Shown: one piece after another, positions 1 through 64,000 of the stretch
Layout of the letters: each line of letters starts with the position of its first letter
How positions within the stretch are numbered: the first letter of the stretch is position 1
DNA from: a virus
Strand: one strand, 5' to 3'
Length of the DNA: 64,000 bases
Virus record (IMG/VR): IMGVR_UViG_3300008448_000057
Span: 1-64,000 of that record
Notes under the pieces: model-generated
Seen by the model: the letters and a program-made list of their open reading frames with translations, nothing else
Database searches by the model: none
What the model was told of the DNA's origin: nothing
Program-made: the position numbers and the translations under genes

Positions 1-1
1 G

Positions 2-1540
2 TTTTTAAATACGTTGGTTAGCATAGATTACCTTTTGAGTTCAATTAAATCTTTCTCATTTAAAGACGAAACAGACAGCGTTTATTTTAAGGCTTTGATT
101 GAAAACGTTTTAGCGGATTTGAGTAGGTATACAGGTTTAAATAACGCGTTTAGATTAAGCTATTGCGATGAAGCTAACTGTTTCGCAGTAGTCGATGATC
201 AATTTGTTCCAGGCGTAGCAATGGCAAACACTGTAGATGCATTAACTGAAAATGCGCATAAAAAATACAAAAGATTGGGATTAAGCACACAATGCGAATT
301 GCCGCTATTCGGTAAAAAATCGGTAGCGAGGGATTTTAGAATCAGTACAGACATCAGCACAAAACTTGCGAGTATGCTTGCGATATCCGCAAACGCAGAT
401 GTTGGTAACAGAACAACAGCCGCAACTGATGCGACAACCTTTGGTAAACCTAACATAGGACTGGAAGATAGATATAAAACGGTTATAACCGCTAACCAAG
501 ACAATGAGCTCAACAAAAAAGCAAACGATAGGAATGTAGTTAGATCTGAAAGAGAGGCCGCTCAGCAATTCAATAACGCTATATCCATGTTTTACAAAGG
601 CGCGCCAATAGGAGGAACAACTGGGGATGCGATAACAGAAAATTACACGTCTCACGCCACGTCTTACTACGTAGAACGCGTTGCCAAACTAAGGGGAGAG
701 GACTCCGGTTCTGAATCTACCATGGTATTACCGTTATCTATCGACTTTTCGACAGACGGAATTTCAGGTTTGTCAATGATGCAAGGTTTTACCGTTAACG
801 ATCAACTGTTACCCTACTCGTATACTTCTACAAATCTAAGTCGATTAAAAGGCAAAGATAGAAGAGTGGGATTCGTTGTTACAGGCTTGAATCACACGAT
901 AGAAAACAACACTTGGACCACAGAAGTAAAAGGCAACATGTATTTTATCAAGAGTAAAGAAGACTTTAATAGACAGGCCGGTAAACAAGCTCAGGGTAAC
1001 TTTGTTATTCCTTTGTTACAAACATTTAACCAATCTTCTGCAAACACAGAATATACGACTGATAATAAACAATCTTCACAAGAAGCAAAAACAGCGGCAG
1101 AAAAATATTTACGCAGAGCAATAACAGATAAAGAATGGAATGAATTAGTTTCTGCAGTATTTGCTGAGGCTAGTAGAAATACGACTGAAGAAGCATGGGT
1201 AATGGCAGTGATACTAAATAGAACTAGAACTAAATTTAATAAAGCTAATACAATAACAGATGTGTTAACTCAAAAATTCCAATTCCAATCTGTTACAGGG
1301 GATAAGAAGAATGGATATAGGCCTAAAGAAAATTATATAAAAGGACCTTCCTCAAGGCAAGCTAATTCTATATATAATGCGACTAAGATATTGGAGACAA
1401 TACCAGAAAATTATTTATATTTTACGTCTAATGTAGTTGCAGCATACAAAGACGTACCAAACGGTTTAAATTTTAGAGATTCATTGTTGAAAAAAGGCGG
1501 AAAAATAATAGGCGATACTATATTCTCAACAACAGCGTAA
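2..1540 (+). CDS. Tail/baseplate-associated protein with C-terminal SleB-like cell-wall hydrolase domain (5' partial)
   Basis: The frame is open to the left edge, so the true start lies outside the window. The long N-terminal part has no motif I can name with certainty; a stretch near residues 285-320 (FVVTGLNHTIENNTWTTEV) resembles the end of baseplate-hub or late-control-type proteins. The last 130 residues look like a SleB/CwlJ-type hydrolase (Hydrolase_2): a glutamate in VFAEASRNT, then AVILNRTRTKF and a QFQFQSV segment. SleB enzymes cleave the glycan strands of peptidoglycan, so this is probably a virion protein that opens the cell wall during DNA injection. Asn codons switch from mostly AAC in the N-terminal part to almost only AAT in the hydrolase domain, which hints that the domain was added later. 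The next gene starts one base after the stop. Confidence 0.7.
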   Translation, partial: FLNTLVSIDYLLSSIKSFSFKDETDSVYFKALIENVLADLSRYTGLNNAFRLSYCDEANCFAVVDDQFVPGVAMANTVDALTENAHKKYKRLGLSTQCELPLFGKKSVARDFRISTDISTKLASMLAISANADVGNRTTAATDATTFGKPNIGLEDRYKTVITANQDNELNKKANDRNVVRSEREAAQQFNNAISMFYKGAPIGGTTGDAITENYTSHATSYYVERVAKLRGEDSGSESTMVLPLSIDFSTDGISGLSMMQGFTVNDQLLPYSYTSTNLSRLKGKDRRVGFVVTGLNHTIENNTWTTEVKGNMYFIKSKEDFNRQAGKQAQGNFVIPLLQTFNQSSANTEYTTDNKQSSQEAKTAAEKYLRRAITDKEWNELVSAVFAEASRNTTEEAWVMAVILNRTRTKFNKANTITDVLTQKFQFQSVTGDKKNGYRPKENYIKGPSSRQANSIYNATKILETIPENYLYFTSNVVAAYKDVPNGLNFRDSLLKKGGKIIGDTIFSTTA

Positions 1541-1541
1541 T

Positions 1542-2186
1542 ATGTCAATAAGATACTATCCATCATTTAGAGTAAAGACAAATTTAAGAACAGAGGGAAG
1601 CGACTTTCTCTTGAACGGAAAACCGTACAGGGGTTTTTATTACCAAACCTTTGACAGCAGGTTCTATTCAGGCAAGAATCCAGCTACTGGTAAAAACGAG
1701 AGACTCACTCCAATCTCTACGTACGAGAACGCTCCCGGCATAAACGACTACGTTGCCCCGTATTCTGCTGTTGAGAAATTCGCTTCTTCAACAGGAGTAA
1801 AAAGACTGACCGCCGTACAACCAAACAAAACAGAACCCGTGTCTTATTATCCCACACCAACTGAGCAAGACTACAAAAAGGGCTCAATAGTTAGGTACTT
1901 TGTGAAGAGGATCAACGATCAGGGATACGTAAAAGAAATATCGCAAGAAGAGTATGCTTCGATAAAAAACGGTACAGCCACTTACGACGTATCTTTCTAC
2001 CAAATAGCCGAGCTTTTTTGGAAACTAACTGGACCTATAAACACTGTTAGGCTTTCTCAATACGACATAAGAGCGGGCATAGTTGATACAAATAAGCGAC
2101 TCACTGAAAACTTAGACAAAACTTTCCTTGGAATAAAAGCGTTCATAGGTGAGGAGTACGCGAAATTTTCAAGAGTCACCCAATAG
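1542..2186 (+). CDS. Probable virion structural protein, 214 aa
   Basis: I do not recognise the family. The protein is rich in Tyr, Asn and Thr, has no signal peptide or membrane segment, and ends in a helical stretch (NKRLTENLDKTFLGIKAFIGEEY). It follows the tail hydrolase gene by one base and is followed by a gap before the replication block, so it is most likely the last gene of a tail/baseplate operon. The ATG at 1542 is the first one available. Confidence 0.6.
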   Translation: MSIRYYPSFRVKTNLRTEGSDFLLNGKPYRGFYYQTFDSRFYSGKNPATGKNERLTPISTYENAPGINDYVAPYSAVEKFASSTGVKRLTAVQPNKTEPVSYYPTPTEQDYKKGSIVRYFVKRINDQGYVKEISQEEYASIKNGTATYDVSFYQIAELFWKLTGPINTVRLSQYDIRAGIVDTNKRLTENLDKTFLGIKAFIGEEYAKFSRVTQ

Positions 2187-2240
2187 ATAAGTTTTTCTGG
2201 CTAATTTATAGCAATTATATTGCGTTAAAATAAAGGTTAT

Positions 2241-3539
2241 ATGTATTTTTTGATTGAGACAGAAGATCAACTGCGATCTTTACCGATAACTGATACTTGT
2301 TTTGTACAAGCAGTTCCTTACAACTACAATTATAATCCTGTTTTATCAAAAGCGTGTCTGTTCTATTATAGAACAAAAGATAAGGGTTACATAATGTCCA
2401 TAGATCACTCTGAAACCTTTTCTCTAAAGGAATGTCTTATTGTAGATTTTATAGAAAAACACAAAAAGGTATTCTTACTAAACAAAAAATTCCACTCAAA
2501 ATACTTTAACACAAAAAATGCTGTGGATCTTTTGTTCACAGAGTTAGAGTTAAACGGAGAAATATCAAATCAAGAACTAAGGACAACAGTACAGATAGAT
2601 TACGATAGAAGATTTTACGATTTAGATTATTTAAACAAAGTTCTACCTATAACTAAACACTACGAACACTTAGAGAACCTGTACGATAAATACAGCGAGT
2701 ACATAAAAAAGTGCGCTAGTAACGAAAAGATAGACAAAGTTATAGAAGCGTACGATTACGTTGAAAGGTCCCCCATAAGAGTTAAATTACAGGACTTTTT
2801 AACAGTTAATTCAGTAAAAAACCAAAGCGTGTTTATAGAAGGAGACCTAGTGTACGGAAACTATAATTTGTACAATCAAACGGGACGTCCCACAAACTCT
2901 TTTAACGGGGTTAACTTTCTTGCAATACCAAAGAAAGAAGAACACAGAAAGTGCATCATTCCCAGTAACGACTACTTTGTTGAGTTTGATTTCGATGCTT
3001 ACCACGTGAGATTGATAGCTAACGAATTAGGCATCAAACTACCAGACACCTCTGTCCACGAGTACTTGGCCAAGCAGTACCTCCAAAAGGACAACATATC
3101 AGAGAGCGAATACAAACAATCCAAGACAGAAACCTTCTCTGCGCTGTATGGGAACGCATCCGGTAAGCACCATCACGTACCGATCATAAAAGCGATACAT
3201 GATCTATCCCAAAAAATAACGCGCAGGTACGACTCGGATGAGCTCCTGGAGCTGCCTACCGGAGTAAAAATACACAAAAAGTGCGGTCCGGATTCTAATA
3301 AGATATTCAATTACTATGTACAGAATTTAGAAACTTACAATAACGTTGAAAAAATACTGCAATTGAAGAAATTGCTAAAAGGCAAAAAGACAAGGCTTTT
3401 ACTCATAACATACGATTCGTTTTTGTTCGATTATTCGGTAGAAGACGGTAAAGAGTTGCTTGTGAGCATCAAGAGCACTTTAGAGAAAAACAACACTCCG
3501 GTGAAGTTTAAATACGGTAAAGATTACTCCTTCATATAA
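2241..3539 (+). CDS. Divergent family-A DNA polymerase-like protein without exonuclease domain
   Basis: This 432-aa protein carries recognisable palm motifs of family-A polymerases. A TGRPTNSFNG segment precedes motif A (FVEFDFDAYHVRLIANELG, about residue 247, metal-binding Asp). Motif B-like KTETFSALYG lies near 296, and a motif C-like LLITYDSFLFDY near 388 keeps the Asp but has Tyr in place of the usual His. The N-terminal 200 residues do not show the DxE exonuclease motifs. It is far shorter than PolA (about 770-930 aa) and is separate from the complete polymerase at 11221-13530. It could be a second specialised polymerase, a primer-extension or repair enzyme, or an evolved accessory factor. 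It opens the replication block, directly upstream of the SSB and UvsX genes. Confidence 0.7.
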   Translation: MYFLIETEDQLRSLPITDTCFVQAVPYNYNYNPVLSKACLFYYRTKDKGYIMSIDHSETFSLKECLIVDFIEKHKKVFLLNKKFHSKYFNTKNAVDLLFTELELNGEISNQELRTTVQIDYDRRFYDLDYLNKVLPITKHYEHLENLYDKYSEYIKKCASNEKIDKVIEAYDYVERSPIRVKLQDFLTVNSVKNQSVFIEGDLVYGNYNLYNQTGRPTNSFNGVNFLAIPKKEEHRKCIIPSNDYFVEFDFDAYHVRLIANELGIKLPDTSVHEYLAKQYLQKDNISESEYKQSKTETFSALYGNASGKHHHVPIIKAIHDLSQKITRRYDSDELLELPTGVKIHKKCGPDSNKIFNYYVQNLETYNNVEKILQLKKLLKGKKTRLLLITYDSFLFDYSVEDGKELLVSIKSTLEKNNTPVKFKYGKDYSFI

Positions 3540-3544
3540 TTTAA

Positions 3545-3554
3545 TATATTTATA
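3545..3554 (+). promoter_or_regulatory. Promoter-like box TATATTTATA
   Basis: The box resembles the Bacteroidota -7 element (TAnnTTTG, with A for G) and ends 10 bases before the ATG at 3565. The same box, at similarly short distance, precedes several other genes in the window. Confidence 0.4.
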
Positions 3555-3564
3555 GATACTAGTT

Positions 3565-3993
3565 ATGATGTTTTTACAAGAAGACGAACTTTCAAGAGAA
3601 ATGATGACAAACAAACTGTTCTGTACATTCACAACAGAAGAACATTTGGACGAGCTAATATCAGAAATAAATAGGGAATACCCAGTTCTTTATAAAAAGA
3701 TTTTTGTGCTAAGTTCCCCAGACTCCGAAGAACTGATGTGCACATATAACATAGACTACGAGGTTACCCAACCACGCATAATAAAAAATACGATACTTGT
3801 TCACAGAAAAAAAGAAACAAACACGCTATACACAATAAACTCTTTGAACGCTTTGATCATGAGTTTAAACGGAGGAGTGTTGAACAACAAGTATCCAATT
3901 CACTGGCCAGACTACAGAAACTCGATATTGCTAGTGCAAGACGGGGGTTTCAAAAAGAGAAACACCGAAGTTAAAAAGGTAGTACACTTGTAA
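3565..3993 (+). CDS. Conserved hypothetical protein, 142 aa, upstream of SSB
   Basis: No family is recognised with confidence. The C-terminal half (LYTINSLNALIMSLNGG, then IHWPDYRNSILLVQ) looks like a compact conserved domain, and the whole protein is soluble. The position just before the gp32-like gene suggests a replication or late-transcription accessory role; in T4 the equivalent neighbourhood holds genes 59 and 33, but I see no clear similarity to either. The first of two adjacent ATGs was chosen because it follows the AGTT context common to starts in this window. Confidence 0.6.
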   Translation: MMFLQEDELSREMMTNKLFCTFTTEEHLDELISEINREYPVLYKKIFVLSSPDSEELMCTYNIDYEVTQPRIIKNTILVHRKKETNTLYTINSLNALIMSLNGGVLNNKYPIHWPDYRNSILLVQDGGFKKRNTEVKKVVHL

Positions 3994-4023
3994 CGTAATC
4001 TTTAGATTTTAACTCTTTTCACA

Positions 4024-4032
4024 TATATTTAC
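4024..4032 (+). promoter_or_regulatory. Promoter-like box TATATTTAC before SSB gene
   Basis: A -7-like box lies 20 bases upstream of the ATG at 4053 in a gap between two genes. It would give the abundant SSB its own transcript, which ends at the hairpin at 4903. Confidence 0.4.
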
Positions 4033-4052
4033 TCAATAAAGTTACAAAAATT

Positions 4053-4889
4053 ATGGACATCAAGCAGTTACGCGCACGCCTTGAAGCGCTACAGAACCCT
4101 AAGAGTTCTCAAAAAGGCGATTTACCAAAGACCCTATGGGCACCGACTGTTGGAAAGCATTCGGTTAGAATTGTACCTTCTATGTACAATAAAACAAATC
4201 CGTTCACAGAGCTTTATTTCCACTACGAGATTGGCAACAAAACGATGATTTCTTTGACAAATTTTGGAGAGAAGGATCCCATCGTAGAGTTCGCGCAAAA
4301 GCTTAGAAAATCCTCAGAAAGGGAGGATTGGATGCTTGCAAAGAAGCTTGAACCAAAGATGCGAGTTTTTGCTCCCGTTATCGTTAGAGGACAAGAAGAC
4401 AAAGGCGTCATGTTATGGGGCTTCGGAAAACAAATCTTTATGGACTTGTTATCTATTGCTGAAGACGAGGACGTAGGAGACTACACAGACGCTCTCTCTG
4501 GCAGAGATATAACTATCGAGACGCTGGGAAAGGAAACAACAGGTCTTACTTACAACAAATCTACGATCAGAGTTAGAACAAAAGTTACGCCTCTTTCAGA
4601 AAACGCAGACGAGATCAAGAAGTGGTTACAAAACCAACCCGATCCAAAAGCGCAATTTAAAAAATACGGTTATGACGAATTGAAAGCAGCTCTTTTGGGT
4701 TACTTGAATCCAGAATCTGAAGAAGAAACAACCACTACGACTGTAGCGCCACAAAAGCCCGCAGAAGAGCAAACAACTGGTGATTTACCCTGGGAGAAAA
4801 AACCAGAGGGTGAGTCAAACAAAAAGTACTCTTTAAATACATCGAAACCAGACGTTGACTCTAAGATAGACGAATTATTCGATTTCTAA
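4053..4889 (+). CDS. Single-stranded DNA-binding protein, T4 gp32-like
   Basis: The 278-aa protein has the gp32 layout: a basic N-terminal segment (residues 1-25), a core with aromatic-rich stretches (NPFTELYFHYEIGNK, KGVMLWGFGKQIFMDLL), a low-complexity linker rich in Thr, Glu and Pro (about 225-260), and an acidic tail ending SKIDELFDF. In T4 the acidic tail recruits replication and recombination partners. The gene sits immediately before uvsX, between a promoter-like box and a terminator, as expected for a protein made in large amounts. It would coat single-stranded DNA at the replication fork and during recombination. The zinc-binding Cys/His set of T4 gp32 is not evident. Confidence 0.82.
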   Translation: MDIKQLRARLEALQNPKSSQKGDLPKTLWAPTVGKHSVRIVPSMYNKTNPFTELYFHYEIGNKTMISLTNFGEKDPIVEFAQKLRKSSEREDWMLAKKLEPKMRVFAPVIVRGQEDKGVMLWGFGKQIFMDLLSIAEDEDVGDYTDALSGRDITIETLGKETTGLTYNKSTIRVRTKVTPLSENADEIKKWLQNQPDPKAQFKKYGYDELKAALLGYLNPESEEETTTTTVAPQKPAEEQTTGDLPWEKKPEGESNKKYSLNTSKPDVDSKIDELFDF

Positions 4890-4902
4890 CAACCACATAA
4901 AA

Positions 4903-4928
4903 GCCCCTCTAACGAGGGGCATTTTAAT
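4903..4928 (+). terminator. Rho-independent terminator after SSB gene
   Basis: A perfect 7-bp stem GCCCCTC/GAGGGGC with a TAAC loop is followed by ATTTTAAT. It lies 13 bases after the SSB stop codon and just before uvsX, so it probably limits read-through. Confidence 0.85.
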
Positions 4929-4933
4929 CTAAT

Positions 4934-6001
4934 ATGGCAAAAGCTACAAAAAGTTTGAATGGCGCCATTTCCGGAGCAGTGAAGGGCCAATTCAATTTAG
5001 AGAATTTTAAAAAGAAAAAGAACTTAAGCACAACTTCCGTAAAGTTTAAGGACGATAGGTGGATACCTCTCTCAAAAGCTTTTCAAGAGGCTTTACAGAT
5101 TCCTGGTTTACCGATCGGTCACATATCGCTTTTAAGAGGGCACTCAGACACAGGAAAAACAACGGCTTTATTGGAAGCAGCAGTATCGTGTCAAAAGATG
5201 GGCGTACTGCCGGTGTTCATTATCACAGAGATGAAGTGGTCTTGGGAACACGCAAGACTCATGGGACTTCAATTCAACGAAGTCGCAGATTCAGATGGAG
5301 TTGTTTGCGATTACGACGGCTTCTTTATATACGTAGATAGAGAAAAGTTGAATTGCGTTGAAGACGTTGCAGCGTTTATCGCAGACATACTAGACGAACA
5401 AAAGAAGGGCAACTTGCCTTACGACCTTTGTTTCTTCTGGGACTCTGTTGGTTCGATACCGTGTAAAATGTCTGTAGATAAGTCCACTAACAATAACGAG
5501 TGGAACGCAGGAGCTATGTCACAGCAGTTCGGTAACTTCATCAACCAAAGAATAGTATTGTCAAGAAAGGAAAGTCAACAGTACACAAACACGCTCATCG
5601 CTATTAACAAAGTGTGGGTGGCAAAGCCTGACAATCCAATGAGTCAACCAACCCTACAGAACAAAGGGGGTAATACCATGTACTTCGACGCTTCTCTAGT
5701 TATCACTTTCGGTAACGTAGCAAAGGCGGGTACAAACAAAATCAAAGCAACTAAAGGCGGTAAAGATATCGAATTTGCTAAAAGAACAAGAATATCCTGC
5801 GATAAGAATCACGTTACTGGGGTTACAGCTGTCACAAAAGTGATAATGACTCCCCACGGATTTATTGCTGATTCACCGTCGTCTATAAACAATTACAAAA
5901 ACGATCATTCGGAAGAATGGATGAAAGTGTTCGGATCAACAGACTTTGAATTGATAGAAGAGCAAGTGGAAACCTCAGTAGTTTACGACGATACAGAATA
6001 A
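4934..6001 (+). CDS. uvsX: UvsX/RecA-like recombinase
   Basis: The 355-aa protein is a RecA-fold ATPase of UvsX type. Walker A is GHSDTGKTT (about residues 69-77), the catalytic Glu region is FIITEMKWSW, and Walker B-like DLCFFWDSVGS lies near residue 165. A loop with NKVWVAKPDNPMSQPT and GGNTMYFDASL corresponds to the DNA-binding L2 region and following strand. UvsX forms filaments on ssDNA coated with gp32 and drives strand invasion for recombination-dependent replication. Order and spacing with the SSB, flap exonuclease and helicase genes fit a T4-like core. The C-terminus is acidic. Confidence 0.9.
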   Translation: MAKATKSLNGAISGAVKGQFNLENFKKKKNLSTTSVKFKDDRWIPLSKAFQEALQIPGLPIGHISLLRGHSDTGKTTALLEAAVSCQKMGVLPVFIITEMKWSWEHARLMGLQFNEVADSDGVVCDYDGFFIYVDREKLNCVEDVAAFIADILDEQKKGNLPYDLCFFWDSVGSIPCKMSVDKSTNNNEWNAGAMSQQFGNFINQRIVLSRKESQQYTNTLIAINKVWVAKPDNPMSQPTLQNKGGNTMYFDASLVITFGNVAKAGTNKIKATKGGKDIEFAKRTRISCDKNHVTGVTAVTKVIMTPHGFIADSPSSINNYKNDHSEEWMKVFGSTDFELIEEQVETSVVYDDTE

Positions 6002-6010
6002 AAACAAACA

Positions 6011-7027
6011 ATGAAAGAAGATTATAAAAAAATGTTCGACTCTCTCACAGAACAAAAAGAGGAGTTGAATATAGACAGTCGTGTGTTGTTGATAGACTCT
6101 TTGAACATGTTCATGAGGTCTTTCGCAATAATACAACACACAAACAAAAGTTTAACACCTATAGGAGGCCTAACAGGTTTCCTTAGGTCGTTAGGCAGCT
6201 CGATAAGCCTCGTAAGACCAACGAGAGTTATACTAGTTTTCGATGGCAAAGGTTCTTCGACAAACAAGAGGTACATATATCCAGAGTACAAAGCAAACAG
6301 AGGCATAAGAAGGATAACCAACTGGGATCACTACGAGAATCAAGAAGATGAGTCAGAATCCATGACTAACCAACTTGTTAGATTGATAGAATACCTAAAG
6401 TGTTTACCCGTAGATCTTGTTTCTATTGACAAAATTGAAGCAGACGACGTGATAGGACGCTTAGCAAAGAAGTACGGAAAAGAAGTCACCGTAGTTTCAA
6501 GCGATAGGGATTACTTGCAATTGGTCGACGATAGGATAACTGTGTTTTCTCCCACAAAAAAGATATTCTACAATAAACGTAGAGTTCTAGAGGAATACGG
6601 TGTACACCCAAACAATTTCTTGATTCAGAAGATGCTTCTCGGAGACACTGGTGATAACGTTCCAGGCGTCAACGGTCTTGGCCAAAAGACACTATTGAAG
6701 GAGTTTCCAAAGCTGGCCAACGAGACGCCAGTAACCCTGGAAGAGATTTTGGAAGTTTGCGAAGGCGGAAGTAAGAAAGTTCATGGAAATGTATTAAGTT
6801 TCAAGAACCAACTGAAGATAAACCAGTTGTTGATGGACCTTAACAATCCTAACATACCTGATGAAGACGTACTCGCTCTCGAAAACATGCTACTAGAACC
6901 GTATAAGCATTTTGATTCCCAGGAATTTGTAAAATTGTATAACGAAGACGATTTAGGCGCTAGCATAAAAGAACCGAGATCGTGGCTATACAAAAATTTT
7001 AACGAACTAAGTAAATACAAAATGTAA
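6011..7027 (+). CDS. 5'-3' exonuclease / flap endonuclease (RNase H, T4 rnh-like)
   Basis: This 338-aa protein has the FEN/PIN layout: LLIDSLNMFMRSF (about residue 26), FDGKGSSTNKRYIYPEYK with the arch region after it, the acidic cluster IEADDVIGRLA and SSDRDYLQLVDD, and then the helix-three-turn-helix LLGDTGDNVPGVNGLGQKT (about residue 213). These residues bind two metal ions and DNA. The enzyme would remove RNA primers and flaps from Okazaki fragments. It lies 9 bases after uvsX and one base before the helicase gene, so the three are probably co-transcribed. Confidence 0.9.
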   Translation: MKEDYKKMFDSLTEQKEELNIDSRVLLIDSLNMFMRSFAIIQHTNKSLTPIGGLTGFLRSLGSSISLVRPTRVILVFDGKGSSTNKRYIYPEYKANRGIRRITNWDHYENQEDESESMTNQLVRLIEYLKCLPVDLVSIDKIEADDVIGRLAKKYGKEVTVVSSDRDYLQLVDDRITVFSPTKKIFYNKRRVLEEYGVHPNNFLIQKMLLGDTGDNVPGVNGLGQKTLLKEFPKLANETPVTLEEILEVCEGGSKKVHGNVLSFKNQLKINQLLMDLNNPNIPDEDVLALENMLLEPYKHFDSQEFVKLYNEDDLGASIKEPRSWLYKNFNELSKYKM

Positions 7028-7028
7028 T

Positions 7029-8408
7029 ATGAGTACACTAAATACGTTGCAACAATACGGGGTTGGATTTCAGATAAAAGTGTTGTCTTCTTTGCTAAAA
7101 CATAAAGAGTTTCTACACGGTATATACGATATTTTAAATCACGAAGAGTTCGATAATCCTGCGCACCGTTGGATTGTTTCAGAAACTCTAAAGTACTATT
7201 CCAAGTACCACACTAATCCAACGCCAGAGTACATGGCTGTAGAAGCCAAGAAATTGGATAATGAGATTTTAAAGATAAGCGTAGTAGAACAGTTAAAAGA
7301 GTGCTTAAAAGCCATTAACGAAGACAGGGAATACGTTGAGATCGAGTTCAGCAACTTCTGTAGAAACCAAAAGCTTAAGCAAGCGTTGATGAGTTCTGTA
7401 GAAATGTTAACCAAGGGTCAATACGACGATATCAGATCTACAATCGATCAAGCTCTAAAGGCGGGTCAAAGTCGAGACATCGGACACGAATACGAAAAAG
7501 ACATAGAAACTAGATACCGCTTGGAAGAACGCGGAGCAGTTCCAACAGCTTGGGAACACATAAATGAGTTATTGATGGGAGGTTTAGGAGGCGGAGATTT
7601 GGGCATGGTATTGGGATCCCCAGGTGGAGGTAAGTCTTGGTTTTTAATTAATCTGGGCGCAATGGCTGTAAAGGCTGGATACAACGTGAATCACTACACT
7701 TTGGAGCTTTCTCAAGAATACGTAGCAAAAAGGTACGATTCTCTATTCACAGGCATTGAGTTTCAAAACATACACAAGAAAGAGAACAGAGAGTTGATAG
7801 AAAGCACAATACAACAGCTGCCAGGCAAACTGTTAGTTAGAGAATATCCAATGGGAAAAACAACTGTATCAACAATAGAAACTCACATTCAAAAGTGCGT
7901 CAGTCTGGGAAACAAACCAGATCTGGTGATAATAGACTACGTGGATCTGATAAAATCAAGATCTAAGTCGAGCGAAAGAAAGGACGAGATAGACGATGTA
8001 TACACTTCTGTGAAAGGTCTTGCTAGACAGCTCAAGCTTCCAATATGGACTGTAAGTCAAGTTAATAGAATGGGAAGCAAAGACGATATCATCGAAGCGG
8101 ATAAGATAGCTGGTTCTTACGATAAGATCATGATTGCCGATTTCGCAATGTCTCTATCTAGAAAAAGGGAAGACAAATTGAACGGCACAGGTAGAATTCA
8201 CGTCATAAAGAACCGATTCGGTTCAGACGGCATGACTTTTGCTGCTAAAATAGACACCTCTAACGGAAACATACAGATAGATTCTAACGAATTAGACGAA
8301 TCGGAGATACAAACTTACGATAATAACAAACAAAATAATAACATGAATAACTCTGACCGAAGATATTTATCAGATATGGCTAACAAATTTTTTGAGCTAG
8401 GGGGTTAA
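7029..8408 (+). CDS. dnaB: Replicative DnaB-family DNA helicase (T4 gp41-like)
   Basis: The 459-aa protein has an N-terminal helical domain and a RecA-fold motor. Walker A GSPGGGKSW is near residue 197, DnaB motif H1a/H2 regions follow (NHYTLELSQEYVAKRYDSL), Walker B is LVIIDYVDLI near 300, and H3 is PIWTVSQVNRMG. The arginine-finger region is IHVIKNRFGSDGMTF. DnaB-type hexamers unwind the fork ahead of the polymerase. The tail is Asn-rich and probably disordered. No primase was found in the window, so primase lies elsewhere or is unrecognised. Confidence 0.9.
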   Translation: MSTLNTLQQYGVGFQIKVLSSLLKHKEFLHGIYDILNHEEFDNPAHRWIVSETLKYYSKYHTNPTPEYMAVEAKKLDNEILKISVVEQLKECLKAINEDREYVEIEFSNFCRNQKLKQALMSSVEMLTKGQYDDIRSTIDQALKAGQSRDIGHEYEKDIETRYRLEERGAVPTAWEHINELLMGGLGGGDLGMVLGSPGGGKSWFLINLGAMAVKAGYNVNHYTLELSQEYVAKRYDSLFTGIEFQNIHKKENRELIESTIQQLPGKLLVREYPMGKTTVSTIETHIQKCVSLGNKPDLVIIDYVDLIKSRSKSSERKDEIDDVYTSVKGLARQLKLPIWTVSQVNRMGSKDDIIEADKIAGSYDKIMIADFAMSLSRKREDKLNGTGRIHVIKNRFGSDGMTFAAKIDTSNGNIQIDSNELDESEIQTYDNNKQNNNMNNSDRRYLSDMANKFFELGG

Positions 8409-8455
8409 AATCGAAAAACAAACATATTTATTGATACAGTTAAAACATTAAGAAA

Positions 8456-8656
8456 ATGAGCTTATTAAATAAATTTTTGAACGCGATCAAGGGTGACGGT
8501 TTTAGATTGTCTGATAATCCTCCCAAGTATACTGATGAAATGTTACTCATGAACGCTGAGGCTAACTCAACGGCTGCTGTTAACTCAACAAAAAACGTTT
8601 TGAAAACTCAAAAGGCTGTTAATAAAGCTAACACCACTATACCAAGCGGTAGATAG
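8456..8656 (+). CDS. Small hypothetical protein, 66 aa
   Basis: The protein is short, Asn/Ala/Thr-rich and without recognisable motif. A CATATTTATTG box lies about 22 bases upstream of the ATG, giving it a possible separate transcript. The reading frame has codon use like its neighbours, so I keep it. Confidence 0.5.
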   Translation: MSLLNKFLNAIKGDGFRLSDNPPKYTDEMLLMNAEANSTAAVNSTKNVLKTQKAVNKANTTIPSGR

Positions 8657-8779
8657 TTAACTCAAACATCACATTACTACTATTCATTTTTTGATTGAAA
8701 GATCAAGGGTAAAATTTTTTGCTATAGAGAAAACCTATAGGGTATATTATATTATTTAAAATTTAAACTTATATGTAAA
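8657..8779 (+). promoter_or_regulatory. Intergenic region before ribonucleotide reductase, AT-rich with CTATAG repeats
   Basis: This 123-base gap holds two CTATAG palindromes nine bases apart (around 8723-8742), a TTGATTGAAAGATCAAG imperfect dyad and a very AT-rich stretch just before the reductase start. It probably contains the promoter and an operator of the downstream operon. The exact elements cannot be fixed by eye. Confidence 0.4.
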
Positions 8780-10642
8780 ATGCACATTACGCAATCGATA
8801 TTAAGCGATTTGACTACGTACATGAAGTACTCAAAGTACAAAAAAGAGTCAAAAAGAAGAGAATCTTGGAAAGAGTTAGTAGACAGGAACAAGAGCATGC
8901 ACTTGAAGAAATTTCCTGAGTTAGAAAAAGAAATAGAACACGCTTATTCGTATGTGTACGATAAAAAAGTTTTGCCTTCTATGAGAAGTATGCAGTTCGC
9001 TGGTAAACCTATAGAAATATCTCCAAATAGAGTATATAACTGCGCGTATCTACCAATTGATGATATACGCTCATTTTCAGAGGTTATGTTTCTTTTGTTG
9101 GGAGGCACAGGCGTTGGATACTCTGTTCAACGACACCACATAGAAAAGCTTCCAGAAATTATAAAACCAAACGCTAACAAACACAGAAGGTTTTTGATAG
9201 GAGACAGCATCGAGGGATGGGCAGATTCGATCAAAGTATTGATTAGATCGTATTTTGAAGGCGGTTCAACGGTTGTTTTCGATTTCTCAGACATTAGAGC
9301 AAAAGGAGCCGAACTAGTTACATCAGGAGGTAAAGCACCTGGTCCTCAACCGTTAAAAGAGTGTTTGGTAAAAATCGAAGGCATTCTATCTACAAAAGAA
9401 AATAACTCAAAACTTTCTTCGATAGAAGTTCATGACATCGTTTGTCACATAGCAGATGCTGTATTAGCAGGAGGAATTCGTAGAGCAGCACTTATCAGCT
9501 TATTTAGCGCTGATGATGAGGAAATGATAGCTGCAAAATCTGGAGCCTGGTGGGAATCAAACCCGCAACGTGGAAGAGCTAACAACTCTGCTGTGTTATT
9601 GAGAAATAAAGTAACAAGAGAGTTCTTCATGTCTCTTTGGGAAAAAATTAAAAACTCTGGTTCAGGAGAACCCGGCATATACTTGAATAACGATAAAGAT
9701 TGGGGCACGAACCCTTGTTGCGAAATCGCTTTACGCCCTTACCAGTTCTGTAACCTTTGCGAAGTAAATGTTTCTGATGTGGTAGATCAAGAGGATCTAA
9801 ACAATAGAGCAAAAGCGGCATCGTTTATTGGCACCCTTCAAGCTTCTTACACAGATTTCCACTACTTAAGACCTGTTTGGCAAAGAACGACAGAGAAAGA
9901 GGCTTTAATTGGCGTTGGCATGACTGGAATAGGTTCGGGAAAAGCTCAGAAGTTCGATCTTAAAGAGGCAGCATTGGCAGTAAAAGAAGAAAACGAAAGA
10001 GTGGCTAAAATGCTTGGAATAAACACCGCTGCGAGATGCACAACTATCAAACCTTCAGGTACAAGCTCTTTGGCGTTAGGCACGTCTTCAGGCATCCACG
10101 CGTGGCACAACGATTACTATATCAGACGCATACGTGTTGGCAAAAACGAAGCAATATATACCCACCTATCAATTCACCATCCTGAGCTAGTAGAGGACGA
10201 GTACTTTAGACCTCACGATACAGCTGTTATTTCTGTTCCGCAAAAAGCACCAGACGGAGCTATATTAAGAACAGAATCCGCTTTAGATCTTTTGCAAAGG
10301 GTAAAGTTCTTCTACGAAAATTGGATAAAACCAGGACACAGAACAGGACAAAACACTCACAACATATCTGCTACGGTTTCTATAAAAGACAACGAGTGGG
10401 AAGAAGTTGGAGAGTGGATGTGGGAAAACAAACACTGTTATAACGGACTTTCAGTTTTACCTTACTCTGATCACACATACGTTCAAGCGCCTTTCGAGGA
10501 TTGCACAAAAGAAAAGTACGAAGAGATGTTGTCACACCTAACAAACTTGGATCTTACTCAAGTTGTTGAATTCGAAGACTTAACCAATCTTAGAGCAGAG
10601 GCTGCTTGCGCAGGGGGAGAGTGTACTATAACAGAATTGTAA
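8780..10642 (+). CDS. nrdJ: Class II (adenosylcobalamin-dependent) ribonucleotide reductase
   Basis: The 620-aa protein resembles monomeric B12-dependent ribonucleoside triphosphate reductases. It has NRVYNCAYLP with the first redox cysteine (about residue 89), LLLGGTGVGYSVQ, the substrate loop KAPGPQPLKECL, the NPCCEIALRPYQFCNLCEVN active-site segment with the radical cysteine (about 310-330), and KPSGTSSLALGTSSGIHAWH near 425. The tail CAGGECTITEL carries the C-terminal cysteine pair that re-reduces the active site. It makes deoxynucleotides from host ribonucleotides without oxygen or a second subunit, relying on host B12. The thioredoxin-like gene at 52351 could be its reductant, which is inference. 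Confidence 0.9.
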   Translation: MHITQSILSDLTTYMKYSKYKKESKRRESWKELVDRNKSMHLKKFPELEKEIEHAYSYVYDKKVLPSMRSMQFAGKPIEISPNRVYNCAYLPIDDIRSFSEVMFLLLGGTGVGYSVQRHHIEKLPEIIKPNANKHRRFLIGDSIEGWADSIKVLIRSYFEGGSTVVFDFSDIRAKGAELVTSGGKAPGPQPLKECLVKIEGILSTKENNSKLSSIEVHDIVCHIADAVLAGGIRRAALISLFSADDEEMIAAKSGAWWESNPQRGRANNSAVLLRNKVTREFFMSLWEKIKNSGSGEPGIYLNNDKDWGTNPCCEIALRPYQFCNLCEVNVSDVVDQEDLNNRAKAASFIGTLQASYTDFHYLRPVWQRTTEKEALIGVGMTGIGSGKAQKFDLKEAALAVKEENERVAKMLGINTAARCTTIKPSGTSSLALGTSSGIHAWHNDYYIRRIRVGKNEAIYTHLSIHHPELVEDEYFRPHDTAVISVPQKAPDGAILRTESALDLLQRVKFFYENWIKPGHRTGQNTHNISATVSIKDNEWEEVGEWMWENKHCYNGLSVLPYSDHTYVQAPFEDCTKEKYEEMLSHLTNLDLTQVVEFEDLTNLRAEAACAGGECTITEL

Positions 10643-10834
<192 letters not shown>

Positions 10835-10854
10835 GTTATATTTAAAATAAAAAA

Positions 10855-11055
10855 ATGACATTTGTTATAACAAGAGAAAGCGTGTATTTCGTTATTTGTG
10901 TGGCATTGCTAATTTTACAGATATACCAATATTATAGACTAAATCAAACGGAAAAGCATGTTGAAATACTAACAAATCAACTAATGATATTGTTTTTATC
11001 AATAAGACCCAAAGAAGATGGAAAAAAAGAAATCCAAGAAGAAAAAGAAGGCTGA
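10855..11055 (+). CDS. Small membrane protein, 66 aa
   Basis: One hydrophobic segment (about residues 8-26, SVYFVICVALLILQIYQYY) is followed by a coiled-coil-like stretch and a charged tail rich in Lys and Glu. It is probably a single-pass inner-membrane protein. Its end overlaps the next gene by 38 bases. Function unknown. Confidence 0.55.
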   Translation: MTFVITRESVYFVICVALLILQIYQYYRLNQTEKHVEILTNQLMILFLSIRPKEDGKKEIQEEKEG

Positions 11056-11218
11056 AGGATTGGGAGACTCTATAGCAAAAGTCACCGAATTGCTTTATCT
11101 TGATAAACTAGCACAGTTTGTTGCTGAGTCTATGGGAGAAGATGATTGTGGGTGCACAAGGAGAAAAGAAAAACTTAACGAATTATTTCCATACAAAGAT
11201 AAACACAAAGAAGAATAG
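11018..11218 (+). CDS. Small lysine-rich phage protein with CGC motif, 66 aa
   Basis: The protein begins with a very basic Lys tract and ends with GEDDCGCTRRKEKLNELFPY, a short pattern (CGC, then RKExLNxxFPY) that I associate with small proteins of Bacteroidota phages. It overlaps the upstream membrane-protein gene and ends two bases before the polymerase start. Function is unknown. Confidence 0.55.
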   Translation: MEKKKSKKKKKAEGLGDSIAKVTELLYLDKLAQFVAESMGEDDCGCTRRKEKLNELFPYKDKHKEE

Positions 11219-11220
11219 TT

Positions 11221-13530
11221 ATGACAACAAAAAGTTATGTGCTCGTAGACTCTTTAGACAAAGTTAAAGAGATGGCAAAGTATATTGCAAGCGATGAATT
11301 GATATCGTTTGATACAGAAACAAACTCCCTTAACACAAGAAGCGGAAAAATAATAGGTTTTTCTGTTACATCAAAAATAGGTACTGGTTATTACATACCA
11401 ACGATGGTTTTTTCTGATGGACAATTAAAAGACTATTACATAGAAAAAAAGGAATTAGCTCACGAAATAGCAAAAAAATTGTTATCCCTTTTGGTTGGTA
11501 AAAAAATAATAGGTCACAACCTATCTTTCGATTGTAGATTTGTAAAAAACTTCTATGGTATAGACCTAACTCCTTACATACACGCAGACACCATGCTGCT
11601 TGTTCACACGTTAAACGAGGAAGGCGCAGGGTACTCTTCGAACTCTCCGTTTGCTTTAAAAGAAATAGCTAAAATGGTTCAGAGTCAAATCGGTTTGGAC
11701 GTAACCGCTGAAGCGAACGAAGAGCAGATAGAGCTAAAATCTTCTATAAAAGCAAACGGAGGATCAATATCAAAAGACAACTACGAAATATATAAAGCAG
11801 ATCTACAAATATTAGCTAAATACGCTGTCGCAGATACAGATCTTGCGCTTCGCATATTCAACTACTTCGAACCAAAACTTGACGAAGAGAATTTAAGAAA
11901 GTTCTTTTACGAAGACGAGGTGATGCCACTTTATAGAGAGGTTACTATACCTATGGAAGATTGCGGTGTTAAGCTTGACATGGATTTGATGTCATCTGCG
12001 AAGCAGCGAATCTCAGCTGATCTAAAAAAGTATCATGATTTGGTTGTAAAAACGTTGTTAGAAAAAGAAAACGTCAGAACGTGGGTTTTGATAAAGGCGA
12101 TGGACGCTTATCCTCCAAATCACAAAGGTTCATACGCTCAAGAGCTTGTAAAATATTACGATCTAAAACTTTCTATATCAGAAAAGACTGGTAAGTACTC
12201 GCTTAATTCGAACGATATCCACGATCTTGAAGATGGACCGATAAAAGAGTTCCTACTTACAGGAGACGAAACAAAGTTACCTGACGATGTCAAAGCTAAA
12301 ATTTCCATGAACATGTGGAAAGAGAGTAATAATGGAAACTATTTCAATATCCAATCAAAGGATCACATGGGAGAAATAGCATTCGCAGCGTTGGGAATAA
12401 AGCCACTGTCTGAAACTAAAACTGGAAAACCCCAATTCGATGACGACTTGATTCAATCGATTGCACCAAAACACCCGTGGGCAAAAGACTTGCGAATATA
12501 CAATAAGCTGCTTAAAATAAAATCAACATACATCGATAGGTTTTTAGAAGCAGAAGAACACGGAAAATACTACTTTTATTACAAGCAACACGCAACTGTG
12601 TCAGGAAGATACGGATCAGATGCGCAACAGTTACCCAGGCCAAAAGAGGACGGAGATGACGAACCTATAGTTATAGAGTACAATAACATGATTAGAGCTT
12701 TCTTTGTGCCTAAAGAGGGTAACATATTCATAGATTGCGATTACGAGTCTCTCGAACCAAAGGTGTTTTCTCACGTATCTAACGACGAGGGATTAAAAGA
12801 CATTTTTAGAAACAATTGGGACTTTTACTCCACCATCGCAATAAAAACAGAAAAATTAAACCAATACTCTCCAGACAAAAAAGCGCCAAACTTCTTAAAA
12901 AAGGTTGCTCCCCAAATCAGAAACAAAGCAAAGGCTTACTCGTTGGGTATTCCTTACGGAATGGGTGCATACGCGTTGGGAATGACGCTTGGAGTTAAAA
13001 AGAAAGAGGCGGAAGAGCTTGTGAACGGATACTTAAACGGGTTTCCCAACCTTAAAAAATGGATGGAAGATTCTAGAGAATTTACAAAAAAGAACGGTTA
13101 CATAAAAACGCAAGTAGGAAGAATTAGACACTTGCCAAAAGTAAAAAAACTGTACGAACATTTTGGAGATTCTTTGTTAGAGTTTGAAACAAGAAGACAG
13201 CTAGAGAAAAGTCACGGACCCGATAAAGCAAGATCTCTAGTGTTAGATTACAAGAATGGTTTAAACAACTGCATCAACGTGCAAATACAGGGCCTTGCAG
13301 CTTCCATCGTTAATAGAGCTGCGATTGCCATAAACAGAGAGTTCAAAAATAAAGGCATAAACGGTTTGGTGATAGCGCAAATACACGATCAGCTGGTTAT
13401 GGAAGTGGAAGAGCATCGCGCTGAAGAAGCTGCTAAAATAGTACAAAATAAAATGGAAAATACCACAGTGTTGAGCGTGGATTTAGTGGCTCCACCAGCT
13501 ATAGCCCACAATCTTAGAGACGGCCATTGA
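11221..13530 (+). CDS. DNA polymerase, family A, with 3'-5' exonuclease domain
   Basis: The 769-aa protein is a complete phage PolA-type replicase. Exonuclease motifs are SFDTETNSL (about residue 34), IIGHNLSFDCRF (about 97) and YAVADTDLALRIF (about 203). Polymerase motif A is IFIDCDYESLEPKVFSH (about 501), motif B KAKAYSLGIPYGMGAYAL (about 570) and motif C IAQIHDQLVMEV (about 720). No 5'-3' exonuclease domain is present; that activity is supplied by the gene at 6011. It is most likely the main replicative polymerase. The motif C sequence has the usual HD pair, unlike the divergent protein at 2241. Confidence 0.93.
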   Translation: MTTKSYVLVDSLDKVKEMAKYIASDELISFDTETNSLNTRSGKIIGFSVTSKIGTGYYIPTMVFSDGQLKDYYIEKKELAHEIAKKLLSLLVGKKIIGHNLSFDCRFVKNFYGIDLTPYIHADTMLLVHTLNEEGAGYSSNSPFALKEIAKMVQSQIGLDVTAEANEEQIELKSSIKANGGSISKDNYEIYKADLQILAKYAVADTDLALRIFNYFEPKLDEENLRKFFYEDEVMPLYREVTIPMEDCGVKLDMDLMSSAKQRISADLKKYHDLVVKTLLEKENVRTWVLIKAMDAYPPNHKGSYAQELVKYYDLKLSISEKTGKYSLNSNDIHDLEDGPIKEFLLTGDETKLPDDVKAKISMNMWKESNNGNYFNIQSKDHMGEIAFAALGIKPLSETKTGKPQFDDDLIQSIAPKHPWAKDLRIYNKLLKIKSTYIDRFLEAEEHGKYYFYYKQHATVSGRYGSDAQQLPRPKEDGDDEPIVIEYNNMIRAFFVPKEGNIFIDCDYESLEPKVFSHVSNDEGLKDIFRNNWDFYSTIAIKTEKLNQYSPDKKAPNFLKKVAPQIRNKAKAYSLGIPYGMGAYALGMTLGVKKKEAEELVNGYLNGFPNLKKWMEDSREFTKKNGYIKTQVGRIRHLPKVKKLYEHFGDSLLEFETRRQLEKSHGPDKARSLVLDYKNGLNNCINVQIQGLAASIVNRAAIAINREFKNKGINGLVIAQIHDQLVMEVEEHRAEEAAKIVQNKMENTTVLSVDLVAPPAIAHNLRDGH

Positions 13531-13537
13531 TAAAAAG

Positions 13538-13594
13538 TTAACATTAAGTTAATGTCACATTTAAACTTTTTAAAAGTACTTTTTGTATTTATTT
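13538..13594 (+). promoter_or_regulatory. Pho-box-like phased repeats and promoter before TonB receptor gene
   Basis: Three related hexamers, TTAACA (13538), TTAATG (13549) and TTTAAA (13560), are spaced exactly 11 bp apart, the spacing of PhoB/PhoP-type direct repeats. The same bases also form a dyad, ACATTAAGTTAATGT (13541-13555). A TATTTATTT box at 13586 could be the -7 element for the gene at 13603. In an AT-rich region such matches can arise by chance, so this is a weak prediction. Confidence 0.35.
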
Positions 13595-13602
13595 AAAATG
13601 AT

Positions 13603-15855
13603 ATGAAAAGGTTAATTTTATTGGTTTTATTTTTTATCTGTTTCTCTCTTAGTAGCTTTTGTCAAGACACCGTATTCAATAGGACACTATCTGAAATTAC
13701 AATTTACCACACAGGAAAAAAATCAAGCGAAAATTCTGTTTTAACTTCCATACGTAACAACTCTTCGATATCGGATGGTTTATCAATAGAGTTCGTTAAA
13801 AAAACACCTGATAGAAGTTTGGGAGACGCTTTAAAAAGAATAAGCGGAGTTACAGTACAAAACGATAAGTTTGTATTGGTTAGAGGGTTGGCAGATAGAT
13901 ACAACTCTGCGATGCTCAATAAAACCATGCTTCCGTCAACAGAACCAGACAGAAGAGCGTTCTCTTTCGATATCATACCAACAAACTTGATAGACAATGT
14001 AGTTGTTAATAAATCAGCGTCGGCTAACCTACCGGGAGATTTTGCTGGCGGAGTTATTCAGGTTTCTACTAAAGAGGTTTCTAACAACTTTTTTAACATT
14101 GGAATTGGAAGCGGATACGGGTTGATTTCGACAAATAAAAAATTCCAATTGGTTGATAAGATAGATTTTCCAACAAACTTCCCGTCAACTTACAAATTTA
14201 GAACAGGCAGCAACGGAGATAAGAGAGCTTATACTAAGTTAATGCCTTCTCCACTGTCTGAAAGTTTTACTTCTCCTTTGAATGTAAACAGCAATTTATC
14301 TATTGGAATAAAGAAAAAAAGTTTCAATCTATTATTTAGCTCAACCGCAAGGAACTCGTTTTCTTTAAATTACACAGATAGACAAGACTACCAGTCTTCA
14401 ACAGAACTCGCCTACAAATACAAGGACACTTCATTTATAAACACAAAGTCTGTCAACGGGTTATTAAACATAACTTATCTAAATAAAAATAGGTTTAGTC
14501 TCAAAACCCTGTTCAATCATCAAGTAGAACAACTGTACTTAGTTCGTAGCGGAGATAACTTCGATAACTTACAAAGCGTAAGAAGCAATTCTTCTAACAA
14601 CGTTATAAAAACCGTAATTAACACTCAATTTGATTCCAAAATTAAAAATTGGAACATTAATTTGGGACACAACCTCACTCTTAGAGATCAACCCGACTAT
14701 AGAATTAATCCAGTAACTAAATCTTTAAACTCAAACGAAAACTACTCTATTGCTTTTAGAGATACATACAGATTCTGGAGCATTATGAATGAAAACAGTT
14801 TTAATTTTGGTGTAAACACTAATTTTAAAAACTTAAAAATAGGCGGAAGTTACGTTAACCGAGGCAGATCTTTCCAAGCTAGAGTTTTTAGGTATGATTT
14901 TATAGACATGTTAAACGAAATAACGAACAATACTGATAGGTATAGTGCAAATTTTAACTTGCTTAGCAGCTATGCTATGATAGATAAAGACTATAAAAAG
15001 TGGAAATTTAACGTAGGAATTAGAAACGAATACAACGAATTTAAAGTAAATACAGCGGATTTTAGCGGAGATGGGATTGAAGTTTATAGAAAATATTTTG
15101 ATCCTTTACCGTCATTAAATGTTTCTTACAATCTAGCAAAAACAAAATATAGATTCTCTCTAAGCAAAACTCTTTCCAGACCAGAATTTAGAGAAGTAGC
15201 CAATTTTGCCTATTACGATTTTGTAAGAAACGCACAATTGCTTGGTAATTCTAATTTACAAAAAACTGACATATACAACTTGGATTTGAAGTACGAATTT
15301 TATCCAAAGACAGGAGAAAATGTGTCTGTTTCTGTGTTTGGTAAAAATTTTCTTAGACCGATAGAACAGATTGTGGCAGATGGTTCCGTACCTTCAAATT
15401 TGTTATTGACTTACACAAATCCAAAATCTGCAGTATTATACGGTATAGAATTTGATGTTCGTAAAAAAATAAGTAAGGCTTTTGATTTTTACATGAATTC
15501 ATCTTTTGTCAATTCTAATGTTAGGGGATTGAATCGCCAGATGCAAGGACAATCAAACTACGTAATAAACGGAGGCTTAAACTTTCATAAAAAGAATAAT
15601 ACGGTTAACGTAACTTATAACAGGGTCGGAGATAGAATATCAGCTGTTGGCTTTCAAGGTTACGACGATATATTTGAAAATTCTAGAAACGTAATAGACT
15701 TTGTATACCTATATAAACTAAAAAATACAGAGTTTAAGCTTGCCGTAAGCGATATATTGGCCCAACCAACAGTATATTACCAAAAAACAAGGGGCGAATT
15801 AATTAAAACAAACAACGAACAAACCATTTCAATATCATTAAACATAAACCTATGA
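13603..15855 (+). CDS. TonB-dependent outer-membrane receptor
   Basis: The 750-aa protein starts with a clear signal peptide (residues 1-20, ending SSFCQ). A plug domain follows: RSLGDALKRISGVTVQ, then VRGLADRYNSAML, PSTEPDRRAFSFDIIP, and LPGDFAGGVIQVSTKE. The remainder shows many alternating beta strands and ends in a terminal strand (TISISLNINL), as in 22-stranded barrels. Typical Bacteroidota receptors of this subgroup have an N-terminal carboxypeptidase-like domain, which is absent here. Such receptors import iron complexes, vitamins, glycans or other solutes with TonB energy. The stop overlaps the start of the lipoprotein gene at 15852, so the two form a pair. A full receptor in a phage genome is unusual. 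Confidence 0.92.
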   Translation: MKRLILLVLFFICFSLSSFCQDTVFNRTLSEITIYHTGKKSSENSVLTSIRNNSSISDGLSIEFVKKTPDRSLGDALKRISGVTVQNDKFVLVRGLADRYNSAMLNKTMLPSTEPDRRAFSFDIIPTNLIDNVVVNKSASANLPGDFAGGVIQVSTKEVSNNFFNIGIGSGYGLISTNKKFQLVDKIDFPTNFPSTYKFRTGSNGDKRAYTKLMPSPLSESFTSPLNVNSNLSIGIKKKSFNLLFSSTARNSFSLNYTDRQDYQSSTELAYKYKDTSFINTKSVNGLLNITYLNKNRFSLKTLFNHQVEQLYLVRSGDNFDNLQSVRSNSSNNVIKTVINTQFDSKIKNWNINLGHNLTLRDQPDYRINPVTKSLNSNENYSIAFRDTYRFWSIMNENSFNFGVNTNFKNLKIGGSYVNRGRSFQARVFRYDFIDMLNEITNNTDRYSANFNLLSSYAMIDKDYKKWKFNVGIRNEYNEFKVNTADFSGDGIEVYRKYFDPLPSLNVSYNLAKTKYRFSLSKTLSRPEFREVANFAYYDFVRNAQLLGNSNLQKTDIYNLDLKYEFYPKTGENVSVSVFGKNFLRPIEQIVADGSVPSNLLLTYTNPKSAVLYGIEFDVRKKISKAFDFYMNSSFVNSNVRGLNRQMQGQSNYVINGGLNFHKKNNTVNVTYNRVGDRISAVGFQGYDDIFENSRNVIDFVYLYKLKNTEFKLAVSDILAQPTVYYQKTRGELIKTNNEQTISISLNINL

Positions 15856-17057
15856 AGAAATTAATCACGCTTTTAATGCTAACAACGTATTTGGTGTCTT
15901 GCAAAAAACAGTTGGGACAGGACGAAGACGTTTTGAACGTACCATCTTCCACAATCATATCCGGTACTATCAACACAACTATAAATTTGACTTCTGATAA
16001 AGTGTGGACTTTAAAGGGGTACGTTTACATAACAGACGGAGCAAAAATTATCATTCAACCCGGTACGGTTATAGTTTCTGATGTGGCCGAAAAGGGTGCT
16101 TTGTGTATAGAAAGAGGCGCTCAAATCATAGCAGAAGGAACTCCTTCAAAGCCAATAATATTCACATCAGGTAAGCCAATAGGAGAAAGATCCCCGGGTG
16201 ATTGGGGAGGCATTGTTATTTTGGGAAAAGCAAAAACAAACAGATCCTCTGAACCCACTATAGAGGGCGGGATAGGTAGACCTTACGGTGGAACCAACAA
16301 CGAAGATAACAGTGGAATATTAAAGTACGTTAGAATAGAGTACGCAGGAATAGCCGCTCTACCGAACTCAGAAATTAACGCGTTGACTTTGGGAGCAGTT
16401 GGATCAGGAACCACGATAGAATACGTACAAACAATATACGCTAATGATGACGCTTTTGAATTTTTTGGAGGCACAGTTTCTCCCAAAAACCTTTATGCTT
16501 ATGCAACAGCTGACGACGATTTTGATTTTGATTTCGGTTACACTGGCACTGTTACGAGGGGAGTTGCTAAAAGAGACCCATCTTTTGTAGACAACGGAGA
16601 CGCTGGGAATGGCGTTGAGTGCGACAACGACGGTGTTGGGTCACCTGCACAACCTTTCACACACCCCAAACTGGTTAGCATGGTTTTGATAGGTCCTTTT
16701 GAATCTTCTGCGTTATCGAACCACAATTTGGGTTTAAGGTGGAGAAGAGCTACTCAATTCACAGTTAGCGATTCTAAAATAATAGGTTACATGAAGGGTT
16801 CGTTCTCAATCGAATCAAATGAAACAGCACAATCGTACAGGGACAATTTGAGTGCTTTCACAAATAACGAGATTCAATCCTTTGATCCAACACAAAACTT
16901 CAGATCAACTTCGGTACTTTTAACAGCAGCGCAGATGAAAAGCAAAGCAATTGTTGAAGGCAATAAAGAAACGTTTTATACCAAAAACGAAGCTGAGACA
17001 CTGTCTAAACCCTTTTGGGTAAATGGATGGACAAGGTTTCCACAAAAGGGGTATTAA
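15852..17057 (+). CDS. Surface lipoprotein with beta-helix-like fold, partner of the TonB receptor
   Basis: The 401-aa protein has a lipoprotein signal (MKKLITLLMLTTYLVSC, lipobox Cys at 17) followed by KKQLGQDED, an acidic-basic stretch compatible with Bacteroidota surface export. The body has repeating strands such as WTLKGYVYITDGAKIIIQPG, WGGIVILGKAKT, NSGILKYVRIEYAG and VEGNKETF, typical of right-handed parallel beta-helix proteins often encoded beside TonB receptors in Bacteroidota (sometimes annotated multidrug transporter or T9SS-related). It probably sits on the outer face and delivers or gates ligand to the receptor. It overlaps the receptor gene by 4 bases. The ligand is unknown. 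Confidence 0.8.
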   Translation: MKKLITLLMLTTYLVSCKKQLGQDEDVLNVPSSTIISGTINTTINLTSDKVWTLKGYVYITDGAKIIIQPGTVIVSDVAEKGALCIERGAQIIAEGTPSKPIIFTSGKPIGERSPGDWGGIVILGKAKTNRSSEPTIEGGIGRPYGGTNNEDNSGILKYVRIEYAGIAALPNSEINALTLGAVGSGTTIEYVQTIYANDDAFEFFGGTVSPKNLYAYATADDDFDFDFGYTGTVTRGVAKRDPSFVDNGDAGNGVECDNDGVGSPAQPFTHPKLVSMVLIGPFESSALSNHNLGLRWRRATQFTVSDSKIIGYMKGSFSIESNETAQSYRDNLSAFTNNEIQSFDPTQNFRSTSVLLTAAQMKSKAIVEGNKETFYTKNEAETLSKPFWVNGWTRFPQKGY

Positions 17058-17118
17058 AACCAATGTCACTTAAAAGATAAGTTGTTATAAGTTAGTAGAA
17101 AGTTGTTTATTTATACAT

Positions 17119-17190
17119 AAACGCTAGTACTTGGTGGGCTAGCAGTTACGAAAAACAATAATTAACCGCTCACTTAATAGGAGCACAAAA
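17119..17190 (+). repeat. 72-bp direct repeat, copy 1 (leader element)
   Basis: This copy matches 17855-17926 at 70 of 72 positions. It begins just after a TTTATTTATA box (17106), contains a GCTAG/CTAGC hairpin and ends with TAATAGGAGCACAAAA, which carries a Shine-Dalgarno-like AGGAG. It lies upstream of the gene at 17239, but a second box (CATATTTATAAT, 17212) stands between them. Confidence 0.95.
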
Positions 17191-17238
17191 TCTCAGAGAT
17201 GGTCACTAACACATATTTATAATAAAACTAAGAGTACA

Positions 17239-17793
17239 TTGAAAAGCTTAATAACAATAATAAAAGAAATAATTGATCAATCTATTCAACAAGCCAAATA
17301 CGAAAAATGGGAATTGGGTTTAATTAAAGCTTGGGGACAATTACTATATCTTGGCTATCATGAACTTCCTAAAACTATAAATAAAATTGTTGACGAAAAA
17401 ATAACAAAAAAGACTTTTGAAGAATACTATGAAAATGCTGATACAGATGAAGATTTGCAAGATTGGATGAGCGATTCACCGCCTACTATGAATGGAGGAT
17501 TTGCTGTATTTGATAAAAATAGATTATCTTCGATGTTAACACAAATTGCTAATAAAACAAAAACAACCGAACCAATAAAAGTTTATCGATACGAAAATGT
17601 AGACTATGAAGAGGGTTGGAATTCATACACTACAGACATAGATGATGCTACTTACGGCGGAGACAACTTAAGAATGAAATCTTATAATATACCGACAGGC
17701 TATCCTGTTATATTTGCTGGAGATATTGCAGATAGAAACGAAGTAATTATAAACATGTCTTCAGCAGATAAAGCAAAGTTTTTAAATAAATAG
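17239..17793 (+). CDS. Hypothetical protein, 184 aa, weakly ADP-ribosyltransferase-like
   Basis: No other start than TTG at 17239 gives the full frame. The C-terminal half has an order of motifs reminiscent of R-S-E ADP-ribosyltransferases: Arg in IKVYRYENVDY, Ser-Tyr-Thr-Thr in WNSYTTD, and Glu in ADRNEVIIN. A SYNIPTGYPVIFAGDI strand precedes the Glu. This is suggestive only. The gene is more AT-rich than its neighbours and lies between two copies of a 72-bp leader, so it looks like a later insertion into the hsp20 upstream region. If it is a transferase it could modify host proteins, as T4 Alt and ModA do. Confidence 0.5.
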   Translation: MKSLITIIKEIIDQSIQQAKYEKWELGLIKAWGQLLYLGYHELPKTINKIVDEKITKKTFEEYYENADTDEDLQDWMSDSPPTMNGGFAVFDKNRLSSMLTQIANKTKTTEPIKVYRYENVDYEEGWNSYTTDIDDATYGGDNLRMKSYNIPTGYPVIFAGDIADRNEVIINMSSADKAKFLNK

Positions 17794-17818
17794 TTTTAGT
17801 ATCACTAAAAACTAAAAC
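17793..17818. terminator. Perfect 8-bp hairpin after the inserted gene
   Basis: GTTTTAGT and ACTAAAAC pair perfectly around a 10-base loop, overlapping the stop codon. There is no U-tract after it, so it may be a weak bidirectional terminator or an mRNA end stabiliser. Confidence 0.4.
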
Positions 17819-17854
17819 AGTAATAAGAATCCAAAATTAAGTATATTTATAAGC

Positions 17855-17926
17855 AAACGCTAGTACTTGGTGGGCTAGCAGTTACGAAAATTAATAATTA
17901 ACCGCTCACTTAATAGGAGCACAAAA
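17855..17926 (+). repeat. 72-bp direct repeat, copy 2 (hsp20 leader)
   Basis: The second copy follows a GTATATTTATAA box (17841) and runs up to the hsp20 start region, differing from copy 1 at two positions. The order box, repeat, AGGAG suggests that the repeat is the transcribed 5' leader of hsp20. It could be an RNA-level control element; heat-shock leaders often are, but no thermometer fold could be established. Confidence 0.93.
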
Positions 17927-17941
17927 CACAGGAGGTTTAAA

Positions 17942-18352
17942 ATGACACAATTACAACATTGGGCAATGGACCCATTCGACATCATGTGGAAGAACTTTTT
18001 TGACACAAGTTCCACATTCAACAGCATCAAGACAAAGATCAATTATCCCGTAGACATTTACGAAACAGACAGCGGACTTAGGTTCGAACTAGCCGTTGTA
18101 GGTTTAGAAAAGAAAGACCTAAAAATCCAAGTGGAAGGAAATACACTTAGAGTGATTCACGAAGGACTTGGTGAAACGGAGACACGTGAATACATTCAAC
18201 GAGGTATCGCAAGACGATCCTTCGACCTTGCTTGGAGAGTTGCAGACAAATTCAATCTCGCTAAACTCGAAGCTACGATGGAAAAGGGGCTTCTAATACT
18301 GGATGTTCCAGCAGAGAAGACTAAAATCCTAAAAGAAATCGCCATCAACTAA
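17942..18352 (+). CDS. Small heat-shock protein (Hsp20, alpha-crystallin family)
   Basis: The 136-aa protein has a short N-terminal arm with aromatic residues (HWAMDPFDIMWKNFF) and an alpha-crystallin domain: VDIYETDSGLRFELAVVGL, KKDLKIQVEGNTLRVIHEG, then YIQRGIARRSFDLAWRVAD and ATMEKGLLILDVPAE. Small heat-shock proteins hold unfolding proteins for refolding by other chaperones, here presumably the GroES/GroEL encoded downstream. An unusually strong Shine-Dalgarno (AGGAGG at 17931-17936) precedes the ATG, unlike nearly all other genes here. This may mark acquisition from a phage of SD-using hosts, such as the cyanophages that carry hsp20. Confidence 0.92.
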   Translation: MTQLQHWAMDPFDIMWKNFFDTSSTFNSIKTKINYPVDIYETDSGLRFELAVVGLEKKDLKIQVEGNTLRVIHEGLGETETREYIQRGIARRSFDLAWRVADKFNLAKLEATMEKGLLILDVPAEKTKILKEIAIN

Positions 18353-18375
18353 AGCTAAGCCCGCCAAGTTAAGTT

Positions 18376-18567
18376 ATGTTATCTATTTGTAAAAATTACA
18401 TAAAAGTAAACGAATCTCTTTTTTACGTAAAACGTACCTGGCCAGAAGAAAGGATCAAGAACGTAGATCTAATAAAAGAGTGGCTTAACACAGAAACGGT
18501 GTTTAAAAAAGACGGTATTATATACTTTTGTCAACAAATAGAGGATCTTGAAATAATAAACAATTAA
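18376..18567 (+). CDS. Small hypothetical protein, 63 aa
   Basis: The protein has no recognised motif; it is soluble with mixed charges (TWPEERIKNVDLIKEWLNTE). It lies between the hsp20 and groES genes in the same direction, with the AAGTT context before its ATG. A role linked to the chaperones is possible only by position. Confidence 0.5.
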   Translation: MLSICKNYIKVNESLFYVKRTWPEERIKNVDLIKEWLNTETVFKKDGIIYFCQQIEDLEIINN

Positions 18568-18579
18568 ACAAAAACAAAT

Positions 18580-18873
18580 ATGCAAAAATTAAAACCACTA
18601 AATGGGATAGCCGTACTGAAGGTCGTCGAAGAAGAAGAGATGACTTACGGAAACATAGTTTTACCAGATATGGGTAAAGAACGTCCAGACATGGGAGAAG
18701 TTGTAGAGTGCAGTGACACCTATAATTGGCACAAAGGATCTTATTACGAAACCAAACTCAAACCAGGCCAAAGAGTGCTAATTCCAAAAATGGGTTCTAT
18801 GAAAGTTAACGTAGACGGAGAAGATTACATATTAATCAAAGAAACAGAAATTTTAGCAATTTTAGAAAAATAA
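18580..18873 (+). CDS. groS: Co-chaperonin GroES
   Basis: At 97 aa it has normal GroES length. It begins LKPLNGIAVLKVVEEEEMTY, has a mobile loop region (YGNIVLPDMGKERPDMGEVV), and ends with GEDYILIKETEILAIL, the typical last strands. GroES caps the GroEL chamber. The gene lies 4 bases before groEL, the usual operon order. The mobile loop differs in length and sequence from cellular GroES, which may fit its phage GroEL partner or a particular substrate such as the capsid protein. Confidence 0.88.
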   Translation: MQKLKPLNGIAVLKVVEEEEMTYGNIVLPDMGKERPDMGEVVECSDTYNWHKGSYYETKLKPGQRVLIPKMGSMKVNVDGEDYILIKETEILAILEK

Positions 18874-18877
18874 AAAT

Positions 18878-20500
18878 ATGAGTACAACAAAATTTGTAAA
18901 AGGACAAGAACTTAAAGAGAAGTTACTTGCAGGTATAGAAAAACTAAACGACGCAGTTGGTTCTACGCTTGGTCCAGGAGGAAGAACCGTTTTGATAAAA
19001 GAACTAAACGGAGAAACCAAAATTTCAAAAGATGGCGTATCTGTAGCTAAAAGCTTTGGCGAATTAGAGGATCCTATAGAAACGATTGGAGCAAACTTAG
19101 TAAAACAAGTGAGTATCAAATCTGCTAACGAGGCCGGCGATGGAACAACAACCTCTACTATCATTGCAACTGAAATGATTAAGGAAGGTCTAAAAGAAAT
19201 AAGACAGGGAACAAATGCTGTTGAAATTAAGAATCAGATAGATAGCATAGTTAGCGAAATCATAGATCAAATAAAAAATAAGTCTGTTGATATAGAATCA
19301 GAAGAGCAGATCAAACAAGTAGCTACTATCTCTGGTAACAACGACACAGAAATTGGAAGTCTTATCGCTACCGCTATTGACAAAGTTGGAAGAGAGGGCG
19401 TAATCACTTTAGAAGAGTCTAAAACTGGAGACACTCAATTGGAAGTTGTTGAGGGCATGCAGTTTGAAAGGGGTTACAAGAGTCCGTACTTTGTAACAAA
19501 CAACAACACAATGCAGTCTATTTTAGAAAATCCTTATATTTTACTATACGACGGTAAAATATCTACCGCTCAAGAGCTATTGCAGGTGATGACAAAGGTT
19601 AACTCTGAAAATAAACCGTTGCTTGTGATAGCTGAAGACTTTGGAGACGAAGCTTTAGCGACAATGATTGTTAACAAGATGCGTGGCATAGTTCAAGCGT
19701 GCGCTGTTAAAGCTCCTGACTTCGGAGAGCGAAAGACACTGATTTTAGAAGACATAGCTATCTTAACAGGCGGACAAGTACTTTCTAAAGACAAAGGACA
19801 CAAGCTAGATAAACTTCCAGCCGGCCAGTTGAGTCAGTATTTGGGAACGTGTAGATTAGTAACAGTGTCAAAGGACGAAACAACCATCGTAGACGGAAAA
19901 GGGGATTTAGAAAAGATAGAAACTAGAGCAAAAGAAATAAAAGAGCAGATAGACAAAGCAACATCGTTCTTTGAAAAAGAGAAGCTACAAGAGAGACTTG
20001 GTAAAATGATCGGCGGAGTTGCAATCATCAGCGTAGGCGGCAATTCAGAAGTAGAGATAAAAGAGAAGAAGGATAGATTAGAAGATTCGCTATACGCGAC
20101 AAAAGCTGCATTAGCTGAAGGTATCGTACCAGGAGGAGGAAGCATATTATACCAACTTTCTTTAAAATTAAAATCCGAAGACACAACAAGCGCTAGTGTG
20201 GCCAAAGAGATCGTTAGGAAAGCGATTCAAGCTCCATTTAAAAAGATACTATCAAACGCAGGAGTCGAGGATTGGTGGAATAAAGTGCCTAACGAAGGAG
20301 AAGTTTACGACGCTAAGAGCCACAGAATAGTAAATGGACTCGAAGCAGGCATCATAGATCCAGCTAAGGTTGTGATCACAGCTCTACGAAACGCATCATC
20401 TGTAGCAGGCACAGTACTCACAACAGAAAGCGTAGTGTTTGAGAAGAAAGATAAAGATGAGAAAGCTGATCCGATGGCAGGAATGATGGGAGGAATGTAA
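18878..20500 (+). CDS. groL: Chaperonin GroEL
   Basis: The 540-aa protein is full length. It has the N-terminal LGPGGRTVLI, the ATP site ANEAGDGTTTSTI, an apical domain with ESKTGDTQLEVVEGMQFERG, the hinge and intermediate region with ALAEGIVPGGGSILYQ, and the C-terminal DPMAGMMGGM tail typical of GroEL. It should form the folding chamber with the GroES next door. T4 uses host GroEL with phage gp31; here the phage brings both components. A strong terminator follows at 20508. Confidence 0.95.
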   Translation: MSTTKFVKGQELKEKLLAGIEKLNDAVGSTLGPGGRTVLIKELNGETKISKDGVSVAKSFGELEDPIETIGANLVKQVSIKSANEAGDGTTTSTIIATEMIKEGLKEIRQGTNAVEIKNQIDSIVSEIIDQIKNKSVDIESEEQIKQVATISGNNDTEIGSLIATAIDKVGREGVITLEESKTGDTQLEVVEGMQFERGYKSPYFVTNNNTMQSILENPYILLYDGKISTAQELLQVMTKVNSENKPLLVIAEDFGDEALATMIVNKMRGIVQACAVKAPDFGERKTLILEDIAILTGGQVLSKDKGHKLDKLPAGQLSQYLGTCRLVTVSKDETTIVDGKGDLEKIETRAKEIKEQIDKATSFFEKEKLQERLGKMIGGVAIISVGGNSEVEIKEKKDRLEDSLYATKAALAEGIVPGGGSILYQLSLKLKSEDTTSASVAKEIVRKAIQAPFKKILSNAGVEDWWNKVPNEGEVYDAKSHRIVNGLEAGIIDPAKVVITALRNASSVAGTVLTTESVVFEKKDKDEKADPMAGMMGGM

Positions 20501-20507
20501 TAACAAG

Positions 20508-20533
20508 GAGCGCCCTAACAAGGCGCTCTTTTC
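20508..20533 (+). terminator. Rho-independent terminator after groEL
   Basis: A perfect 7-bp GC-rich stem GAGCGCC/GGCGCTC with a 7-base loop is followed by TTTTC, seven bases after the groEL stop codon. It closes the chaperone operon. Confidence 0.9.
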
Positions 20534-20551
20534 ACATAATAAATAAAGTAT

Positions 20552-21433
20552 ATGTTCGAAAACAAGTGCACAACAAAAGAAAGCCTAGACGAAACCAACG
20601 GTAGGAATCTAGAGTACTACCTAAACATAACCAAAGACTATAAACATAATTTTACATTCGTAACAAAAGACATAGATGGCTTTAAAGTCATAGATGATGG
20701 AGAGTTTCAGTATGGGACTAAAGCTAAGATGGCAGATTTTTTTATATCCCAAATTAAGGAAGATTCAATGGTGTATTGCTGTCCGAGAACGGGATATGCT
20801 CCTTACTCTTTGTGTTACCTAGCCAAGAAGTACAACAAGAAACTGTACCTTGTAATGCCAGCCTCAGAGAAAGCGTCGGAACACCAACTCACAGCCATAG
20901 AAGAAGGCGGCATACCTTTGTTCGTAAGGATACCAGCGATGCCAACAGCAAACATATGGGCAAAGAAGTTCGCAGAAAAGATTGGAGCTAGGTTCCTTCC
21001 ATTTGGTCTTAAGCACGAGATGGTTGTGGCAGGCGGTGTTAGAGTGTTCTACGATAACTTCAAAGACTCAAACATAGAAACGATGTGGTCTGTATTCTCT
21101 ACCGGGGTACTATCAAGAACTCTTCAGATAGCAATACCTAAAGCTGAATTCAACGCGGTAGCAGTAGCAAGAAACATTCAAGAGGGAGAATTAGGCAGAG
21201 CAAACTTCTACAGTTATGATAAGGCGTTCACCAAAAACTCAAGGATCACACCGCCTTTCGACTGCGTTCTCACCTACGACGCTAAAGGCTGGGAAATGAT
21301 CAAACAACACGGGAAACAAGGAGACTACTTTTGGAACGTGGCGCCGGCTATGAGAAAACCGAATCTAAAACCAAGCGACATAGACTCGAATAGGGCGTGG
21401 GGAGATTTCACAGATTTAGAGCGTGGTATTTAA
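20552..21433 (+). CDS. PLP fold-type II-like enzyme (ACC deaminase / D-cysteine desulfhydrase-like)
   Basis: The 293-aa protein resembles the tryptophan-synthase-beta superfamily. A lysine in FQYGTKAKMADFFI (about residue 62) fits the Schiff-base position. Then come SMVYCCPRTGYAPYSLCYLA, an alternating sheet/helix stretch (KLYLVMPASEKASEHQLTAI) and ARFLPFGLKHEMVVAGGVR, the order seen in ACC deaminase-like proteins. The C-terminal region (TMWSVFSTGVLSRTLQIAI) lacks the familiar Gly-rich phosphate loop in clear form. The reaction is unknown. Some phages use PLP enzymes in DNA-base hypermodification, so that is one possible role next to the nucleotide genes. Confidence 0.55.
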   Translation: MFENKCTTKESLDETNGRNLEYYLNITKDYKHNFTFVTKDIDGFKVIDDGEFQYGTKAKMADFFISQIKEDSMVYCCPRTGYAPYSLCYLAKKYNKKLYLVMPASEKASEHQLTAIEEGGIPLFVRIPAMPTANIWAKKFAEKIGARFLPFGLKHEMVVAGGVRVFYDNFKDSNIETMWSVFSTGVLSRTLQIAIPKAEFNAVAVARNIQEGELGRANFYSYDKAFTKNSRITPPFDCVLTYDAKGWEMIKQHGKQGDYFWNVAPAMRKPNLKPSDIDSNRAWGDFTDLERGI

Positions 21434-21462
21434 AACATCTATTTAATTTATTTAATTTTTTA

Positions 21463-21472
21463 TATATTTATA
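21463..21472 (+). promoter_or_regulatory. Promoter-like box TATATTTATA
   Basis: The box lies in a very AT-rich gap and ends 14 bases before the ATG at 21487. It matches those before 3565, 27819 and 45648. Confidence 0.4.
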
Positions 21473-21486
21473 TTAAATATAATACA

Positions 21487-21786
21487 ATGAGTCAAAGAGT
21501 ACAAGAATCTAAATCTCCAAAAAGTAAAGGTTTTAAAGAAGTGTATACTGGAGAGTATAATCTTTTTTTAAAGAAACATAGCGGATACGATGATGAATAT
21601 TTAATAATTATTATGATTGGAGATAATGAAGTAGATACACAAATGATAGTGCGTGGAGACGGAAGAGTTGTTGGGTCTACTGGGTGTGATTGTACAATGT
21701 TTTTTCAAGCAATATCTAAAGATATGGTTAAAAATCTAAAAAAATATGACTTGAAAAAAATGTCAAAAAACTTAAAACAGACTTAA
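21487..21786 (+). CDS. Hypothetical protein, 99 aa
   Basis: The ATG at 21487 is chosen because it follows a promoter-like box; an upstream start would overlap the PLP-like gene. The protein has a basic N-terminus, a hydrophobic strand (EYLIIIMIGDN) and a CDC pair, and a basic C-terminal end. No family is recognised. It is more AT-rich than its neighbours and bracketed by its own promoter and terminator, so it looks like an independent insertion. Confidence 0.55.
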   Translation: MSQRVQESKSPKSKGFKEVYTGEYNLFLKKHSGYDDEYLIIIMIGDNEVDTQMIVRGDGRVVGSTGCDCTMFFQAISKDMVKNLKKYDLKKMSKNLKQT

Positions 21787-21820
21787 TAAGTCTATAAGCT
21801 AAAATCACTTAATTGTTTTA

Positions 21821-21845
21821 AAGCATCTTTATGGTGCTTTTTTTA
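21821..21845 (+). terminator. Rho-independent terminator
   Basis: A 7-bp stem AAGCATC/GGTGCTT (one G-U pair) with a TTTAT loop is followed by six T residues. It ends the small transcript of the 21487 gene. Confidence 0.8.
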
Positions 21846-21909
21846 TGACTTTAAAAAGTACTGCGATTTTTGATTTTACCAGTTCACTACTATTTAGTAA
21901 ATTGCTGTT

Positions 21910-22281
21910 ATGGTGTTAGCTATAATAGGAAGTCGGTCATTTAACGATATGGAACTTTTAGAGGAAAAGCTTTCTGAGTACGTAGGAAAAGCCACTAGAG
22001 TAGTTAGCGGTGGAGCTAAAGGAGCAGATTCTTTGGCAGAAAGATGGGCATTCAGACACGGATGCGATCTTTCAATTCACTTACCGGACTGGAAAAAACA
22101 CGGTAAAAAGGCCGGATTCATTAGGAATATTGAGATAATAAACGAGTGCGATGAGTGCGTAGCTTTTTGGGACGGTAAGAGTAGAGGCACACACCACTCA
22201 ATATTTATGTGTAACAAGCTTAACAAAAAAGTAACAATAGTAGAGTATGAAAAAATTGATAGAGGGAATAAGATACAATAA
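21910..22281 (+). CDS. SLOG-superfamily (DprA/YspA-like, DUF2493-type) protein
   Basis: The 123-aa protein has the nucleotide-binding pattern MVLAIIGSRSF at the start and RVVSGGAKGADSLAERWA near residue 35, followed by SIHLPDWKKHGKKAGFIRN and DECVAFWDGKSRGT. These are hallmarks of the YspA/DUF2493 branch of the SLOG fold, which binds nucleotides or their derivatives. Its end overlaps the start of the phosphoribosyltransferase gene by 35 bases, suggesting joint expression and possibly joint action in nucleotide salvage or NAD-related chemistry. The leader is nearly identical to that at 23030. Confidence 0.75.
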   Translation: MVLAIIGSRSFNDMELLEEKLSEYVGKATRVVSGGAKGADSLAERWAFRHGCDLSIHLPDWKKHGKKAGFIRNIEIINECDECVAFWDGKSRGTHHSIFMCNKLNKKVTIVEYEKIDRGNKIQ

Positions 22282-22996
22282 AGAGAGCGATAAGTTCGAA
22301 TTCGTGTGGAATGATGATGCTCCTGGTGATCTTGTCAATCTAAAATTACAGAGGTACAACAAGCTGTTATCCACAAAGGATGGCAACAAAGTGTATTACG
22401 CGTATAAGATAGATAGCGCTCAAAAGGATCAAAGTGCTCTTTTAAGAAAAAGCATAAAGTACATGGACACGAAAGTAAACCGTGAAGATGTGGAATTGAT
22501 GATCTCTAAAGCTGTTGTTAACTTTAATGCCCTATCTCCGCTTTCTAACTACGATCTTATCATAACCCCTAAGAGTACTTCAAACGTATTGGATCTATTA
22601 AAGAACTTCATACACGCTAAGGCAGGAAGTAATACGCTGCTATATTCTGACGTATTTGTAAAGAACACAGTAGACAACATTCAATTTGACGAAGAGAAGC
22701 TAAACAAATTGCCACAAGACAAGCGTGATAAAATAGTTTTGATACTAAATAAAGTCTTCAGTAAACAGGACTATAAGATTAAATCTTTGCCTCCCAGATT
22801 CAGAAAGTATGTAATGAATTTTTTAAAGTTTAATACAGAAGTAGAGAAGAGGCTAATGAACAAGATAATCGGAGGTAAAATACTGTTGGTAGACGATATA
22901 TTGACCGAGGGTACAACTATAAAAAGTATGTCAAATCTTCTAAAAAGCGTTAATGCACTCGACGTAACCTCTTTTGTACTATTAACCAATAAATAA
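22247..22996 (+). CDS. Phosphoribosyltransferase-like protein
   Basis: The 249-aa protein ends in a type I PRTase domain. The PRPP-binding signature is ILLVDDILTEGTTIKSM (about residue 210-226), preceded by YDLIITPKSTSNVLDLL and LLYSDVFVKNT. Such enzymes transfer phosphoribose to or from bases or nicotinamide. The N-terminal 80 residues may recognise the substrate. It overlaps the SLOG gene upstream. The substrate cannot be told from the sequence. Confidence 0.7.
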   Translation: MKKLIEGIRYNKESDKFEFVWNDDAPGDLVNLKLQRYNKLLSTKDGNKVYYAYKIDSAQKDQSALLRKSIKYMDTKVNREDVELMISKAVVNFNALSPLSNYDLIITPKSTSNVLDLLKNFIHAKAGSNTLLYSDVFVKNTVDNIQFDEEKLNKLPQDKRDKIVLILNKVFSKQDYKIKSLPPRFRKYVMNFLKFNTEVEKRLMNKIIGGKILLVDDILTEGTTIKSMSNLLKSVNALDVTSFVLLTNK

Positions 22997-23029
22997 TTAC
23001 TAAAAACTATTAGTACGAATTCAAAAAAA

Positions 23030-23051
23030 TATTTAGTAAATTACAGTTATG
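23030..23051 (+). promoter_or_regulatory. Start-region motif shared with 21891-21912
   Basis: TATTTAGTAAATT followed by (A/G)C(A/T)GTTATG is found both here and at 21891, with only two differences over 22 bases. It combines a -7-like box with the start codon and suggests a shared promoter and leader type. Confidence 0.45.
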
Positions 23052-23324
23052 AAACAGAATAGCATACTACAACAAGCACACGAGATTGTATTCGAACGCG
23101 GTGAAGAGAAGGAACGCCAATATGGACCTTTTGAAGAAGGCATGGAACAAACAGCTAGAATAGCTTCCGAAATGTCAAGAAAAGAACTAACAGCTTTCGA
23201 CGTATACAATGTTCTTATAGCTCTTAAACTATCTAGAGCTTCTTGGAATTACAAAGAAGACAACTATCTAGACGCAGTTGCATACATGGCATCGTTAGAC
23301 AAGTATCTATCAAACAAAAAATAA
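23049..23324 (+). CDS. DUF6378-like phage protein, 91 aa
   Basis: The pattern ERGEEKERQYGPFEEGMEQT near the start and FDVYNVLIALKLSRASWNYK, then YLDAVAYMASLDKYL, matches what I recall of DUF6378, a small helical family common in phages and near nucleotide pyrophosphohydrolases. It might be a nucleotide-pool protein. It lies just upstream of a small membrane protein and dut. Confidence 0.6.
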   Translation: MKQNSILQQAHEIVFERGEEKERQYGPFEEGMEQTARIASEMSRKELTAFDVYNVLIALKLSRASWNYKEDNYLDAVAYMASLDKYLSNKK

Positions 23325-23330
23325 ACAGTT

Positions 23331-23606
23331 ATGACTTACACACTTACATTTCTTGGGGTTGCAATTACCCTGTTCTTGGCCGATGTATTTTGGGCCCTAT
23401 ATTTCATTAAGATCGAAGAGAGAAACAGCCTGATGTCAGGAGTATACGGATCACTAATCTATTTATTTGGTGCATTCGCAGTTACCCAATACACAGAAGA
23501 CAAAAGCTTCATCATTGCTGCAGTTCTTGGAGCTTTCTTAGGAACATATGTAACAGTTGAATGGAAAAGAAGAAAAGACAAAAAAGAAAAAACAACAAAC
23601 GTATAA
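23331..23606 (+). CDS. Small membrane protein, 91 aa
   Basis: Three hydrophobic segments (about residues 5-25, 37-52 and 60-77) are followed by a very basic Lys-rich tail. The topology suggests an inner-membrane protein with a cytoplasmic tail. A similar layout, without the same sequence, is seen in small phage membrane proteins. Function unknown. Confidence 0.6.
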   Translation: MTYTLTFLGVAITLFLADVFWALYFIKIEERNSLMSGVYGSLIYLFGAFAVTQYTEDKSFIIAAVLGAFLGTYVTVEWKRRKDKKEKTTNV

Positions 23607-23607
23607 C

Positions 23608-24045
23608 ATGAAAATTAAAAAAATCAGAGACGTAAAGACGCCTTCCAGAGGCACACCAGACAGCGCAGGCATAGACTTCTATATTCCTGATGATTATATT
23701 ACGCAAGCTAAAACGCTGCACCCAGGTGAATCGGTGCTGATCCCAAGCGGTATTAAAGCGAATGTACCTGATGGATACGGACTTGTAGCTATGAATAAGA
23801 GCGGTGTAGCCACAAAGCAAGGCTTGACCTACGGCGCCCAGTTGGTGGACCCAGATTATACAGGAGAGATACATATACATGTCTTCAACGTATCTGATAA
23901 ACCGCAGACCATTCAACCTGGTCAGAAGATCATGCAGTTTGTCCTCATTCCAATCAACTTCGAAAACGTAGAACTAGTAGATGAGTTACCAGAAAAACAA
24001 ACAACAAGAGGCGATAAAGGGTTTGGAAGTACGGGAGTCTTCTAA
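23608..24045 (+). CDS. dut: dUTP diphosphatase
   Basis: The ATG at 23608 gives a 145-aa protein of normal trimeric dUTPase length. Motif 1 is SAGIDFYIP, motif 2 MNKSGVATKQG, motif 3 ALLxDPDYTGEI-like in GAQLVDPDYTGEIHI, motif 4 PGQKIMQFVLIP and motif 5 RGDKGFGSTG. It hydrolyses dUTP to dUMP, keeping uracil out of DNA and feeding thymidylate synthesis. The dCMP deaminase gene starts inside its 3' end (65-base overlap), so the two are coupled. Confidence 0.93.
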   Translation: MKIKKIRDVKTPSRGTPDSAGIDFYIPDDYITQAKTLHPGESVLIPSGIKANVPDGYGLVAMNKSGVATKQGLTYGAQLVDPDYTGEIHIHVFNVSDKPQTIQPGQKIMQFVLIPINFENVELVDELPEKQTTRGDKGFGSTGVF

Positions 24046-24451
24046 GCAACAAAGATTGGACAGCGTTTACATGGCCATGGCTTTGGCCGTGTCTACGCTT
24101 TCTCACTGCAAACGAAGCCAAGTGGGTGCCATACTCGAAAAGGGGCAAAACATAATAAGTATGGGGTATAACGGCACCCCAAGCGGAATGGATAATTGTT
24201 GCGAAGATGAAGACAACAATACGAAACCCATTACACTACACGCCGAAATGAATGCAGTTATTAAGGCAGCAAAGACTGGAAACTCGGTACAAGACTCAAC
24301 TCTTTACATCACACTCGCGCCCTGTATAGAGTGTGCCAAATACCTATTGCAATCCGGAATCCAGAGAGTTGTATATTTACAGGACTACAGGAATATGTCG
24401 GGAGTAGAACTATTAAAACAATTCATAAAAGTAGAAAAGCATGATAAATAA
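23981..24451 (+). CDS. dCMP deaminase (Zn-dependent)
   Basis: The 156-aa protein has the cytidine/deoxycytidylate deaminase zinc site: HAEMNAVIKAA (His and catalytic Glu, about residue 80) and APCIECAKYLLQSG (two Cys, about residue 110). A GYNGTPSGMDNCCED loop before it is typical for dCMP deaminases. It converts dCMP to dUMP for dTMP synthesis. It overlaps dut upstream and the ThyA-fold gene downstream, forming a pyrimidine operon. Confidence 0.9.
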   Translation: MSYQKNKQQEAIKGLEVRESSKQQRLDSVYMAMALAVSTLSHCKRSQVGAILEKGQNIISMGYNGTPSGMDNCCEDEDNNTKPITLHAEMNAVIKAAKTGNSVQDSTLYITLAPCIECAKYLLQSGIQRVVYLQDYRNMSGVELLKQFIKVEKHDK

Positions 24452-25088
24452 TAACATATACAAGAATCCAACAGAAGCGTTTGAGCAAGCTTACCACTAC
24501 ATAAATTCGTACGGTAAGTTCTTTGCAGGAACCAAAGCCATGTTCAATGCATCTTTCAGCGTATTGAATCCATTGGATAACGTAATCAAAACAGAAGTTA
24601 GAAAGTTCAATCAAGGGTACGCAGACTACGAATGGGATTGGTATCTCAAAGGCGATAGAGACGCATCAGAAATATCAGAAAGAGCAAAGATATGGAAGAA
24701 CATGATGATACCAGGTACTACAAACGTCATTAGTAACTATGGATCTTTTTGGAATAAAAATGGCCAGTTAGACAGAATGGTTAACGAGCTTAAGAATAAT
24801 CCAAGCACAAGAAGAGCTGTGTTGGTTCACTACGACCCCAACGAATTGGATCTATACCAATACGATACGCCGTGCAACCTGGTTCTTAACTTCTATCTCG
24901 AGGATGATAGGTTAGAATTGACAGTGTTTGCAAGATCTATAGACTTGTGGTTCGGGTATTGTAACGATCAGTATTGCTTCTCAAAGTTAATGCAGTTGGT
25001 ATCAGAAAGAACTGGTTACCAAGTTGGCAAAATGCATTGGGCAATCACTAATCTCCATTTGTACGAGAGACACTGGAACAAACTATAA
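24441..25088 (+). CDS. Thymidylate-synthase-fold enzyme, probably dCMP hydroxymethylase
   Basis: The 215-aa protein has the ThyA fold motifs: SNYGSFW, NPSTRRAVLVHY, the nucleophile in YDTPCNLVLNFYL (Cys145), and FARSIDLWFGYCND. In thymidylate synthases the last segment ends in Asn (GLPFN), which selects dUMP. T4 dCMP hydroxymethylase has Asp in an RND sequence, and here it is CND with Asp176. Length and local sequence (VGKMHWAITNLHLYERH) also sit nearer T4 gp42 than cellular ThyA. The predicted reaction is dCMP to 5-hydroxymethyl-dCMP with methylene-tetrahydrofolate. An ordinary or dUMP-using activity cannot be excluded by eye. Confidence 0.72.
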   Translation: MINNNIYKNPTEAFEQAYHYINSYGKFFAGTKAMFNASFSVLNPLDNVIKTEVRKFNQGYADYEWDWYLKGDRDASEISERAKIWKNMMIPGTTNVISNYGSFWNKNGQLDRMVNELKNNPSTRRAVLVHYDPNELDLYQYDTPCNLVLNFYLEDDRLELTVFARSIDLWFGYCNDQYCFSKLMQLVSERTGYQVGKMHWAITNLHLYERHWNKL

Positions 25089-25103
25089 AAACAAATAAAG
25101 GTT

Positions 25104-25556
25104 ATGACAATCAGATTAAGCAGAGAGTTTTTAGAAGAACAGTTGGCAAAACTAACTCCAACTTCCTACAATCCATATTATTGGCACAGGAGATACAAAT
25201 CAAAAGAAGAGCTAAGTAACAAGTATCCGCTATACGAGAGGATAGCGCACGGAGACTTCGATCATTCTGAGTACTACTATCAAGCTGAATACGAGATGTA
25301 TCTACTAGAAGATAAACTAAAGACTTGTAAAAACGTAGACGAAGAGCACGACGCTAGAGGTTTGTTTATGGAAAGGCGTAGAAAGTTGATAGCAGATTAC
25401 GAGAAAGAAGAAGCTAAGCGAATGGATAAACTAAAGTCCTCTTTCGTTAAAACTTTTAAGATAAACAAAGATCTACTAGAATCTATTATGGAAAACTTTG
25501 AAGGGGATTTGTTAGATTTATACCAATACATAAAAACAAAAAAATATGAACAGTAA
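25104..25556 (+). CDS. Conserved hypothetical protein, 150 aa
   Basis: The protein is rich in Tyr, Glu and Lys, with LTPTSYNPYYWHRRYKSKEE near the N-terminus and a charged helix (about residues 88-118) that may be coiled coil. No family is named. It is co-directional with the pyrimidine operon and its stop overlaps the next gene by 11 bases. Confidence 0.55.
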   Translation: MTIRLSREFLEEQLAKLTPTSYNPYYWHRRYKSKEELSNKYPLYERIAHGDFDHSEYYYQAEYEMYLLEDKLKTCKNVDEEHDARGLFMERRRKLIADYEKEEAKRMDKLKSSFVKTFKINKDLLESIMENFEGDLLDLYQYIKTKKYEQ

Positions 25557-25785
25557 CCCAAGTTCACCGAAACTGAACATCACAATAGACAAGACCACAG
25601 GTGTTGTTTGCGAAGAGTGTGGATGCAATGTATTCACAGAAGTGCTTATGCTAAGAAAGGCTTCCAAGTTTATAACAGGCACAGCGCAAGATGCATTGAT
25701 CCCAATTCCAGTGTTTGCATGCGCAAAGTGCAAGCACATCAACAAAGATATGCTATCTCCCGATCTTAAAAACGTAGAGGAGTAA
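25546..25785 (+). CDS. Zinc-ribbon protein, 79 aa
   Basis: Two cysteine pairs, CEECGC and CAKCKH, separated by about 37 residues form a zinc ribbon. The middle carries LRKASKFITGTAQDALIPIP, a pattern I associate with small conserved proteins of T4-like marine phages. It may be a structural or nucleic-acid-binding adaptor. It overlaps the preceding gene and lies 3 bases before the next. Confidence 0.65.
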   Translation: MNSNPSSPKLNITIDKTTGVVCEECGCNVFTEVLMLRKASKFITGTAQDALIPIPVFACAKCKHINKDMLSPDLKNVEE

Positions 25786-25788
25786 ATT

Positions 25789-26049
25789 ATGGGAGATTAT
25801 AGAAGCGAAACAGGTTTTACGACTTTGAATGGCAACAATTCTAGAACAATACTAAAAACTGATTCTATAGTTGACTCTGTGATTGATTCTTTCGTAGATA
25901 GATCAAGGATAGGGAAAGAAAAGTACGGTACCGATTTAGATAGAAGCGACCTTAGTCTTTACGATTGGATAGAACACATGCAAATGGAATTGCAAGATGC
26001 AATACTGTACTTAGAAAAAATTAAAAAGGTTATAGGTGGAAAAAACTAA
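25789..26049 (+). CDS. Small conserved phage protein, MazG-like helical type
   Basis: The 86-aa protein has RIGKEKYGTDLDRSDLSL, then YDWIEHMQMELQDAILYLEK, a Glu/Asp-rich helical arrangement like that of small phage proteins related to all-alpha NTP pyrophosphohydrolases. A role in nucleotide-pool control would fit the neighbours. The assignment is tentative. Confidence 0.5.
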   Translation: MGDYRSETGFTTLNGNNSRTILKTDSIVDSVIDSFVDRSRIGKEKYGTDLDRSDLSLYDWIEHMQMELQDAILYLEKIKKVIGGKN

Positions 26050-26080
26050 ACTAGAAATTCACTTGTTATATGGAACTACG

Positions 26081-26092
26081 CATATTTATTAT
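26081..26092 (+). promoter_or_regulatory. Promoter-like box before homing endonuclease
   Basis: CATATTTATTAT ends 8 bases before the ATG at 26100, so the endonuclease gene appears to carry its own promoter. Confidence 0.4.
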
Positions 26093-26099
26093 AAACAAT

Positions 26100-26858
26100 A
26101 TGCAAATTTATAAAACAACTAACTTAGTAAATTCAAAGATCTATATAGGAAAAGACGTTAAAGCTAGACCAAGTTATCTAGGATCTGGATTAGCACTAAA
26201 ATCTGCTATTAAAAAGTATGGAGCTGAACTCTTTAAGAAAGAAGTGTTAGAGGATAACATAATTGATAAGTCTGTATTAGCTAGTAGAGAGAAGTATTGG
26301 ATAGCTTATTATAATTCTAACAATCCGAATATAGGTTACAATCTAACAAAGGGCGGAGATGGAGGAGATGTTTGTATAGGTAGAGTTACTATAAATAAAG
26401 ATAACGTGGAAAAGAAAGTGGCTAAAAGTGAATTAGAGTTTTATATAAATAATGGATGGAAGTTGGGATTAACAGAAGATCATAAATTAAATTGTAGTAT
26501 TGGTCGCAAAGGCAAGGGTTTAGGAAAAGATAATGGAAATTATGGAAATCCCACAGGATTTAAAGGAAATGCTACATCTTTCAAACCAGGAGAATTACAC
26601 CCGATGTATAATAAAAAACAAAGTATAGACACTATTAATAAAAAAATTGAAACTAAAAGAAAAAACGGCACTTTATCAAATAACGGTTCAGAAAAAAGAA
26701 AAAAACCTATATTACAATACGATTTAAGCCACAATTTTGTAAAAGAGTGGTCGGGAGTTAGAGAAGCGATGAATGCATATAATCAAGCTAGAGTAGGCGA
26801 CGTAGCAAATGGAAATGCTAAAACTGCAGCTGGATATTATTGGAAATGGAAAAATTAA
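26100..26858 (+). CDS. GIY-YIG homing endonuclease
   Basis: The ATG at 26100 follows a promoter-like box and gives 252 aa. The N-terminal GIY-YIG domain shows IYKTTNLVNSKIYIGKD, then SYLGSGLALKSAIKKYG, REKYWIAYY and NIGYNLTKGGDGG. The C-terminal part (ILQYDLSHNFVKEWSGVREA, then GYYWKWKN) is a NUMOD/IENR-type DNA-binding repeat. These enzymes cut intronless or gene-free alleles to spread. The gene is AT-rich and stands free between phage genes without an intron, as many T4 homing genes do. Confidence 0.88.
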   Translation: MQIYKTTNLVNSKIYIGKDVKARPSYLGSGLALKSAIKKYGAELFKKEVLEDNIIDKSVLASREKYWIAYYNSNNPNIGYNLTKGGDGGDVCIGRVTINKDNVEKKVAKSELEFYINNGWKLGLTEDHKLNCSIGRKGKGLGKDNGNYGNPTGFKGNATSFKPGELHPMYNKKQSIDTINKKIETKRKNGTLSNNGSEKRKKPILQYDLSHNFVKEWSGVREAMNAYNQARVGDVANGNAKTAAGYYWKWKN

Positions 26859-26862
26859 AGTT

Positions 26863-27777
26863 ATGAGCAAAAAAAATGAATTAAAAATTAATCATGCGTA
26901 TCAAAAATCAGTGAGTTATTCTCAGTACTCTATGTACGAATCTTGCCAGTATCAGTGGTATTTAGCTTATGTAAAGAAAAAGAAGATATTTAAACCAGGC
27001 ATATTTCTATGTTTTGGTACTTCTTTTCACGAAACGTTACAGAATTACCTTGAAGTTATGTACAACAAATCCATAACTGCAGCTAACGAAATAGATCTGT
27101 CCGCTTACTTAGAAGACAGAATGATAGAGAACTATAAGAAAGATCTTGAAGACAGCAACAACAATCACTACACAACAAAAGAAGAGTTTTCAGAGTTTAT
27201 TGCAGATGGTGTAACAACTTTGGAGTGGTTTAAGAAAAATAGAGCAAAATACTTTTCAAAGAAAGATACTGAGTTGGTAGGCATAGAAATCCCTGTCTTA
27301 CAATCAGTTACAGAATACAGTCCAAACGTGCTAATTCAGGGTTACATAGACTTCATACTGTATCACAAGAACACAGATACTTACACGATATACGATATAA
27401 AAACATCTACTCGTGGATGGGGAGATAAGGAAAAGAAGGACGAAATAAAGCTTAGTCAAATTTTGTTATACAAGCACTTTTATTCCAAAGCGCTTAACAT
27501 AGATCAAGACAAGATAGACGTAAAATTCTTTATAGTAAAAAGAAAGATATACGAAAACGTAGAGTTTCCCATACCTAGGATTCAAGAATTCGCTCCTGCT
27601 AACAAGACTAAGAAGGTTAAAGATGCTTACAATAGACTTGAAAACTTCATAAAGGAGTGCTTCACTCCAGAAGCCAAGTACAATACCGAGAGAATCTATA
27701 AAAAGAACCTATCTTCTTGTAAGTGGTGTCAATTCTCAAACAGTCCCGAACTTTGTAATAAAAAACATGAGGAATAA
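26863..27777 (+). CDS. PD-(D/E)XK nuclease of RecB/Cas4 type
   Basis: The ATG at 26863 follows AAAGTT and is preferred to an earlier start inside the endonuclease gene. The protein (304 aa) has SYSQYSMYESCQYQWYLAYV at the N-terminus, a His in GTSFHETLQNYL, and the catalytic core GYIDFILYHKNTDTYTIYDI with KTS. C-terminal cysteines (SSCKWCQFSNSPELC) together with the N-terminal Cys could hold an iron-sulfur cluster, as in Cas4/AddB-type nucleases. A role in recombination or DNA processing is likely. Confidence 0.8.
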   Translation: MSKKNELKINHAYQKSVSYSQYSMYESCQYQWYLAYVKKKKIFKPGIFLCFGTSFHETLQNYLEVMYNKSITAANEIDLSAYLEDRMIENYKKDLEDSNNNHYTTKEEFSEFIADGVTTLEWFKKNRAKYFSKKDTELVGIEIPVLQSVTEYSPNVLIQGYIDFILYHKNTDTYTIYDIKTSTRGWGDKEKKDEIKLSQILLYKHFYSKALNIDQDKIDVKFFIVKRKIYENVEFPIPRIQEFAPANKTKKVKDAYNRLENFIKECFTPEAKYNTERIYKKNLSSCKWCQFSNSPELCNKKHEE

Positions 27778-27798
27778 ATGTATATTTCTATGTTTATG

Positions 27799-27810
27799 TA
27801 TATTTATATA
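27799..27810 (+). promoter_or_regulatory. Promoter-like box TATATTTATATA
   Basis: It ends 8 bases before the ATG at 27819 and is the last clear box before the glycan cluster. It may drive the whole 28-45.6 kb operon. Confidence 0.45.
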
Positions 27811-27818
27811 AAACAACA

Positions 27819-28040
27819 ATGGAGAAGAAATTTTCAACAACAACAGTCAAACTACCTGATAAAATGTACCAGGACTACAAGATAATGTCAATAAGATCAA
27901 CGATGAACTTCCAAGATCTTGTGCATAGATCTATGTTCTTGTATTTAACGGACTCTAACTTTAGACACAAAATACACCAAACGTACACAACTCACTACAC
28001 GGGTAGCGATATGATGAATGCTATAACTAATCACATATAA
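27819..28040 (+). CDS. Ribbon-helix-helix-like small protein, 73 aa
   Basis: The opening FSTTTVKLPDKMYQDYKIMS, followed by IRSTMNFQDLVHRSMFLYL, has the strand-helix-helix pattern of MetJ/Arc-type DNA-binding proteins. It stands at the head of the glycan cluster behind a promoter-like box, so it may be a regulator of that operon, perhaps of itself. The helix-helix part fits well; the C-terminal 30 residues are not part of the fold. Confidence 0.6.
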   Translation: MEKKFSTTTVKLPDKMYQDYKIMSIRSTMNFQDLVHRSMFLYLTDSNFRHKIHQTYTTHYTGSDMMNAITNHI

Positions 28041-28047
28041 ACATTTT

Positions 28048-29490
28048 ATGCTAGAAGGTTACATTGAAAAATCAAAAAGAAAAAAGATATTGTTGATGGG
28101 AGACGATCTTAGGATGCACTCCGGTATCGCAACAATGTCAAGAGAAATCGTGTTAGGTACCGCTCACAGATTCAATTGGGTAAATTTAGGTGCCGCAATC
28201 AACCATCCAGATTTTGGTAAAAGGCTGGATCTATCACAAGACACAAACAATGTTACAGGTTTGAGCGACAGTAGCGTTATGCTGTACCCGTCAAACGGTT
28301 ACGGAACGCCAGAAGTAGTTAGACAACTTTTGGAGATAGAAAAACCAGACGCTATAATGCTTTTCACAGACCCGAGATATTGGATCTGGTTTTTTCAAAT
28401 GGAAAGCGAGATAAGAAAGAAAATACCTGTAATTTACTACCACATATGGGACGATTATCCAGCGCCATTGTACAATTCTCCTTACTACGAATCTTGCGAT
28501 TTACTCATGGGAATATCGAAGCAAAGTAAACTTATTAGCGAATTAGTGCTTGGAGATAAAATCAAAGGAAAAATATCCACTTACGTTCCTCACGGAATAA
28601 ACGAAAAGTACTTTTACCCGATAAATGAATTCATGGTAGAAGACTATAAAAAATTGCAAGATGAAAAAAAGGCGATTTTTGGAGAAGACATTCCAGAGTT
28701 TGTTGTGTTTTACAACGCAAGAAACATCAGAAGAAAGTGTACATCTGATCTCATAGCAGCTTATTCTGTATTCTGTGATAAAATAGGAAAAGAAAAAGCA
28801 AAGAAGTGCGCTTTATTGTTACACACCCAAGCTATTGATGAAAACGGAACGAACTTAAACGCAGTAACAGAATTGCTCTGCGATCCTGAGTATCAAAAAG
28901 TAAAATTCGTACAACACTCGCTACCCACGGATGCCATCAACAGGCTTTATAACATGGCAGACGTTACGGCTCTAATTAGCTCTAACGAAGGTTGGGGACT
29001 ATCTTTAACCGAATCGATGATGGCTGGCAGAATGATCATAGGCAACGTGACTGGAGGAATGCAAGATCAAATGAGGTTCGAAGATGAAAAAGGTAAATGG
29101 GTCAATCTAACCAAAGACTTTCCTTCAAACCACTACGGCAGATACAAAAAGTGCGGTAAATGGGCAGTACCAGTTTTTCCAACTAATTTAAGCCTTGTTG
29201 GATCGATACCAACTCCTTACATATTCGATGATAGATGTGATTTTAGAGACGTTGCTAAAGCTATAGAAGACATTTACAACATGTCACCTGAAGAGAGACA
29301 AGAGCGCGGGCTGGCAGGAAGGGATTGGGTTACTTCAGAAGAGTCAATGATGAGCTCAAAAAACATGTGCAATAACGTTATATTTTCTATAGAAACAACA
29401 TTCAAGAGTTGGAAACCAAAGAGCAAATTTGAACTCATAAAGATAGAAAAATTACCAAGAAAACAAATAAAACACAAACTAGTATACTAA
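28048..29490 (+). CDS. Glycosyltransferase, GT-B fold (GT4-like)
   Basis: The 480-aa protein starts with ILLMGDDLRMHSGIATMSRE, a GT4-type Gly-rich loop. It has YVPHGINEKYF after the first Rossmann domain and the nucleotide-sugar binding region MADVTALISSNEGWGLSLTE (E-x7-E type, about residue 305-325), followed by SMMAGRMIIG. It would transfer a sugar with retention. It is the first enzyme of the glycan cluster, three bases before the second GT4-like gene. Acceptor and donor are unknown. Confidence 0.85.
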   Translation: MLEGYIEKSKRKKILLMGDDLRMHSGIATMSREIVLGTAHRFNWVNLGAAINHPDFGKRLDLSQDTNNVTGLSDSSVMLYPSNGYGTPEVVRQLLEIEKPDAIMLFTDPRYWIWFFQMESEIRKKIPVIYYHIWDDYPAPLYNSPYYESCDLLMGISKQSKLISELVLGDKIKGKISTYVPHGINEKYFYPINEFMVEDYKKLQDEKKAIFGEDIPEFVVFYNARNIRRKCTSDLIAAYSVFCDKIGKEKAKKCALLLHTQAIDENGTNLNAVTELLCDPEYQKVKFVQHSLPTDAINRLYNMADVTALISSNEGWGLSLTESMMAGRMIIGNVTGGMQDQMRFEDEKGKWVNLTKDFPSNHYGRYKKCGKWAVPVFPTNLSLVGSIPTPYIFDDRCDFRDVAKAIEDIYNMSPEERQERGLAGRDWVTSEESMMSSKNMCNNVIFSIETTFKSWKPKSKFELIKIEKLPRKQIKHKLVY

Positions 29491-29492
29491 AT

Positions 29493-30806
29493 ATGAAACC
29501 GTTATGCGTAATAAGCGCTCCAATAGACACTGCTAGTGGATACGGAGCCAGAGCCAGAGATTTTGTTAAAGCTCTATATGAATTGAAAAAAGATCAGTGG
29601 GAAATAAGATTGCTCTCACAGAGATGGGGTTCAACTGCTTGGGGATACATACAAGAACACGAATCAACGTGGGGTTTTTTAAACAATCTTATGTTGCCAA
29701 ACAACCAACTCACAAGACAACCCGATTACTGGTTTCAGATTACTGTACCTAACGAATTTCAAAGAGTTGGAAAGCTAATGAATGTCGGATTGACAGCTGG
29801 AATAGAAACAACAATATGTCATCCGTCTTGGGTAGACGGGGTTAATAGAATGGACTTAACTCTAGTGTCTTCTGAGCACGCCAAAAACGTTTTTAAAAAC
29901 TCACAATTCGAAGAGAGAGATCAACAGAACAATCTGAAGAGGAAGATATCCTTGGAAAAACCAGTAGAGGTGCTCTTCGAGGGACTTGACTTGAGTAGGT
30001 TTTTCTATATCGATGATAAAGACATACCTAAAACAGAAATAGCAGAATCTTTAAAACAAATTAACGAAGAATTTAATTACCTATTTGTTGGCCACTGGTT
30101 GCACGGAGATAACGGAGAAGACAGAAAGAACATCTCAGGATTGATAAGGTTGTTTTTAGAAACATTCAAGAACAAGAAGAAACGTCCTGGTTTGATTCTA
30201 AAAACCACAAAGGTAGCTAACAGCGTGATGGACAGAGATGAAATCTTGGAAAAAATAGAGAGCATAAGAAACTCTATCAATTCGAACGATTTACCGAACA
30301 TATATCTACTTCATGGAGATCTTAATGAAGAGGATATGAACATAGTTTACAACCACCCGAAAGTGAAAGCTATGGTGTATTTTGGACACGGCGAAGGTTT
30401 TGGTAGACCACTACTAGAGTTTTCGATATCTAAGAAACCCATTATAGCATCGGGCTGGTCGGGCCATCTAGATTTTCTTAACAACGAGTATTGCGTTCTA
30501 ATACCGGGAGAATTAAAAAACATTCATCCATCTGCGGTAGTAGAAAACATATTGATACCAGAATCCCAGTGGTTTAAAGTGGATGAAAAAGTTGCAAAAA
30601 AGTCTATGGAACAAGTCTACGAGAATTATAGCAAAGTAGTTTCTGAAAAATCCAGCAGACAATCCTATTACGTAAAGAGCAATTTTTCTTTTGAAAAAAT
30701 GACTGAGAAACTTATGAACTACGTGGATGCTTTTCCAAAACCGGTAGAAGTAAAGCTTCCTACTCTCAAGAAAATTGAATTACCTTCTTTAAAAAAAATA
30801 GGATAA
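29493..30806 (+). CDS. Glycosyltransferase, GT-B fold (GT4-like)
   Basis: The 437-aa protein opens with PIDTASGYGARARDFVKALY. It has VTVPNEFQRVG-like ITVPNEFQRVG, NYLFVGHWLHGDNGEDRKN at the linker, and the donor-site segment VYFGHGEGFGRPLLEFSISK (about residue 297-316). It is a paralogue in type, not in sequence, of the upstream transferase. The C-terminal end has a repeated LKKIELPSLKKI stretch that looks disordered. It is likely co-translated with its neighbours. Confidence 0.83.
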   Translation: MKPLCVISAPIDTASGYGARARDFVKALYELKKDQWEIRLLSQRWGSTAWGYIQEHESTWGFLNNLMLPNNQLTRQPDYWFQITVPNEFQRVGKLMNVGLTAGIETTICHPSWVDGVNRMDLTLVSSEHAKNVFKNSQFEERDQQNNLKRKISLEKPVEVLFEGLDLSRFFYIDDKDIPKTEIAESLKQINEEFNYLFVGHWLHGDNGEDRKNISGLIRLFLETFKNKKKRPGLILKTTKVANSVMDRDEILEKIESIRNSINSNDLPNIYLLHGDLNEEDMNIVYNHPKVKAMVYFGHGEGFGRPLLEFSISKKPIIASGWSGHLDFLNNEYCVLIPGELKNIHPSAVVENILIPESQWFKVDEKVAKKSMEQVYENYSKVVSEKSSRQSYYVKSNFSFEKMTEKLMNYVDAFPKPVEVKLPTLKKIELPSLKKIG

Positions 30807-30807
30807 C

Positions 30808-31035
30808 ATGAAAGACAAACACTTTGTAATATGGTTGAAGGGTTTCGTAACAGCTTGTCACAGTCATTTACCAACCCCTGCTCAGTGGGATCAATTGGTA
30901 GAAAAACTAAACACTGTTAAGAGCGAGGGCGATAAACAAACACAAGATGATTGTTTGGCTCCAACTCTGGCTTCTTACTACTACTCGACAAACACCAATC
31001 AAATAGCAAAAAGTAAAAAGATATTACATGACTAA
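30808..31035 (+). CDS. Small hypothetical protein in glycan cluster, 75 aa
   Basis: The opening HFVIWLKGFVTACHSHLPTP, then WDQLVEKLNTV, is a short helical domain of a type often seen in phage small proteins. No function is assigned. It lies one base after a transferase gene and overlaps the next by 8 bases. Confidence 0.55.
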   Translation: MKDKHFVIWLKGFVTACHSHLPTPAQWDQLVEKLNTVKSEGDKQTQDDCLAPTLASYYYSTNTNQIAKSKKILHD

Positions 31036-31480
31036 ACAAAAAACAGATTCATTGATTGATTGCCCGTTATGCAAAGAAAAATTCGCTTGTTATTCCATAA
31101 AGATGAATGAGAATAAAAACACCTACCTTTGCTTGGGGTGTGGCTACCAATCAAACGATCTCATGAAACAGGGAGATTTTGACGAAGAGCAATACGAACA
31201 AGAAATGCCTGAGTTGTATAAAGACTTAAAGAGATTGGACGAAGAAAACAGGGTTTGGTATCCGTCTGTGGTGAATATTCAAGAAAAGGGCACAGTATTT
31301 GTTAATGGCACTTGTAAAGAAGACGCTAGATGGTCGGCGATAAAGAGCGTTGAATTGACAGAAGAAGAAAAACAAAAACCCATGTTCAAGGATAAAACTC
31401 ACAAATCAGACTCATCAACTCTAAAGGACTTTGGATCAGATTATCTGAGCTGTCTAGAATATATTGGGATAGATGTGTAA
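31028..31480 (+). CDS. Zinc-ribbon-containing hypothetical protein, 150 aa
   Basis: CPLCKEKFACYSIKMNENKN, then YLCLGCGYQSNDL, forms an N-terminal zinc ribbon (two CxxC pairs). The rest is acidic and has WYPSVVNIQEKGTVFVNG. The second domain is unknown. It stands between transferase genes, but a zinc ribbon points to protein or nucleic-acid binding rather than catalysis. Confidence 0.55.
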   Translation: MTKQKTDSLIDCPLCKEKFACYSIKMNENKNTYLCLGCGYQSNDLMKQGDFDEEQYEQEMPELYKDLKRLDEENRVWYPSVVNIQEKGTVFVNGTCKEDARWSAIKSVELTEEEKQKPMFKDKTHKSDSSTLKDFGSDYLSCLEYIGIDV

Positions 31481-31489
31481 AATTATAAT

Positions 31490-32110
31490 ATGGCAACAAT
31501 ATCTTACGCGATTCCTGTTTGTAACGAACACGAAGAATTAGATAAACTACTGACTCTTTTAATTAAGTGTAAAAGAAAAGAAGACGACATAGTTATACAG
31601 TGCGATCAAGGAAATACAACAAAACAGGTGTATGAAGTTATATCAAAACACAGTGATCACGTAAAAGTTGTGGAGTTTCCTCTTAAAGGAGATTTCGCAA
31701 GTTTTAAGAACAATCTAAAAAAACATTGTGTAGCAGATTGGATATTTCAAATAGACGCAGACGAACTACTGCACGAAGTATTTCTAGAAAATTTGCCTGA
31801 AATACTGGAAAATAATCCTGAAGTACAACTGTTTTGTCTTCCAAGAATTAACACCGTTGAAGGATTGACTCAAGACCACATAAACAAATGGGGATGGAGC
31901 GTTAACGAGAAAGGTTGGGTTAATTTCCCAGATGTTCAAACTAGAATAATCCAAAATTCTCCAAAAATACAGTGGGTTGGTAAAGTACACGAAGTGATAT
32001 ATGGGCACAGTTCACAAGCAGTTTTACCAATTGAAGAGGCGTACTGTATACTACATCACAAACACATTCGTAGACAAGAAATTCAAAATACGTTGTACTC
32101 AATGATATGA
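31490..32110 (+). CDS. Glycosyltransferase, GT-A (GT2-like), short
   Basis: The 206-aa protein has the GT2 start TISYAIPVCNEHEELDKLL, a GDFASFKNNLKKHCVADWI segment and the DxD-like IDADELLHE (about residue 86). It is shorter than many GT2 enzymes and resembles the two-domain-less glycosyltransferase 2 proteins near LPS genes. It would use a nucleotide-sugar in an inverting reaction. Confidence 0.75.
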   Translation: MATISYAIPVCNEHEELDKLLTLLIKCKRKEDDIVIQCDQGNTTKQVYEVISKHSDHVKVVEFPLKGDFASFKNNLKKHCVADWIFQIDADELLHEVFLENLPEILENNPEVQLFCLPRINTVEGLTQDHINKWGWSVNEKGWVNFPDVQTRIIQNSPKIQWVGKVHEVIYGHSSQAVLPIEEAYCILHHKHIRRQEIQNTLYSMI

Positions 32111-32156
32111 AAAAAGCTTCAATAACTAGAGTATAATAAAATAAAAAAACATAGTT

Positions 32157-32411
32157 ATGGTAAATCAAGAAACATACCAAGATCAAGAGAGAGTTTATAC
32201 AGAGATAAGACAAAGATACTGTTTGCACAATTGGGTATTTCACTACAACCCGTTTACAGAATTATGGAACGCGATACACCGTGATAGATATGTTGATTAT
32301 TGGTATAATACAAATTCAAATTACGTACTAAAAAGCACCCAAATATACACACTAGTAGATTTGATTTTAAAGATTGAAAACAATAAATTAAATTTAGAAG
32401 ACATAAAATAA
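32157..32411 (+). CDS. Small hypothetical protein, 84 aa
   Basis: The protein is Tyr- and Asn-rich (WVFHYNPFTELWNAIHRDRY) with no recognised family. A short 46-base gap precedes it and 7 bases follow it, and the start has the AGTT context. Its place inside the cluster suggests expression with the sugar enzymes. Confidence 0.5.
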   Translation: MVNQETYQDQERVYTEIRQRYCLHNWVFHYNPFTELWNAIHRDRYVDYWYNTNSNYVLKSTQIYTLVDLILKIENNKLNLEDIK

Positions 32412-32418
32412 TCGCATA

Positions 32419-33741
32419 ATGGTTACAGAAAAACAGATACTCGAACTTGTGGAAGAGTACATAAAACAAAAACACGGCCAAAAGTCTTGGAAAGCAGGAG
32501 AAGATTGGGTGCAGTACGCAGGTCCGTATTTTGATTCCGAAGAATACGTTGCAGCAGTAAAAACCCTTCTTGGAGAATGGTTGGTTTTGGGAGCGGAAGC
32601 GATAAAATTTGAACGTAAATTCCCAAAGAAGTTTGATAAAAGTTACGGTCTATTGACTAATAGCGGTTCAAGCGCTAATCTTCTTATGATGTTAGCGATG
32701 ACTTCTAAAAGATACAAGAACTTTCCGAAAGGCACAAAAGTAATTACGCCTATCGCAGGCTTTCCGACAACAATCAATCCAATACTTCAAGTTGGATTTA
32801 CACCAGTTTTCGTTGATATAGAGTTAGAGACACTTAATTTAGACCTTGATCAGGTGGAGCAAGCTTGCATAAACAATCCTGATGCAAAGATAATAACTTT
32901 CGCTCACGTGTTAGGTAATCCTCCAAACATGAATAGGCTGATGGAGATTGTTAAGAAGTACAATCTAATACTGCTAGAAGACTGTTGCGATGCTTTAGGT
33001 TCCACTTACGAAGGCAAAGCTTTAGGTTCGTTTGGAGAAATGGCAAGTTGTTCGTTTTATCCTGCACACCATATCACAATGGGAGAGGGAGGTTTCGTAG
33101 CAATGAACGATCCACAGTTGGAGAGAATAGTGAGGAGCTTTAGAGAATGGGGAAGAGGTTGTTACTGCGTTGGAAAACAGAACTTACTTGAAAAGGGATC
33201 ATGTGGTTGTAGGTTTAACAACTGGGTACCCAGCATACCAGACGAATTATTCGACCACAAGTACGTTTACGAAGAGATTGGTTATAACCTAAAACCTATA
33301 GAACTTCAAGCTGCAATAGGGCTGGTGCAAATGAATAAATTGGAAGAGATAGGGCAGAAGAGAAAAGAAAACTATAAAAATCTGTTTAAAGCATTTGAGA
33401 AGTACAAGCAATATTTTCACTTACACGAAGCTCAACAAGGTGCAGACGTAGATTGGTTTGCTTTTCCTGTCACAGTAAAAGACGGAGCTCCATTCAAAAG
33501 ATCAGACATTTGTAAGTTCTTTGAGTCAAATAAAGTGCAAACAAGACCGTACTTCGCTGGAAACGTTATGCTGCAACCAGCTTACGAAGGAATTATGGAT
33601 CCAAAAGAGGTCATAGAAAAATACCCTGTAGCAAGAAAAGTTACGACAGACACTTTTTTCTTAGGTACTTCACCAGTAATTAACAAAGAGAAAGTAGATT
33701 ACATAGAATCTGTATTAGATAAATTTATAGAACAGTTATGA
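32419..33741 (+). CDS. RfbH/DdhC-type NDP-4-keto-6-deoxyhexose 3-dehydrase
   Basis: The 440-aa protein is a DegT/AHBA-fold enzyme of the E1 dehydrase type. Instead of the PLP lysine it has His in CSFYPAHHITMGEGG (about residue 216), as in RfbH/DdhC and ColD. Extra cysteines in RGCYCVGKQNLLEKGSCGC (about residue 248-266) match the region that holds the [2Fe-2S] cluster of DdhC. DdhC uses pyridoxamine phosphate to remove the 3-hydroxyl of CDP-4-keto-6-deoxyglucose and normally needs a separate reductase (E3). No such reductase is seen here. It commits a sugar to the 3,6-dideoxy series. Confidence 0.85.
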   Translation: MVTEKQILELVEEYIKQKHGQKSWKAGEDWVQYAGPYFDSEEYVAAVKTLLGEWLVLGAEAIKFERKFPKKFDKSYGLLTNSGSSANLLMMLAMTSKRYKNFPKGTKVITPIAGFPTTINPILQVGFTPVFVDIELETLNLDLDQVEQACINNPDAKIITFAHVLGNPPNMNRLMEIVKKYNLILLEDCCDALGSTYEGKALGSFGEMASCSFYPAHHITMGEGGFVAMNDPQLERIVRSFREWGRGCYCVGKQNLLEKGSCGCRFNNWVPSIPDELFDHKYVYEEIGYNLKPIELQAAIGLVQMNKLEEIGQKRKENYKNLFKAFEKYKQYFHLHEAQQGADVDWFAFPVTVKDGAPFKRSDICKFFESNKVQTRPYFAGNVMLQPAYEGIMDPKEVIEKYPVARKVTTDTFFLGTSPVINKEKVDYIESVLDKFIEQL

Positions 33742-34721
33742 AAATTTGTTTTTTGACGGAGATGGGTTTAGAAGGCAAAGTTCCAAGCAATCACACAAAC
33801 ATGAGGACAGAATTCGCTTGGATGTTTGCACTTGATGCTGATCACAGACACATAAGAAATTATCATAATGTTGTAGGATACGATCATGTTTTTATTATAT
33901 TCCCAAAAGGCGAAGTGTATCTTAACGCTGTAGGTGGAAAGTTAGTAGATAAGAAAAATCCGGTTAGCGATTTACTACATTCAGACTTCATAGAAGTATT
34001 AAAAAGCAACAACAAAAAGGTTCACTACGTTCAAGAAGGCCCGCACTGGTTATATAACGACTATGAATTAGCGGATCAAATACAGTTTTATAACATGCTC
34101 TCTGGATGCGATTCTATATTCTCACACAACGAATCAGATGTACAGTACTATAGAGGCTTGCTTCCAACGAAACGAGTGCATGTGATGCCGACTTTAATGA
34201 TAGAAAGCGTAATATCAAAAATACAGCAGAAGACAGAGGATAAGACGATAATCGGGGGAAACTTTGCTAGATGGTACGGAGGATTTGAAAGTTATATAGT
34301 AGCTCAAGAGTTTGAAGTGCCTATTTGGGGACAAACGTCCCATGCAACCAGAGACGGAGAGAGCCAATTAGTAAATTTACTCCCAAGAGTGATGTGGACT
34401 GACTGGATGATGCAGCTAAGTTCTTTCAAATATGCAGTACATTTGATGCCCACAGCTGCAGCAGGTACGTTTGGGTTAAACTGTGCGTACTTTGGCATAC
34501 CGTGCATAGGAAACGAAGACGTAGATACACAGAGGTTGTGCCACCCCGATCTAGCAGTAAACGTCAAAGATATGAAAAAAGCCAGATCTTTGGCAAATAA
34601 GTTGAAGCAAGACGAGGGATTCTATGAACACTGTTCTAATTTAGCTATAACTAACTGCGAAAGATACTATAGTTTAAAACATTTTAACAACACACTTAAA
34701 AATATATTACATGAACAATAA
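33738..34721 (+). CDS. Probable glycosyltransferase, GT-B-like, 327 aa
   Basis: The protein has alternating strands and helices of a Rossmann type, with a C-terminal MWTDWMMQLSSFKYAVHLMP, then AAAGTFGLNCAYFGIPCIG, the sort of segment that binds the donor in GT-B enzymes. No specific family is named. It overlaps the dehydrase by 4 bases and the next transferase by 11 bases, consistent with a glycan role. Confidence 0.6.
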   Translation: MKICFLTEMGLEGKVPSNHTNMRTEFAWMFALDADHRHIRNYHNVVGYDHVFIIFPKGEVYLNAVGGKLVDKKNPVSDLLHSDFIEVLKSNNKKVHYVQEGPHWLYNDYELADQIQFYNMLSGCDSIFSHNESDVQYYRGLLPTKRVHVMPTLMIESVISKIQQKTEDKTIIGGNFARWYGGFESYIVAQEFEVPIWGQTSHATRDGESQLVNLLPRVMWTDWMMQLSSFKYAVHLMPTAAAGTFGLNCAYFGIPCIGNEDVDTQRLCHPDLAVNVKDMKKARSLANKLKQDEGFYEHCSNLAITNCERYYSLKHFNNTLKNILHEQ

Positions 34722-35442
34722 ACATGTGTTAGTAATTACCGGTTGCGATGAAGCCATGCATTCAGTGCTAGATCTTACTATACCTTCAAAATTAAGATAC
34801 ACTCAAAAACATGGATACGACTTTAATGTGCTGAGATCTTTTAGATCATTTCCGCACATAGGTGTAGATGCTAAAAACCCTATCGGTTTAGGATTTGCTC
34901 GTACCATACATGTATTTCAAATGTTAGAGCACTACGATGTTGTTATGTGGATAGATGGAGACTCTGTTATCACGAACGATAATTTTACAATAGATGATTT
35001 TATAAATGATCAACATACGATATATTTTTCTTACGATTGGCCTGTTGCTATGGACGGTAGTACTGGCCACGTTGGATTTAGTGGTGGTAATTTTATAATA
35101 AAATCCACAGAACACGTTGAAGAATTATATAGTACATTTATAGAATATAGTAAACATTTCTTAAACGATCACGGAGCAGACCAAACGTGTTTAAACGTAA
35201 TACACAATAACACACCACTTAGAAAGCACTACGGATTGTTAGAACACAAATACTTAAACGCAGTGCCTGAGTTTATAACAAGAACTAGCGTGTGGCAAGC
35301 AGATCCAAATAGAACTGGTCCAAATAGGCGTTTTAGTATACCTTCTCCGTGGAATAAAGATTGTTTTCTTGCCCACTTAACCGGATGTAATACGGCTGAC
35401 AGAATAGATTTACTACAAAACGAGTTCAAAGATTATTTGTAA
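34711..35442 (+). CDS. Glycosyltransferase, GT-A (GMA12/MNN10-like), 243 aa
   Basis: VLVITGCDEAMHSVLDLTIP starts the fold; VVMWIDGDSVITND (about residue 73-86) is the DxD motif for metal and donor. NFIIKSTEHVEELY and HGADQTCLNVI fit acceptor and donor loops of the GMA12/MNN10 type (GT34). It probably transfers a hexose, retaining. Its ATG overlaps the upstream gene. Confidence 0.7.
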   Translation: MNNKHVLVITGCDEAMHSVLDLTIPSKLRYTQKHGYDFNVLRSFRSFPHIGVDAKNPIGLGFARTIHVFQMLEHYDVVMWIDGDSVITNDNFTIDDFINDQHTIYFSYDWPVAMDGSTGHVGFSGGNFIIKSTEHVEELYSTFIEYSKHFLNDHGADQTCLNVIHNNTPLRKHYGLLEHKYLNAVPEFITRTSVWQADPNRTGPNRRFSIPSPWNKDCFLAHLTGCNTADRIDLLQNEFKDYL

Positions 35443-35443
35443 T

Positions 35444-37093
35444 ATGAAACAAAATAAGTTCAAAATAATAATCGCGTCTTATAACAATGAAGATTGGGCA
35501 TATTACAATATAGTTAGTGTGCTCAATCAAACTTATAAAAATTTTAATGTAGTTTATGTTGATGACTGTTCTACAGATAATACCAATTCAATAGTATCTG
35601 ATCTTATAAAAAATGATAATAGATTTAATCTTATAAGAAACAAAACAAATCTTGGAGCCGATGGAGGAGCAATATATAACTATATTAGATTTTACGAATC
35701 GCTAGAAGACGAAGAGATATGTGTATCTATGTGCGGAGATGATTGGCTGATAGATGAAAATGTATTAGAGAATCTAAATAACTACTACAACAAGTACGAT
35801 GTTTGGATGACATACGGAGAATTCTATGTTTACGATGGGTCAGAGGATGTTTTAAAAGCCAATCCACAAAATACCCCATATCCAGACTTTGTGCATCAAT
35901 ATAAGCTATATAGAAAAGACATATGGAGAGCAAGTCATTTATTAACTTTTAGGGGATTTTTAGCAAAAAAGATAGATCTTAATGATATAAAATCAAGATA
36001 CAATAACAAGTGGTTTTATCATGCACCTGACTTAGCTGTTGCTTATCCGTGTTTAGAAATGTGTCCAAAAGAAAAGATAGGTGTTGTTGATTTTCCAACA
36101 TATGTTTGGAATTCAAGCGAGCAGTGTCAAGTAAGAACTAGGCACAGAGAGTCTGAAGACAACATGAAATATGAAATCGAAATTAGAAACAAAAAACACT
36201 ACAAGGAGGGTTTAACTGGAGAAAAATTACCTCAGATAAACGCTATTGGTGGAAGTAGAGAAAACAACGATATACCAAAAGATTTTACTTATGTGTATAA
36301 TATGCGTGATGGAGAATTTGATGCTGTCATAATACCTGATATGGAGATCATTAGATACATTGAAGGGCAAATATGCATAGACAAGAAGTGTCCAGTGATA
36401 GCTGATATACACGAACCTCCTTATTTGTTTGAGCAACAGAGAGTTTACGATACTGTATACAAAAACTATAAGATGTTTGATCGTATACTCACTTACGATG
36501 AAAGACTACTAACACTACCAAACGCAGTATTCAGAAACGGAGGGTACGAATGTGTATTAAATAAAAGCGTACACACTGAAGAATATCCGACATTATCAGA
36601 CGCCAGTCTATATTCAATATATGATAAAAGTAAAAGCGTATCTATAATAAGTTCGAACAAAACATTTACGGATGGCCACAGATACCGCGTATCTTGCGTA
36701 GAATTAATAAGGCGTAACGATCAGAGTGTGGACATTTATGGAATGGGTTATAACCCAATAAATGGAAAATTGATCGGTTTAAAAGATTATAAGTATTCTA
36801 TCGCTATAGAAAACGGTGTATATAAAAACTATTTTACTGAAAAAATATTGGATTGCTTTTTAACAGGCACTATTCCAATCTATAGGGGATGTACAAACAT
36901 TTTAGATTTTTTTAATCAAAAAGGAATAATTACTTTTGATACCCATGAAGAGCTTTTAGAAGTATTAAAAACAATAAGAAATGGTGGTTATGATATAGAC
37001 AAGACAATTATAGAGGAGAACTACGAATTGGCTTTGAAGTATCGATACGACAATGATAAGATATTTAATAAATACATAAAAGATTTAATATGA
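35444..37093 (+). CDS. Bifunctional glycosyltransferase: GT2 domain fused to GT10-like (fucosyltransferase) domain
   Basis: The 549-aa protein has two parts. Residues 1-260 form a GT2 domain (KIIIASYNNEDWAYYNIVSV, then VDDCSTDNTNSIV and a CGDDWLI segment). Residues 390-549 carry a GT10 signature: KYSIAIENGVYKNYFTEKIL (about residue 449-468), then DCFLTGTIPIYRGC. GT10 enzymes transfer fucose or similar 6-deoxy sugars from GDP-sugars. The middle region has SDGHRYR-like TDGHRYRVSCVELI. A fusion would let two successive sugars be added by one protein. Confidence 0.75.
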   Translation: MKQNKFKIIIASYNNEDWAYYNIVSVLNQTYKNFNVVYVDDCSTDNTNSIVSDLIKNDNRFNLIRNKTNLGADGGAIYNYIRFYESLEDEEICVSMCGDDWLIDENVLENLNNYYNKYDVWMTYGEFYVYDGSEDVLKANPQNTPYPDFVHQYKLYRKDIWRASHLLTFRGFLAKKIDLNDIKSRYNNKWFYHAPDLAVAYPCLEMCPKEKIGVVDFPTYVWNSSEQCQVRTRHRESEDNMKYEIEIRNKKHYKEGLTGEKLPQINAIGGSRENNDIPKDFTYVYNMRDGEFDAVIIPDMEIIRYIEGQICIDKKCPVIADIHEPPYLFEQQRVYDTVYKNYKMFDRILTYDERLLTLPNAVFRNGGYECVLNKSVHTEEYPTLSDASLYSIYDKSKSVSIISSNKTFTDGHRYRVSCVELIRRNDQSVDIYGMGYNPINGKLIGLKDYKYSIAIENGVYKNYFTEKILDCFLTGTIPIYRGCTNILDFFNQKGIITFDTHEELLEVLKTIRNGGYDIDKTIIEENYELALKYRYDNDKIFNKYIKDLI

Positions 37094-38058
37094 AAAAAAT
37101 AGTATACGTTACAGGTTGTCTAGGTTTTATAGGATCTTACGTAACAAGGAAATGTTTAGAACTCGGTTGGTATGTTAAAGGAGTTGATAAGATAACTTAC
37201 GCGGCTAATAAAGATTTGCTTACTGAGTTTAAGAAAAATAAGAACTTTTCGTTTGTACACTGCGATATAAACGAATTGACTTTTCTTTACGATTGCGATT
37301 ATGTGATAAACACGGCTGCCGAAACACACGTAGGTAATTCTATAATGAGTAGTTTAGAATTTGTAAAATCAAATATAGATGGCGTACACAATTTACTTGA
37401 GTTAATAAAAAACTATAGAAGCGAAAATGGCAAAAAACCAGCGTTGATACATTTTAGCACAGACGAAGTTTATGGAGATATAGAAAGCGGAGATCATTAC
37501 GAAACAGACACGCTAAAACCTAGTAACCCATACTCAGCTACAAAAGCGGCCGCAGACATGCTCGTTATGGCTTGGGGAAGAACTCACAATATCCCATACA
37601 TGATTGTTAGACCTACAAATAATTACGGAATGGGTCAATATGTTGAGAAACTCATACCAAAAGCAATAAAGTTTTTGAATATAGGTAGGAAAATACCTTT
37701 ACACAATAACGGAGAACCCTATAGAAACTGGTTACACGCAGAAGATACTGCTACTGCAGTAATTACATTAATCGAAAAAGGAAAAATAGGAGAGATATAC
37801 AACGTAGCTGGTGGATTTGAACAACAGAATATAGATACTATAAAAAAGATAATTACAGAGTACGTAGAAATAGCAAACTGGCAAGACTTTTACGACATAG
37901 AACATTACGTAGATTTCTCTTGCGACAGACCTGGTCAAGACGTACGCTACGCATTGAACGATGATAAACTAAGATCTTTAGGTTGGTCACCAAAAAAACA
38001 GTTTGATGCAGAATTAAAACATATTGTAAATTATTATAAGAACAAATTTGTATGGTAA
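37090..38058 (+). CDS. Nucleotide-sugar 4,6-dehydratase (RmlB-like SDR)
   Basis: The 322-aa protein is an extended SDR. It has VTGCLGFIGSYVTRKC (NAD loop), NTAAETHVGNSI, HFSTDEVYGDI with the catalytic Thr-Asp-Glu, and YSATKAAADML with Tyr-x3-Lys. The end has FSCDRPGQDVRYALNDDKL, as in dTDP-glucose 4,6-dehydratases. It makes the 4-keto-6-deoxy sugar that RfbH-type enzymes use. The nucleotide (dTDP or CDP) is not told by sequence. It is shorter than RmlB (about 355 aa). No nucleotidylyltransferase for the first step is seen in the cluster, so host activity may supply the NDP-glucose. Confidence 0.87.
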   Translation: MKKIVYVTGCLGFIGSYVTRKCLELGWYVKGVDKITYAANKDLLTEFKKNKNFSFVHCDINELTFLYDCDYVINTAAETHVGNSIMSSLEFVKSNIDGVHNLLELIKNYRSENGKKPALIHFSTDEVYGDIESGDHYETDTLKPSNPYSATKAAADMLVMAWGRTHNIPYMIVRPTNNYGMGQYVEKLIPKAIKFLNIGRKIPLHNNGEPYRNWLHAEDTATAVITLIEKGKIGEIYNVAGGFEQQNIDTIKKIITEYVEIANWQDFYDIEHYVDFSCDRPGQDVRYALNDDKLRSLGWSPKKQFDAELKHIVNYYKNKFVW

Positions 38059-39818
38059 AAGTTAGTGATTTAGTGGCAGAGTTTCTGGTAGAAAAGAAAA
38101 TACAGGTTGCTTTTGGAATAATAGGATCTGCAAATTCACACATATTTGATTCAATATCGGATAAAGGTTACACAAAAGTAGTGTACGTTCACCATGAGCA
38201 AGCAGCAGTGATGGCAGCGGGGTCTTACTATAGGGCCACTGGAAAAATATCTGCGGCTATAGTTACTGCTGGAGCCGGATCAGCAAACGCGATAACCGGA
38301 GTCATTAGTAATTGGGCTGATTCTATACCGTGTTTAGTAATATCAGGACAAGAATCCACAAAATATATAAAAGAGCATGCCAACTTAAGGATGATTGGAA
38401 CTCAAGGTTTTGATGTAGTTGAGATGGTTAAACGCGTTACAAAGTATGCTAAGACTGTTATAGATAAGAATGAAATAGTCAAGTGTCTTAACGAAGCATG
38501 TAGTTTTGCGCTTAGTGATAGACACGGTCCTTCATGGATAGATGTTCCTTTTGATATACAAAGTGCATTTGTAAATAAAGAAGAACTTGAAGTGTTTGAA
38601 GAACCCAAATCAGATCTTACAGCTGTAAGCGTTAAAGAATTACTAGATTTGTTAAAAACCTCAAAAAGACCAGTAATATTAGGAGGATACGGCATAAAGG
38701 CGTCAAATAGTCAAAAAGAATTCGATAGTCTAGTAAGATCATACAAAATACCCGTCTTACTATCTTGGTCAGCTATAGACGTACTATCCCACGATCACCC
38801 GTATAACTTCGGAACTTCTGGACTTTACGGACAGAGGCGAGCTAACTTCATATTACAGAATTGTGATCTATTGATAGTGCTTGGTAGTAGATTGGCTTTA
38901 CCTCAAACGGGATACAACATAGATAACTTTGCACCAAACGCAAAAATTATTATGGTTAACAACGACCGAAATGAATTAGATAAGTACGCAAATAGATACG
39001 ACATAAAGATACCATTCGACGTTAAGCAAATAATCTCATGTCTTTTAGCGATTAAGTATGATAATAACATCTCAGAATGGTATGACAGGTGCGTAAAGTA
39101 TAATTTAGATTTTCCAATAATAGAGGAGACCCACAAAATAGATAACGAGAGTTTTGATAATTCGTACGTGTTGATTAACAAACTCTCTGATTTGATGTGT
39201 AAAAACGACATCCTTGTCATCGGTCAGGGAACTCCTTTACCGTGTGCACACCAAGCTTTCAAAATAAAAGAAGATCAGATAGCTTTTGCATCCAACGGTT
39301 TGGGAGAAATGGGACACGGATTACCATCAGCAGTAGGTGCAGCTTTAAGCGGAAAAAAAGCCGTGTTACTAGATGGAGATGGAAGCATGATGATGAATTT
39401 ACAAGAGCTACAAACAGTGGTAGGGTATAATCTTCCTATAAAAATAATAGTGTTTAACAATGAGGGATACTTATTCATCAAGCACACTCAAAAAATGCTT
39501 TTTAATGGGAGATACACAGGCGTTGATTTAAACACTGGGGTCACTTTACCGAAGTTCGAGAAGATAGCAAATGCGTTTGGTATACCGTACTTTGACTCTA
39601 AATCATCTTCTTTAGAGGATTTCATAAACCACGATGGATATGCCATATACGAGTGCCACATGAATCCAGAGCAAGATTTGATACCAAAAGTAAAAGGCGT
39701 TCCCGTAGCAGACGCTATATTGGCACCTCCGTTAGAAGAGATGTCACCCCTATTAACAATACAAGAGATAGAGAATAATATGATAAACATTAATGCACTT
39801 TCTTATAAATTAAGATGA
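38052..39818 (+). CDS. ThDP-dependent acetolactate-synthase-family enzyme (YerE-like candidate)
   Basis: The 588-aa protein has the three-domain acetolactate synthase layout. The ThDP Glu is in VYVHHEQAAVMAAGSYYRAT (about residue 48); a central domain contains RPVILGGYGIKAS; and the C-terminal ThDP motif begins LDGDGSMMMN (about residue 440) and ends VFNNEGY. YerE is such an enzyme: it adds a two-carbon unit from pyruvate to CDP-3,6-dideoxy-4-keto-glucose, giving yersiniose. Here the gene follows the 4,6-dehydratase and lies in the same cluster as an RfbH-type dehydrase. A branched-sugar role is thus an informed inference. Valine or isoleucine synthesis is less likely in this place. Confidence 0.78.
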   Translation: MVKVSDLVAEFLVEKKIQVAFGIIGSANSHIFDSISDKGYTKVVYVHHEQAAVMAAGSYYRATGKISAAIVTAGAGSANAITGVISNWADSIPCLVISGQESTKYIKEHANLRMIGTQGFDVVEMVKRVTKYAKTVIDKNEIVKCLNEACSFALSDRHGPSWIDVPFDIQSAFVNKEELEVFEEPKSDLTAVSVKELLDLLKTSKRPVILGGYGIKASNSQKEFDSLVRSYKIPVLLSWSAIDVLSHDHPYNFGTSGLYGQRRANFILQNCDLLIVLGSRLALPQTGYNIDNFAPNAKIIMVNNDRNELDKYANRYDIKIPFDVKQIISCLLAIKYDNNISEWYDRCVKYNLDFPIIEETHKIDNESFDNSYVLINKLSDLMCKNDILVIGQGTPLPCAHQAFKIKEDQIAFASNGLGEMGHGLPSAVGAALSGKKAVLLDGDGSMMMNLQELQTVVGYNLPIKIIVFNNEGYLFIKHTQKMLFNGRYTGVDLNTGVTLPKFEKIANAFGIPYFDSKSSSLEDFINHDGYAIYECHMNPEQDLIPKVKGVPVADAILAPPLEEMSPLLTIQEIENNMININALSYKLR

Positions 39819-40519
39819 TAGACTTAACACTACAAACAATACCATCGCCATTAGTATCTGAATTGCTTACACACTCTAATTTAGACGGAGTTCTTTTGGA
39901 TACTGAGCATGGACACTTTAACAACGAGACTCTTTACTCGTGTATACAGGTAATTACTTTAAGCCATAAAAAGTGTTTTGTACGATTTACAGATCTAAAT
40001 AAACAATTGGTGAGAATGTGTTTGGATGCTGGCGTTGATGGAGTCGTATTTTCTACTGTTAATGACTACGTGTACGCGAAAGAAATAATAGAATACTGCA
40101 AATACCCTAATCAAGGAGGAAACAGAGGAATAGGACTTGTGAGAGAAAATGGATGGGGCAAACACAAGTTGGGTAACAATAAACCAACAATAATAATTCA
40201 AGTAGAAACAGCAAAAGCGATTGGTAATATACATGAACTATTAAAGTTATCTTCAGAAGTAGATTATTATTTAGTTGGACCATACGATATATCTTCAAGT
40301 CTCCTAAAACCAGGAGAATTTGAAGATGAAAACTTTGTGAATAAAATGGACTTGATTTATAAATGTATTCCGATAAGCAAATTAGGTTTATTTTTACCAA
40401 CCAAACAAGACATAGAAAGATTTAGAAAGCAAAAAAAAGATAGACCGAATTTATTAATTTGGGGAATGGACACGGACTTTATTTTACAATCCTTAAAAGA
40501 TATACAAAATGGTAATTGA
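39815..40519 (+). CDS. HpcH/HpaI-family aldolase-like protein, 234 aa
   Basis: The TIM-barrel pattern LDGVLLDTEHGHFNNETL (metal-binding His and Glu region), AGVDGVVFSTV, NRGIGLVRENGWG, QVETAKAIGNI (metal Glu) and VDYYLVGPYDISSSL is that of 2-keto-3-deoxy-acid aldolases (HpcH/HpaI, GarL). These enzymes cleave or form bonds between pyruvate and aldehydes. It overlaps both neighbours by 4 and 11 bases. Together with the ThDP enzyme upstream it suggests carbon-carbon bond chemistry using pyruvate in this cluster. Confidence 0.8.
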   Translation: MIDLTLQTIPSPLVSELLTHSNLDGVLLDTEHGHFNNETLYSCIQVITLSHKKCFVRFTDLNKQLVRMCLDAGVDGVVFSTVNDYVYAKEIIEYCKYPNQGGNRGIGLVRENGWGKHKLGNNKPTIIIQVETAKAIGNIHELLKLSSEVDYYLVGPYDISSSLLKPGEFEDENFVNKMDLIYKCIPISKLGLFLPTKQDIERFRKQKKDRPNLLIWGMDTDFILQSLKDIQNGN

Positions 40520-41264
40520 TTTAAAACAAAGCTTAGATAACTTAGGCAAAAATTGGGACGTCATAGGCATGAAACAATCTTTCGAAGACGAAGGTGTTTT
40601 ACTGAATGACGTTGTTGCATTTAAAAGAGTAACAGAAATATGCGGACTACAATCTTTTGTAAAGATAGGTGGATGCGAAGCTAAGAGCGATCTTTATAAT
40701 TGCATAAGGATGGGCATAAACGGAATAATAGCGCCTATGGTAGAAACGCCTTTTGCTTTAGACAAGTTTATAACAATGATGAAAGATTATCCAAACAGAG
40801 CCGATTCTTATATTGTTATAGAAAGCAAAACTGCCTATGAAAACATAGATAGTATACTAGAAAATGGCCGCGGTAACCTGAAAGGGATAATTGTTGGCAG
40901 ATCAGACTTTTCTAAGTCATATAATCTAAATAAGTCAGAGGTAGACAGCGGTTTCATATACGACAAGGTAGAAGACATATTGACAAAGGCAAAAAAGTAT
41001 AATTATATGACTACCATGGGAGGTAACGTATCAACAAGAAGTACTAAATTTATAAAAGATGCTTTCTCAAAAGGTTTGTTAGATAGAATAGAAACAAGAA
41101 ACGTTGTTATAGGTTTAAATAAATCTAACATAGTCAACATAGATAATAACATACAAAAAGCTCTTGACTTTGAAATAGAGTGGTTACAATATAAATTATC
41201 AATATCATCGAAGCTTAGCGCCGATTATTCAGAAAGAATAGGTTTATTAAAAAATAGAAAGTAA
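40509..41264 (+). CDS. Second HpcH/HpaI/citrate-lyase-like TIM-barrel protein, 251 aa
   Basis: The protein has DVIGMKQSFEDEGVLLNDVV, FVKIGGCEAKSDLYNC, NGIIAPMVETPFALDKFI and GIIVGRSDFSKSYNL, the last similar to the VGPYDIS-like strand of HpcH aldolases. Glu in MVETPFAL is placed like a metal ligand. It is a distant relative of the gene before it, possibly forming a pair with it. The reaction is unknown. The same gene order (ThDP enzyme, aldolase, aldolase-like, iron-sulfur TIM barrel) is worth comparing across polysaccharide clusters. Confidence 0.65.
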   Translation: MVIDLKQSLDNLGKNWDVIGMKQSFEDEGVLLNDVVAFKRVTEICGLQSFVKIGGCEAKSDLYNCIRMGINGIIAPMVETPFALDKFITMMKDYPNRADSYIVIESKTAYENIDSILENGRGNLKGIIVGRSDFSKSYNLNKSEVDSGFIYDKVEDILTKAKKYNYMTTMGGNVSTRSTKFIKDAFSKGLLDRIETRNVVIGLNKSNIVNIDNNIQKALDFEIEWLQYKLSISSKLSADYSERIGLLKNRK

Positions 41265-41265
41265 A

Positions 41266-42426
41266 ATGCAAGAAAGATACAGCACGCTTCAAAGATTATT
41301 AAACGAAGAGAAATGTTTTAAACTTATTTGCGGAGCGGGAAATGAAGATAAGCATCACGTTAAAAAACTAGCGTTTGTGTATACATTAGCAGGCGCTAAA
41401 GTCTTGGACGTTTCAGCTAATGTTGAGGTTGTTAAATACGCAGGACAGGGCATAGACATGGCCTTCCAATACGCAAATAAGCTAGGCATAACTCTAACAA
41501 CAAGACCTTTTATTATGGTTAGTATAGGAATGCCTGGCGATCATCATGTTAGAAAGTCTTATATAGATCCTAACACTTGTGTATCTTGCGGCCTGTGCGC
41601 TCCCGTGTGTCCCACAAACGCAATACCATTTGGCTTTGAAAAGAATCTCGAACACTACATAAATCTTGGAGGTAGTTATGAAGTAGAAGATCAAAGTAAA
41701 GAGATAGTGATAAAAGATTTGTGTATTGGTTGTGGAAAGTGTAGTAATATATGTCCAAAGGATTATATAATATCGTATAGACATAACGAAAGACAGCTGA
41801 GAGAGTTACTCCCTAAATGTATGGAAGCGGGAGCAGAAACGTTTGAATTACATGCTGCTGTTGGAGAAGACGAGATTACACTTAAGGAGTGGCAATTAAT
41901 AAGTGAAATAAATCCGAACAACTTTAATTCTATGTGTTTGGATCGATTGAACTTGGGGAATTTGAATTTAGAACACAGAATAGAAGAGGCAAAAAGAATA
42001 TCAAACAACAAGATTATCATTCAAGCTGATGGATATCCCATGAGTGGAGGAGCAGATGATTATAACACAACGCTTCAAGCTATATCTACTGCAGACGTTA
42101 TAAATAAAAAGTTTAATATTAGATTAGACAAAAAATCAGTTAAAAAGGATGGAGACAAAGTTATAACAAATAAAGTTTATAGAGCTCACGGTCACCATCA
42201 AGGAGTTTATATAGTCTTATCAGGAGGTACAAATTCTCATAGCAAAAAATTATCAGAACTCGTTGGTGTTAGATGTAATGGAATAGCTATAGGTACATTT
42301 GCAAGAAATATTATCGAACAGTACATAGACGATGTAAACTTTTACGAAGACGATAATCTAATAAAATCAGCTTACAAAATAGCAAAAAAATTAGTAACAG
42401 AAAATATAGGAGAGATATATGAATAA
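41266..42426 (+). CDS. LdpA-like iron-sulfur TIM-barrel protein (2x[4Fe-4S])
   Basis: The 386-aa protein contains two ferredoxin-type motifs, CVSCGLCAPVCPTN (about residue 105) and CIGCGKCSNICPKDY (about residue 153). These are framed by KLICGAGNEDKHHVKKLAFV and a TIM-barrel-like continuation (IIQADGYPMSGGADDYNTTL, then GVYIVLSGGTNSHSKKLS). This layout is what I recall of LdpA and related DUF561 proteins of cyanobacteria. It probably carries electrons or senses redox state. In this cluster it may donate electrons to the iron-sulfur RfbH-type dehydrase, which lacks its usual E3 partner; that is a hypothesis. It overlaps the next gene by 8 bases. Confidence 0.7.
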   Translation: MQERYSTLQRLLNEEKCFKLICGAGNEDKHHVKKLAFVYTLAGAKVLDVSANVEVVKYAGQGIDMAFQYANKLGITLTTRPFIMVSIGMPGDHHVRKSYIDPNTCVSCGLCAPVCPTNAIPFGFEKNLEHYINLGGSYEVEDQSKEIVIKDLCIGCGKCSNICPKDYIISYRHNERQLRELLPKCMEAGAETFELHAAVGEDEITLKEWQLISEINPNNFNSMCLDRLNLGNLNLEHRIEEAKRISNNKIIIQADGYPMSGGADDYNTTLQAISTADVINKKFNIRLDKKSVKKDGDKVITNKVYRAHGHHQGVYIVLSGGTNSHSKKLSELVGVRCNGIAIGTFARNIIEQYIDDVNFYEDDNLIKSAYKIAKKLVTENIGEIYE

Positions 42427-42796
42427 GATTTATAAAATAGCGGTAGACTTTGACGGAACGTTGTGTGAATACGCTTTTCCAAAAATAGGAGAACAGAAGG
42501 ATCATCACATAAAGCTAATGAAAATTCTTATAGAATTAAGAAAAAAAGGGCATAAATTAATACTGTGGACGAATAGAGGCGATAATGAACAGTATCCTGT
42601 CTTGAGTGAAGCTATCGAGTGGTGTAAAAATCGTGGATTAGAATTTGATGCAATTAATCAAAATCTGCAAGATCAAGTAAAATTATCGGGGCCTAGTCCC
42701 AAAATTATGGCGGACTATTATATAGATGACAAAGCTTTACAATTCAGCGATGAGGAAACCAAAATAAAAACAATAGAAGTTTTATCTACTCTATGA
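42419..42796 (+). CDS. Small HAD-family hydrolase, 125 aa
   Basis: VDFDGTLCEYAFPKIGEQ holds HAD motif I (Asp-x-Asp-Gly-Thr) and LILWTNRGD motif II. YYIDDKALQF is motif IV. At 125 aa it lacks a cap domain. Such small HAD proteins are common in capsular and LPS clusters and may be sugar-phosphate phosphatases. It overlaps both neighbours. Confidence 0.78.
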   Translation: MNKIYKIAVDFDGTLCEYAFPKIGEQKDHHIKLMKILIELRKKGHKLILWTNRGDNEQYPVLSEAIEWCKNRGLEFDAINQNLQDQVKLSGPSPKIMADYYIDDKALQFSDEETKIKTIEVLSTL

Positions 42797-43713
42797 ATAT
42801 CATTATAACTGGGGGGAACGGTTTTTTGGGATCTAGCATTGTCAGAAAATTTTTAAACAGTAATCATAACGTACTTGTGTTTTCTAAAAACTCAAATAAC
42901 ATATCAGATATATTACACAAGATAAAGTATATACAATCAGACAATGATGATCTTATTTTACACAAAGATGCCATAAGCACTTTTCAACCACACGTAGTAG
43001 TTCATTGCGGTTGGTTCGGGGGAAATAGCCACGCTGACATTAACGATATGAATCAGTTCCATCGTAATGTACCATCAAGCATAAAACTAATAGAAATTAT
43101 AAACGAATTAGAAAACAAGCCAATGTTTGTGGGTTTTGGAAGCTTTGCTGAAAATGGAAAAATGCGATATCAAATAAGCGAACAAGATTCAGAAAATCCA
43201 ACCAATTTATATGGACTTTCAAAGTTAACTTTTAAGAATTATAGTAAAATGCTCTGTGATTCATATGGAATAGATTGGACTTGGATAAAACCCTGTTACA
43301 TATACGGACCGAATGATGTTAAGACCAGACTAATACCGAGACTGATTAGTAAGTTTATAAAACACGAAGACGTAGTATTAGATGAATGTAAGTCTATCGT
43401 TGATTACTTGTACATAGACGATTTCTCAGAGTATGTTTACCAACTAATAACAACAAGATGTTTGGGAGTGTACCACTTATGTTCAGGCAATCAATATAAG
43501 CTCAGAGATATAGTCGTATTGATAAAAAAACTAACTAACAGTAAGAGTGCTGTAATTTTTGACAAAACTAAAAATAGAGATTCTGCATTTGATTACGTGT
43601 GCGGAAATAACCATAAACTAAAAAGCGTGTTAAATGTAGAAAATAATGTAAATTTAATAGAAGGAATAAAAAAAACTATAAATTATGAAAGATCTTGTAG
43701 TAATAAAGGATAA
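42793..43713 (+). CDS. NAD-dependent epimerase/reductase (SDR), 306 aa
   Basis: The NAD loop is IITGGNGFLGSSIVRKFL. A short-chain catalytic region with FGSFAENGKMRYQISE and a tyrosine in YGLSKLTFKNYSKML (Tyr-x3-Lys) follows, then YIYGPND and a substrate domain with DYLYIDDFSEYVY. It is most like NAD-dependent epimerases or 4-ketoreductases of nucleotide-sugar pathways and would act late, after dehydration. It overlaps the HAD gene by 4 bases and the methyltransferase by 29. Confidence 0.82.
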   Translation: MNIIITGGNGFLGSSIVRKFLNSNHNVLVFSKNSNNISDILHKIKYIQSDNDDLILHKDAISTFQPHVVVHCGWFGGNSHADINDMNQFHRNVPSSIKLIEIINELENKPMFVGFGSFAENGKMRYQISEQDSENPTNLYGLSKLTFKNYSKMLCDSYGIDWTWIKPCYIYGPNDVKTRLIPRLISKFIKHEDVVLDECKSIVDYLYIDDFSEYVYQLITTRCLGVYHLCSGNQYKLRDIVVLIKKLTNSKSAVIFDKTKNRDSAFDYVCGNNHKLKSVLNVENNVNLIEGIKKTINYERSCSNKG

Positions 43714-44332
43714 TAAATGGGTATGGCCAAAGAACGATGTAACTAGTTGGCCCGGTCAAAACGATAGCGTAAATTTAGTAGATTATGTTTTGCCTTATGT
43801 TAAAAACAAAGGTGTCATGGTACAAGCGGGTGGTAACTGTGGATTCATATTAAGCCAATTCGTACCTCACTTTAAAGCAGTATACACATTCGAACCAGAT
43901 CCTGTTAACTTCTATTGTTTGAGTCAAAACGTAACTTCTCCAAATGTCATAAAAATGCAAGCTTGCGTAGGAAACAATAAAAAAACCGTACAGACACAGC
44001 AGCTGATTAGAGAAGACAAGCCAGTCGATATAGGAGGCGTGCATATTTCTGGAGAGGGTTATACCCCAACCATTAGAGTAGACGATTTGAATTTGCCAGC
44101 TTGTGATCTTATACAGTATGATGTTGAGGGATACGAATTAGAGGCTTTGTTGGGTACCTTAGAAACTATTAAAAAGTATAAACCAACTATATGTTTAGAA
44201 TTTTGTGAAAAGTGGTTAAATAGGTATGACACTAATACAGAAAGCGTATTAAGTCTTATGAAAGACTTGGGATATGTTGAGGTTTCTAGTATAAGAGTTG
44301 ATAAGATATTTTTACATAAAGATAATTTATAA
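43685..44332 (+). CDS. FkbM-family methyltransferase, 215 aa
   Basis: The SAM region is GVMVQAGGNCGFILSQFVPH, then VYTFEPDPVNFYCLSQNV, typical of FkbM methyltransferases. RVDDLNLPACDLIQYDVEGY and TICLEFCEKWL complete the fold. FkbM enzymes methylate hydroxyl groups of sugars or polyketides. In this setting an O-methyl sugar is likely. The start overlaps the epimerase gene. Confidence 0.8.
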   Translation: MKDLVVIKDNKWVWPKNDVTSWPGQNDSVNLVDYVLPYVKNKGVMVQAGGNCGFILSQFVPHFKAVYTFEPDPVNFYCLSQNVTSPNVIKMQACVGNNKKTVQTQQLIREDKPVDIGGVHISGEGYTPTIRVDDLNLPACDLIQYDVEGYELEALLGTLETIKKYKPTICLEFCEKWLNRYDTNTESVLSLMKDLGYVEVSSIRVDKIFLHKDNL

Positions 44333-44333
44333 G

Positions 44334-45620
44334 ATGAATTCAAAAATAACTTTCGCTACAAACACCGGGCCCGGCACTTTAGAATACACTAAACTATTAT
44401 TGAGATCCCTTAAAGAAAACTTAGATAACAAAGAGCACGAGATACTTGTGTTTATAGACTCTGACAACGATGGCACTTTGGATTATTTAAAATCCATTAA
44501 AAAAGACTTTCATGATTTAAAGATCGTTACTCACAAAGTTAAACCAGTAGTAGGACCAGAAAGAAATTGCAATCTTATCGCAGAACTAGCTAAGCATGAT
44601 ATAGTCAGTTATCTCCAAAGCGATATGGTAGTATCAAAACACTACGACACAAACGTGCTAAGTAGTTTAGAAGAAAATACTATAATGAGTTCTACAAGAG
44701 TAGAACCCCCTCTTCACGAACAATCAGACAAAACTTTTACTGCTAATTTTGGTTTGAATCCAGAAGAGTTCAACATGCGTGCCTTTTTAGAATACTCAGA
44801 AAAAGTAAAGTCGAACAAAAGCTTAGACTATTTTTTTGCCCCCTATACGTTTCATAAAGACACGTGGAATAAAATGGGTGGATATGACACCGTATTCAGA
44901 AGATCGAGGTGCGATTCAGATTTAGTGCAAAGGTGCATGCAATTGGGAATAAAATTAAAACAAACATTTTCTGCTAATGTATATCATTTCACGTGCGTAT
45001 CTTCTAGAGGCAAAAACTGGTTCGATTCGGAAAACAAAGAAGCTCAGAACAGGGTTTTAATGCAAAACAAAGCAGACATGGTTGAATTAAGAAGATTTGT
45101 TAGGAAGTGGGGATCTTTTAATCACGGAGAGTCTATATTATTTAAGTACGATATAGACTTATTTATTCACTCTGAAGACGATTCACTACTTAGTTTAGCT
45201 GTAAATTTAGAACCCTATTTTAGTAAGGTGTATTTAATGAATCCTAACCTTTTGGAAAAAGCAAAAAATACGCAGCAAATAGATTTAGAGCATGAGTACG
45301 CAAACAATCTTTACGGATTCTCAAATGAAGATTGGCAAGCATCTAAGAAGTTCTACAACAAAACTGACTACAACCAAATATACAAATTAACTGACAGCCA
45401 CAACAAATACAATGCGTGTTTATACTTACATTCAACAGAAAATTTAGATTATATCTATCAAAACATACAGCATTTACACAAACTAATAGATGAAGTAGAG
45501 GAATTAGGAGATTATGAGTTCGGATCCGCTGTATTATCGATTAAAAACAAAGTGCTTGTTCAAAACGATTTGTGTGTGAAAAATCCAGAATTTGATATGA
45601 GCTTATTAACTATCGAATAA
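44334..45620 (+). CDS. Glycosyltransferase, GT2 family, 428 aa
   Basis: The ATG at 44334 is preferred because it directly follows the previous stop; earlier in-frame starts lie inside it. The GT2 fold is shown by ITFATNTGPGTLEYTKLLLR, VFIDSDNDGTLDYLKS and IVSYLQSDMVVS (DxD-like), then a W-rich TFHKDTWNKMGGYDTVFRRS. A C-terminal 160-residue extension (from about residue 265) is of unknown fold. This ends the glycan cluster. Confidence 0.8.
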   Translation: MNSKITFATNTGPGTLEYTKLLLRSLKENLDNKEHEILVFIDSDNDGTLDYLKSIKKDFHDLKIVTHKVKPVVGPERNCNLIAELAKHDIVSYLQSDMVVSKHYDTNVLSSLEENTIMSSTRVEPPLHEQSDKTFTANFGLNPEEFNMRAFLEYSEKVKSNKSLDYFFAPYTFHKDTWNKMGGYDTVFRRSRCDSDLVQRCMQLGIKLKQTFSANVYHFTCVSSRGKNWFDSENKEAQNRVLMQNKADMVELRRFVRKWGSFNHGESILFKYDIDLFIHSEDDSLLSLAVNLEPYFSKVYLMNPNLLEKAKNTQQIDLEHEYANNLYGFSNEDWQASKKFYNKTDYNQIYKLTDSHNKYNACLYLHSTENLDYIYQNIQHLHKLIDEVEELGDYEFGSAVLSIKNKVLVQNDLCVKNPEFDMSLLTIE

Positions 45621-45625
45621 ACTAA

Positions 45626-45636
45626 ATATTTATATA
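45626..45636 (+). promoter_or_regulatory. Promoter-like box ATATTTATATA
   Basis: It lies in the 27-base gap after the glycan cluster and ends 11 bases before the ATG at 45648, starting a new transcription unit of small phage proteins. Confidence 0.45.
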
Positions 45637-45647
45637 AAACAATAGAA

Positions 45648-45956
45648 ATGCCAGCAAAACCACAATACCCAATAACCATAGCAGGGAAGAATTTAATTCT
45701 GCAGTTCGATATATCAGACGCTCCAACAAAATTAGGAATCAACATGCAATTCGTAAGCAAAGAAGATTTTGCAGACGAGAGAGACAAGCAGGATCTTGCT
45801 AATAAATTAAGCGTAGTACTTCAAAAGAAGTTCGGCGATGCTGGGCTAGCTATAGATTACAACGAAAGAAATCCTTATAAAAATGTTATTAGTTATATAA
45901 TTCCTTTGAGCGCTATCTCTAATTTAATTATGAGTACTTTTAAAGGCGTTAAATAA
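45648..45956 (+). CDS. Small conserved phage protein, 102 aa
   Basis: The protein begins YPITIAGKNLILQFDISDAP and ends SAISNLIMSTFKGVK; it appears soluble. No family is recognised. Its placement after a promoter-like box and before two coupled small genes fits a virion or assembly role. Confidence 0.55.
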   Translation: MPAKPQYPITIAGKNLILQFDISDAPTKLGINMQFVSKEDFADERDKQDLANKLSVVLQKKFGDAGLAIDYNERNPYKNVISYIIPLSAISNLIMSTFKGVK

Positions 45957-45974
45957 AAAAATAAAAATAGAGTT

Positions 45975-46316
45975 ATGGCAAAAAAAAGAAGGTTAAGGGC
46001 TATAATCGATAATCTACAGCAAGTAACGTCTCTCGATCTGCAAAATTCAGAACAGTTTAACGCGCTTCTGATGAAAGAAACCCCGGAAGCGATTGCAGAC
46101 GCCATAAAAAACAAACTGACTTACGCAACTATTTTTGAAATAAACAATACTAATCATTACGTAGAGATACACAAAAGGGACTGGCAGACTGCTCTTGAAG
46201 TGTGTTTAGATCACTACTCGTCGGAGGATCAGGAGGATTACGAAAAGTGCGTAGACATAAAAAAGTTGATAGAGCAAATAAATTCTAAAAAAACAAAACA
46301 TCAAGAGAATGCCTGA
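45975..46316 (+). CDS. Hypothetical protein, 113 aa
   Basis: A basic N-terminus (MAKKRRLRAII) is followed by an acidic central region (YSSEDQEDYEKCVDIKKLIE). The mostly helical sequence gives no family. It overlaps the next gene by 8 bases. Confidence 0.5.
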   Translation: MAKKRRLRAIIDNLQQVTSLDLQNSEQFNALLMKETPEAIADAIKNKLTYATIFEINNTNHYVEIHKRDWQTALEVCLDHYSSEDQEDYEKCVDIKKLIEQINSKKTKHQENA

Positions 46317-46719
46317 AAACTATAAAGAAGTTCAATCGGCAGTTAACGAGCTCCTAAAAGTATCATCAACTGTAAAAAGACGAGTTAAAACCGAATCAGA
46401 GAAGAAGTTGGATTTTTTTGTTAGTGTTATGAATATGCTAGAAGACATTGAGGCAAGATCCATGATAGCCCAATTTGATTTTGATATAGATCTTTCTAAG
46501 TACGATGAAAAATACATGGACATTATAGATACTTTGTTGTACATATCTTACGGTAAAGAGTGTTACAATTTAATAAGTTTTTATAGGTTTGAAAGAATAA
46601 ACCACGCAGATGGATCTATCAATCCAATAATAATAGAAGCCACTGGCGAAGAGGTGTTTTTAGAAAATCCTTACGATCTATACAATATGATGAGAAGGAT
46701 CAATTCAAACATTGAGTAA
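46309..46719 (+). CDS. Hypothetical protein, 136 aa
   Basis: Helical, with VKTESEKKLDFFVSVMNMLE and YDLYNMMRRINSNIE near the end. No motif is recognised. It is followed after one base by the ATG of the HNH protein, so both are probably one operon. Confidence 0.5.
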   Translation: MPENYKEVQSAVNELLKVSSTVKRRVKTESEKKLDFFVSVMNMLEDIEARSMIAQFDFDIDLSKYDEKYMDIIDTLLYISYGKECYNLISFYRFERINHADGSINPIIIEATGEEVFLENPYDLYNMMRRINSNIE

Positions 46720-46720
46720 G

Positions 46721-47455
46721 ATGAACGACAACAATCCACAAAGAAAAGAATGGGTACATCTGGGATTGCAGTTGACAGAGGACCAGATACGAGAAGCCAT
46801 GTCGAAAACAACCAGCAATAAAAAGGCCTCACAGTATTTAGACGTATCGTATCCAACCTACAAGAAGTACGCTAAAATGTATAGGGATTGGGACACAGGA
46901 AAAACCCTTTTCGAGCTACACATGAACGAAGCAATGAAAGGCGTAGTAGGTAGAACTTGGATAGGCGGTAAACCCAGAATGAATTGGGATAACATACTCA
47001 GAGAGAATCAGAAGGCCACACCCGAAAGGCTTTTAAAACTCAAACAGAGTCTCATAGATTACAACAAACTCGAGTGCAGGTGTTATAGGTGCAATTACAA
47101 CCAACAAAGGATCGAAGACCACAAAGTTCCTTTGCTTCTGAATTTTAAGAACGGTGATAAAACCAATTGGAAGATGCAAAACATAGAATTCGTGTGTTAC
47201 AATTGTGCTTTTGTTTACGCGTTGGACTTTTTCGATGAATCGGTAACCAGAACGGTGGAATCTTACATGATAAACGCGAAACAGGGAAAAAAGGAAAAGT
47301 CAGAGTTTTACCAATTAGACGATTTTTATTTAGACTACATAAAAAAACTGGGCATAGAATTGGATCACCTAAATAAAGATTCAGTTGAGAAAGCAGACAC
47401 AATCCAAGTAAGCGAAAGACAGGACGACGTAAATGATCTGATAGATTACTTATAG
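46721..47455 (+). CDS. HNH-type nuclease-like protein with N-terminal helix-turn-helix
   Basis: The ATG at 46721 directly after the upstream stop is chosen over a TTG nine bases earlier. TSNKKASQYLDVSYPTYKKY looks like a helix-turn-helix. A zinc-HNH arrangement follows: CRCYRCNYNQQR, EDHKVPLLLNF with the His pair region, and FVCYNCAFVYAL. The two CxxC pairs would hold zinc. Free-standing HNH proteins of this type are common in large phages; a packaging, recombination or homing role is possible. The C-terminal 60 residues are acidic and probably unfolded. Confidence 0.65.
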   Translation: MNDNNPQRKEWVHLGLQLTEDQIREAMSKTTSNKKASQYLDVSYPTYKKYAKMYRDWDTGKTLFELHMNEAMKGVVGRTWIGGKPRMNWDNILRENQKATPERLLKLKQSLIDYNKLECRCYRCNYNQQRIEDHKVPLLLNFKNGDKTNWKMQNIEFVCYNCAFVYALDFFDESVTRTVESYMINAKQGKKEKSEFYQLDDFYLDYIKKLGIELDHLNKDSVEKADTIQVSERQDDVNDLIDYL

Positions 47456-47555
47456 GGATATACCCAGTGTCACACCACCGCATCATAACTTCAACTTTAA
47501 ACAGTAATTAGTCTCCAAAAGAAAGCTGGCCATGAGCTCCCAAATCACTCAAACG

Positions 47556-47680
47556 CAACTGATTGGAAATCAAAGCTTTGTAACTGATTGAAAATCAAGC
47601 CTTTGCAACTCGTTGGTTTCCAATGCATATAAACTATTGGTTTCCAAAGCTTTGGGATAACTGATTGGTTTTCAATCAAG
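47556..47680 (+). repeat. Five tandem about 25-bp dyad repeats (operator/iteron array A)
   Basis: Five units start at 47556, 47581, 47606, 47631 and 47658. Typical units read (C/T)AACTGATTGG, then AAA or TTT(T/C), then CAA. Each holds an imperfect palindrome such as TTGGTTTCCAA or TGATTG-GTTT-CAATCA. The last unit runs into AAGAATTTTAAAAA and a long AT-rich stretch, then the box GTATATTTACC at 47729. The related arrays at 58384 and 62501 have the same order. It is either a multi-site operator for a phage regulator or an iteron-type replication origin. Confidence 0.85.
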
Positions 47681-47728
47681 AATTTTAAAAAAAAGTGCTA
47701 AATTATTTTTTTATTTGGGGATAGTTTC

Positions 47729-47739
47729 GTATATTTACC
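47729..47739 (+). promoter_or_regulatory. Promoter-like box GTATATTTACC downstream of repeat array A
   Basis: The box ends 28 bases before the ATG at 47768. The variants GTATATTTACC (58508) and GTACTTTTACC (62616) follow the other two repeat arrays, so this is a distinct promoter class linked to the repeats. Confidence 0.6.
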
Positions 47740-47767
47740 TTTCTTGTAACAAATCAAATTCAAAGTT

Positions 47768-48703
47768 ATGCAAAAAAGTAAACTATCCTACGGACAAATG
47801 TATTACGCTAAATTGAAAGCCAGAGAGTATGGAATAAGCGTTGAAGATTATTTAGCAAATAAGGGCAAAAAGAGTTACGCGATAAAGAAAAACGTAACAG
47901 TCACTAAAACAGAAGAAATATCGTTGGACAAAGTAGTACGACTCAGCGATCTGAATGTTAGTGATAGCATGTTGAAATGTAATTCTACTGGACTTATTGT
48001 CGATACTATATATTCGCACGAGGGCGGTATACCTGTAGGCACAAACATAATGTGTACAGGTGACCCGGGTGTGGGTAAGACTACACTGTTGCTTCACACA
48101 TTGGCAAATTTACAAAAGAAGAATCCGCATTTGAAGTGCTTGTTTGTCTGCGCAGAAATGTCGAAAATACAAATGTTCAAGTACATGCGTAGGTTCCCAG
48201 TGTTTGGCGAAGTGACAACTGTTTTTTCGTCAGATTACATGAACCATAATTTCAAAGAAGTAATGGAGAAGCTGATGGACGAGGGTTACGATTACGTGCT
48301 TGTTGATTCAATAGTTGAAGTGCTAGAATCAGTAAAAGAGGACAACGGTATGTCTCAAGTTACCGCAGAAAAGTGGTTGATCGATCTTTGCGTAAAGAAT
48401 AACGAGGCAAACAACAAGAGAAAAGTATATACCACTTTCATGCTTGTACAACAGGTAACCAAAAACGGTGTGTTTGTGGGTAGCAACAAGCTTAAACACA
48501 TCACAGATGCGCACATGGAAATGAAACGCGAGTCTGAAAGAGACGGTGGGGCTACGTACATAATGTTCTCTAAAAACAGAAACGGTCAAGCAGGCATACG
48601 ATTCAACTACCAACTTTCAAACAGTGAGATCGATTACGGTACAATGGTTAGCGAAGACGACAGCGAACAGAGGTCTTTTGCTTTAGAAAACGGTGTTAAC
48701 TAA
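47768..48703 (+). CDS. RadA/Sms-like RecA-fold ATPase
   Basis: The 311-aa protein has Walker A CTGDPGVGKTTLLLHTLANL (about residue 98), CLFVCAEMSKIQMFKYMRRF, Walker B DYVLVDSIVEVL, and RadA-like motifs VQQVTKNGVFVGSNKLKHIT and FSKNRNGQAGIRFNY. The N-terminal Cys zinc finger and C-terminal Lon-like domain of bacterial RadA are absent. RadA drives branch migration in recombination. Here it stands behind the repeat array A, as the first gene of its operon, so it may be an early replication or recombination gene. Confidence 0.8.
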   Translation: MQKSKLSYGQMYYAKLKAREYGISVEDYLANKGKKSYAIKKNVTVTKTEEISLDKVVRLSDLNVSDSMLKCNSTGLIVDTIYSHEGGIPVGTNIMCTGDPGVGKTTLLLHTLANLQKKNPHLKCLFVCAEMSKIQMFKYMRRFPVFGEVTTVFSSDYMNHNFKEVMEKLMDEGYDYVLVDSIVEVLESVKEDNGMSQVTAEKWLIDLCVKNNEANNKRKVYTTFMLVQQVTKNGVFVGSNKLKHITDAHMEMKRESERDGGATYIMFSKNRNGQAGIRFNYQLSNSEIDYGTMVSEDDSEQRSFALENGVN

Positions 48704-48719
48704 TAAAACTATAAAAGTT

Positions 48720-49112
48720 ATGAACAAAGAACAAAATGAATTAATGAGCATATTGCTCAATTACACAGCAACCTTTACTTTATGCTATTTCCTTGCGGCG
48801 CCAATAATACTTTTCATAAACCTAATTTTAGATGATGGACCGATAAAAAAGTTTATGAAAAAATCTGTGACTATAGTATTTTATTTGTTTCTTTTGCTTT
48901 TGTTCGGTTGGCCCTTTTTCTGGTTTATCAGCCTTTTCGTACATAGCATTAGTAGCGTAGACGTTTTTTTGAACTATTTATGGTTCTTTTGTGGATTTGT
49001 TTTGGGTTTATTAATAGCTTACTTTATATACGGTATACTATGTTTAATATTAGCGCCTTTTGGAATAGCGTTATTTTCTTTCACCCAAATAATTAAAAAA
49101 ATAAAAGAATAA
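48720..49112 (+). CDS. Membrane protein, 130 aa
   Basis: The start at 48720 follows AAAAGTT. Three or four hydrophobic segments are visible (about residues 12-38, 48-75, 82-104 and 108-124), with a short basic tail. It has no recognised family. It may be a holin-like or inner-membrane modifying protein, but there is no lysis gene beside it to support that. Confidence 0.6.
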   Translation: MNKEQNELMSILLNYTATFTLCYFLAAPIILFINLILDDGPIKKFMKKSVTIVFYLFLLLLFGWPFFWFISLFVHSISSVDVFLNYLWFFCGFVLGLLIAYFIYGILCLILAPFGIALFSFTQIIKKIKE

Positions 49113-49116
49113 TTGC

Positions 49117-49740
49117 ATGAATAAAAAAATGGACAAAAACGTATCAGCTTTTTTAGATCACGTAAAAAAGGAATGCGAAAAACACGATGTGAAGTTAACA
49201 CTAAGAAACGTTAAGTATTTTAGATTATCTCCAAAAGTGACCTGCGGTGGTTATTTTGACGATGTGAATAAAGAACTAGCGTGCTCTACAAATAGAGAGG
49301 ATTGGTTAGATTTGTTAGTGCACGAGTACGCTCATATGACACAGTGGCTTGATCGTGATAACTGTGTAGAGTGGATGAACGAGCAAAAATTCAAATCACT
49401 TGAAAAATTGGACGAATGGTTAAACGGCAAAACAAAGTATAGAATGAAGTTCCATCTTGGTGTTTGTAGAGACCTTGAACTAGACAACGAAAAAAGAACA
49501 GTAGAACTAATAAAGAAATTTGGGTTGCAAAAACACATAGACATAGATTTTTATACTAAGAAAGCAAATGCGTACGTTCTTTTCTACAACTACATGAATT
49601 TTACAAGGCGTTGGTGCAACACGAAAAACCCGTTTTACAAAAACAATGAGCTAATCAAAAAAATGTCGAACAAATTTGATATGAATTACAACGAATTGGA
49701 TTCACACATAAAATTAACTTTTGACAAATGCAAAATATAA
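49117..49740 (+). CDS. Putative zinc metalloprotease, HExxH type, 207 aa
   Basis: WLDLLVHEYAHMTQWLDRDN holds the HExxH zinc motif (about residue 68). The region after it is helical and ends with AYVLFYNYMNFTRRWCNTKN. The overall size suggests a SprT-like or minimal gluzincin. It overlaps the next gene by 13 bases. Substrate unknown; a phage metalloprotease could process a virion protein or a host factor. Confidence 0.65.
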   Translation: MNKKMDKNVSAFLDHVKKECEKHDVKLTLRNVKYFRLSPKVTCGGYFDDVNKELACSTNREDWLDLLVHEYAHMTQWLDRDNCVEWMNEQKFKSLEKLDEWLNGKTKYRMKFHLGVCRDLELDNEKRTVELIKKFGLQKHIDIDFYTKKANAYVLFYNYMNFTRRWCNTKNPFYKNNELIKKMSNKFDMNYNELDSHIKLTFDKCKI

Positions 49741-50132
49741 ACCAATCTAGATTACACAGGGGTCATGCGAAGCGGGTTTTGGATTGGTGCATTGAACGAT
49801 ATGGAAAATCGAAGTATAGTAAGCATTATCCAACTATTAGGTTCATAAAGTTTACTGATTACGAAAACATCGGTCTGCTTGGATATTACGAGCCAGAATT
49901 TTGTGAAATATTCATAAATAGTGAGGATCATTTAAACGTAGACGAATTGTGCAAGACAATCATTGAGGAGTATCAGCACTACATGCAATCCGATAGCCAA
50001 TATCAGAAAATGGCCAAGGTATACAGTTACGATCAACACCCGCTTGAAAAGCAAGCTCAAAAGATAGCAAATACACATTATAAAATTTGTGTAAAAGAAT
50101 TAAAAAAATACCATAAGACATTCTTCTTTTAA
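49728..50132 (+). CDS. Putative metalloprotease-like protein with altered motif, 134 aa
   Basis: ELCKTIIEEYQHYMQSDSQY contains EEYQH at the place of a HExxH motif, with the first His replaced by Glu. A second conserved-looking stretch YSYDQHPLEKQAQKIANTHY follows, as in small phage minimal metalloproteases (HxxxxE type). If real, the missing zinc ligand suggests lost catalysis or a different metal. It overlaps the upstream protease gene. Confidence 0.5.
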   Translation: MQNINQSRLHRGHAKRVLDWCIERYGKSKYSKHYPTIRFIKFTDYENIGLLGYYEPEFCEIFINSEDHLNVDELCKTIIEEYQHYMQSDSQYQKMAKVYSYDQHPLEKQAQKIANTHYKICVKELKKYHKTFFF

Positions 50133-50157
50133 ACAATTCATAATATTTATATTCAGT

Positions 50158-50367
50158 ATGTTAATTGACGTATTAGACAAGGTAGCAAACAAAAAAATAC
50201 CCGCTGGGGTCCACAAGTATTTGCATGTAGATAGTAGAAAGGCATGGGTTGAATCAGTTATATATTTAGTAGAAAATGCTAATGTAAAACTAGACGTTCG
50301 TACTTTAAACACGCTAACAAAGAATTGGGAATCTATTTTATATAAAAAATACAGCACGTTAAATTAA
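50158..50367 (+). CDS. Small hypothetical protein, 69 aa
   Basis: An ATATTTATATTC box ends just before the ATG. The protein is helical, with VHKYLHVDSRKAWVESVIYL. No family is recognised. It is followed one base later by a membrane protein gene. Confidence 0.5.
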   Translation: MLIDVLDKVANKKIPAGVHKYLHVDSRKAWVESVIYLVENANVKLDVRTLNTLTKNWESILYKKYSTLN

Positions 50368-50368
50368 G

Positions 50369-50635
50369 ATGAATAGTAACATGCCCTTCACAACAGAAGC
50401 ACTACAGTACGGGATATTAGGAATAGTAGCACTGCTACTAGGGTATTTTGCATGGTCGCAATGGCAAAGACTCGAAAGAAAAAACTTAGAGTTAGAAAAA
50501 AAGGTAGATAGACTACAAAGTGAGATCATAGAAATAATGGGAGAAGAGAGGGATCGCATGGCAACCCTAGTTCAAGACAACACAAAAGCAATTCAAGAGT
50601 TATCAAGAATCATTTTAGAGTACATAGTAAAATAA
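50369..50635 (+). CDS. Single-pass membrane protein with coiled coil, 88 aa
   Basis: A hydrophobic segment (about residues 8-26, ALQYGILGIVALLLGYFAW) is followed by a heptad-like stretch (LERKNLELEKKVDRLQSEII) that is probably a coiled coil. The layout resembles small phage proteins that sit in the inner membrane; a spanin or lysis-control role cannot be shown. Confidence 0.6.
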   Translation: MNSNMPFTTEALQYGILGIVALLLGYFAWSQWQRLERKNLELEKKVDRLQSEIIEIMGEERDRMATLVQDNTKAIQELSRIILEYIVK

Positions 50636-50657
50636 AAACAAACCAAAAATCAAAGTT

Positions 50658-50864
50658 ATGAAAAAAATGTATTGCAAAATCTGCAACAAGGAAATTCATC
50701 CAAAAAGAGTTCAATTAGGTTACAACGACACTTGCGTAGATCACTCGTCAACTTCAAGGTACACAGGAGTTATATCCGCGTCAGGTAAGTCAGATTACGA
50801 GATAAACGTAATAAGAAACAAAGAGCAAGCACAGCACATCGTATCACTCTCTAATATTTATTAA
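50658..50864 (+). CDS. Small zinc-finger-like protein, 68 aa
   Basis: MYCKICNKEIHPKRVQLGYN followed by DTCVDH gives four metal-type residues (CxxC, then C and H), as in DksA/TraR-like fingers. The rest (EINVIRNKEQAQHIVSL) is a short helix. Regulatory function is possible. It has the AAAGTT start context. Confidence 0.55.
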   Translation: MKKMYCKICNKEIHPKRVQLGYNDTCVDHSSTSRYTGVISASGKSDYEINVIRNKEQAQHIVSLSNIY

Positions 50865-50869
50865 AAAAC

Positions 50870-51052
50870 ATGAAATTAGACAACCTAACTTCTGAAGAAA
50901 AAAAGCAACTTAAGGAGTACATTCACAGCTTGAAAGAGATAAAGAAGTGCATCTCTGAACTTTTAGAAAAGGCAAACGTAAAAACAAACGATTTGGATGA
51001 AGTAGGTGGAAACATGTCAAAGGGTTTGACTCTGCATGTTGCTGAAAATTAA
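50870..51052 (+). CDS. Small hypothetical helical protein, 60 aa
   Basis: LTSEEKKQLKEYIHSLKEIK and the following stretch are strongly helical. No motif is recognised. It lies in a run of small co-directional genes. Confidence 0.45.
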   Translation: MKLDNLTSEEKKQLKEYIHSLKEIKKCISELLEKANVKTNDLDEVGGNMSKGLTLHVAEN

Positions 51053-51069
51053 TAATAAATTAACAAGTT

Positions 51070-51411
51070 ATGCATTTATTTTTAGGTACTTTTTATGGTT
51101 TCATAGGCCAAGTAATTAGTTTCTTAGCTTTACAAGGATCTTACAAGTACAATTTTCTAAAGGACAACGAGTGGATAGTAATTGCATCAGGAATGCCTAC
51201 AGCTTTCTTTTTTTACAAAAGCGTTCATCACTTTATTGTTGCTTTTAACGGAGAGATGTGGCCGTCTAGACTTCTTGGATACTCTATAGGAGCGATCGTA
51301 TTTTACTTCATGTCTGCCATCTTATTTAAGGAAGCACTTACAATGAAAACAGTGGTGTGTTTGATTCTGTCATTGGTGATAATGCTGGTTCAAATATATT
51401 GGAAAAATTAA
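51070..51411 (+). CDS. Small multi-pass membrane protein, 113 aa
   Basis: Four hydrophobic stretches are visible (about residues 3-24, 36-52, 66-86 and 92-111), in a pattern reminiscent of four-helix transporters of the DMT/SMR type. Sequence alone does not show a transport function. Confidence 0.55.
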   Translation: MHLFLGTFYGFIGQVISFLALQGSYKYNFLKDNEWIVIASGMPTAFFFYKSVHHFIVAFNGEMWPSRLLGYSIGAIVFYFMSAILFKEALTMKTVVCLILSLVIMLVQIYWKN

Positions 51412-51435
51412 ACAACAAATAAAATTAAAAAGTTT

Positions 51436-51648
51436 ATGAAATTTACAAAAATTTACGAAATACTGCAGGATCTGGAAGAACACGAAAAGATAGAAATGCT
51501 AAGATTGTTACAAGCGGAAGTGGAAGATTGGGATAGTTTATCCGTATCTGCTGTAGAGTATCAAAACGCTATTAAAACTCTAGAGAAAGCTTACTACACG
51601 GATGGAGTCCGCGCCGAGACTATCTTAAAAATAGCAAAAAAATACTGA
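51436..51648 (+). CDS. Small hypothetical protein, 70 aa
   Basis: The protein is acidic and helical (ILQDLEEHEKIEMLRLLQAE). No family is recognised. It stands among other small genes of one operon. Confidence 0.45.
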   Translation: MKFTKIYEILQDLEEHEKIEMLRLLQAEVEDWDSLSVSAVEYQNAIKTLEKAYYTDGVRAETILKIAKKY

Positions 51649-51660
51649 TAAAACAAGTGT

Positions 51661-51852
51661 ATGATTGATAAGATTGAGAATTTCAACGAAAACAAAGCTT
51701 TGGATTTGTTTGAGCTCATAGAATTGATGTTTAACAATAAGCCAGACAAAAGAAAGAAGTTAGAATACACAGAGTGGAAGAACAACATAAACTCGTGGAT
51801 AAACAAATGTAACAAGCTTTGCAAATTTAAAGTTTACGATAACCAAAAATAA
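51661..51852 (+). CDS. Small hypothetical protein, 63 aa
   Basis: The protein is charged and helical, with a few aromatic residues (WKNNINSWINKCNKLCKFKV). No family is recognised. It starts 12 bases after the previous gene. Confidence 0.4.
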   Translation: MIDKIENFNENKALDLFELIELMFNNKPDKRKKLEYTEWKNNINSWINKCNKLCKFKVYDNQK

Positions 51853-51856
51853 AAAA

Positions 51857-52066
51857 ATGAAAAAGTATTTCCAAGTAAAGGTCCAATTCCGTCAAGAAGA
51901 CGAAAGAGGTAAAATCAAAAAAGTGAATGTACAATACCTAGTCGATGCTATGAGTTGCACCGAAGCCGAAGCGAGAGTTGTTAAGTGGCTCGGAAGTATG
52001 AATGACTACGAAGTAAAATCTGTGTCTGAGTCACAAATAGCGGAAGTGATAGCTGTAGACAACTAA
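51857..52066 (+). CDS. DUF4494-like protein, 69 aa
   Basis: YFQVKVQFRQEDERGKIKKV followed by QYLVDAMSCTEAEARVVKWL is the pattern of DUF4494, a short family I know mainly from Bacteroidota and their phages. It supports the host assignment. Function is unknown. Confidence 0.7.
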   Translation: MKKYFQVKVQFRQEDERGKIKKVNVQYLVDAMSCTEAEARVVKWLGSMNDYEVKSVSESQIAEVIAVDN

Positions 52067-52120
52067 TTGTTTGGTGCATACACACTAGAACCGATAATTT
52101 TATAGTCTAAAACAAATATA

Positions 52121-52130
52121 GTATATTTAC
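52121..52130 (+). promoter_or_regulatory. Promoter-like box GTATATTTAC
   Basis: The box lies in the 78-base gap between 52066 and 52145 and would start the transcript for the small membrane protein, thioredoxin and SWIM genes. Confidence 0.45.
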
Positions 52131-52144
52131 TTAAATAGTTAGTT

Positions 52145-52348
52145 ATGTCATACTACATGATTCTGTGTTTAATAGTCATAGTTATTGCTCAAGCAGTTTA
52201 TATCCTATATTTGCAATTCAACTTAGAAGAATACATGTATAAAATATCCTTCCTAGTGGATCAGCTCAAGAAGGTATCAAGCTCATTACACCACTTTCGA
52301 AGTGACAAAAAACAAAACGAATTAACAAAAGATAAAAATACAAAATAA
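52145..52348 (+). CDS. Small membrane protein, 67 aa
   Basis: A hydrophobic segment covers about residues 3-24 (MILCLIVIVIAQAVYILYLQ); the rest is soluble and charged. It is separated from the thioredoxin gene by two bases. Its layout is like that of the gene at 10855. Confidence 0.5.
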   Translation: MSYYMILCLIVIVIAQAVYILYLQFNLEEYMYKISFLVDQLKKVSSSLHHFRSDKKQNELTKDKNTK

Positions 52349-52350
52349 AG

Positions 52351-52617
52351 ATGCTTACGATTAAATACTTCACTGCTACCTGGTGTGCTCCTTGTCGAGC
52401 TTTTGGGCCAATAGTAGATCAAGTTACGCAACAATACGCAAATAAAGTCAATCTCGTAAAGATAGACATCGAGACTAACGAGAGAGAAGTTTTTGGTTAT
52501 TCGATTGTCAGCGTTCCGACTATGGTGTTTTTAAAAGGTGACACTGTTGTTCGTGTGCACAAGGGCGCAATGTCAAAACAACAACTTCAATCTTTGATAG
52601 AAGATTCGATTCACTAA
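52351..52617 (+). CDS. Thioredoxin-like protein, 88 aa
   Basis: The active site is TWCAPCRAF (residues 10-18, Cys-Ala-Pro-Cys), with a cis-proline in VSVPTMVFLKG. At 88 aa it is slightly shorter than cellular thioredoxins (about 105), like phage glutaredoxin/thioredoxins. It could reduce the class II ribonucleotide reductase at 8780. Confidence 0.87.
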   Translation: MLTIKYFTATWCAPCRAFGPIVDQVTQQYANKVNLVKIDIETNEREVFGYSIVSVPTMVFLKGDTVVRVHKGAMSKQQLQSLIEDSIH

Positions 52618-52638
52618 AACAAATTAAATAAAGGTTAT

Positions 52639-52995
52639 ATGAATGCTTCAAGCGAATTAACTCTCAAGAGTTTGTATCCCCCTGTGTGTGTATACGGCGA
52701 TTACTCAAAAAGCTGGTACATAATAGCCGATGGAGTTTGGCACCAGGTTAGAAGGAAGTACTCGTGGATGGAATTGGAGAAAATGTGGGAAAGAAGAGTA
52801 AGTACAAAGATCGAATATCCTAGAAAAAAAATCAATCACGAAAAGAAGAAGTGGCTCGTAGTCGGTAGCAAAGGAAACAATTACACTGTAGAAGTTTCTG
52901 GAGCAAATTGGACTTGTACGTGTCCATCTCACGGTTTTGGAAGAGGGAGAGACTGTAAACACATAACTCAAATAAAATCAAAAAATGGACAATAG
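52639..52995 (+). CDS. SWIM zinc-finger protein, 118 aa
   Basis: WTCTCPSHGFGRGRDCKHIT near the C-terminus matches the SWIM pattern (CxCx(n)CxH). The N-terminal part has WYIIADGVWHQVRRKYSWME. SWIM domains bind DNA or proteins. The gene overlaps its neighbour by 11 bases. Confidence 0.75.
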   Translation: MNASSELTLKSLYPPVCVYGDYSKSWYIIADGVWHQVRRKYSWMELEKMWERRVSTKIEYPRKKINHEKKKWLVVGSKGNNYTVEVSGANWTCTCPSHGFGRGRDCKHITQIKSKNGQ

Positions 52996-53323
52996 AATAG
53001 AGTACATAGATTCGCTGATACAAAGCATCACAGAACTAGAAGAGTCTTCAAACCCAGAGTACCGAATGGAAGAGCGCCAGTTTGAATTGTTCAAAGAACA
53101 CTTGGTTCGTACGTGCAACGATAACTACCGCAAGTATTTAAGGGGAGAGCTAGACAGTTACGAAATCACAGAGCAGCAGTACGACGATGTGTACGATGAA
53201 TCATGTTTGGAATACGCTTCAGAGGTTCTTGACAACCTCGTAGATATGGGCTTTATGGAGGCAAGCGTATCTGAAACTGGAGAGATCCTATATGGAGCAA
53301 TAGATCACAATAAAAACAAATAA
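52985..53323 (+). CDS. Hypothetical acidic protein, 112 aa
   Basis: The protein is rich in Glu, Tyr and Asp (RGELDSYEITEQQYDDVYDE) and helical. No motif is recognised. It is co-translated with the SWIM gene by overlap. Confidence 0.5.
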   Translation: MDNRIEYIDSLIQSITELEESSNPEYRMEERQFELFKEHLVRTCNDNYRKYLRGELDSYEITEQQYDDVYDESCLEYASEVLDNLVDMGFMEASVSETGEILYGAIDHNKNK

Positions 53324-53330
53324 AAGTTAT

Positions 53331-53426
53331 ATGAAAAAAGAAACAAAAAACGCCATCATCGTCATTGCGGCGATATTAGTATACGTTGCAACTGCAGCGT
53401 TGGTATCTTACTTATTAGGAGCATAA
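53331..53426 (+). CDS. Single-pass membrane microprotein, 31 aa
   Basis: An ATG in the GTTAT context begins KKETKNAIIVIAAILVYVAT, then AALVSYLLGA. This is a basic N-terminus and one hydrophobic helix, a common layout of phage membrane peptides. It fits the operon spacing between 53323 and 53457. Confidence 0.55.
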   Translation: MKKETKNAIIVIAAILVYVATAALVSYLLGA

Positions 53427-53456
53427 ACAATAGTAATCAAAAAACCCAAAATAAAA

Positions 53457-54113
53457 ATGAAAACAACAATTTTATCGTTGATAGCTTTATTAGCATTAAC
53501 AACGTCCAACGCGCAAACAACAAACAGTGGAGGAGGACAATCACCAGAGAACACAGTTATTAGAATGAGATACGCAGGTTACCAGCAAGGCAACCACGTA
53601 TTCGTAATAAAAAACAAGAGAAACTGTGTGATAGGCATAACCACGAGAGTGGACACCGAGCAAGCTAGGGACACCACCATCCCCGCCCAAGACTCTATAG
53701 AGTTTAAAGTGCCAAAGCCAAGCGCTTTTACCCAAACAAAGTTCAGAGCAAAGGTTACTGAGGACTGCGTTCAAGATCCCAACCTGGGGTGGATAGAGAT
53801 GGTAGTGCCATTCGCAAGCGCTTTATCTTTGTACGAAAGAGACCCCGAATATGTGAGAGAGAGACAGGGAATGACAGTTAAACTCGCATCAGTGGGAGCT
53901 GTGTTGGTAACCATGGGAGACAGCAAGAACTACTCAGTCTCAGTAGAAGAGCACGATCAACTCGGAAGAAAACTGTTAACAACCCAAATAAGGGCAACAA
54001 GATCTGCAACTGTGACTTTACCGAGGAGGCAACAGAACCAAATAACGTATTTAGTAGTAACAGTTCAAAGCAACCTACCCCATACGTTTACCTTAAAGAG
54101 AGTCCAACAGTAA
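53457..54113 (+). CDS. Secreted/periplasmic protein, 218 aa
   Basis: Residues 1-19 form a signal peptide (MKTTILSLIALLALTTSNA followed by Gln), a typical Bacteroidota one. The body has alternating strands (FVIKNKRNCVIGITTRVDTE, TVTLPRRQQNQITYLVVTVQ) suggesting a beta-sandwich. No enzyme motif is seen. A phage protein sent to the periplasm could act in surface exclusion or adhesion to host envelopes. Confidence 0.6.
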   Translation: MKTTILSLIALLALTTSNAQTTNSGGGQSPENTVIRMRYAGYQQGNHVFVIKNKRNCVIGITTRVDTEQARDTTIPAQDSIEFKVPKPSAFTQTKFRAKVTEDCVQDPNLGWIEMVVPFASALSLYERDPEYVRERQGMTVKLASVGAVLVTMGDSKNYSVSVEEHDQLGRKLLTTQIRATRSATVTLPRRQQNQITYLVVTVQSNLPHTFTLKRVQQ

Positions 54114-54148
54114 CAAAACAAAAGTTATTAATAACCAAGCTTGAAATT

Positions 54149-54358
54149 ATGGAAAAGAAATTAACAATGATCGATCCACCAAGCGGTTGGCAATTTGGTT
54201 TCCCAAAACCAATACCTGAAGATAGAAAAAATGATGTTATTCCTTGGCTTATAGAACAAGGGTATCCTCAACATCTTATAGATGAACTAGGTGAGCATTT
54301 TTGTTGTAGATATTGGGAACAACCTGATGGAATAAAAACTAAAAAAGAAATAATATGA
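54149..54358 (+). CDS. Small hypothetical protein, 69 aa
   Basis: The sequence has PPSGWQFGFPKPIPEDRKND and FCCRYWEQPDGIK. No family is recognised. It overlaps the next gene by 4 bases and starts an AT-rich run of short genes reaching to 57288. Confidence 0.45.
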   Translation: MEKKLTMIDPPSGWQFGFPKPIPEDRKNDVIPWLIEQGYPQHLIDELGEHFCCRYWEQPDGIKTKKEII

Positions 54359-55122
54359 AAAATCTACATTTATTGCCTACATACAAACCAAGTAGGTTAT
54401 CAATACTAAATAGTGGTAAACTTAACTTTGGAGCAGAAATAATAAGTTCTTCTAACTCAAAACCTCAACACATCTACATCACTTCTGATGAAGAAATTAA
54501 AGAAGGAGATGGTAGTTGGATTTTAGATTTAAGGTCAAATAGAAAGGCTAAAAATATAAATAACCATATTAAGGTTTGGAATGAAAACTGTAAAAAAATC
54601 ACCCTAACAACAGACCAAGACTTAATCAAAGATGGTGTACAAGCTATTGATGATGAGTTTTTAGAATGGTTTGTAAAGAATCCAAGTTGTGAGGAAGTTG
54701 AAGTTGGATATGGGTGGATTAGACTTACTGAAACTGACAATGAAGGATATTGGGTTTCTATTCCTGATAAACAATTTGAAATGCAACAAGAAGAACCTAA
54801 ACAAGAAACACTTGAAGAAGTTGCTGAAAGATTACATCCAGTATGTATAAAACCTATACTTGATAAGTATGATGATAGAGTAACTAATGTTATTAGTGAA
54901 GAAGATGTAAATGAAGATTGCAGAGAGAGTTTTATTGAAGGTGCTAAATGGCAACAAGAAAGAATGTATAGTGAGGAAGATTTAAAGAAAGCATATTTTT
55001 CCGCTATTGAAATAACTGGTGAGGGTTGGAATGGAGAATATGCTCAAGGTAATAATCCTAATATTGAAGAAACATTCCAAGAAGAGTTTAATCAATGGTT
55101 TGAACAATTTAAAAAGAAATAA
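54355..55122 (+). CDS. Hypothetical protein, 255 aa, with C-terminal motif shared with downstream small genes
   Basis: The N-terminal part has HIYITSDEEIKEGDGSWILD. The C-terminal half has EGAKWQQERMYSEEDLKKAY and ends WFEQFKKK, similar to the end of the gene at 56559 (ELFEQFKKK). This family of mixed small proteins is common in Bacteroidota phages and prophages. Function is unknown. Confidence 0.5.
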   Translation: MKNLHLLPTYKPSRLSILNSGKLNFGAEIISSSNSKPQHIYITSDEEIKEGDGSWILDLRSNRKAKNINNHIKVWNENCKKITLTTDQDLIKDGVQAIDDEFLEWFVKNPSCEEVEVGYGWIRLTETDNEGYWVSIPDKQFEMQQEEPKQETLEEVAERLHPVCIKPILDKYDDRVTNVISEEDVNEDCRESFIEGAKWQQERMYSEEDLKKAYFSAIEITGEGWNGEYAQGNNPNIEETFQEEFNQWFEQFKKK

Positions 55123-55123
55123 C

Positions 55124-55462
55124 ATGAATAAAGAATTTATCCCTTACGAACAAGCATTAGCACTTAAAGAACTTGGGTTTGATGAACCTTGTTTTGCTTG
55201 GTATGTTAGTGAGAAGCATGGATTGGAATATGGCAAAGTAATACAATCAGACTTACTCAGAGATGCTGTCATTGCACCAACATTCTCACAAGCATTTAGA
55301 TGGTTTAGAGAGAAATATGAACTATATTCTTTTGTATTTAAGTTTGATGAAGGATTTGGTTATGAAACTTACAAAGAAGGTGTAACACAAACCAATGATT
55401 CATTTGACACCTATGAAGAAGCAGAACTTGCTTGTCTTAATAAGTTAATTGAAATTGTATAG
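55124..55462 (+). CDS. Conserved Bacteroidota phage protein, 112 aa
   Basis: The ATG at 55124 directly after the previous stop is chosen. It has EFIPYEQALALKELGFDEPC, APTFSQAFRWFREKYELYSF and SFDTYEEAELACLNKLIEIV, a pattern I have seen often in Bacteroidota phages and prophages. No biochemical function is known. Confidence 0.65.
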   Translation: MNKEFIPYEQALALKELGFDEPCFAWYVSEKHGLEYGKVIQSDLLRDAVIAPTFSQAFRWFREKYELYSFVFKFDEGFGYETYKEGVTQTNDSFDTYEEAELACLNKLIEIV

Positions 55463-55487
55463 AGAACAATTTAAAAATTAAATAACT

Positions 55488-55931
55488 ATGGCACAACAAA
55501 CAGCAGTAGAATTTTTAATAAAAGCATTTCAAGGTGCTTATGGAGATAAAGTAATAAATGTAGTATCTGTACAAGTTGAACAAGCCAAACAAATGGAGAA
55601 GCAGCAAATATTTGATGCCTTTAAAGAAGGAGTATCAGATGGATTTGATGGCTGGGGAGATACATATAAAGAAAAATACTACAATGAAACTTATGGAAGT
55701 AAGGGAAGTGATGAATTTAAAACTAATTTAGACAGATTGCCTTTCCCTGAATTAGTAGAAGAAATTGCTAAGTATTATGAAAAAGTACCTATAATAGAAG
55801 CCACATCTTCCCAAACAGAAATATCAGATGAGGAGATAGAGAAAGAATCAAATAGAATTAATGGGGTATATTCAATAGCATTTGAGGAAGGAGCCAAATG
55901 GTACAGAGAACAATTAAAAAAGAAAATATGA
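55488..55931 (+). CDS. Paralogue family member QTAVEFL, 147 aa
   Basis: The start QQTAVEFLIKAFQGAYGDK, then VEQAKQMEKQQI, is shared with the genes at 56559 and 57094. An acidic helical middle is followed by FEEGAKWYREQLKKKI. Repeated copies within 2 kb suggest local duplication. Function is unknown. Confidence 0.5.
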   Translation: MAQQTAVEFLIKAFQGAYGDKVINVVSVQVEQAKQMEKQQIFDAFKEGVSDGFDGWGDTYKEKYYNETYGSKGSDEFKTNLDRLPFPELVEEIAKYYEKVPIIEATSSQTEISDEEIEKESNRINGVYSIAFEEGAKWYREQLKKKI

Positions 55932-56164
55932 CACCAAAAGAAAAAGCAAAAGAGTTATGCAATAAGTTTTTAAGAACTTATAAAGTTGATCTTTATCCTC
56001 CATTTAATTCAGCAAGTCAAGAAGCCAAACAATGTGCTTTAATAGCAGCAGATGAGATATTAAATGTCGTATCACGATATAATGCCAGTTGGCATTGGCC
56101 AATGGATACTGCAAACGAATTTTATTATTGGCAAGAAGTAAAACAAGAAATTGAAAAGTTATGA
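55928..56164 (+). CDS. Paralogue family member MTPKEKA, 78 aa
   Basis: The ATG at 55928 overlaps the previous stop by 4 bases (ATGA). TPKEKAKELCNKFLRTYKVD and AKQCALIAADEILNV are repeated, with changes, in the gene at 56864. It ends in WQEVKQEIEKL. Confidence 0.55.
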   Translation: MTPKEKAKELCNKFLRTYKVDLYPPFNSASQEAKQCALIAADEILNVVSRYNASWHWPMDTANEFYYWQEVKQEIEKL

Positions 56165-56337
56165 ATAAAGAATTATTAACTAAATTATTAAGTGCGGCTC
56201 AGGAATTGGTAGTAACCCCTAAAGCCGATTATATCCACCTTTCCGAAGAATTCATACAGAAAAAAGCTGACGAAGAGAATGTATCATTTGAGGAAATGGT
56301 AAATATTATTGAAAATTATCTGAAACCAAAACAATAG
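56161..56337 (+). CDS. Small hypothetical protein, 58 aa
   Basis: An ATG overlaps the upstream stop (ATGA), and the frame is open for 58 codons. The sequence has NKELLTKLLSAAQELVVTPK and VSFEEMVNIIENYLKPKQ, helical and acidic. It fills the 180-base gap between neighbouring genes with no other reading. Confidence 0.5.
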   Translation: MNKELLTKLLSAAQELVVTPKADYIHLSEEFIQKKADEENVSFEEMVNIIENYLKPKQ

Positions 56338-56343
56338 AAAGTT

Positions 56344-56544
56344 ATGAATAAAGAAAGATACAATCAGATTATTGATGTGGCGTATGAGAATTATACTCAA
56401 ACCAAGATTATTAAAACTAATAGTGGTGAAACACACATATCTCCTATAGGTCATTATAATGGAATGACCAAAGAAGAATTCATCAACAAATGTAAAACTG
56501 ACACAGAGTTCTCAGAAATGTGGGGATTAAAAAGAAAAATCTAA
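56344..56544 (+). CDS. Small hypothetical protein, 66 aa
   Basis: The protein has AYENYTQTKIIKTNSGETHI and ends WGLKRKI. No family is recognised. The ATG follows AAAGTT. Confidence 0.45.
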   Translation: MNKERYNQIIDVAYENYTQTKIIKTNSGETHISPIGHYNGMTKEEFINKCKTDTEFSEMWGLKRKI

Positions 56545-56558
56545 TCATAACGATTTAT

Positions 56559-56861
56559 ATGGAAAATAAACAAACAGCAGCAGAATGGCTAATAGACCAA
56601 CTACGTCAACTTGCACATAACCCAAGCACACATCTAGGAATGGGTGATATAAGAGTTACACAAGGAATACTTGATGATCTTGAAGAACAAGCCAAACAAA
56701 TGGAGAAGGAGCAAGCTGAAAGAATGTATAGTGAGGCAATTGAGTTTGCTGAGTGGATTAGAATCAAGGACTTCCAAACTGCATCTAAAGATAATTGGAT
56801 TGGCTTAAATATGAAATGCTATACAACAAAAGAATTATTTGAACAATTTAAAAAGAAATAA
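56559..56861 (+). CDS. Paralogue family member QTAAEWL, 100 aa
   Basis: The ATG at 56559 gives NKQTAAEWLIDQLRQLAHNP, then LEEQAKQMEKEQAERMYSEA, matching the openings at 55488 and 57094. The end KELFEQFKKK matches the end of the protein at 54355, so it looks like a recombinant of two neighbours. Confidence 0.55.
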   Translation: MENKQTAAEWLIDQLRQLAHNPSTHLGMGDIRVTQGILDDLEEQAKQMEKEQAERMYSEAIEFAEWIRIKDFQTASKDNWIGLNMKCYTTKELFEQFKKK

Positions 56862-56863
56862 TT

Positions 56864-57097
56864 ATGACACCAAAAGAGAAAGCAGAAGAGTTGGTTATTA
56901 AAATGTATCAGCCACTACTAGCTTCAAAAGAAGCAGAAAAAGGTAAAGAACATTTATATTATCAATATAAGGCAGCCAAACAATGTGCTTTGATTTGTGT
57001 GCAGGAAATACAAAGTAGAATTGTTAATCACCCGATGGATTGGGGCGCAAGTTCTTTGTATTGGGGACAAGTAAAACAAGAAATTGAAAAGCTATGA
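56864..57097 (+). CDS. Paralogue family member MTPKEKA, 77 aa
   Basis: TPKEKAEELVIKMYQPLLAS, then YKAAKQCALICVQEIQ, resembles the gene at 55928, and both end in QVKQEIEKL or similar. It overlaps the next gene by 4 bases. Confidence 0.55.
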   Translation: MTPKEKAEELVIKMYQPLLASKEAEKGKEHLYYQYKAAKQCALICVQEIQSRIVNHPMDWGASSLYWGQVKQEIEKL

Positions 57098-57288
57098 GTA
57101 AAAGACAAACTGCTGTTGAATGGTTAGTAGATGAGTTATTAGATGGTAAACTTTTAATGCCATCACTAATCGAAGAAGCCAAACAAATGGAGAAGGATCA
57201 AATGAAAATAATGTTCGAGAAGGGAATAAAATTCATGTCTCCACCCCCTGGAAACAGCTATATGGCAATCAAAAACCCAAAGCAATAA
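57094..57288 (+). CDS. Paralogue family member QTAVEWL, 64 aa (short)
   Basis: The opening KRQTAVEWLVDELLDGKLLM, then IEEAKQMEKDQMKIMF, matches the larger family members but it ends early after a Pro-rich stretch, so it may be a truncated copy. Confidence 0.5.
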   Translation: MSKRQTAVEWLVDELLDGKLLMPSLIEEAKQMEKDQMKIMFEKGIKFMSPPPGNSYMAIKNPKQ

Positions 57289-57290
57289 AA

Positions 57291-57596
57291 ATGAAATACA
57301 CCTACGACATAAGACAGTTCAAATACAACAAAGAGACAAACACCCTGTACGCTGAAGCTTTCAACCTAGAGGCACAGCTGCCCGACGGAAGCACGCACCA
57401 AGACCCGTTCCCAAGCGGTAGGGGACAGTTCTACGTAAAGAACCACGAAACCGGCAACGAGAGAAGGTTCACTTCCCTAAAGGAACAAACGGTCAAGTAC
57501 TACGACAACCACGAGGAAGAGGGCTGGACCCAAGAGTTCACGCAGTGGGTGTTCGAGTCCGAGGACGGCATCAAGTGCGTGGTGAACCTTGACTAA
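57291..57596 (+). CDS. Hypothetical protein, 101 aa, GC-richer codon use
   Basis: The protein has TYDIRQFKYNKETNTLYAEA and WVFESEDGIKCVVNLD, likely mostly beta. Codon use changes sharply here compared with the upstream AT-rich run, with many C- and G-ending codons. It starts the last, GC-richer section. No family is recognised. Confidence 0.55.
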   Translation: MKYTYDIRQFKYNKETNTLYAEAFNLEAQLPDGSTHQDPFPSGRGQFYVKNHETGNERRFTSLKEQTVKYYDNHEEEGWTQEFTQWVFESEDGIKCVVNLD

Positions 57597-58192
57597 CCGG
57601 CGCAAAAACCGAGGGGTACCCAAGGCAACGGCCGGAAAAACCGAAATCACCAAAGAAACACGGAAGCTGGGGGATAGACACGTAGGGGGAAATACTCCCG
57701 TCTTCACCATCATCGCCAAAAAAATTGTCCGATATGTTGCTAAGGCAAAAAAAGAGAAGAACCATGAGCACGGGTGCAGCACAGGACGCATATAAAAATA
57801 GCTACCGCAAACACCGCTGTACGAACCAACGATAATTATTTTATCGCAAGTGTGCATATTTATTGTTAGAATACACGCACCAGTGTAGCGAAACTAAGCA
57901 GTCACCGTTGACCGTACGGCAGTGAAACAATAACGGCACAAGTCTCACAGAGCTCAGGAACAATAGAGGTTTTAGGTATACCATCGGTAGTAGACCAAAG
58001 GCAAGCAGGGTGGCAACGAGCGTTGGGGCACAAAAGCACTCTCGGTCCAAGTAATCGAACCCGTCGGTGGACATGGGAATAAAATTTACTTGCTCGGTGA
58101 AGGGGACTCCTGGAATCGGGCACGAGTGGTGTAATGTGGTTACTCGATAGATATTCTTTACAGTTTAGGGGGAATTCAGTACATTTACCCTT
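57597..58192. other. About 600-base non-coding region, GC-rich, before 58193
   Basis: No convincing gene is found on either strand. It contains an AT hairpin CGATAA/TTATCG (57830-57846), a CATATTTATTG box at 57855 and several short palindromes (CCGTACGG, GGTATACC). It ends in GTACATTTACCC (58179). A non-coding RNA, regulatory region or decayed genes are all possible. Confidence 0.5.
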
Positions 58193-58390
58193 ATGGTATC
58201 GATACACTTCTTATACGTTCTATTTTTTACTCTCAACGTTTTGGTGGTTGCGGGAGGCATCAAGTTCTTGAGCAGCTACACTTGCAACACAGAAAGGGAC
58301 ATGGACACGGTCGCTTACGTTAAATTCTCGATATGGGTGAACGCCGGACTGGCCGCCCTCTGGTGTGCCCTGGCCTTCCTGGGTAACTGA
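58193..58390 (+). CDS. Small membrane protein, 65 aa
   Basis: Two hydrophobic helices (about residues 3-25 and 42-62) with a short charged loop between. The ATG lies only three bases after a GTACATTTACCC box, so either the mRNA is leaderless or this box is not its promoter. The end overlaps the repeat array B. Confidence 0.5.
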   Translation: MVSIHFLYVLFFTLNVLVVAGGIKFLSSYTCNTERDMDTVAYVKFSIWVNAGLAALWCALAFLGN

Positions 58391-58461
58391 TTGGTTTCCA
58401 ATGGGGTGCAACTCTTTGGTACCCAAGGCGTTGGTGCAACTGATTGGTTCCCAACAAAGAA
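58384..58461 (+). repeat. Three dyad repeats (array B)
   Basis: Units start at 58384 (TAACTGATTGGTTTCCAATG), 58409 (CAACTCTTTGGTACCCAAGG) and 58437 (CAACTGATTGGTTCCCAAC). Spacing is 25 and 28 bp. The last unit runs into AAGAATTTTAAAAA, the same flank as in array A at 47.6 kb. A GTATATTTACCC box follows at 58508, 19 bases before the ATG at 58539. Confidence 0.85.
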
Positions 58462-58507
58462 TTTTAAAAATAGTTACGAAATTATTTCTCCAGCTCGCAG
58501 GAATGTG

Positions 58508-58519
58508 GTATATTTACCC
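58508..58519 (+). promoter_or_regulatory. Promoter-like box GTATATTTACCC after array B
   Basis: It has the same sequence and relation to the repeats as the box at 47729, and it lies 19 bases before the start of the gene at 58539. Confidence 0.6.
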
Positions 58520-58538
58520 AGTAACAAATCACTTAAAT

Positions 58539-58922
58539 ATGTCGCATTTCGTATCAACCCAGGCCCAGTTAAGACAGTTAGAGACACGCAACTTAGTTCG
58601 CAAGCACAATTCCGATCCCATCGTATACAAGCGATTCGCCGCATCGAAGGTAAGCGATCACGTTAAGCCTATGACGGTTGTTGAATTCACCGACCTGTTG
58701 GGCCGTAAGCACCGCATCCCTGTACGCAACAAGAAAATGATGCGCGAGGCGCAGGAGTTTTTGGCCATCTTCAAGCGCGAGGTTAGCGATGTGAACGCTA
58801 TCATTAACGAGTACCCGATGTCGTACGGTAAGGTTGCGCCCGAGTTTGCGGCTGATTGCGTTAACGAACTTCTTGCTTACGGCCTTTCTGAGGAATTGGT
58901 TAAGCGCATCATCGGTTACTAA
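58539..58922 (+). CDS. Hypothetical protein, 127 aa, behind array B
   Basis: The ATG at 58539 is chosen since it lies after the promoter box; longer upstream reading would run through the repeats. The protein is basic and helical, with TVVEFTDLLGRKHRIPVRNK and DCVNELLAYGLSEELVKRII. No family is recognised. Its control by the shared array suggests an early function. Confidence 0.55.
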   Translation: MSHFVSTQAQLRQLETRNLVRKHNSDPIVYKRFAASKVSDHVKPMTVVEFTDLLGRKHRIPVRNKKMMREAQEFLAIFKREVSDVNAIINEYPMSYGKVAPEFAADCVNELLAYGLSEELVKRIIGY

Positions 58923-58967
58923 TCTGTACGCCGTTGCTGGCCTGGAAAACACCCAAAACAAACAAAC

Positions 58968-59090
58968 AGTCAGGTGGCGGAATTGGTAGACGCTATATCA
59001 ATAGTAGTGGAGACATAGAGTGGAATCTATGCCGCCCGCCAAAAAGAAAGAACTGATAAACCATTACAGGTTCGATTCCTGTCCTGACCA
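58968..59090 (+). tRNA. Atypical tRNA-like element (Leu/Ser-type arms, abnormal middle)
   Basis: The acceptor arm AGTCAGG pairs with CCTGACC (6 of 7 pairs), T8 and a D-arm exactly like tRNA-Leu (GGCGGAATTGGTAGACGC) follow, and the T-arm is ACAGG-TTCGATT-CCTGT. At 123 bases it is too long. Between D- and T-arm there is a CATAG/CTATG stem (59014-59031) whose eight-base loop AGTGGAAT contains T-GGA-A, as in a GGA anticodon. About 20 extra bases precede it and 34 follow it. It may be a tRNA with an insertion, a degenerate copy or a tRNA mimic. Confidence 0.6.
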
Positions 59091-59107
59091 CTAAAACAAT
59101 AAAAGTT

Positions 59108-59455
59108 ATGAAAAAAACAAAACAATCGGTGAGCGGCACAAGCTATCACGGCGATACGGTAAGAGCGACGCTGCTAGACATGTACGCGATACTTGGACAA
59201 CCAACCGACAGGAACGGAGACAAAACAACCTACGAATGGCACATGGAGACAGAATCCGGCCACGTATTTACAGTGTACGATTGGAAGGAGTACAGACAGT
59301 TCGGTCCAAACGAGCGCATAGAGTGGCACATCGGCGGCCACACAGGTGCTGTAACTGCGGAAGCTATGTACAAAATAGCCGATCTGCGTAACGCGCTTGA
59401 GAGAATGTCTTCGGACATGAGAGACCTTGTTTCGGGCCAGATCGAGCTCATCTAA
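59108..59455 (+). CDS. Hypothetical protein, 115 aa
   Basis: TSYHGDTVRATLLDMYAILG, then TTYEWHMETESGHVFTVYDW and RIEWHIGGHTGAVTAEAMYK, show a compact conserved-looking alpha/beta domain. I know this pattern from phage proteins of unknown function. The start is in the AAAAGTT context. Confidence 0.6.
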   Translation: MKKTKQSVSGTSYHGDTVRATLLDMYAILGQPTDRNGDKTTYEWHMETESGHVFTVYDWKEYRQFGPNERIEWHIGGHTGAVTAEAMYKIADLRNALERMSSDMRDLVSGQIELI

Positions 59456-59497
59456 CACAGACACTAATCACTCACATAAACAAAAACAATAAAAGTT

Positions 59498-60310
59498 ATG
59501 AACACAAACAACAATTGGACAAGACAGAACTTAGAAGGCATCTCAATGGAAGTAGCAAAGGATAAAGCACCAGCCATCTTTGCGACCAAGCCCGCAGATT
59601 ACATCAACACGAAGCTGTACCACTTCACACCGACAACCGAGATCGTTGACTACATGAAGGATCTGGGTTACGTATTAACAGACGCCAAACAGTCTAAGAC
59701 AAAGATCGCACTAAGGAACAACTACGGTACACACATCGTATCCTTCCAGCACCCCGAGATATTCGTTAAGGACAACCAAGGAGGCATAGAAGCAAGGCCA
59801 ACCATCGTACTACTCAACAGCCACGACGGATCGAGGCCGATACAATTCGAAATGGGACTCTTCAGACTGGTGTGCAGCAACGGCCTGATGGTGAAGTCTA
59901 TGGACATGGGAAGCTTCAAAGAGAGACACACCAAGTACACCTTCCAACAGGTGAAGGACCTCATAGCATCCAAGATAGACACCCTCCCCAAGGTGGTAGA
60001 GAAGATCAACGACTGGAACTCCCTAGAGATGACGCCCAAACAGAGGCACCGCTTTGCCCTCGAGGCCCTGAAGATAAGAGCGGGAGAGGAGAGGGTGCCC
60101 GAAGATTACGAGCTGCACTCCATCCTCGAACCAAAACGCAAGGAGGACAACGGCAACACCCTCTGGAAGACGTTCAACGTTGTACAGGAGAACCTGATCA
60201 AGGGCGGCTTCCAAATGAACAACCGCACCGCCCGCGGCATCACCAACCCCGTACAGGACATGGTGCTGAACAAGGGGCTTTGGCAGTTGGCGGAAGAGTT
60301 CGCTGCTTAA
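59498..60310 (+). CDS. DUF932-like protein, 270 aa
   Basis: FEMGLFRLVCSNGLMVKSMD and the TARGITNPVQDMVLNKGLWQ region resemble DUF932/DUF945-type phage and plasmid proteins (LGATP-like). The N-terminal half has APAIFATKPADYINTKLYHF. Its function is unknown; DUF932 genes usually lie near replication or anti-restriction genes. It has high GC codon use in its second half. Confidence 0.6.
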   Translation: MNTNNNWTRQNLEGISMEVAKDKAPAIFATKPADYINTKLYHFTPTTEIVDYMKDLGYVLTDAKQSKTKIALRNNYGTHIVSFQHPEIFVKDNQGGIEARPTIVLLNSHDGSRPIQFEMGLFRLVCSNGLMVKSMDMGSFKERHTKYTFQQVKDLIASKIDTLPKVVEKINDWNSLEMTPKQRHRFALEALKIRAGEERVPEDYELHSILEPKRKEDNGNTLWKTFNVVQENLIKGGFQMNNRTARGITNPVQDMVLNKGLWQLAEEFAA

Positions 60311-60383
60311 GTCGGTCGCTAGCGCGGTGCTAAAGGAGTCTAGCGGCTTGTTAGCGCCCCGCCAAAGCGATAATTGTTGTAGA

Positions 60384-60414
60384 CAGGGGCCCTTAGCGCT
60401 GGGGCCCTTGCTTT
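60384..60414 (+). terminator. Probable terminator hairpin after DUF932-like gene
   Basis: CAGGGGCCC (60384-60392) pairs with GGGCCCTTG (60402-60410), with G-U and A-T closing pairs, around a 9-base loop, then CTTT. The T tail is weak. Confidence 0.6.
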
Positions 60415-60479
60415 AAGCCAAATATACCAACAAGGGAATTTTCAAAACCGGCACTTTCATATATACAAAAACATAAGTT

Positions 60480-60614
60480 ATGTATCGCATAGAATATAGA
60501 AATTACACATGGGTAGTAGTAGATACTGTTACTGGTGCCGGAATAGTGTGCTTTCCTACACAAATCGCAGCAGTAAATTGGATAAATTCTAAAAAACAAA
60601 AACAAATAGCATGA
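60480..60614 (+). CDS. Small hypothetical protein, 44 aa
   Basis: An ATG in the AAGTT context opens a frame with MYRIEYRNYTWVVVDTVTGA and ends KKQKQIA. Its stop overlaps the start of the next gene by 3 bases. The protein is basic and likely a small beta domain. Confidence 0.5.
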   Translation: MYRIEYRNYTWVVVDTVTGAGIVCFPTQIAAVNWINSKKQKQIA

Positions 60615-60826
60615 ACGCAGAAAGCATCAGAAGTTACACAAAGCGGGAGCTTCAAAATCTACCGACTATCGAACAAGCTTGGGACGGTGACGAGTTAAAG
60701 ATCGACGACGGAACTGTTAGGGTGTGGTTAACGAATCGCGAGAACAGGCAGTACAACGGAGATTATACGATCGAAGTACTAATGAATGGCCGGTGGGTAC
60801 AGAGCAATCAAAATTTTCCAATCTAA
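60611..60826 (+). CDS. Small hypothetical protein, 71 aa
   Basis: It has SIRSYTKRELQNLPTIEQAW and RQYNGDYTIEVLMNGRWVQS, probably a small alpha/beta domain. No family is recognised. It overlaps the gene before it by 4 bases and lies 12 bases before the next one. Confidence 0.5.
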   Translation: MNAESIRSYTKRELQNLPTIEQAWDGDELKIDDGTVRVWLTNRENRQYNGDYTIEVLMNGRWVQSNQNFPI

Positions 60827-60838
60827 AAAACAAATAGC

Positions 60839-61282
60839 ATGAGCAAAAAATCAAACGAAATCGCGTTCGCAGTAAAATCGAAGTACTTTTCGGTATACGA
60901 AGCGTACAAAAAGGAATTAGAAAAGATCGGGTACAAGTGGAACCACAATTTCAACCCGTTCCAAGAGCTAATAACAAAAGACAGAACGTGCATATATGTA
61001 GGCACAGGCTGGCAGGGTTACTGCGATGCACCGATGATGTCATTCAGCAACCCCGGCCGATGCGCTAGAGTGTACAATTTGGATAGCGAGTTCGAAGCGG
61101 CGGTATCTTACGCTAAGTCAGAGTACGATTGCCACAAGCTTGTGGCAATTGAAAAAGTGATTCTCAACCGCGACTATGTTGTCGAAGTGTACCACGATAG
61201 GATAGTAGTCTGCGGGGAAACGTTCTATCAACCAGAGGTTACAGCGCTTTTCAGGGCGGCAAAAAACGCAGGCTTAGTGTAA
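60839..61282 (+). CDS. Hypothetical protein, 147 aa
   Basis: The protein has FAVKSKYFSVYEAYKKELEK, CIYVGTGWQGYCDAPMMSFS and VVCGETFYQPEVTALFRAAK. The mix of strands and helices gives no family. Same operon style as neighbours. Confidence 0.5.
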   Translation: MSKKSNEIAFAVKSKYFSVYEAYKKELEKIGYKWNHNFNPFQELITKDRTCIYVGTGWQGYCDAPMMSFSNPGRCARVYNLDSEFEAAVSYAKSEYDCHKLVAIEKVILNRDYVVEVYHDRIVVCGETFYQPEVTALFRAAKNAGLV

Positions 61283-61339
61283 AAAGCCACCGCGGGCCAG
61301 GGGAAATTTTCTAAACAAAGCAAAATCGTATATTCAAGT

Positions 61340-61513
61340 ATGGACAAACAATCAAGCACACTCGTAAAAGGCCTGCTGGCCGTAGCGAAAGAGTACATCG
61401 AGTACCGGTACAAGAAAGAAGTGATATCGCTCGAACTCGAAGACGGCAGCGGCAGAAAGTTTATAGTGGTTACCAAGGACCAGCCACTGAAAAGACAGTT
61501 CATTCGACTCTAA
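61340..61513 (+). CDS. Small hypothetical protein, 57 aa
   Basis: An ATG after a TATATTCAAG box begins DKQSSTLVKGLLAVAKEYIE and ends PLKRQFIRL. The frame is open and has G/C-rich third positions like its neighbours. Confidence 0.5.
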   Translation: MDKQSSTLVKGLLAVAKEYIEYRYKKEVISLELEDGSGRKFIVVTKDQPLKRQFIRL

Positions 61514-61564
61514 AAAACCACCCAGACAACCAAATAATAAGTAAATTTAAACAAAATCAAAGTT

Positions 61565-61888
61565 ATGTACACAAACATTCAACAAGCGATCGCAGCGGTA
61601 GAGTCTGCGTATCCGTCTATTTTCACAAAACAGGACGTTATCAAGCTGTTAAACAACATCGACATCAAAGACGAGGAACCCATAGCGGTAAACGTCGACG
61701 AACTGACCGACGCGGTCGAAACGCTCATAGATCACTTCGACCCTACATGCATGGTAGATTACGACAGCATCGAGCTTAGCATTAGCTACGATCGTCGCAT
61801 CGATATCGAGAGCGTCGACGTAGATCTCGAAGATCTTAAAACGGAAGTGACGGTGGCCATCCAAGAGTACTTCAAAAAGAACAGCTAA
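61565..61888 (+). CDS. Hypothetical acidic protein, 107 aa
   Basis: Very acidic, with IAVNVDELTDAVETLIDHFD and VDVDLEDLKTEVTVAIQEYF. It may mimic nucleic acid in charge but no family is recognised. The ATG follows AAAGTT. The gene ends 6 bases before the mini tRNA-like element. Confidence 0.5.
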   Translation: MYTNIQQAIAAVESAYPSIFTKQDVIKLLNNIDIKDEEPIAVNVDELTDAVETLIDHFDPTCMVDYDSIELSISYDRRIDIESVDVDLEDLKTEVTVAIQEYFKKNS

Positions 61889-61894
61889 TCTACG

Positions 61895-61946
61895 GATCGG
61901 GTACGGTAAGCCGGTGGGCGCGGGTTCGATTCCCGCCCCGATCGCA
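61895..61946 (+). tRNA. Mini tRNA-like element: acceptor and T-arm without normal D or anticodon arms
   Basis: GATCGGG (61895) pairs perfectly with CCCGATC (61937-61943), and the T-arm is GCGGG-TTCGATT-CCCGC (61920-61936). Only 18 bases (with a 3-bp CGG/CCG hairpin) separate the acceptor strand from the T-arm, so there is no room for D- and anticodon arms. It is about 52 bases. It could be a deletion remnant of a tRNA gene or a minihelix that binds tRNA enzymes. Confidence 0.65.
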
Positions 61947-61963
61947 AATCAAAAACAAATACC

Positions 61964-62308
61964 ATGGCAGAAAAAGAAGTTATGAACCTCGATTTAAAGG
62001 CTGTGTATGTGTGCGTGTCATCGCGCGGCAAATGGGGCAAAGGACTCAACCCGTTTGAAGCTATCAAGAATGCTGGGCTGAGGCCCAACGCCAAGATGCA
62101 GCACTTTGTGCAGGCGGCGGTCTTCAACAACCCCACAGACGAAGAGCTGGACAATCTTTACACGTGCGTTATTGTGAACCATTACGGATCGCCCAATTTC
62201 TACGACTTTAACAGGGACGACAGCGAGGAATCGAAACGCGATAAAGAAATGATACAGCGGTTGCTGGTAGGCTGGATGACGGTGTTCTCTAACGTTCCAA
62301 AAGACTAA
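61964..62308 (+). CDS. Hypothetical protein, 114 aa
   Basis: The protein has LKAVYVCVSSRGKWGKGLNP and TCVIVNHYGSPNFYDFNRDD. No family is recognised. It follows the mini tRNA-like element and precedes a 350-base control region. Confidence 0.5.
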   Translation: MAEKEVMNLDLKAVYVCVSSRGKWGKGLNPFEAIKNAGLRPNAKMQHFVQAAVFNNPTDEELDNLYTCVIVNHYGSPNFYDFNRDDSEESKRDKEMIQRLLVGWMTVFSNVPKD

Positions 62309-62661
62309 GACCGGTCGATCGTTAAACGTATATCGATATCGACGTATACGGCCGGGGGCCGGGCATTGTACAGTGTATACCGCGAGTTGGTGCTATCCCA
62401 TGAGCGTTTGGGTCACGTTGGGCGCAGCCAAATAACAAACGATGTAAAACCATAAGCTTGAAAAAGGCTGTGCCCAACAGCGCCCGGTGCGCTCCCAACG
62501 CAACTGATTGGTTTTCAAAGGATTGCTAATCTGTTGGTTGTCAATCGGTTGTAAATTCTTCATTGGAAACCAATGGACTATTTTTTAAAATATTTTTTTG
62601 TTTGAAGGGTTTGGGGTACTTTTACCTTTCACCGCTGACAAAACAGCGACTGTACAACGTT
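62309..62661 (+). promoter_or_regulatory. Regulatory region C: hairpins, dyad repeats and promoter box
   Basis: This 353-base gap holds a 13-bp stem GTTGGGCGCAGCC / GGCTGTGCCCAAC (62417-62429 and 62466-62478, one G-U), a CCCAAC (62494) that could pair with its first strand instead, and a 5-bp AGCGC/GCGCT hairpin. Then three repeat units of the 25-bp type (62501, 62527, and ATTGGAAACCAAT at 62562), an AT-rich stretch and GTACTTTTACC at 62616. A start region with a possible terminator or structured RNA. Confidence 0.75.
62501..62574 (+). repeat. Three dyad repeats (array C)
   Basis: The units are CAACTGATTGGTTTTCAAAG (62501), TAATCTGTTGGTTGTCAATC (62527) and a perfect ATTGGAAACCAAT palindrome (62562). 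They are the same type as arrays A and B. The AT-rich run and GTACTTTTACC box follow. Confidence 0.8.
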
Positions 62662-62925
62662 ATGAAAGTAAGTGAATTGAATTTAACAATCGGGCAAAAG
62701 ATCAAGCTTTACGTAAAAGTAGCAAGCGACGGATCCGGCCGTGCAATGGGACGCGGCATAGACGGTATCGAAAGCAATTTGGTGGAAGTCACCTGGAACG
62801 GGGGCATCTACGACGGTACTATGGGTAGCGCTATTCTGTTGGACGGAACTCACATAGGCATGCCGATATCTGCGAAAGACGTTATATCTGCGAATCCTGA
62901 ACTTAAACCAAAAAACTTAAACTGA
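62662..62925 (+). CDS. Hypothetical protein, 87 aa, behind array C
   Basis: The ATG at 62662 follows the box after array C; a longer reading would cross the repeats. It has IGQKIKLYVKVASDGSGRAM and YDGTMGSAILLDGTHIGMPI, likely a small beta-barrel. No family is recognised. Control by the array makes it a candidate early protein. Confidence 0.55.
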   Translation: MKVSELNLTIGQKIKLYVKVASDGSGRAMGRGIDGIESNLVEVTWNGGIYDGTMGSAILLDGTHIGMPISAKDVISANPELKPKNLN

Positions 62926-62926
62926 G

Positions 62927-63064
62927 ATGATCAATATTAATCGAAACGTTAGACAAAAGATCGAACAGGTAACCTATTGTGCAACTGTCTGTTTTGCTGT
63001 TATAACCATATCTCTTTGGGTTATAGGCAACATCGCTCTAATAATAAAACAACTAATAAAATAA
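62927..63064 (+). CDS. Small membrane protein, 45 aa
   Basis: The ATG follows the previous stop by one base and starts a frame with one hydrophobic helix (ATVCFAVITISLWVIGNIAL). It ends with a basic tail and stops just before the next gene. Confidence 0.5.
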   Translation: MININRNVRQKIEQVTYCATVCFAVITISLWVIGNIALIIKQLIK

Positions 63065-63070
63065 AACGTT

Positions 63071-63475
63071 ATGAACGCAACATTAAAACAACAGCTCGAA
63101 GCATTTGAAAACGGAAAGTACGTAGACTCAAGCGGCAGAGAAGATCGTTGCTTCAACTTCTACGATTGGTTCTGTAGGGAATCTTCGCTTGAAGGAAAAG
63201 CAAAAAGACTTTTCGCGGTAGTTAAACGTTGGGTAAAAGAACGCAATACGGATACTGATAAGGTCTACGTATTCTTCAAAAACAACTGCCCTGTTAACGG
63301 ACCTTTGTACGATGACTTTCGTATATGTGACTTAGAAACCGGAAATGTGATATGGACAGTTATACCAAAGTGTGGACACTCAGGCAAAGCAGAAGTTTGG
63401 GGAAGACAAAACAACTTCGAAGGCCCAATAGTTACCGCAGAAAATATGACGGGTATCTACAAACAATCATTCTAA
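63071..63475 (+). CDS. Hypothetical protein, 134 aa
   Basis: It has QQLEAFENGKYVDSSGREDR and FNFYDWFCRESSLEGKAKRL at the N-terminus, then YVFFKNNCPVNGPLYDDFRI. I recognise this kind of sequence from phage proteins of unknown role. The ATG is in the CGTT context. Confidence 0.5.
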   Translation: MNATLKQQLEAFENGKYVDSSGREDRCFNFYDWFCRESSLEGKAKRLFAVVKRWVKERNTDTDKVYVFFKNNCPVNGPLYDDFRICDLETGNVIWTVIPKCGHSGKAEVWGRQNNFEGPIVTAENMTGIYKQSF

Positions 63476-63493
63476 AAACAAAAACAATAGGTT

Positions 63494-64000
63494 ATGCAAA
63501 TTTCATTATTTCAGCGCTACAAAGCTTACATTAACTCATTATCGATTGGAGAAACATACACTACCGACGATCTATACAAAAACGTCGGTTGCCACGAGTC
63601 TTCTACTTGGTGGAAAAAACTTAACAAGCAAAGAATGTACCGCACATCAACGTACCAGACGTACCTTAAAAGGCTGGGCGCCTTGGAAAACGTCAAGCGC
63701 GGCACATGGAAGGTGTTGCACCACATTCCTGAGTGGTTCTATTCAAAGCACATGAATTACTTATTGGGTTACAGCGATAGATCAAGCGCAGAAAGCTTGG
63801 CAGTATTAGAAGCGATGGGTTGCCCTAAGGAAGCTATGCAGTCCATCTATATACCCGAATCGCAACGCACCAACCCGTTTAAATTAACTTCTTTGCAAAC
63901 GGTGAGTTCTCCAAGCAAAGCAATCAATTCAATCATTAAATCAGAATCTCAAATAACTAATACGAACAATTCAACAAAAGCCGGTAATAGCGAAACAGTA
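63494..64000 (+). CDS. Hypothetical protein, winged-helix-like, 3' partial
   Basis: The ATG in the GGTT context opens a frame with no stop up to the window edge (169 codons visible). TYTTDDLYKNVGCHESSTWW and TYQTYLKRLGALENVKRGTW look like helix-turn-helix followed by a wing (VLHHIPEWF). A Ser/Asn-rich tail follows. It may be a phage regulator. Confidence 0.5.
   Translation, partial: MQISLFQRYKAYINSLSIGETYTTDDLYKNVGCHESSTWWKKLNKQRMYRTSTYQTYLKRLGALENVKRGTWKVLHHIPEWFYSKHMNYLLGYSDRSSAESLAVLEAMGCPKEAMQSIYIPESQRTNPFKLTSLQTVSSPSKAINSIIKSESQITNTNNSTKAGNSETV

Follow-up and report, generated by a model that had tools for sequence, protein, structure and literature searches.

Gene content of the locus

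The window (the whole stretch of 64,000 nucleotides that was analysed, from a partial 70.5 kb IMG/VR phage record) contains a single, tightly packed operon on the + strand, at positions 28048-45620 (Table 1): at 15 of the 18 junctions between 28048 and 45956 the genes overlap or lie no more than 10 bp apart. The initial annotation had described the genes as lying almost without gaps, and all genes that it named were found in place on the + strand; the HAD phosphatase (42419) and the zinc-ribbon protein (31028) were absent from it. Its two aldolase-like proteins are both HpcH/HpaI proteins based on HMMs, its iron-sulfur barrel is an LdpA-like protein with two [4Fe-4S] motifs, and the FkbM methyltransferase was recovered. 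About seven glycosyltransferases had been counted: five have Pfam matches, one (29493) is recognized by its identity to an immuto protein (see below) and one (33738), with no Pfam match, is a candidate. For the last of them (44298), the ATG at 44334 is the likelier start. None of the sugar and glycosyltransferase proteins of the operon has a transmembrane segment.

Table 1. Genes of the operon, with their positions in the window and the basis of each assignment
Feature	Coordinates	Strand	Basis
GT4-type glycosyltransferase, frame gene 1	28048..29490	+	Pfam Glycos_transf_1; 62% to syntenic immuto glycosyltransferase
Second frame glycosyltransferase	29493..30806	+	no Pfam match; 51% to immuto 'glycosyltransferase, RfaG'
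Frame zinc-ribbon protein	31028..31480	+	weak Zn_ribbon_DnaG; 40% to immuto gp179
GT2 glycosyltransferase, last conserved frame gene	31490..32110	+	Pfam Glycos_transf_2; 46% to immuto gp178
84-aa protein	32157..32411	+	no family; synteny, shared with locus L004
RfbH/DdhC-type NDP-4-keto-6-deoxyhexose 3-dehydratase (PMP, [2Fe-2S])	32419..33741	+	NF011936; 3bcx; residues
Putative glycosyltransferase	33738..34721	+	no Pfam; homologues in phage glycan loci L004, L018, L048
GT34-like glycosyltransferase	34711..35442	+	Pfam Glyco_transf_34
Two-domain glycosyltransferase, GT2 + GT10-like	35444..37093	+	Pfam Glycos_transf_2, Glyco_transf_10
RmlB-like (dTDP-glucose) 4,6-dehydratase	37090..38058	+	TIGR01181; motifs
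YerE-like ThDP carboligase (predicted C4 branching)	38052..39818	+	8rph JanthE score; trees; residues
HpaI1, class II HpcH/HpaI aldolase	39815..40519	+	Pfam HpcH_HpaI; catalytic residues
HpaI2, divergent HpcH/HpaI-fold protein	40509..41264	+	Pfam; AlphaFold/Foldseek
LdpA-like TIM barrel, two [4Fe-4S] ferredoxin motifs	41266..42426	+	Pfam Fer4 + LdpA domains; model
HAD phosphatase, BT0820-like	42419..42796	+	NF046079; conserved motifs
Extended SDR, candidate branch ketoreductase or epimerase	42793..43713	+	Pfam Epimerase; bacterial SDR kinship
FkbM methyltransferase	43685..44332	+	Pfam Methyltransf_21, TIGR01444
GT2 glycosyltransferase closing locus	44298..45620	+	Pfam; 28% to immuto gp169

A cultured relative is Flavobacterium phage vB_FspM_immuto_2-6A (Immutovirus immuto, NC_055915), with core synteny at 34-59% identity; the phage is related to Immutovirus but probably belongs to another genus, and its hosts are probably flavobacteria. 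The glycan locus of immuto has the same syntenic glycosyltransferase frame (62, 51, 40 and 46% identity, plus the closing GT2 gp169), but its middle module is different: it encodes WecE-type aminotransferases, a pilin-glycosylation (acyltransferase-like) protein and an epimerase, and is probably for an amino-dideoxy sugar. As judged from these comparisons, the conserved frame is a carrier of exchangeable sugar modules, with related viruses predicted to follow other sugar recipes.

Enzymes of the sugar module

The product of 32419 scores 474.6 bits against the equivalog HMM of RfbH (NF011936, cut-off 423) and 344.6 bits against 3bcx. Its PLP lysine is replaced by histidine, and C190, C248, C250 and C262 align with C193, C251, C253 and C261 of E1, so that the reading of this gene as an RfbH/DdhC-type 3-dehydrase with cluster cysteines stands; on this sequence evidence it is a genuine 3-dehydratase. 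A dedicated E3-type RfbH reductase was not seen among the annotated operon genes scanned in this partial record.

The 4,6-dehydratase (37090) carries the motifs GxxGxxG, STDEVYG and YSATK. Its best family is TIGR01181 (dTDP; 303.7 bits, below the cut-off of 365), and TIGR02622 (CDP, RfbG) gives 81.4 bits (cut-off 278), so that a CDP-type identity was rejected. A 4,6-dehydratase is thus present as annotated, but a CDP linkage as in the Yersinia route that had been cited is less likely here, since the dTDP type scores best. The enzyme appears to be RmlB-like and dTDP-type, and the sugar is therefore more likely to be dTDP-linked. No nucleotidyltransferase was found in the (partial) phage record.

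The protein encoded by 38052 contains three ThDP-enzyme Pfam domains, and its ThDP site is canonical: the catalytic Glu and GDG-N are present, and the HHEQ, GDG and NN motifs align. It scores 488 bits against JanthE (8rph) versus 270 bits against the best acetolactate synthase (AHAS), and forms one clade with JanthE (100% SH-aLRT). The Arg of the FDDR motif, which we take to be the acceptor-binding residue of AHAS, is found in seven out of seven aligned AHAS sequences; it is Pro in 38052, as in JanthE, and an AHAS Trp is likewise Thr in both. None of the AHAS equivalog cut-offs is reached (best 325.2 bits, cut-off 738). Equivalog scores, the grouping with JanthE in trees and acceptor-site residues together largely rule out an AHAS, supporting the suspicion that the enzyme is YerE-like. 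Grouping with true acetolactate synthases had been chosen beforehand as the refuting outcome, and the result was against it. The ThDP sequence of locus L052 in the same tree is not an AHAS either. By sequence kinship 38052 is a member of the YerE-like ketone carboligases, and its predicted activity would be to couple a 2-keto acid to a ketone sugar.

Both aldolase-like genes encode proteins with metal Glu and Asp. HpaI1 also keeps the catalytic Asp, His and Arg (alignment to 2vws and 12 homologues); HpaI2 keeps the HpcH/HpaI fold (AlphaFold pLDDT 93; the Foldseek matches are HpaI aldolases), with Lys for Arg and the catalytic His missing. Products of HpaI and DmpG aldolases are of the 4-hydroxy-2-oxo acid class. 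The gene at 41266 encodes what is, by its domains, a distant relative of LdpA, a cyanobacterial circadian iron-sulfur protein: the two share two [4Fe-4S] motifs and LdpA domains, and the cluster cysteines are invariant across 42 homologues. Unlike LdpA, however, it lies in a sugar operon, with no clock link seen, and scores 144 bits against NF045992 (cut-off 450). A Foldseek search with its model matched only generic TIM barrels (TM ∼0.4) and was rejected as a guide to function; a ferredoxin-reductase reading of a region adjoining an LdpA gene (L019:9094-9984) was dropped for want of a Pfam match. The HAD protein (42419) has conserved DxD, T, K and DD motifs and 90.6 bits to NF046079, below the cut-off of 165. 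The 'epimerase' (42793) does belong to the SDR family, but a ketoreductase is equally possible: it is akin (86.9 bits) to the SDR family adjoining ThDP genes in bacteria.

Genomic contexts in other phages and bacteria

The proposed route is recurrent (∼15 phage contigs), and genes for RfbH, the 4,6-dehydratase and the YerE-like ThDP enzyme form a recurring trio in phages and bacteria. For example, a gut bacterium (L164) has a contiguous run of RfbF-RfbG-RfbH-LdpA-HAD-aldolase-HpaI1-ThDP. In another example, the two bacterial members of the ThDP clade of 38052 with readable sugar operons (L075 and L117) encode an acetaldehyde dehydrogenase and a DmpG aldolase beside RfbF, RfbG, RfbH and ThDP. 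In the class that holds Gastranaerophilales, 25 out of 44 ThDP-bearing genomes have an HpaI2 homologue within 6 kb of the ThDP gene (Fisher p 3e-11 for co-occurrence, a statistic that ignores kinship). HpaI1 is found beside six out of six class-1 phage ThDP genes and none of class 2; because these all belong to one clade, the association counts as one event.

LdpA-like proteins are present in 172 out of 240 genomes of one class, mostly without ThDP. The HpaI2-LdpA-HAD core is found either with the RfbH/ThDP route or with a CMP-sugar transferase, and with both in none of 28 LdpA loci; on the LdpA tree the neighbour type changed ∼5 times. As the core is also found in loci that lack both RfbH and ThDP (those with a CMP transferase), it could feed another sugar. 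No LdpA-like homologues were found in cultured phages and plasmids, and no ThDP homologues on plasmids at E 1e-80; Bacteroidota as a source of LdpA gave a sole match, in a contig of viral appearance that had been binned into a MAG.

A proposed pathway and its alternatives

Protein families, catalytic residues, the kinship of the ThDP enzyme and the gene associations suggest to us, with moderate confidence, that the operon encodes the synthesis and attachment of a C4-branched 3,6-dideoxyhexose, using an aldolase-made hydroxy-2-keto acid as donor. In favour of such a donor, the YerE-like enzymes ErwE, MMAR_2332 and JanthE accept 4-hydroxy-2-oxo acids (PMC12247030, PMC12188165), the class that HpaI and DmpG aldolases produce. 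Host dTDP-glucose would be converted to dTDP-4-keto-6-deoxyglucose by the RmlB-like enzyme, and RfbH would remove the 3-OH, drawing its reducing power either from the host or perhaps from the LdpA-like protein. A hydroxylated 2-keto acid may come from the joint action of HpaI1, HpaI2, the LdpA-like iron-sulfur barrel and the HAD phosphatase; the YerE-like enzyme would then decarboxylate this acid and add the remaining chain to C4, yielding a tertiary alcohol, and the SDR could reduce the new ketone. FkbM methylation and assembly of a short cytoplasmic glycan by the soluble glycosyltransferases might follow; the likely carrier of this glycan is a virion protein or else the LPS core of the host. 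The earlier idea of a branched or rare dideoxy sugar is supported (JanthE grouping, RfbH), with an amendment: a longer aldolase-made acid is the more probable donor than pyruvate with its two carbons. We counted against the proposal that HpaI2 is without the usual HpaI His and Arg, that the dehydratase is dTDP-type (characterised YerE routes are CDP-linked), that no dedicated RfbH reductase was found among the genes scanned, that the HpaI1 association is one clade, that the HpaI2-LdpA-HAD core has other settings besides this route, that LdpA-like genes mostly occur without ThDP and that the phage record is partial. A more tentative version is that the product of the core of aldolases, iron-sulfur protein and phosphatase is an ulosonic-type (2-keto-3-deoxy) acid. 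This acid would either be activated with CMP or lose its carboxyl group and be joined to dTDP-3,6-dideoxy-4-ketohexose, which would yield a branched sugar of higher carbon number; the LdpA-like barrel would catalyse a new redox or dehydration step on the acid.

It is rather unlikely that the product is a plain yersiniose-type sugar, with two carbons added from pyruvate by 38052, and the aldolases, LdpA-like protein and HAD making a second, unrelated glycan residue. YerE and JanthE do accept pyruvate (PMC12247030), and the core occurs without ThDP in CMP-sugar transferase loci; however, transferase and ThDP never occur together in the 28 LdpA loci despite the repeated neighbour changes, the LdpA, HAD, aldolase and ThDP genes are grouped in bacterial operons, and class-1 relatives carry the DmpG aldolase. 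JanthE is promiscuous toward acceptors (PMC12188165), which would suit an unbranched 3,6-dideoxy sugar with the ThDP enzyme making a side metabolite from a free ketone or aldehyde, a reading to which we give little credence as the trio co-recurs in phages and bacteria. Attachment to phage DNA instead of virion protein or LPS is slightly less credible still: soluble glycosyltransferases are compatible with it and immuto has DNA base modification genes (DpdA, queuosine genes), but these 7-deazaguanine genes are located elsewhere, unconnected to the frame, and a frame with varied sugar modules seems typical of surface glycans. Least probable is a phage acetolactate synthase raising branched-chain amino acids; the generic annotation and AHAS profile matches of up to 325 bits speak for it, but the missed cut-offs, tree and residues oppose it, no regulatory subunit was seen and the gene sits within a sugar operon.

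Comparison with known systems

YerE-like enzymes have so far been described from bacterial LPS, and we know of no earlier viral branched-sugar route; if true, the proposed pathway would be the first. It would also link branched sugars, on their donor side, with an LdpA-like iron-sulfur family that is uncharacterised and that many genomes of one gut class encode. The swapping of sugar modules within a fixed glycosyltransferase frame may underlie variation of the phage surface, which makes it testable in cultured relatives. The initial annotation was aware of no comparable pathway described from phages. We found none in the open-access literature, and a 2025 review names viral YerE orthologues as unexplored (PMC12247030). 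The claim stands for a YerE-like enzyme with aldolases and an LdpA-like protein, a combination without counterpart in the phage collection searched, but not for RfbH: Synechococcus phage S-H68 (MK016663; Kyanoviridae, another phage family) has a cluster with dTDP-glucose 4,6-dehydratase, an RfbH homologue (43%) and many glycosyltransferases, although searches gave no YerE-like ThDP or LdpA-like matches in it.

With the pathways of yersiniose A (YerE, Yersinia pseudotuberculosis) and erwiniose (ErwE, Pectobacterium) the operon shares a 4,6-dehydratase, an RfbH-type 3-dehydratase, a YerE-like carboligase and an SDR. Those pathways are bacterial and CDP-linked, whereas this one is phage-borne, with a dTDP-type dehydratase and no nucleotidyltransferase found, and adds HpaI-type aldolases, an LdpA-like protein and a HAD. 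In the erwiniose pathway, ErwE works on hydroxylated 2-keto acids. The nearest characterised ThDP enzyme is JanthE (Janthinobacterium sp. HH01), which has a CDG motif in place of the canonical GDG of 38052 but shares its acceptor-site proline.

The ThDP enzyme and the dideoxy branch

The ThDP enzyme of the window resembles YerE-like carboligases, which add a branch at sugar C4, more than acetolactate synthases (AHAS). In a phmmer search against the PDB it matched 8rph with 488 bits (JanthE, a YerE-like carboligase able to take ketones; PMC12188165), with AHAS next at 270. Trees built from 44 and from 59 sequences place it, separate from AHAS, in one clade (100% SH-aLRT) with JanthE and the enzymes of bacterial loci L056, L057 and L101. 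Where the AHAS FDDR motif has its arginine, both the window enzyme and JanthE have proline, and the tryptophan typical of most AHAS at this site is a threonine in the window enzyme. The initial annotation, which proposed a phage pathway for a branched or rare 3,6-dideoxy sugar, had named grouping with AHAS as one outcome against it; neither the PDB search nor the trees nor the residues gave that grouping. A search of a phage collection found no YerE-like enzyme, the best matches being AHAS (≤32% identity). In another phage contig, L040, the YerE-like ThDP gene is in two pieces (a frameshift, an assembly error or a decayed copy).

The RfbH protein scores 474.6 bits (curated RfbH cut-off 423), its nearest structures are E1/DdhC (3bcx and 3bb8), and it keeps four cluster cysteines with histidine in place of the PLP lysine; score and residues thus bear out the RfbH/DdhC-type 3-dehydrase recognized initially. 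The 4,6-dehydratase, with STDE and YxxxK motifs, is RmlB-like (303.7 bits for the dTDP-glucose model versus 81 for the CDP-glucose model). Bacterial relatives have RfbF and RfbG, whereas no RfbF-type nucleotidyltransferase was matched in the window or the last 6.5 kb of the record; use of the host dTDP-glucose pool would explain this absence.

Aldolases and the LdpA-like core

Among YerE-like enzymes, ErwE and MMAR_2332 favour 2-keto acids that carry a hydroxyl group, and 4-hydroxy-2-oxovalerate is a substrate of JanthE (PMC12247030, PMC12188165). At two loci with ThDP enzymes of the window's clade (L075 and L117), the adjoining genes encode RfbF, RfbG, RfbH, an acylating acetaldehyde dehydrogenase and a DmpG-type 4-hydroxy-2-oxovalerate aldolase. 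Since phage HpaI1 keeps the class II aldolase residues and such enzymes give the same product class, it plausibly stands in for DmpG. HpaI1 accompanies all six class-1 phage ThDP enzymes (a single clade) and is missing from class-2 loci. HpaI2 keeps the HpaI fold without the catalytic His and Arg; its homologues adjoin ThDP genes in Bacteroidota, Pseudomonadota and gut genomes, and lie within 6 kb of them in 25 of the 44 ThDP-bearing genomes of the class that holds Gastranaerophilales.

HpaI2, LdpA-like and HAD genes are contiguous in most phage loci, and also in Pelagibacteraceae and on a Chloroflexi (SAT206) contig. Their partner is either a ThDP enzyme accompanied by RfbH and a dehydratase (15 loci) or a NeuA/KdsB-kind cytidylyltransferase (13 loci; Pfam CTP_transf_3 in 4/4 tested), never both, and on the LdpA tree the kind of partner switches roughly five times (bootstrap range 4–6). 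Since 2-keto acids are substrates of either partner enzyme, we propose that the core would make a 2-keto acid.

In a gut genome of the same class (L164), RfbF-RfbG-RfbH-LdpA-HAD-DRE-TIM aldolase-HpaI1-ThDP form a single uninterrupted run, and the order LdpA-HAD-aldolase-HpaI1-ThDP recurs in L162 and L163. The complete L164 operon is a bacterial counterpart of the phage pathway, and these three operons are the best evidence that the LdpA-like and HAD proteins are part of the branched-sugar route. Among the 240 genomes of this class 172 encode LdpA-like proteins and 44 a ThDP enzyme, so the LdpA-like role is wider. No LdpA-like protein was found in 395 sampled Bacteroidota genomes, except on a viral-looking contig in G006. 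The AlphaFold model of the phage LdpA-like protein (pLDDT 89) shows a TIM barrel into which a two-cluster domain is inserted, and Foldseek returned only generic barrels. In a Pelagibacteraceae single-cell genome (L015), the HpaI2-LdpA-HAD-NeuA module is just downstream of 16S and 23S rRNA genes, and therefore probably in a surface-gene island.

Phage genome and operon layout

The window spans bases 1-64000 of a virus record of 70,535 bases. Genes for replication (DnaB, UvsX, exonuclease, SSB, DNA polymerase), along with those for ribonucleotide reductase and GroEL, identify a tailed-phage genome. Among cultured phages its closest relative, from the Baltic Sea, is Flavobacterium phage vB_FspM_immuto_2-6A (Immutovirus, NC_055915; 53, 50 and 53% identity in DNA polymerase, DnaB and GroEL), with gene order shared in blocks, which makes a host among flavobacteria or other Bacteroidota likely. 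Immuto also has both GroES-like and GroEL proteins.

As initially described, the sugar genes are almost gapless: 15 of 18 junctions, counted through to 45956, overlap or leave ≤10 bp. No sugar or glycosyltransferase protein has a 19-residue segment above 1.6 (Kyte-Doolittle), and within the window no membrane protein resembling a flippase or polymerase was seen. A GIY-YIG-like frame and an HNH endonuclease flank the operon; mobile endonucleases might aid exchange of the sugar module.

Features of the window and of compared loci
Feature	Source	Position	Strand
GroES-like and GroEL	window	18580-20500	
Match to PHROG 'threonine dehydratase'	window	20552-21433	
GIY-YIG-like frame (by eye), preceding PDDEXK nuclease	window	26070-26858	
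Sugar operon	window	28048-45620	+ (all genes)
RfbH	window	32419	+
4,6-dehydratase	window	37090	+
ThDP enzyme	window	38052	+
HpaI1	window	39815	+
HpaI2	window	40509	+
LdpA-like	window	41266	+
HAD	window	42419	+
HNH endonuclease	window	46712-47455	
HpaI2-LdpA-HAD-NeuA	L015	3550-11480	
Split ThDP gene	L040	7456-9217	
Complete operon	L164	G952:C4:36000-55500	

Comparison with known systems

The window shares with immuto a frame of GT4-GT4-zinc protein-GT2 (62, 51, 40 and 46% identity), and in both a GT2 (28%) closes the locus. Inside this frame immuto carries aminotransferases, a pilin-glycosylation gene and an epimerase, while the window carries the ThDP/RfbH dideoxy module; phage contigs L018, L043 and L045-L048 keep the frame and have HpaI2-LdpA-HAD with a cytidylyltransferase. 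L018, from Flavobacteriales MAG NAT55, has a gene order near-identical to that of viral contigs L045 and L048 and looks like a phage contig binned into a GTDB genome. As one frame holds three sugar recipes at the same place, we infer a surface glycan under diversifying selection; the soluble enzymes and lack of export genes favour a virion protein or the LPS core as target.

The initial annotation knew of no described phage pathway of this kind, and our literature search likewise found no paper on one; a review of YerE-like enzymes calls viruses unexplored (PMC12247030). RfbH-bearing glycan clusters in cultured phages are already known: that of Synechococcus phage S-H68 bears RfbH, like the window operon.
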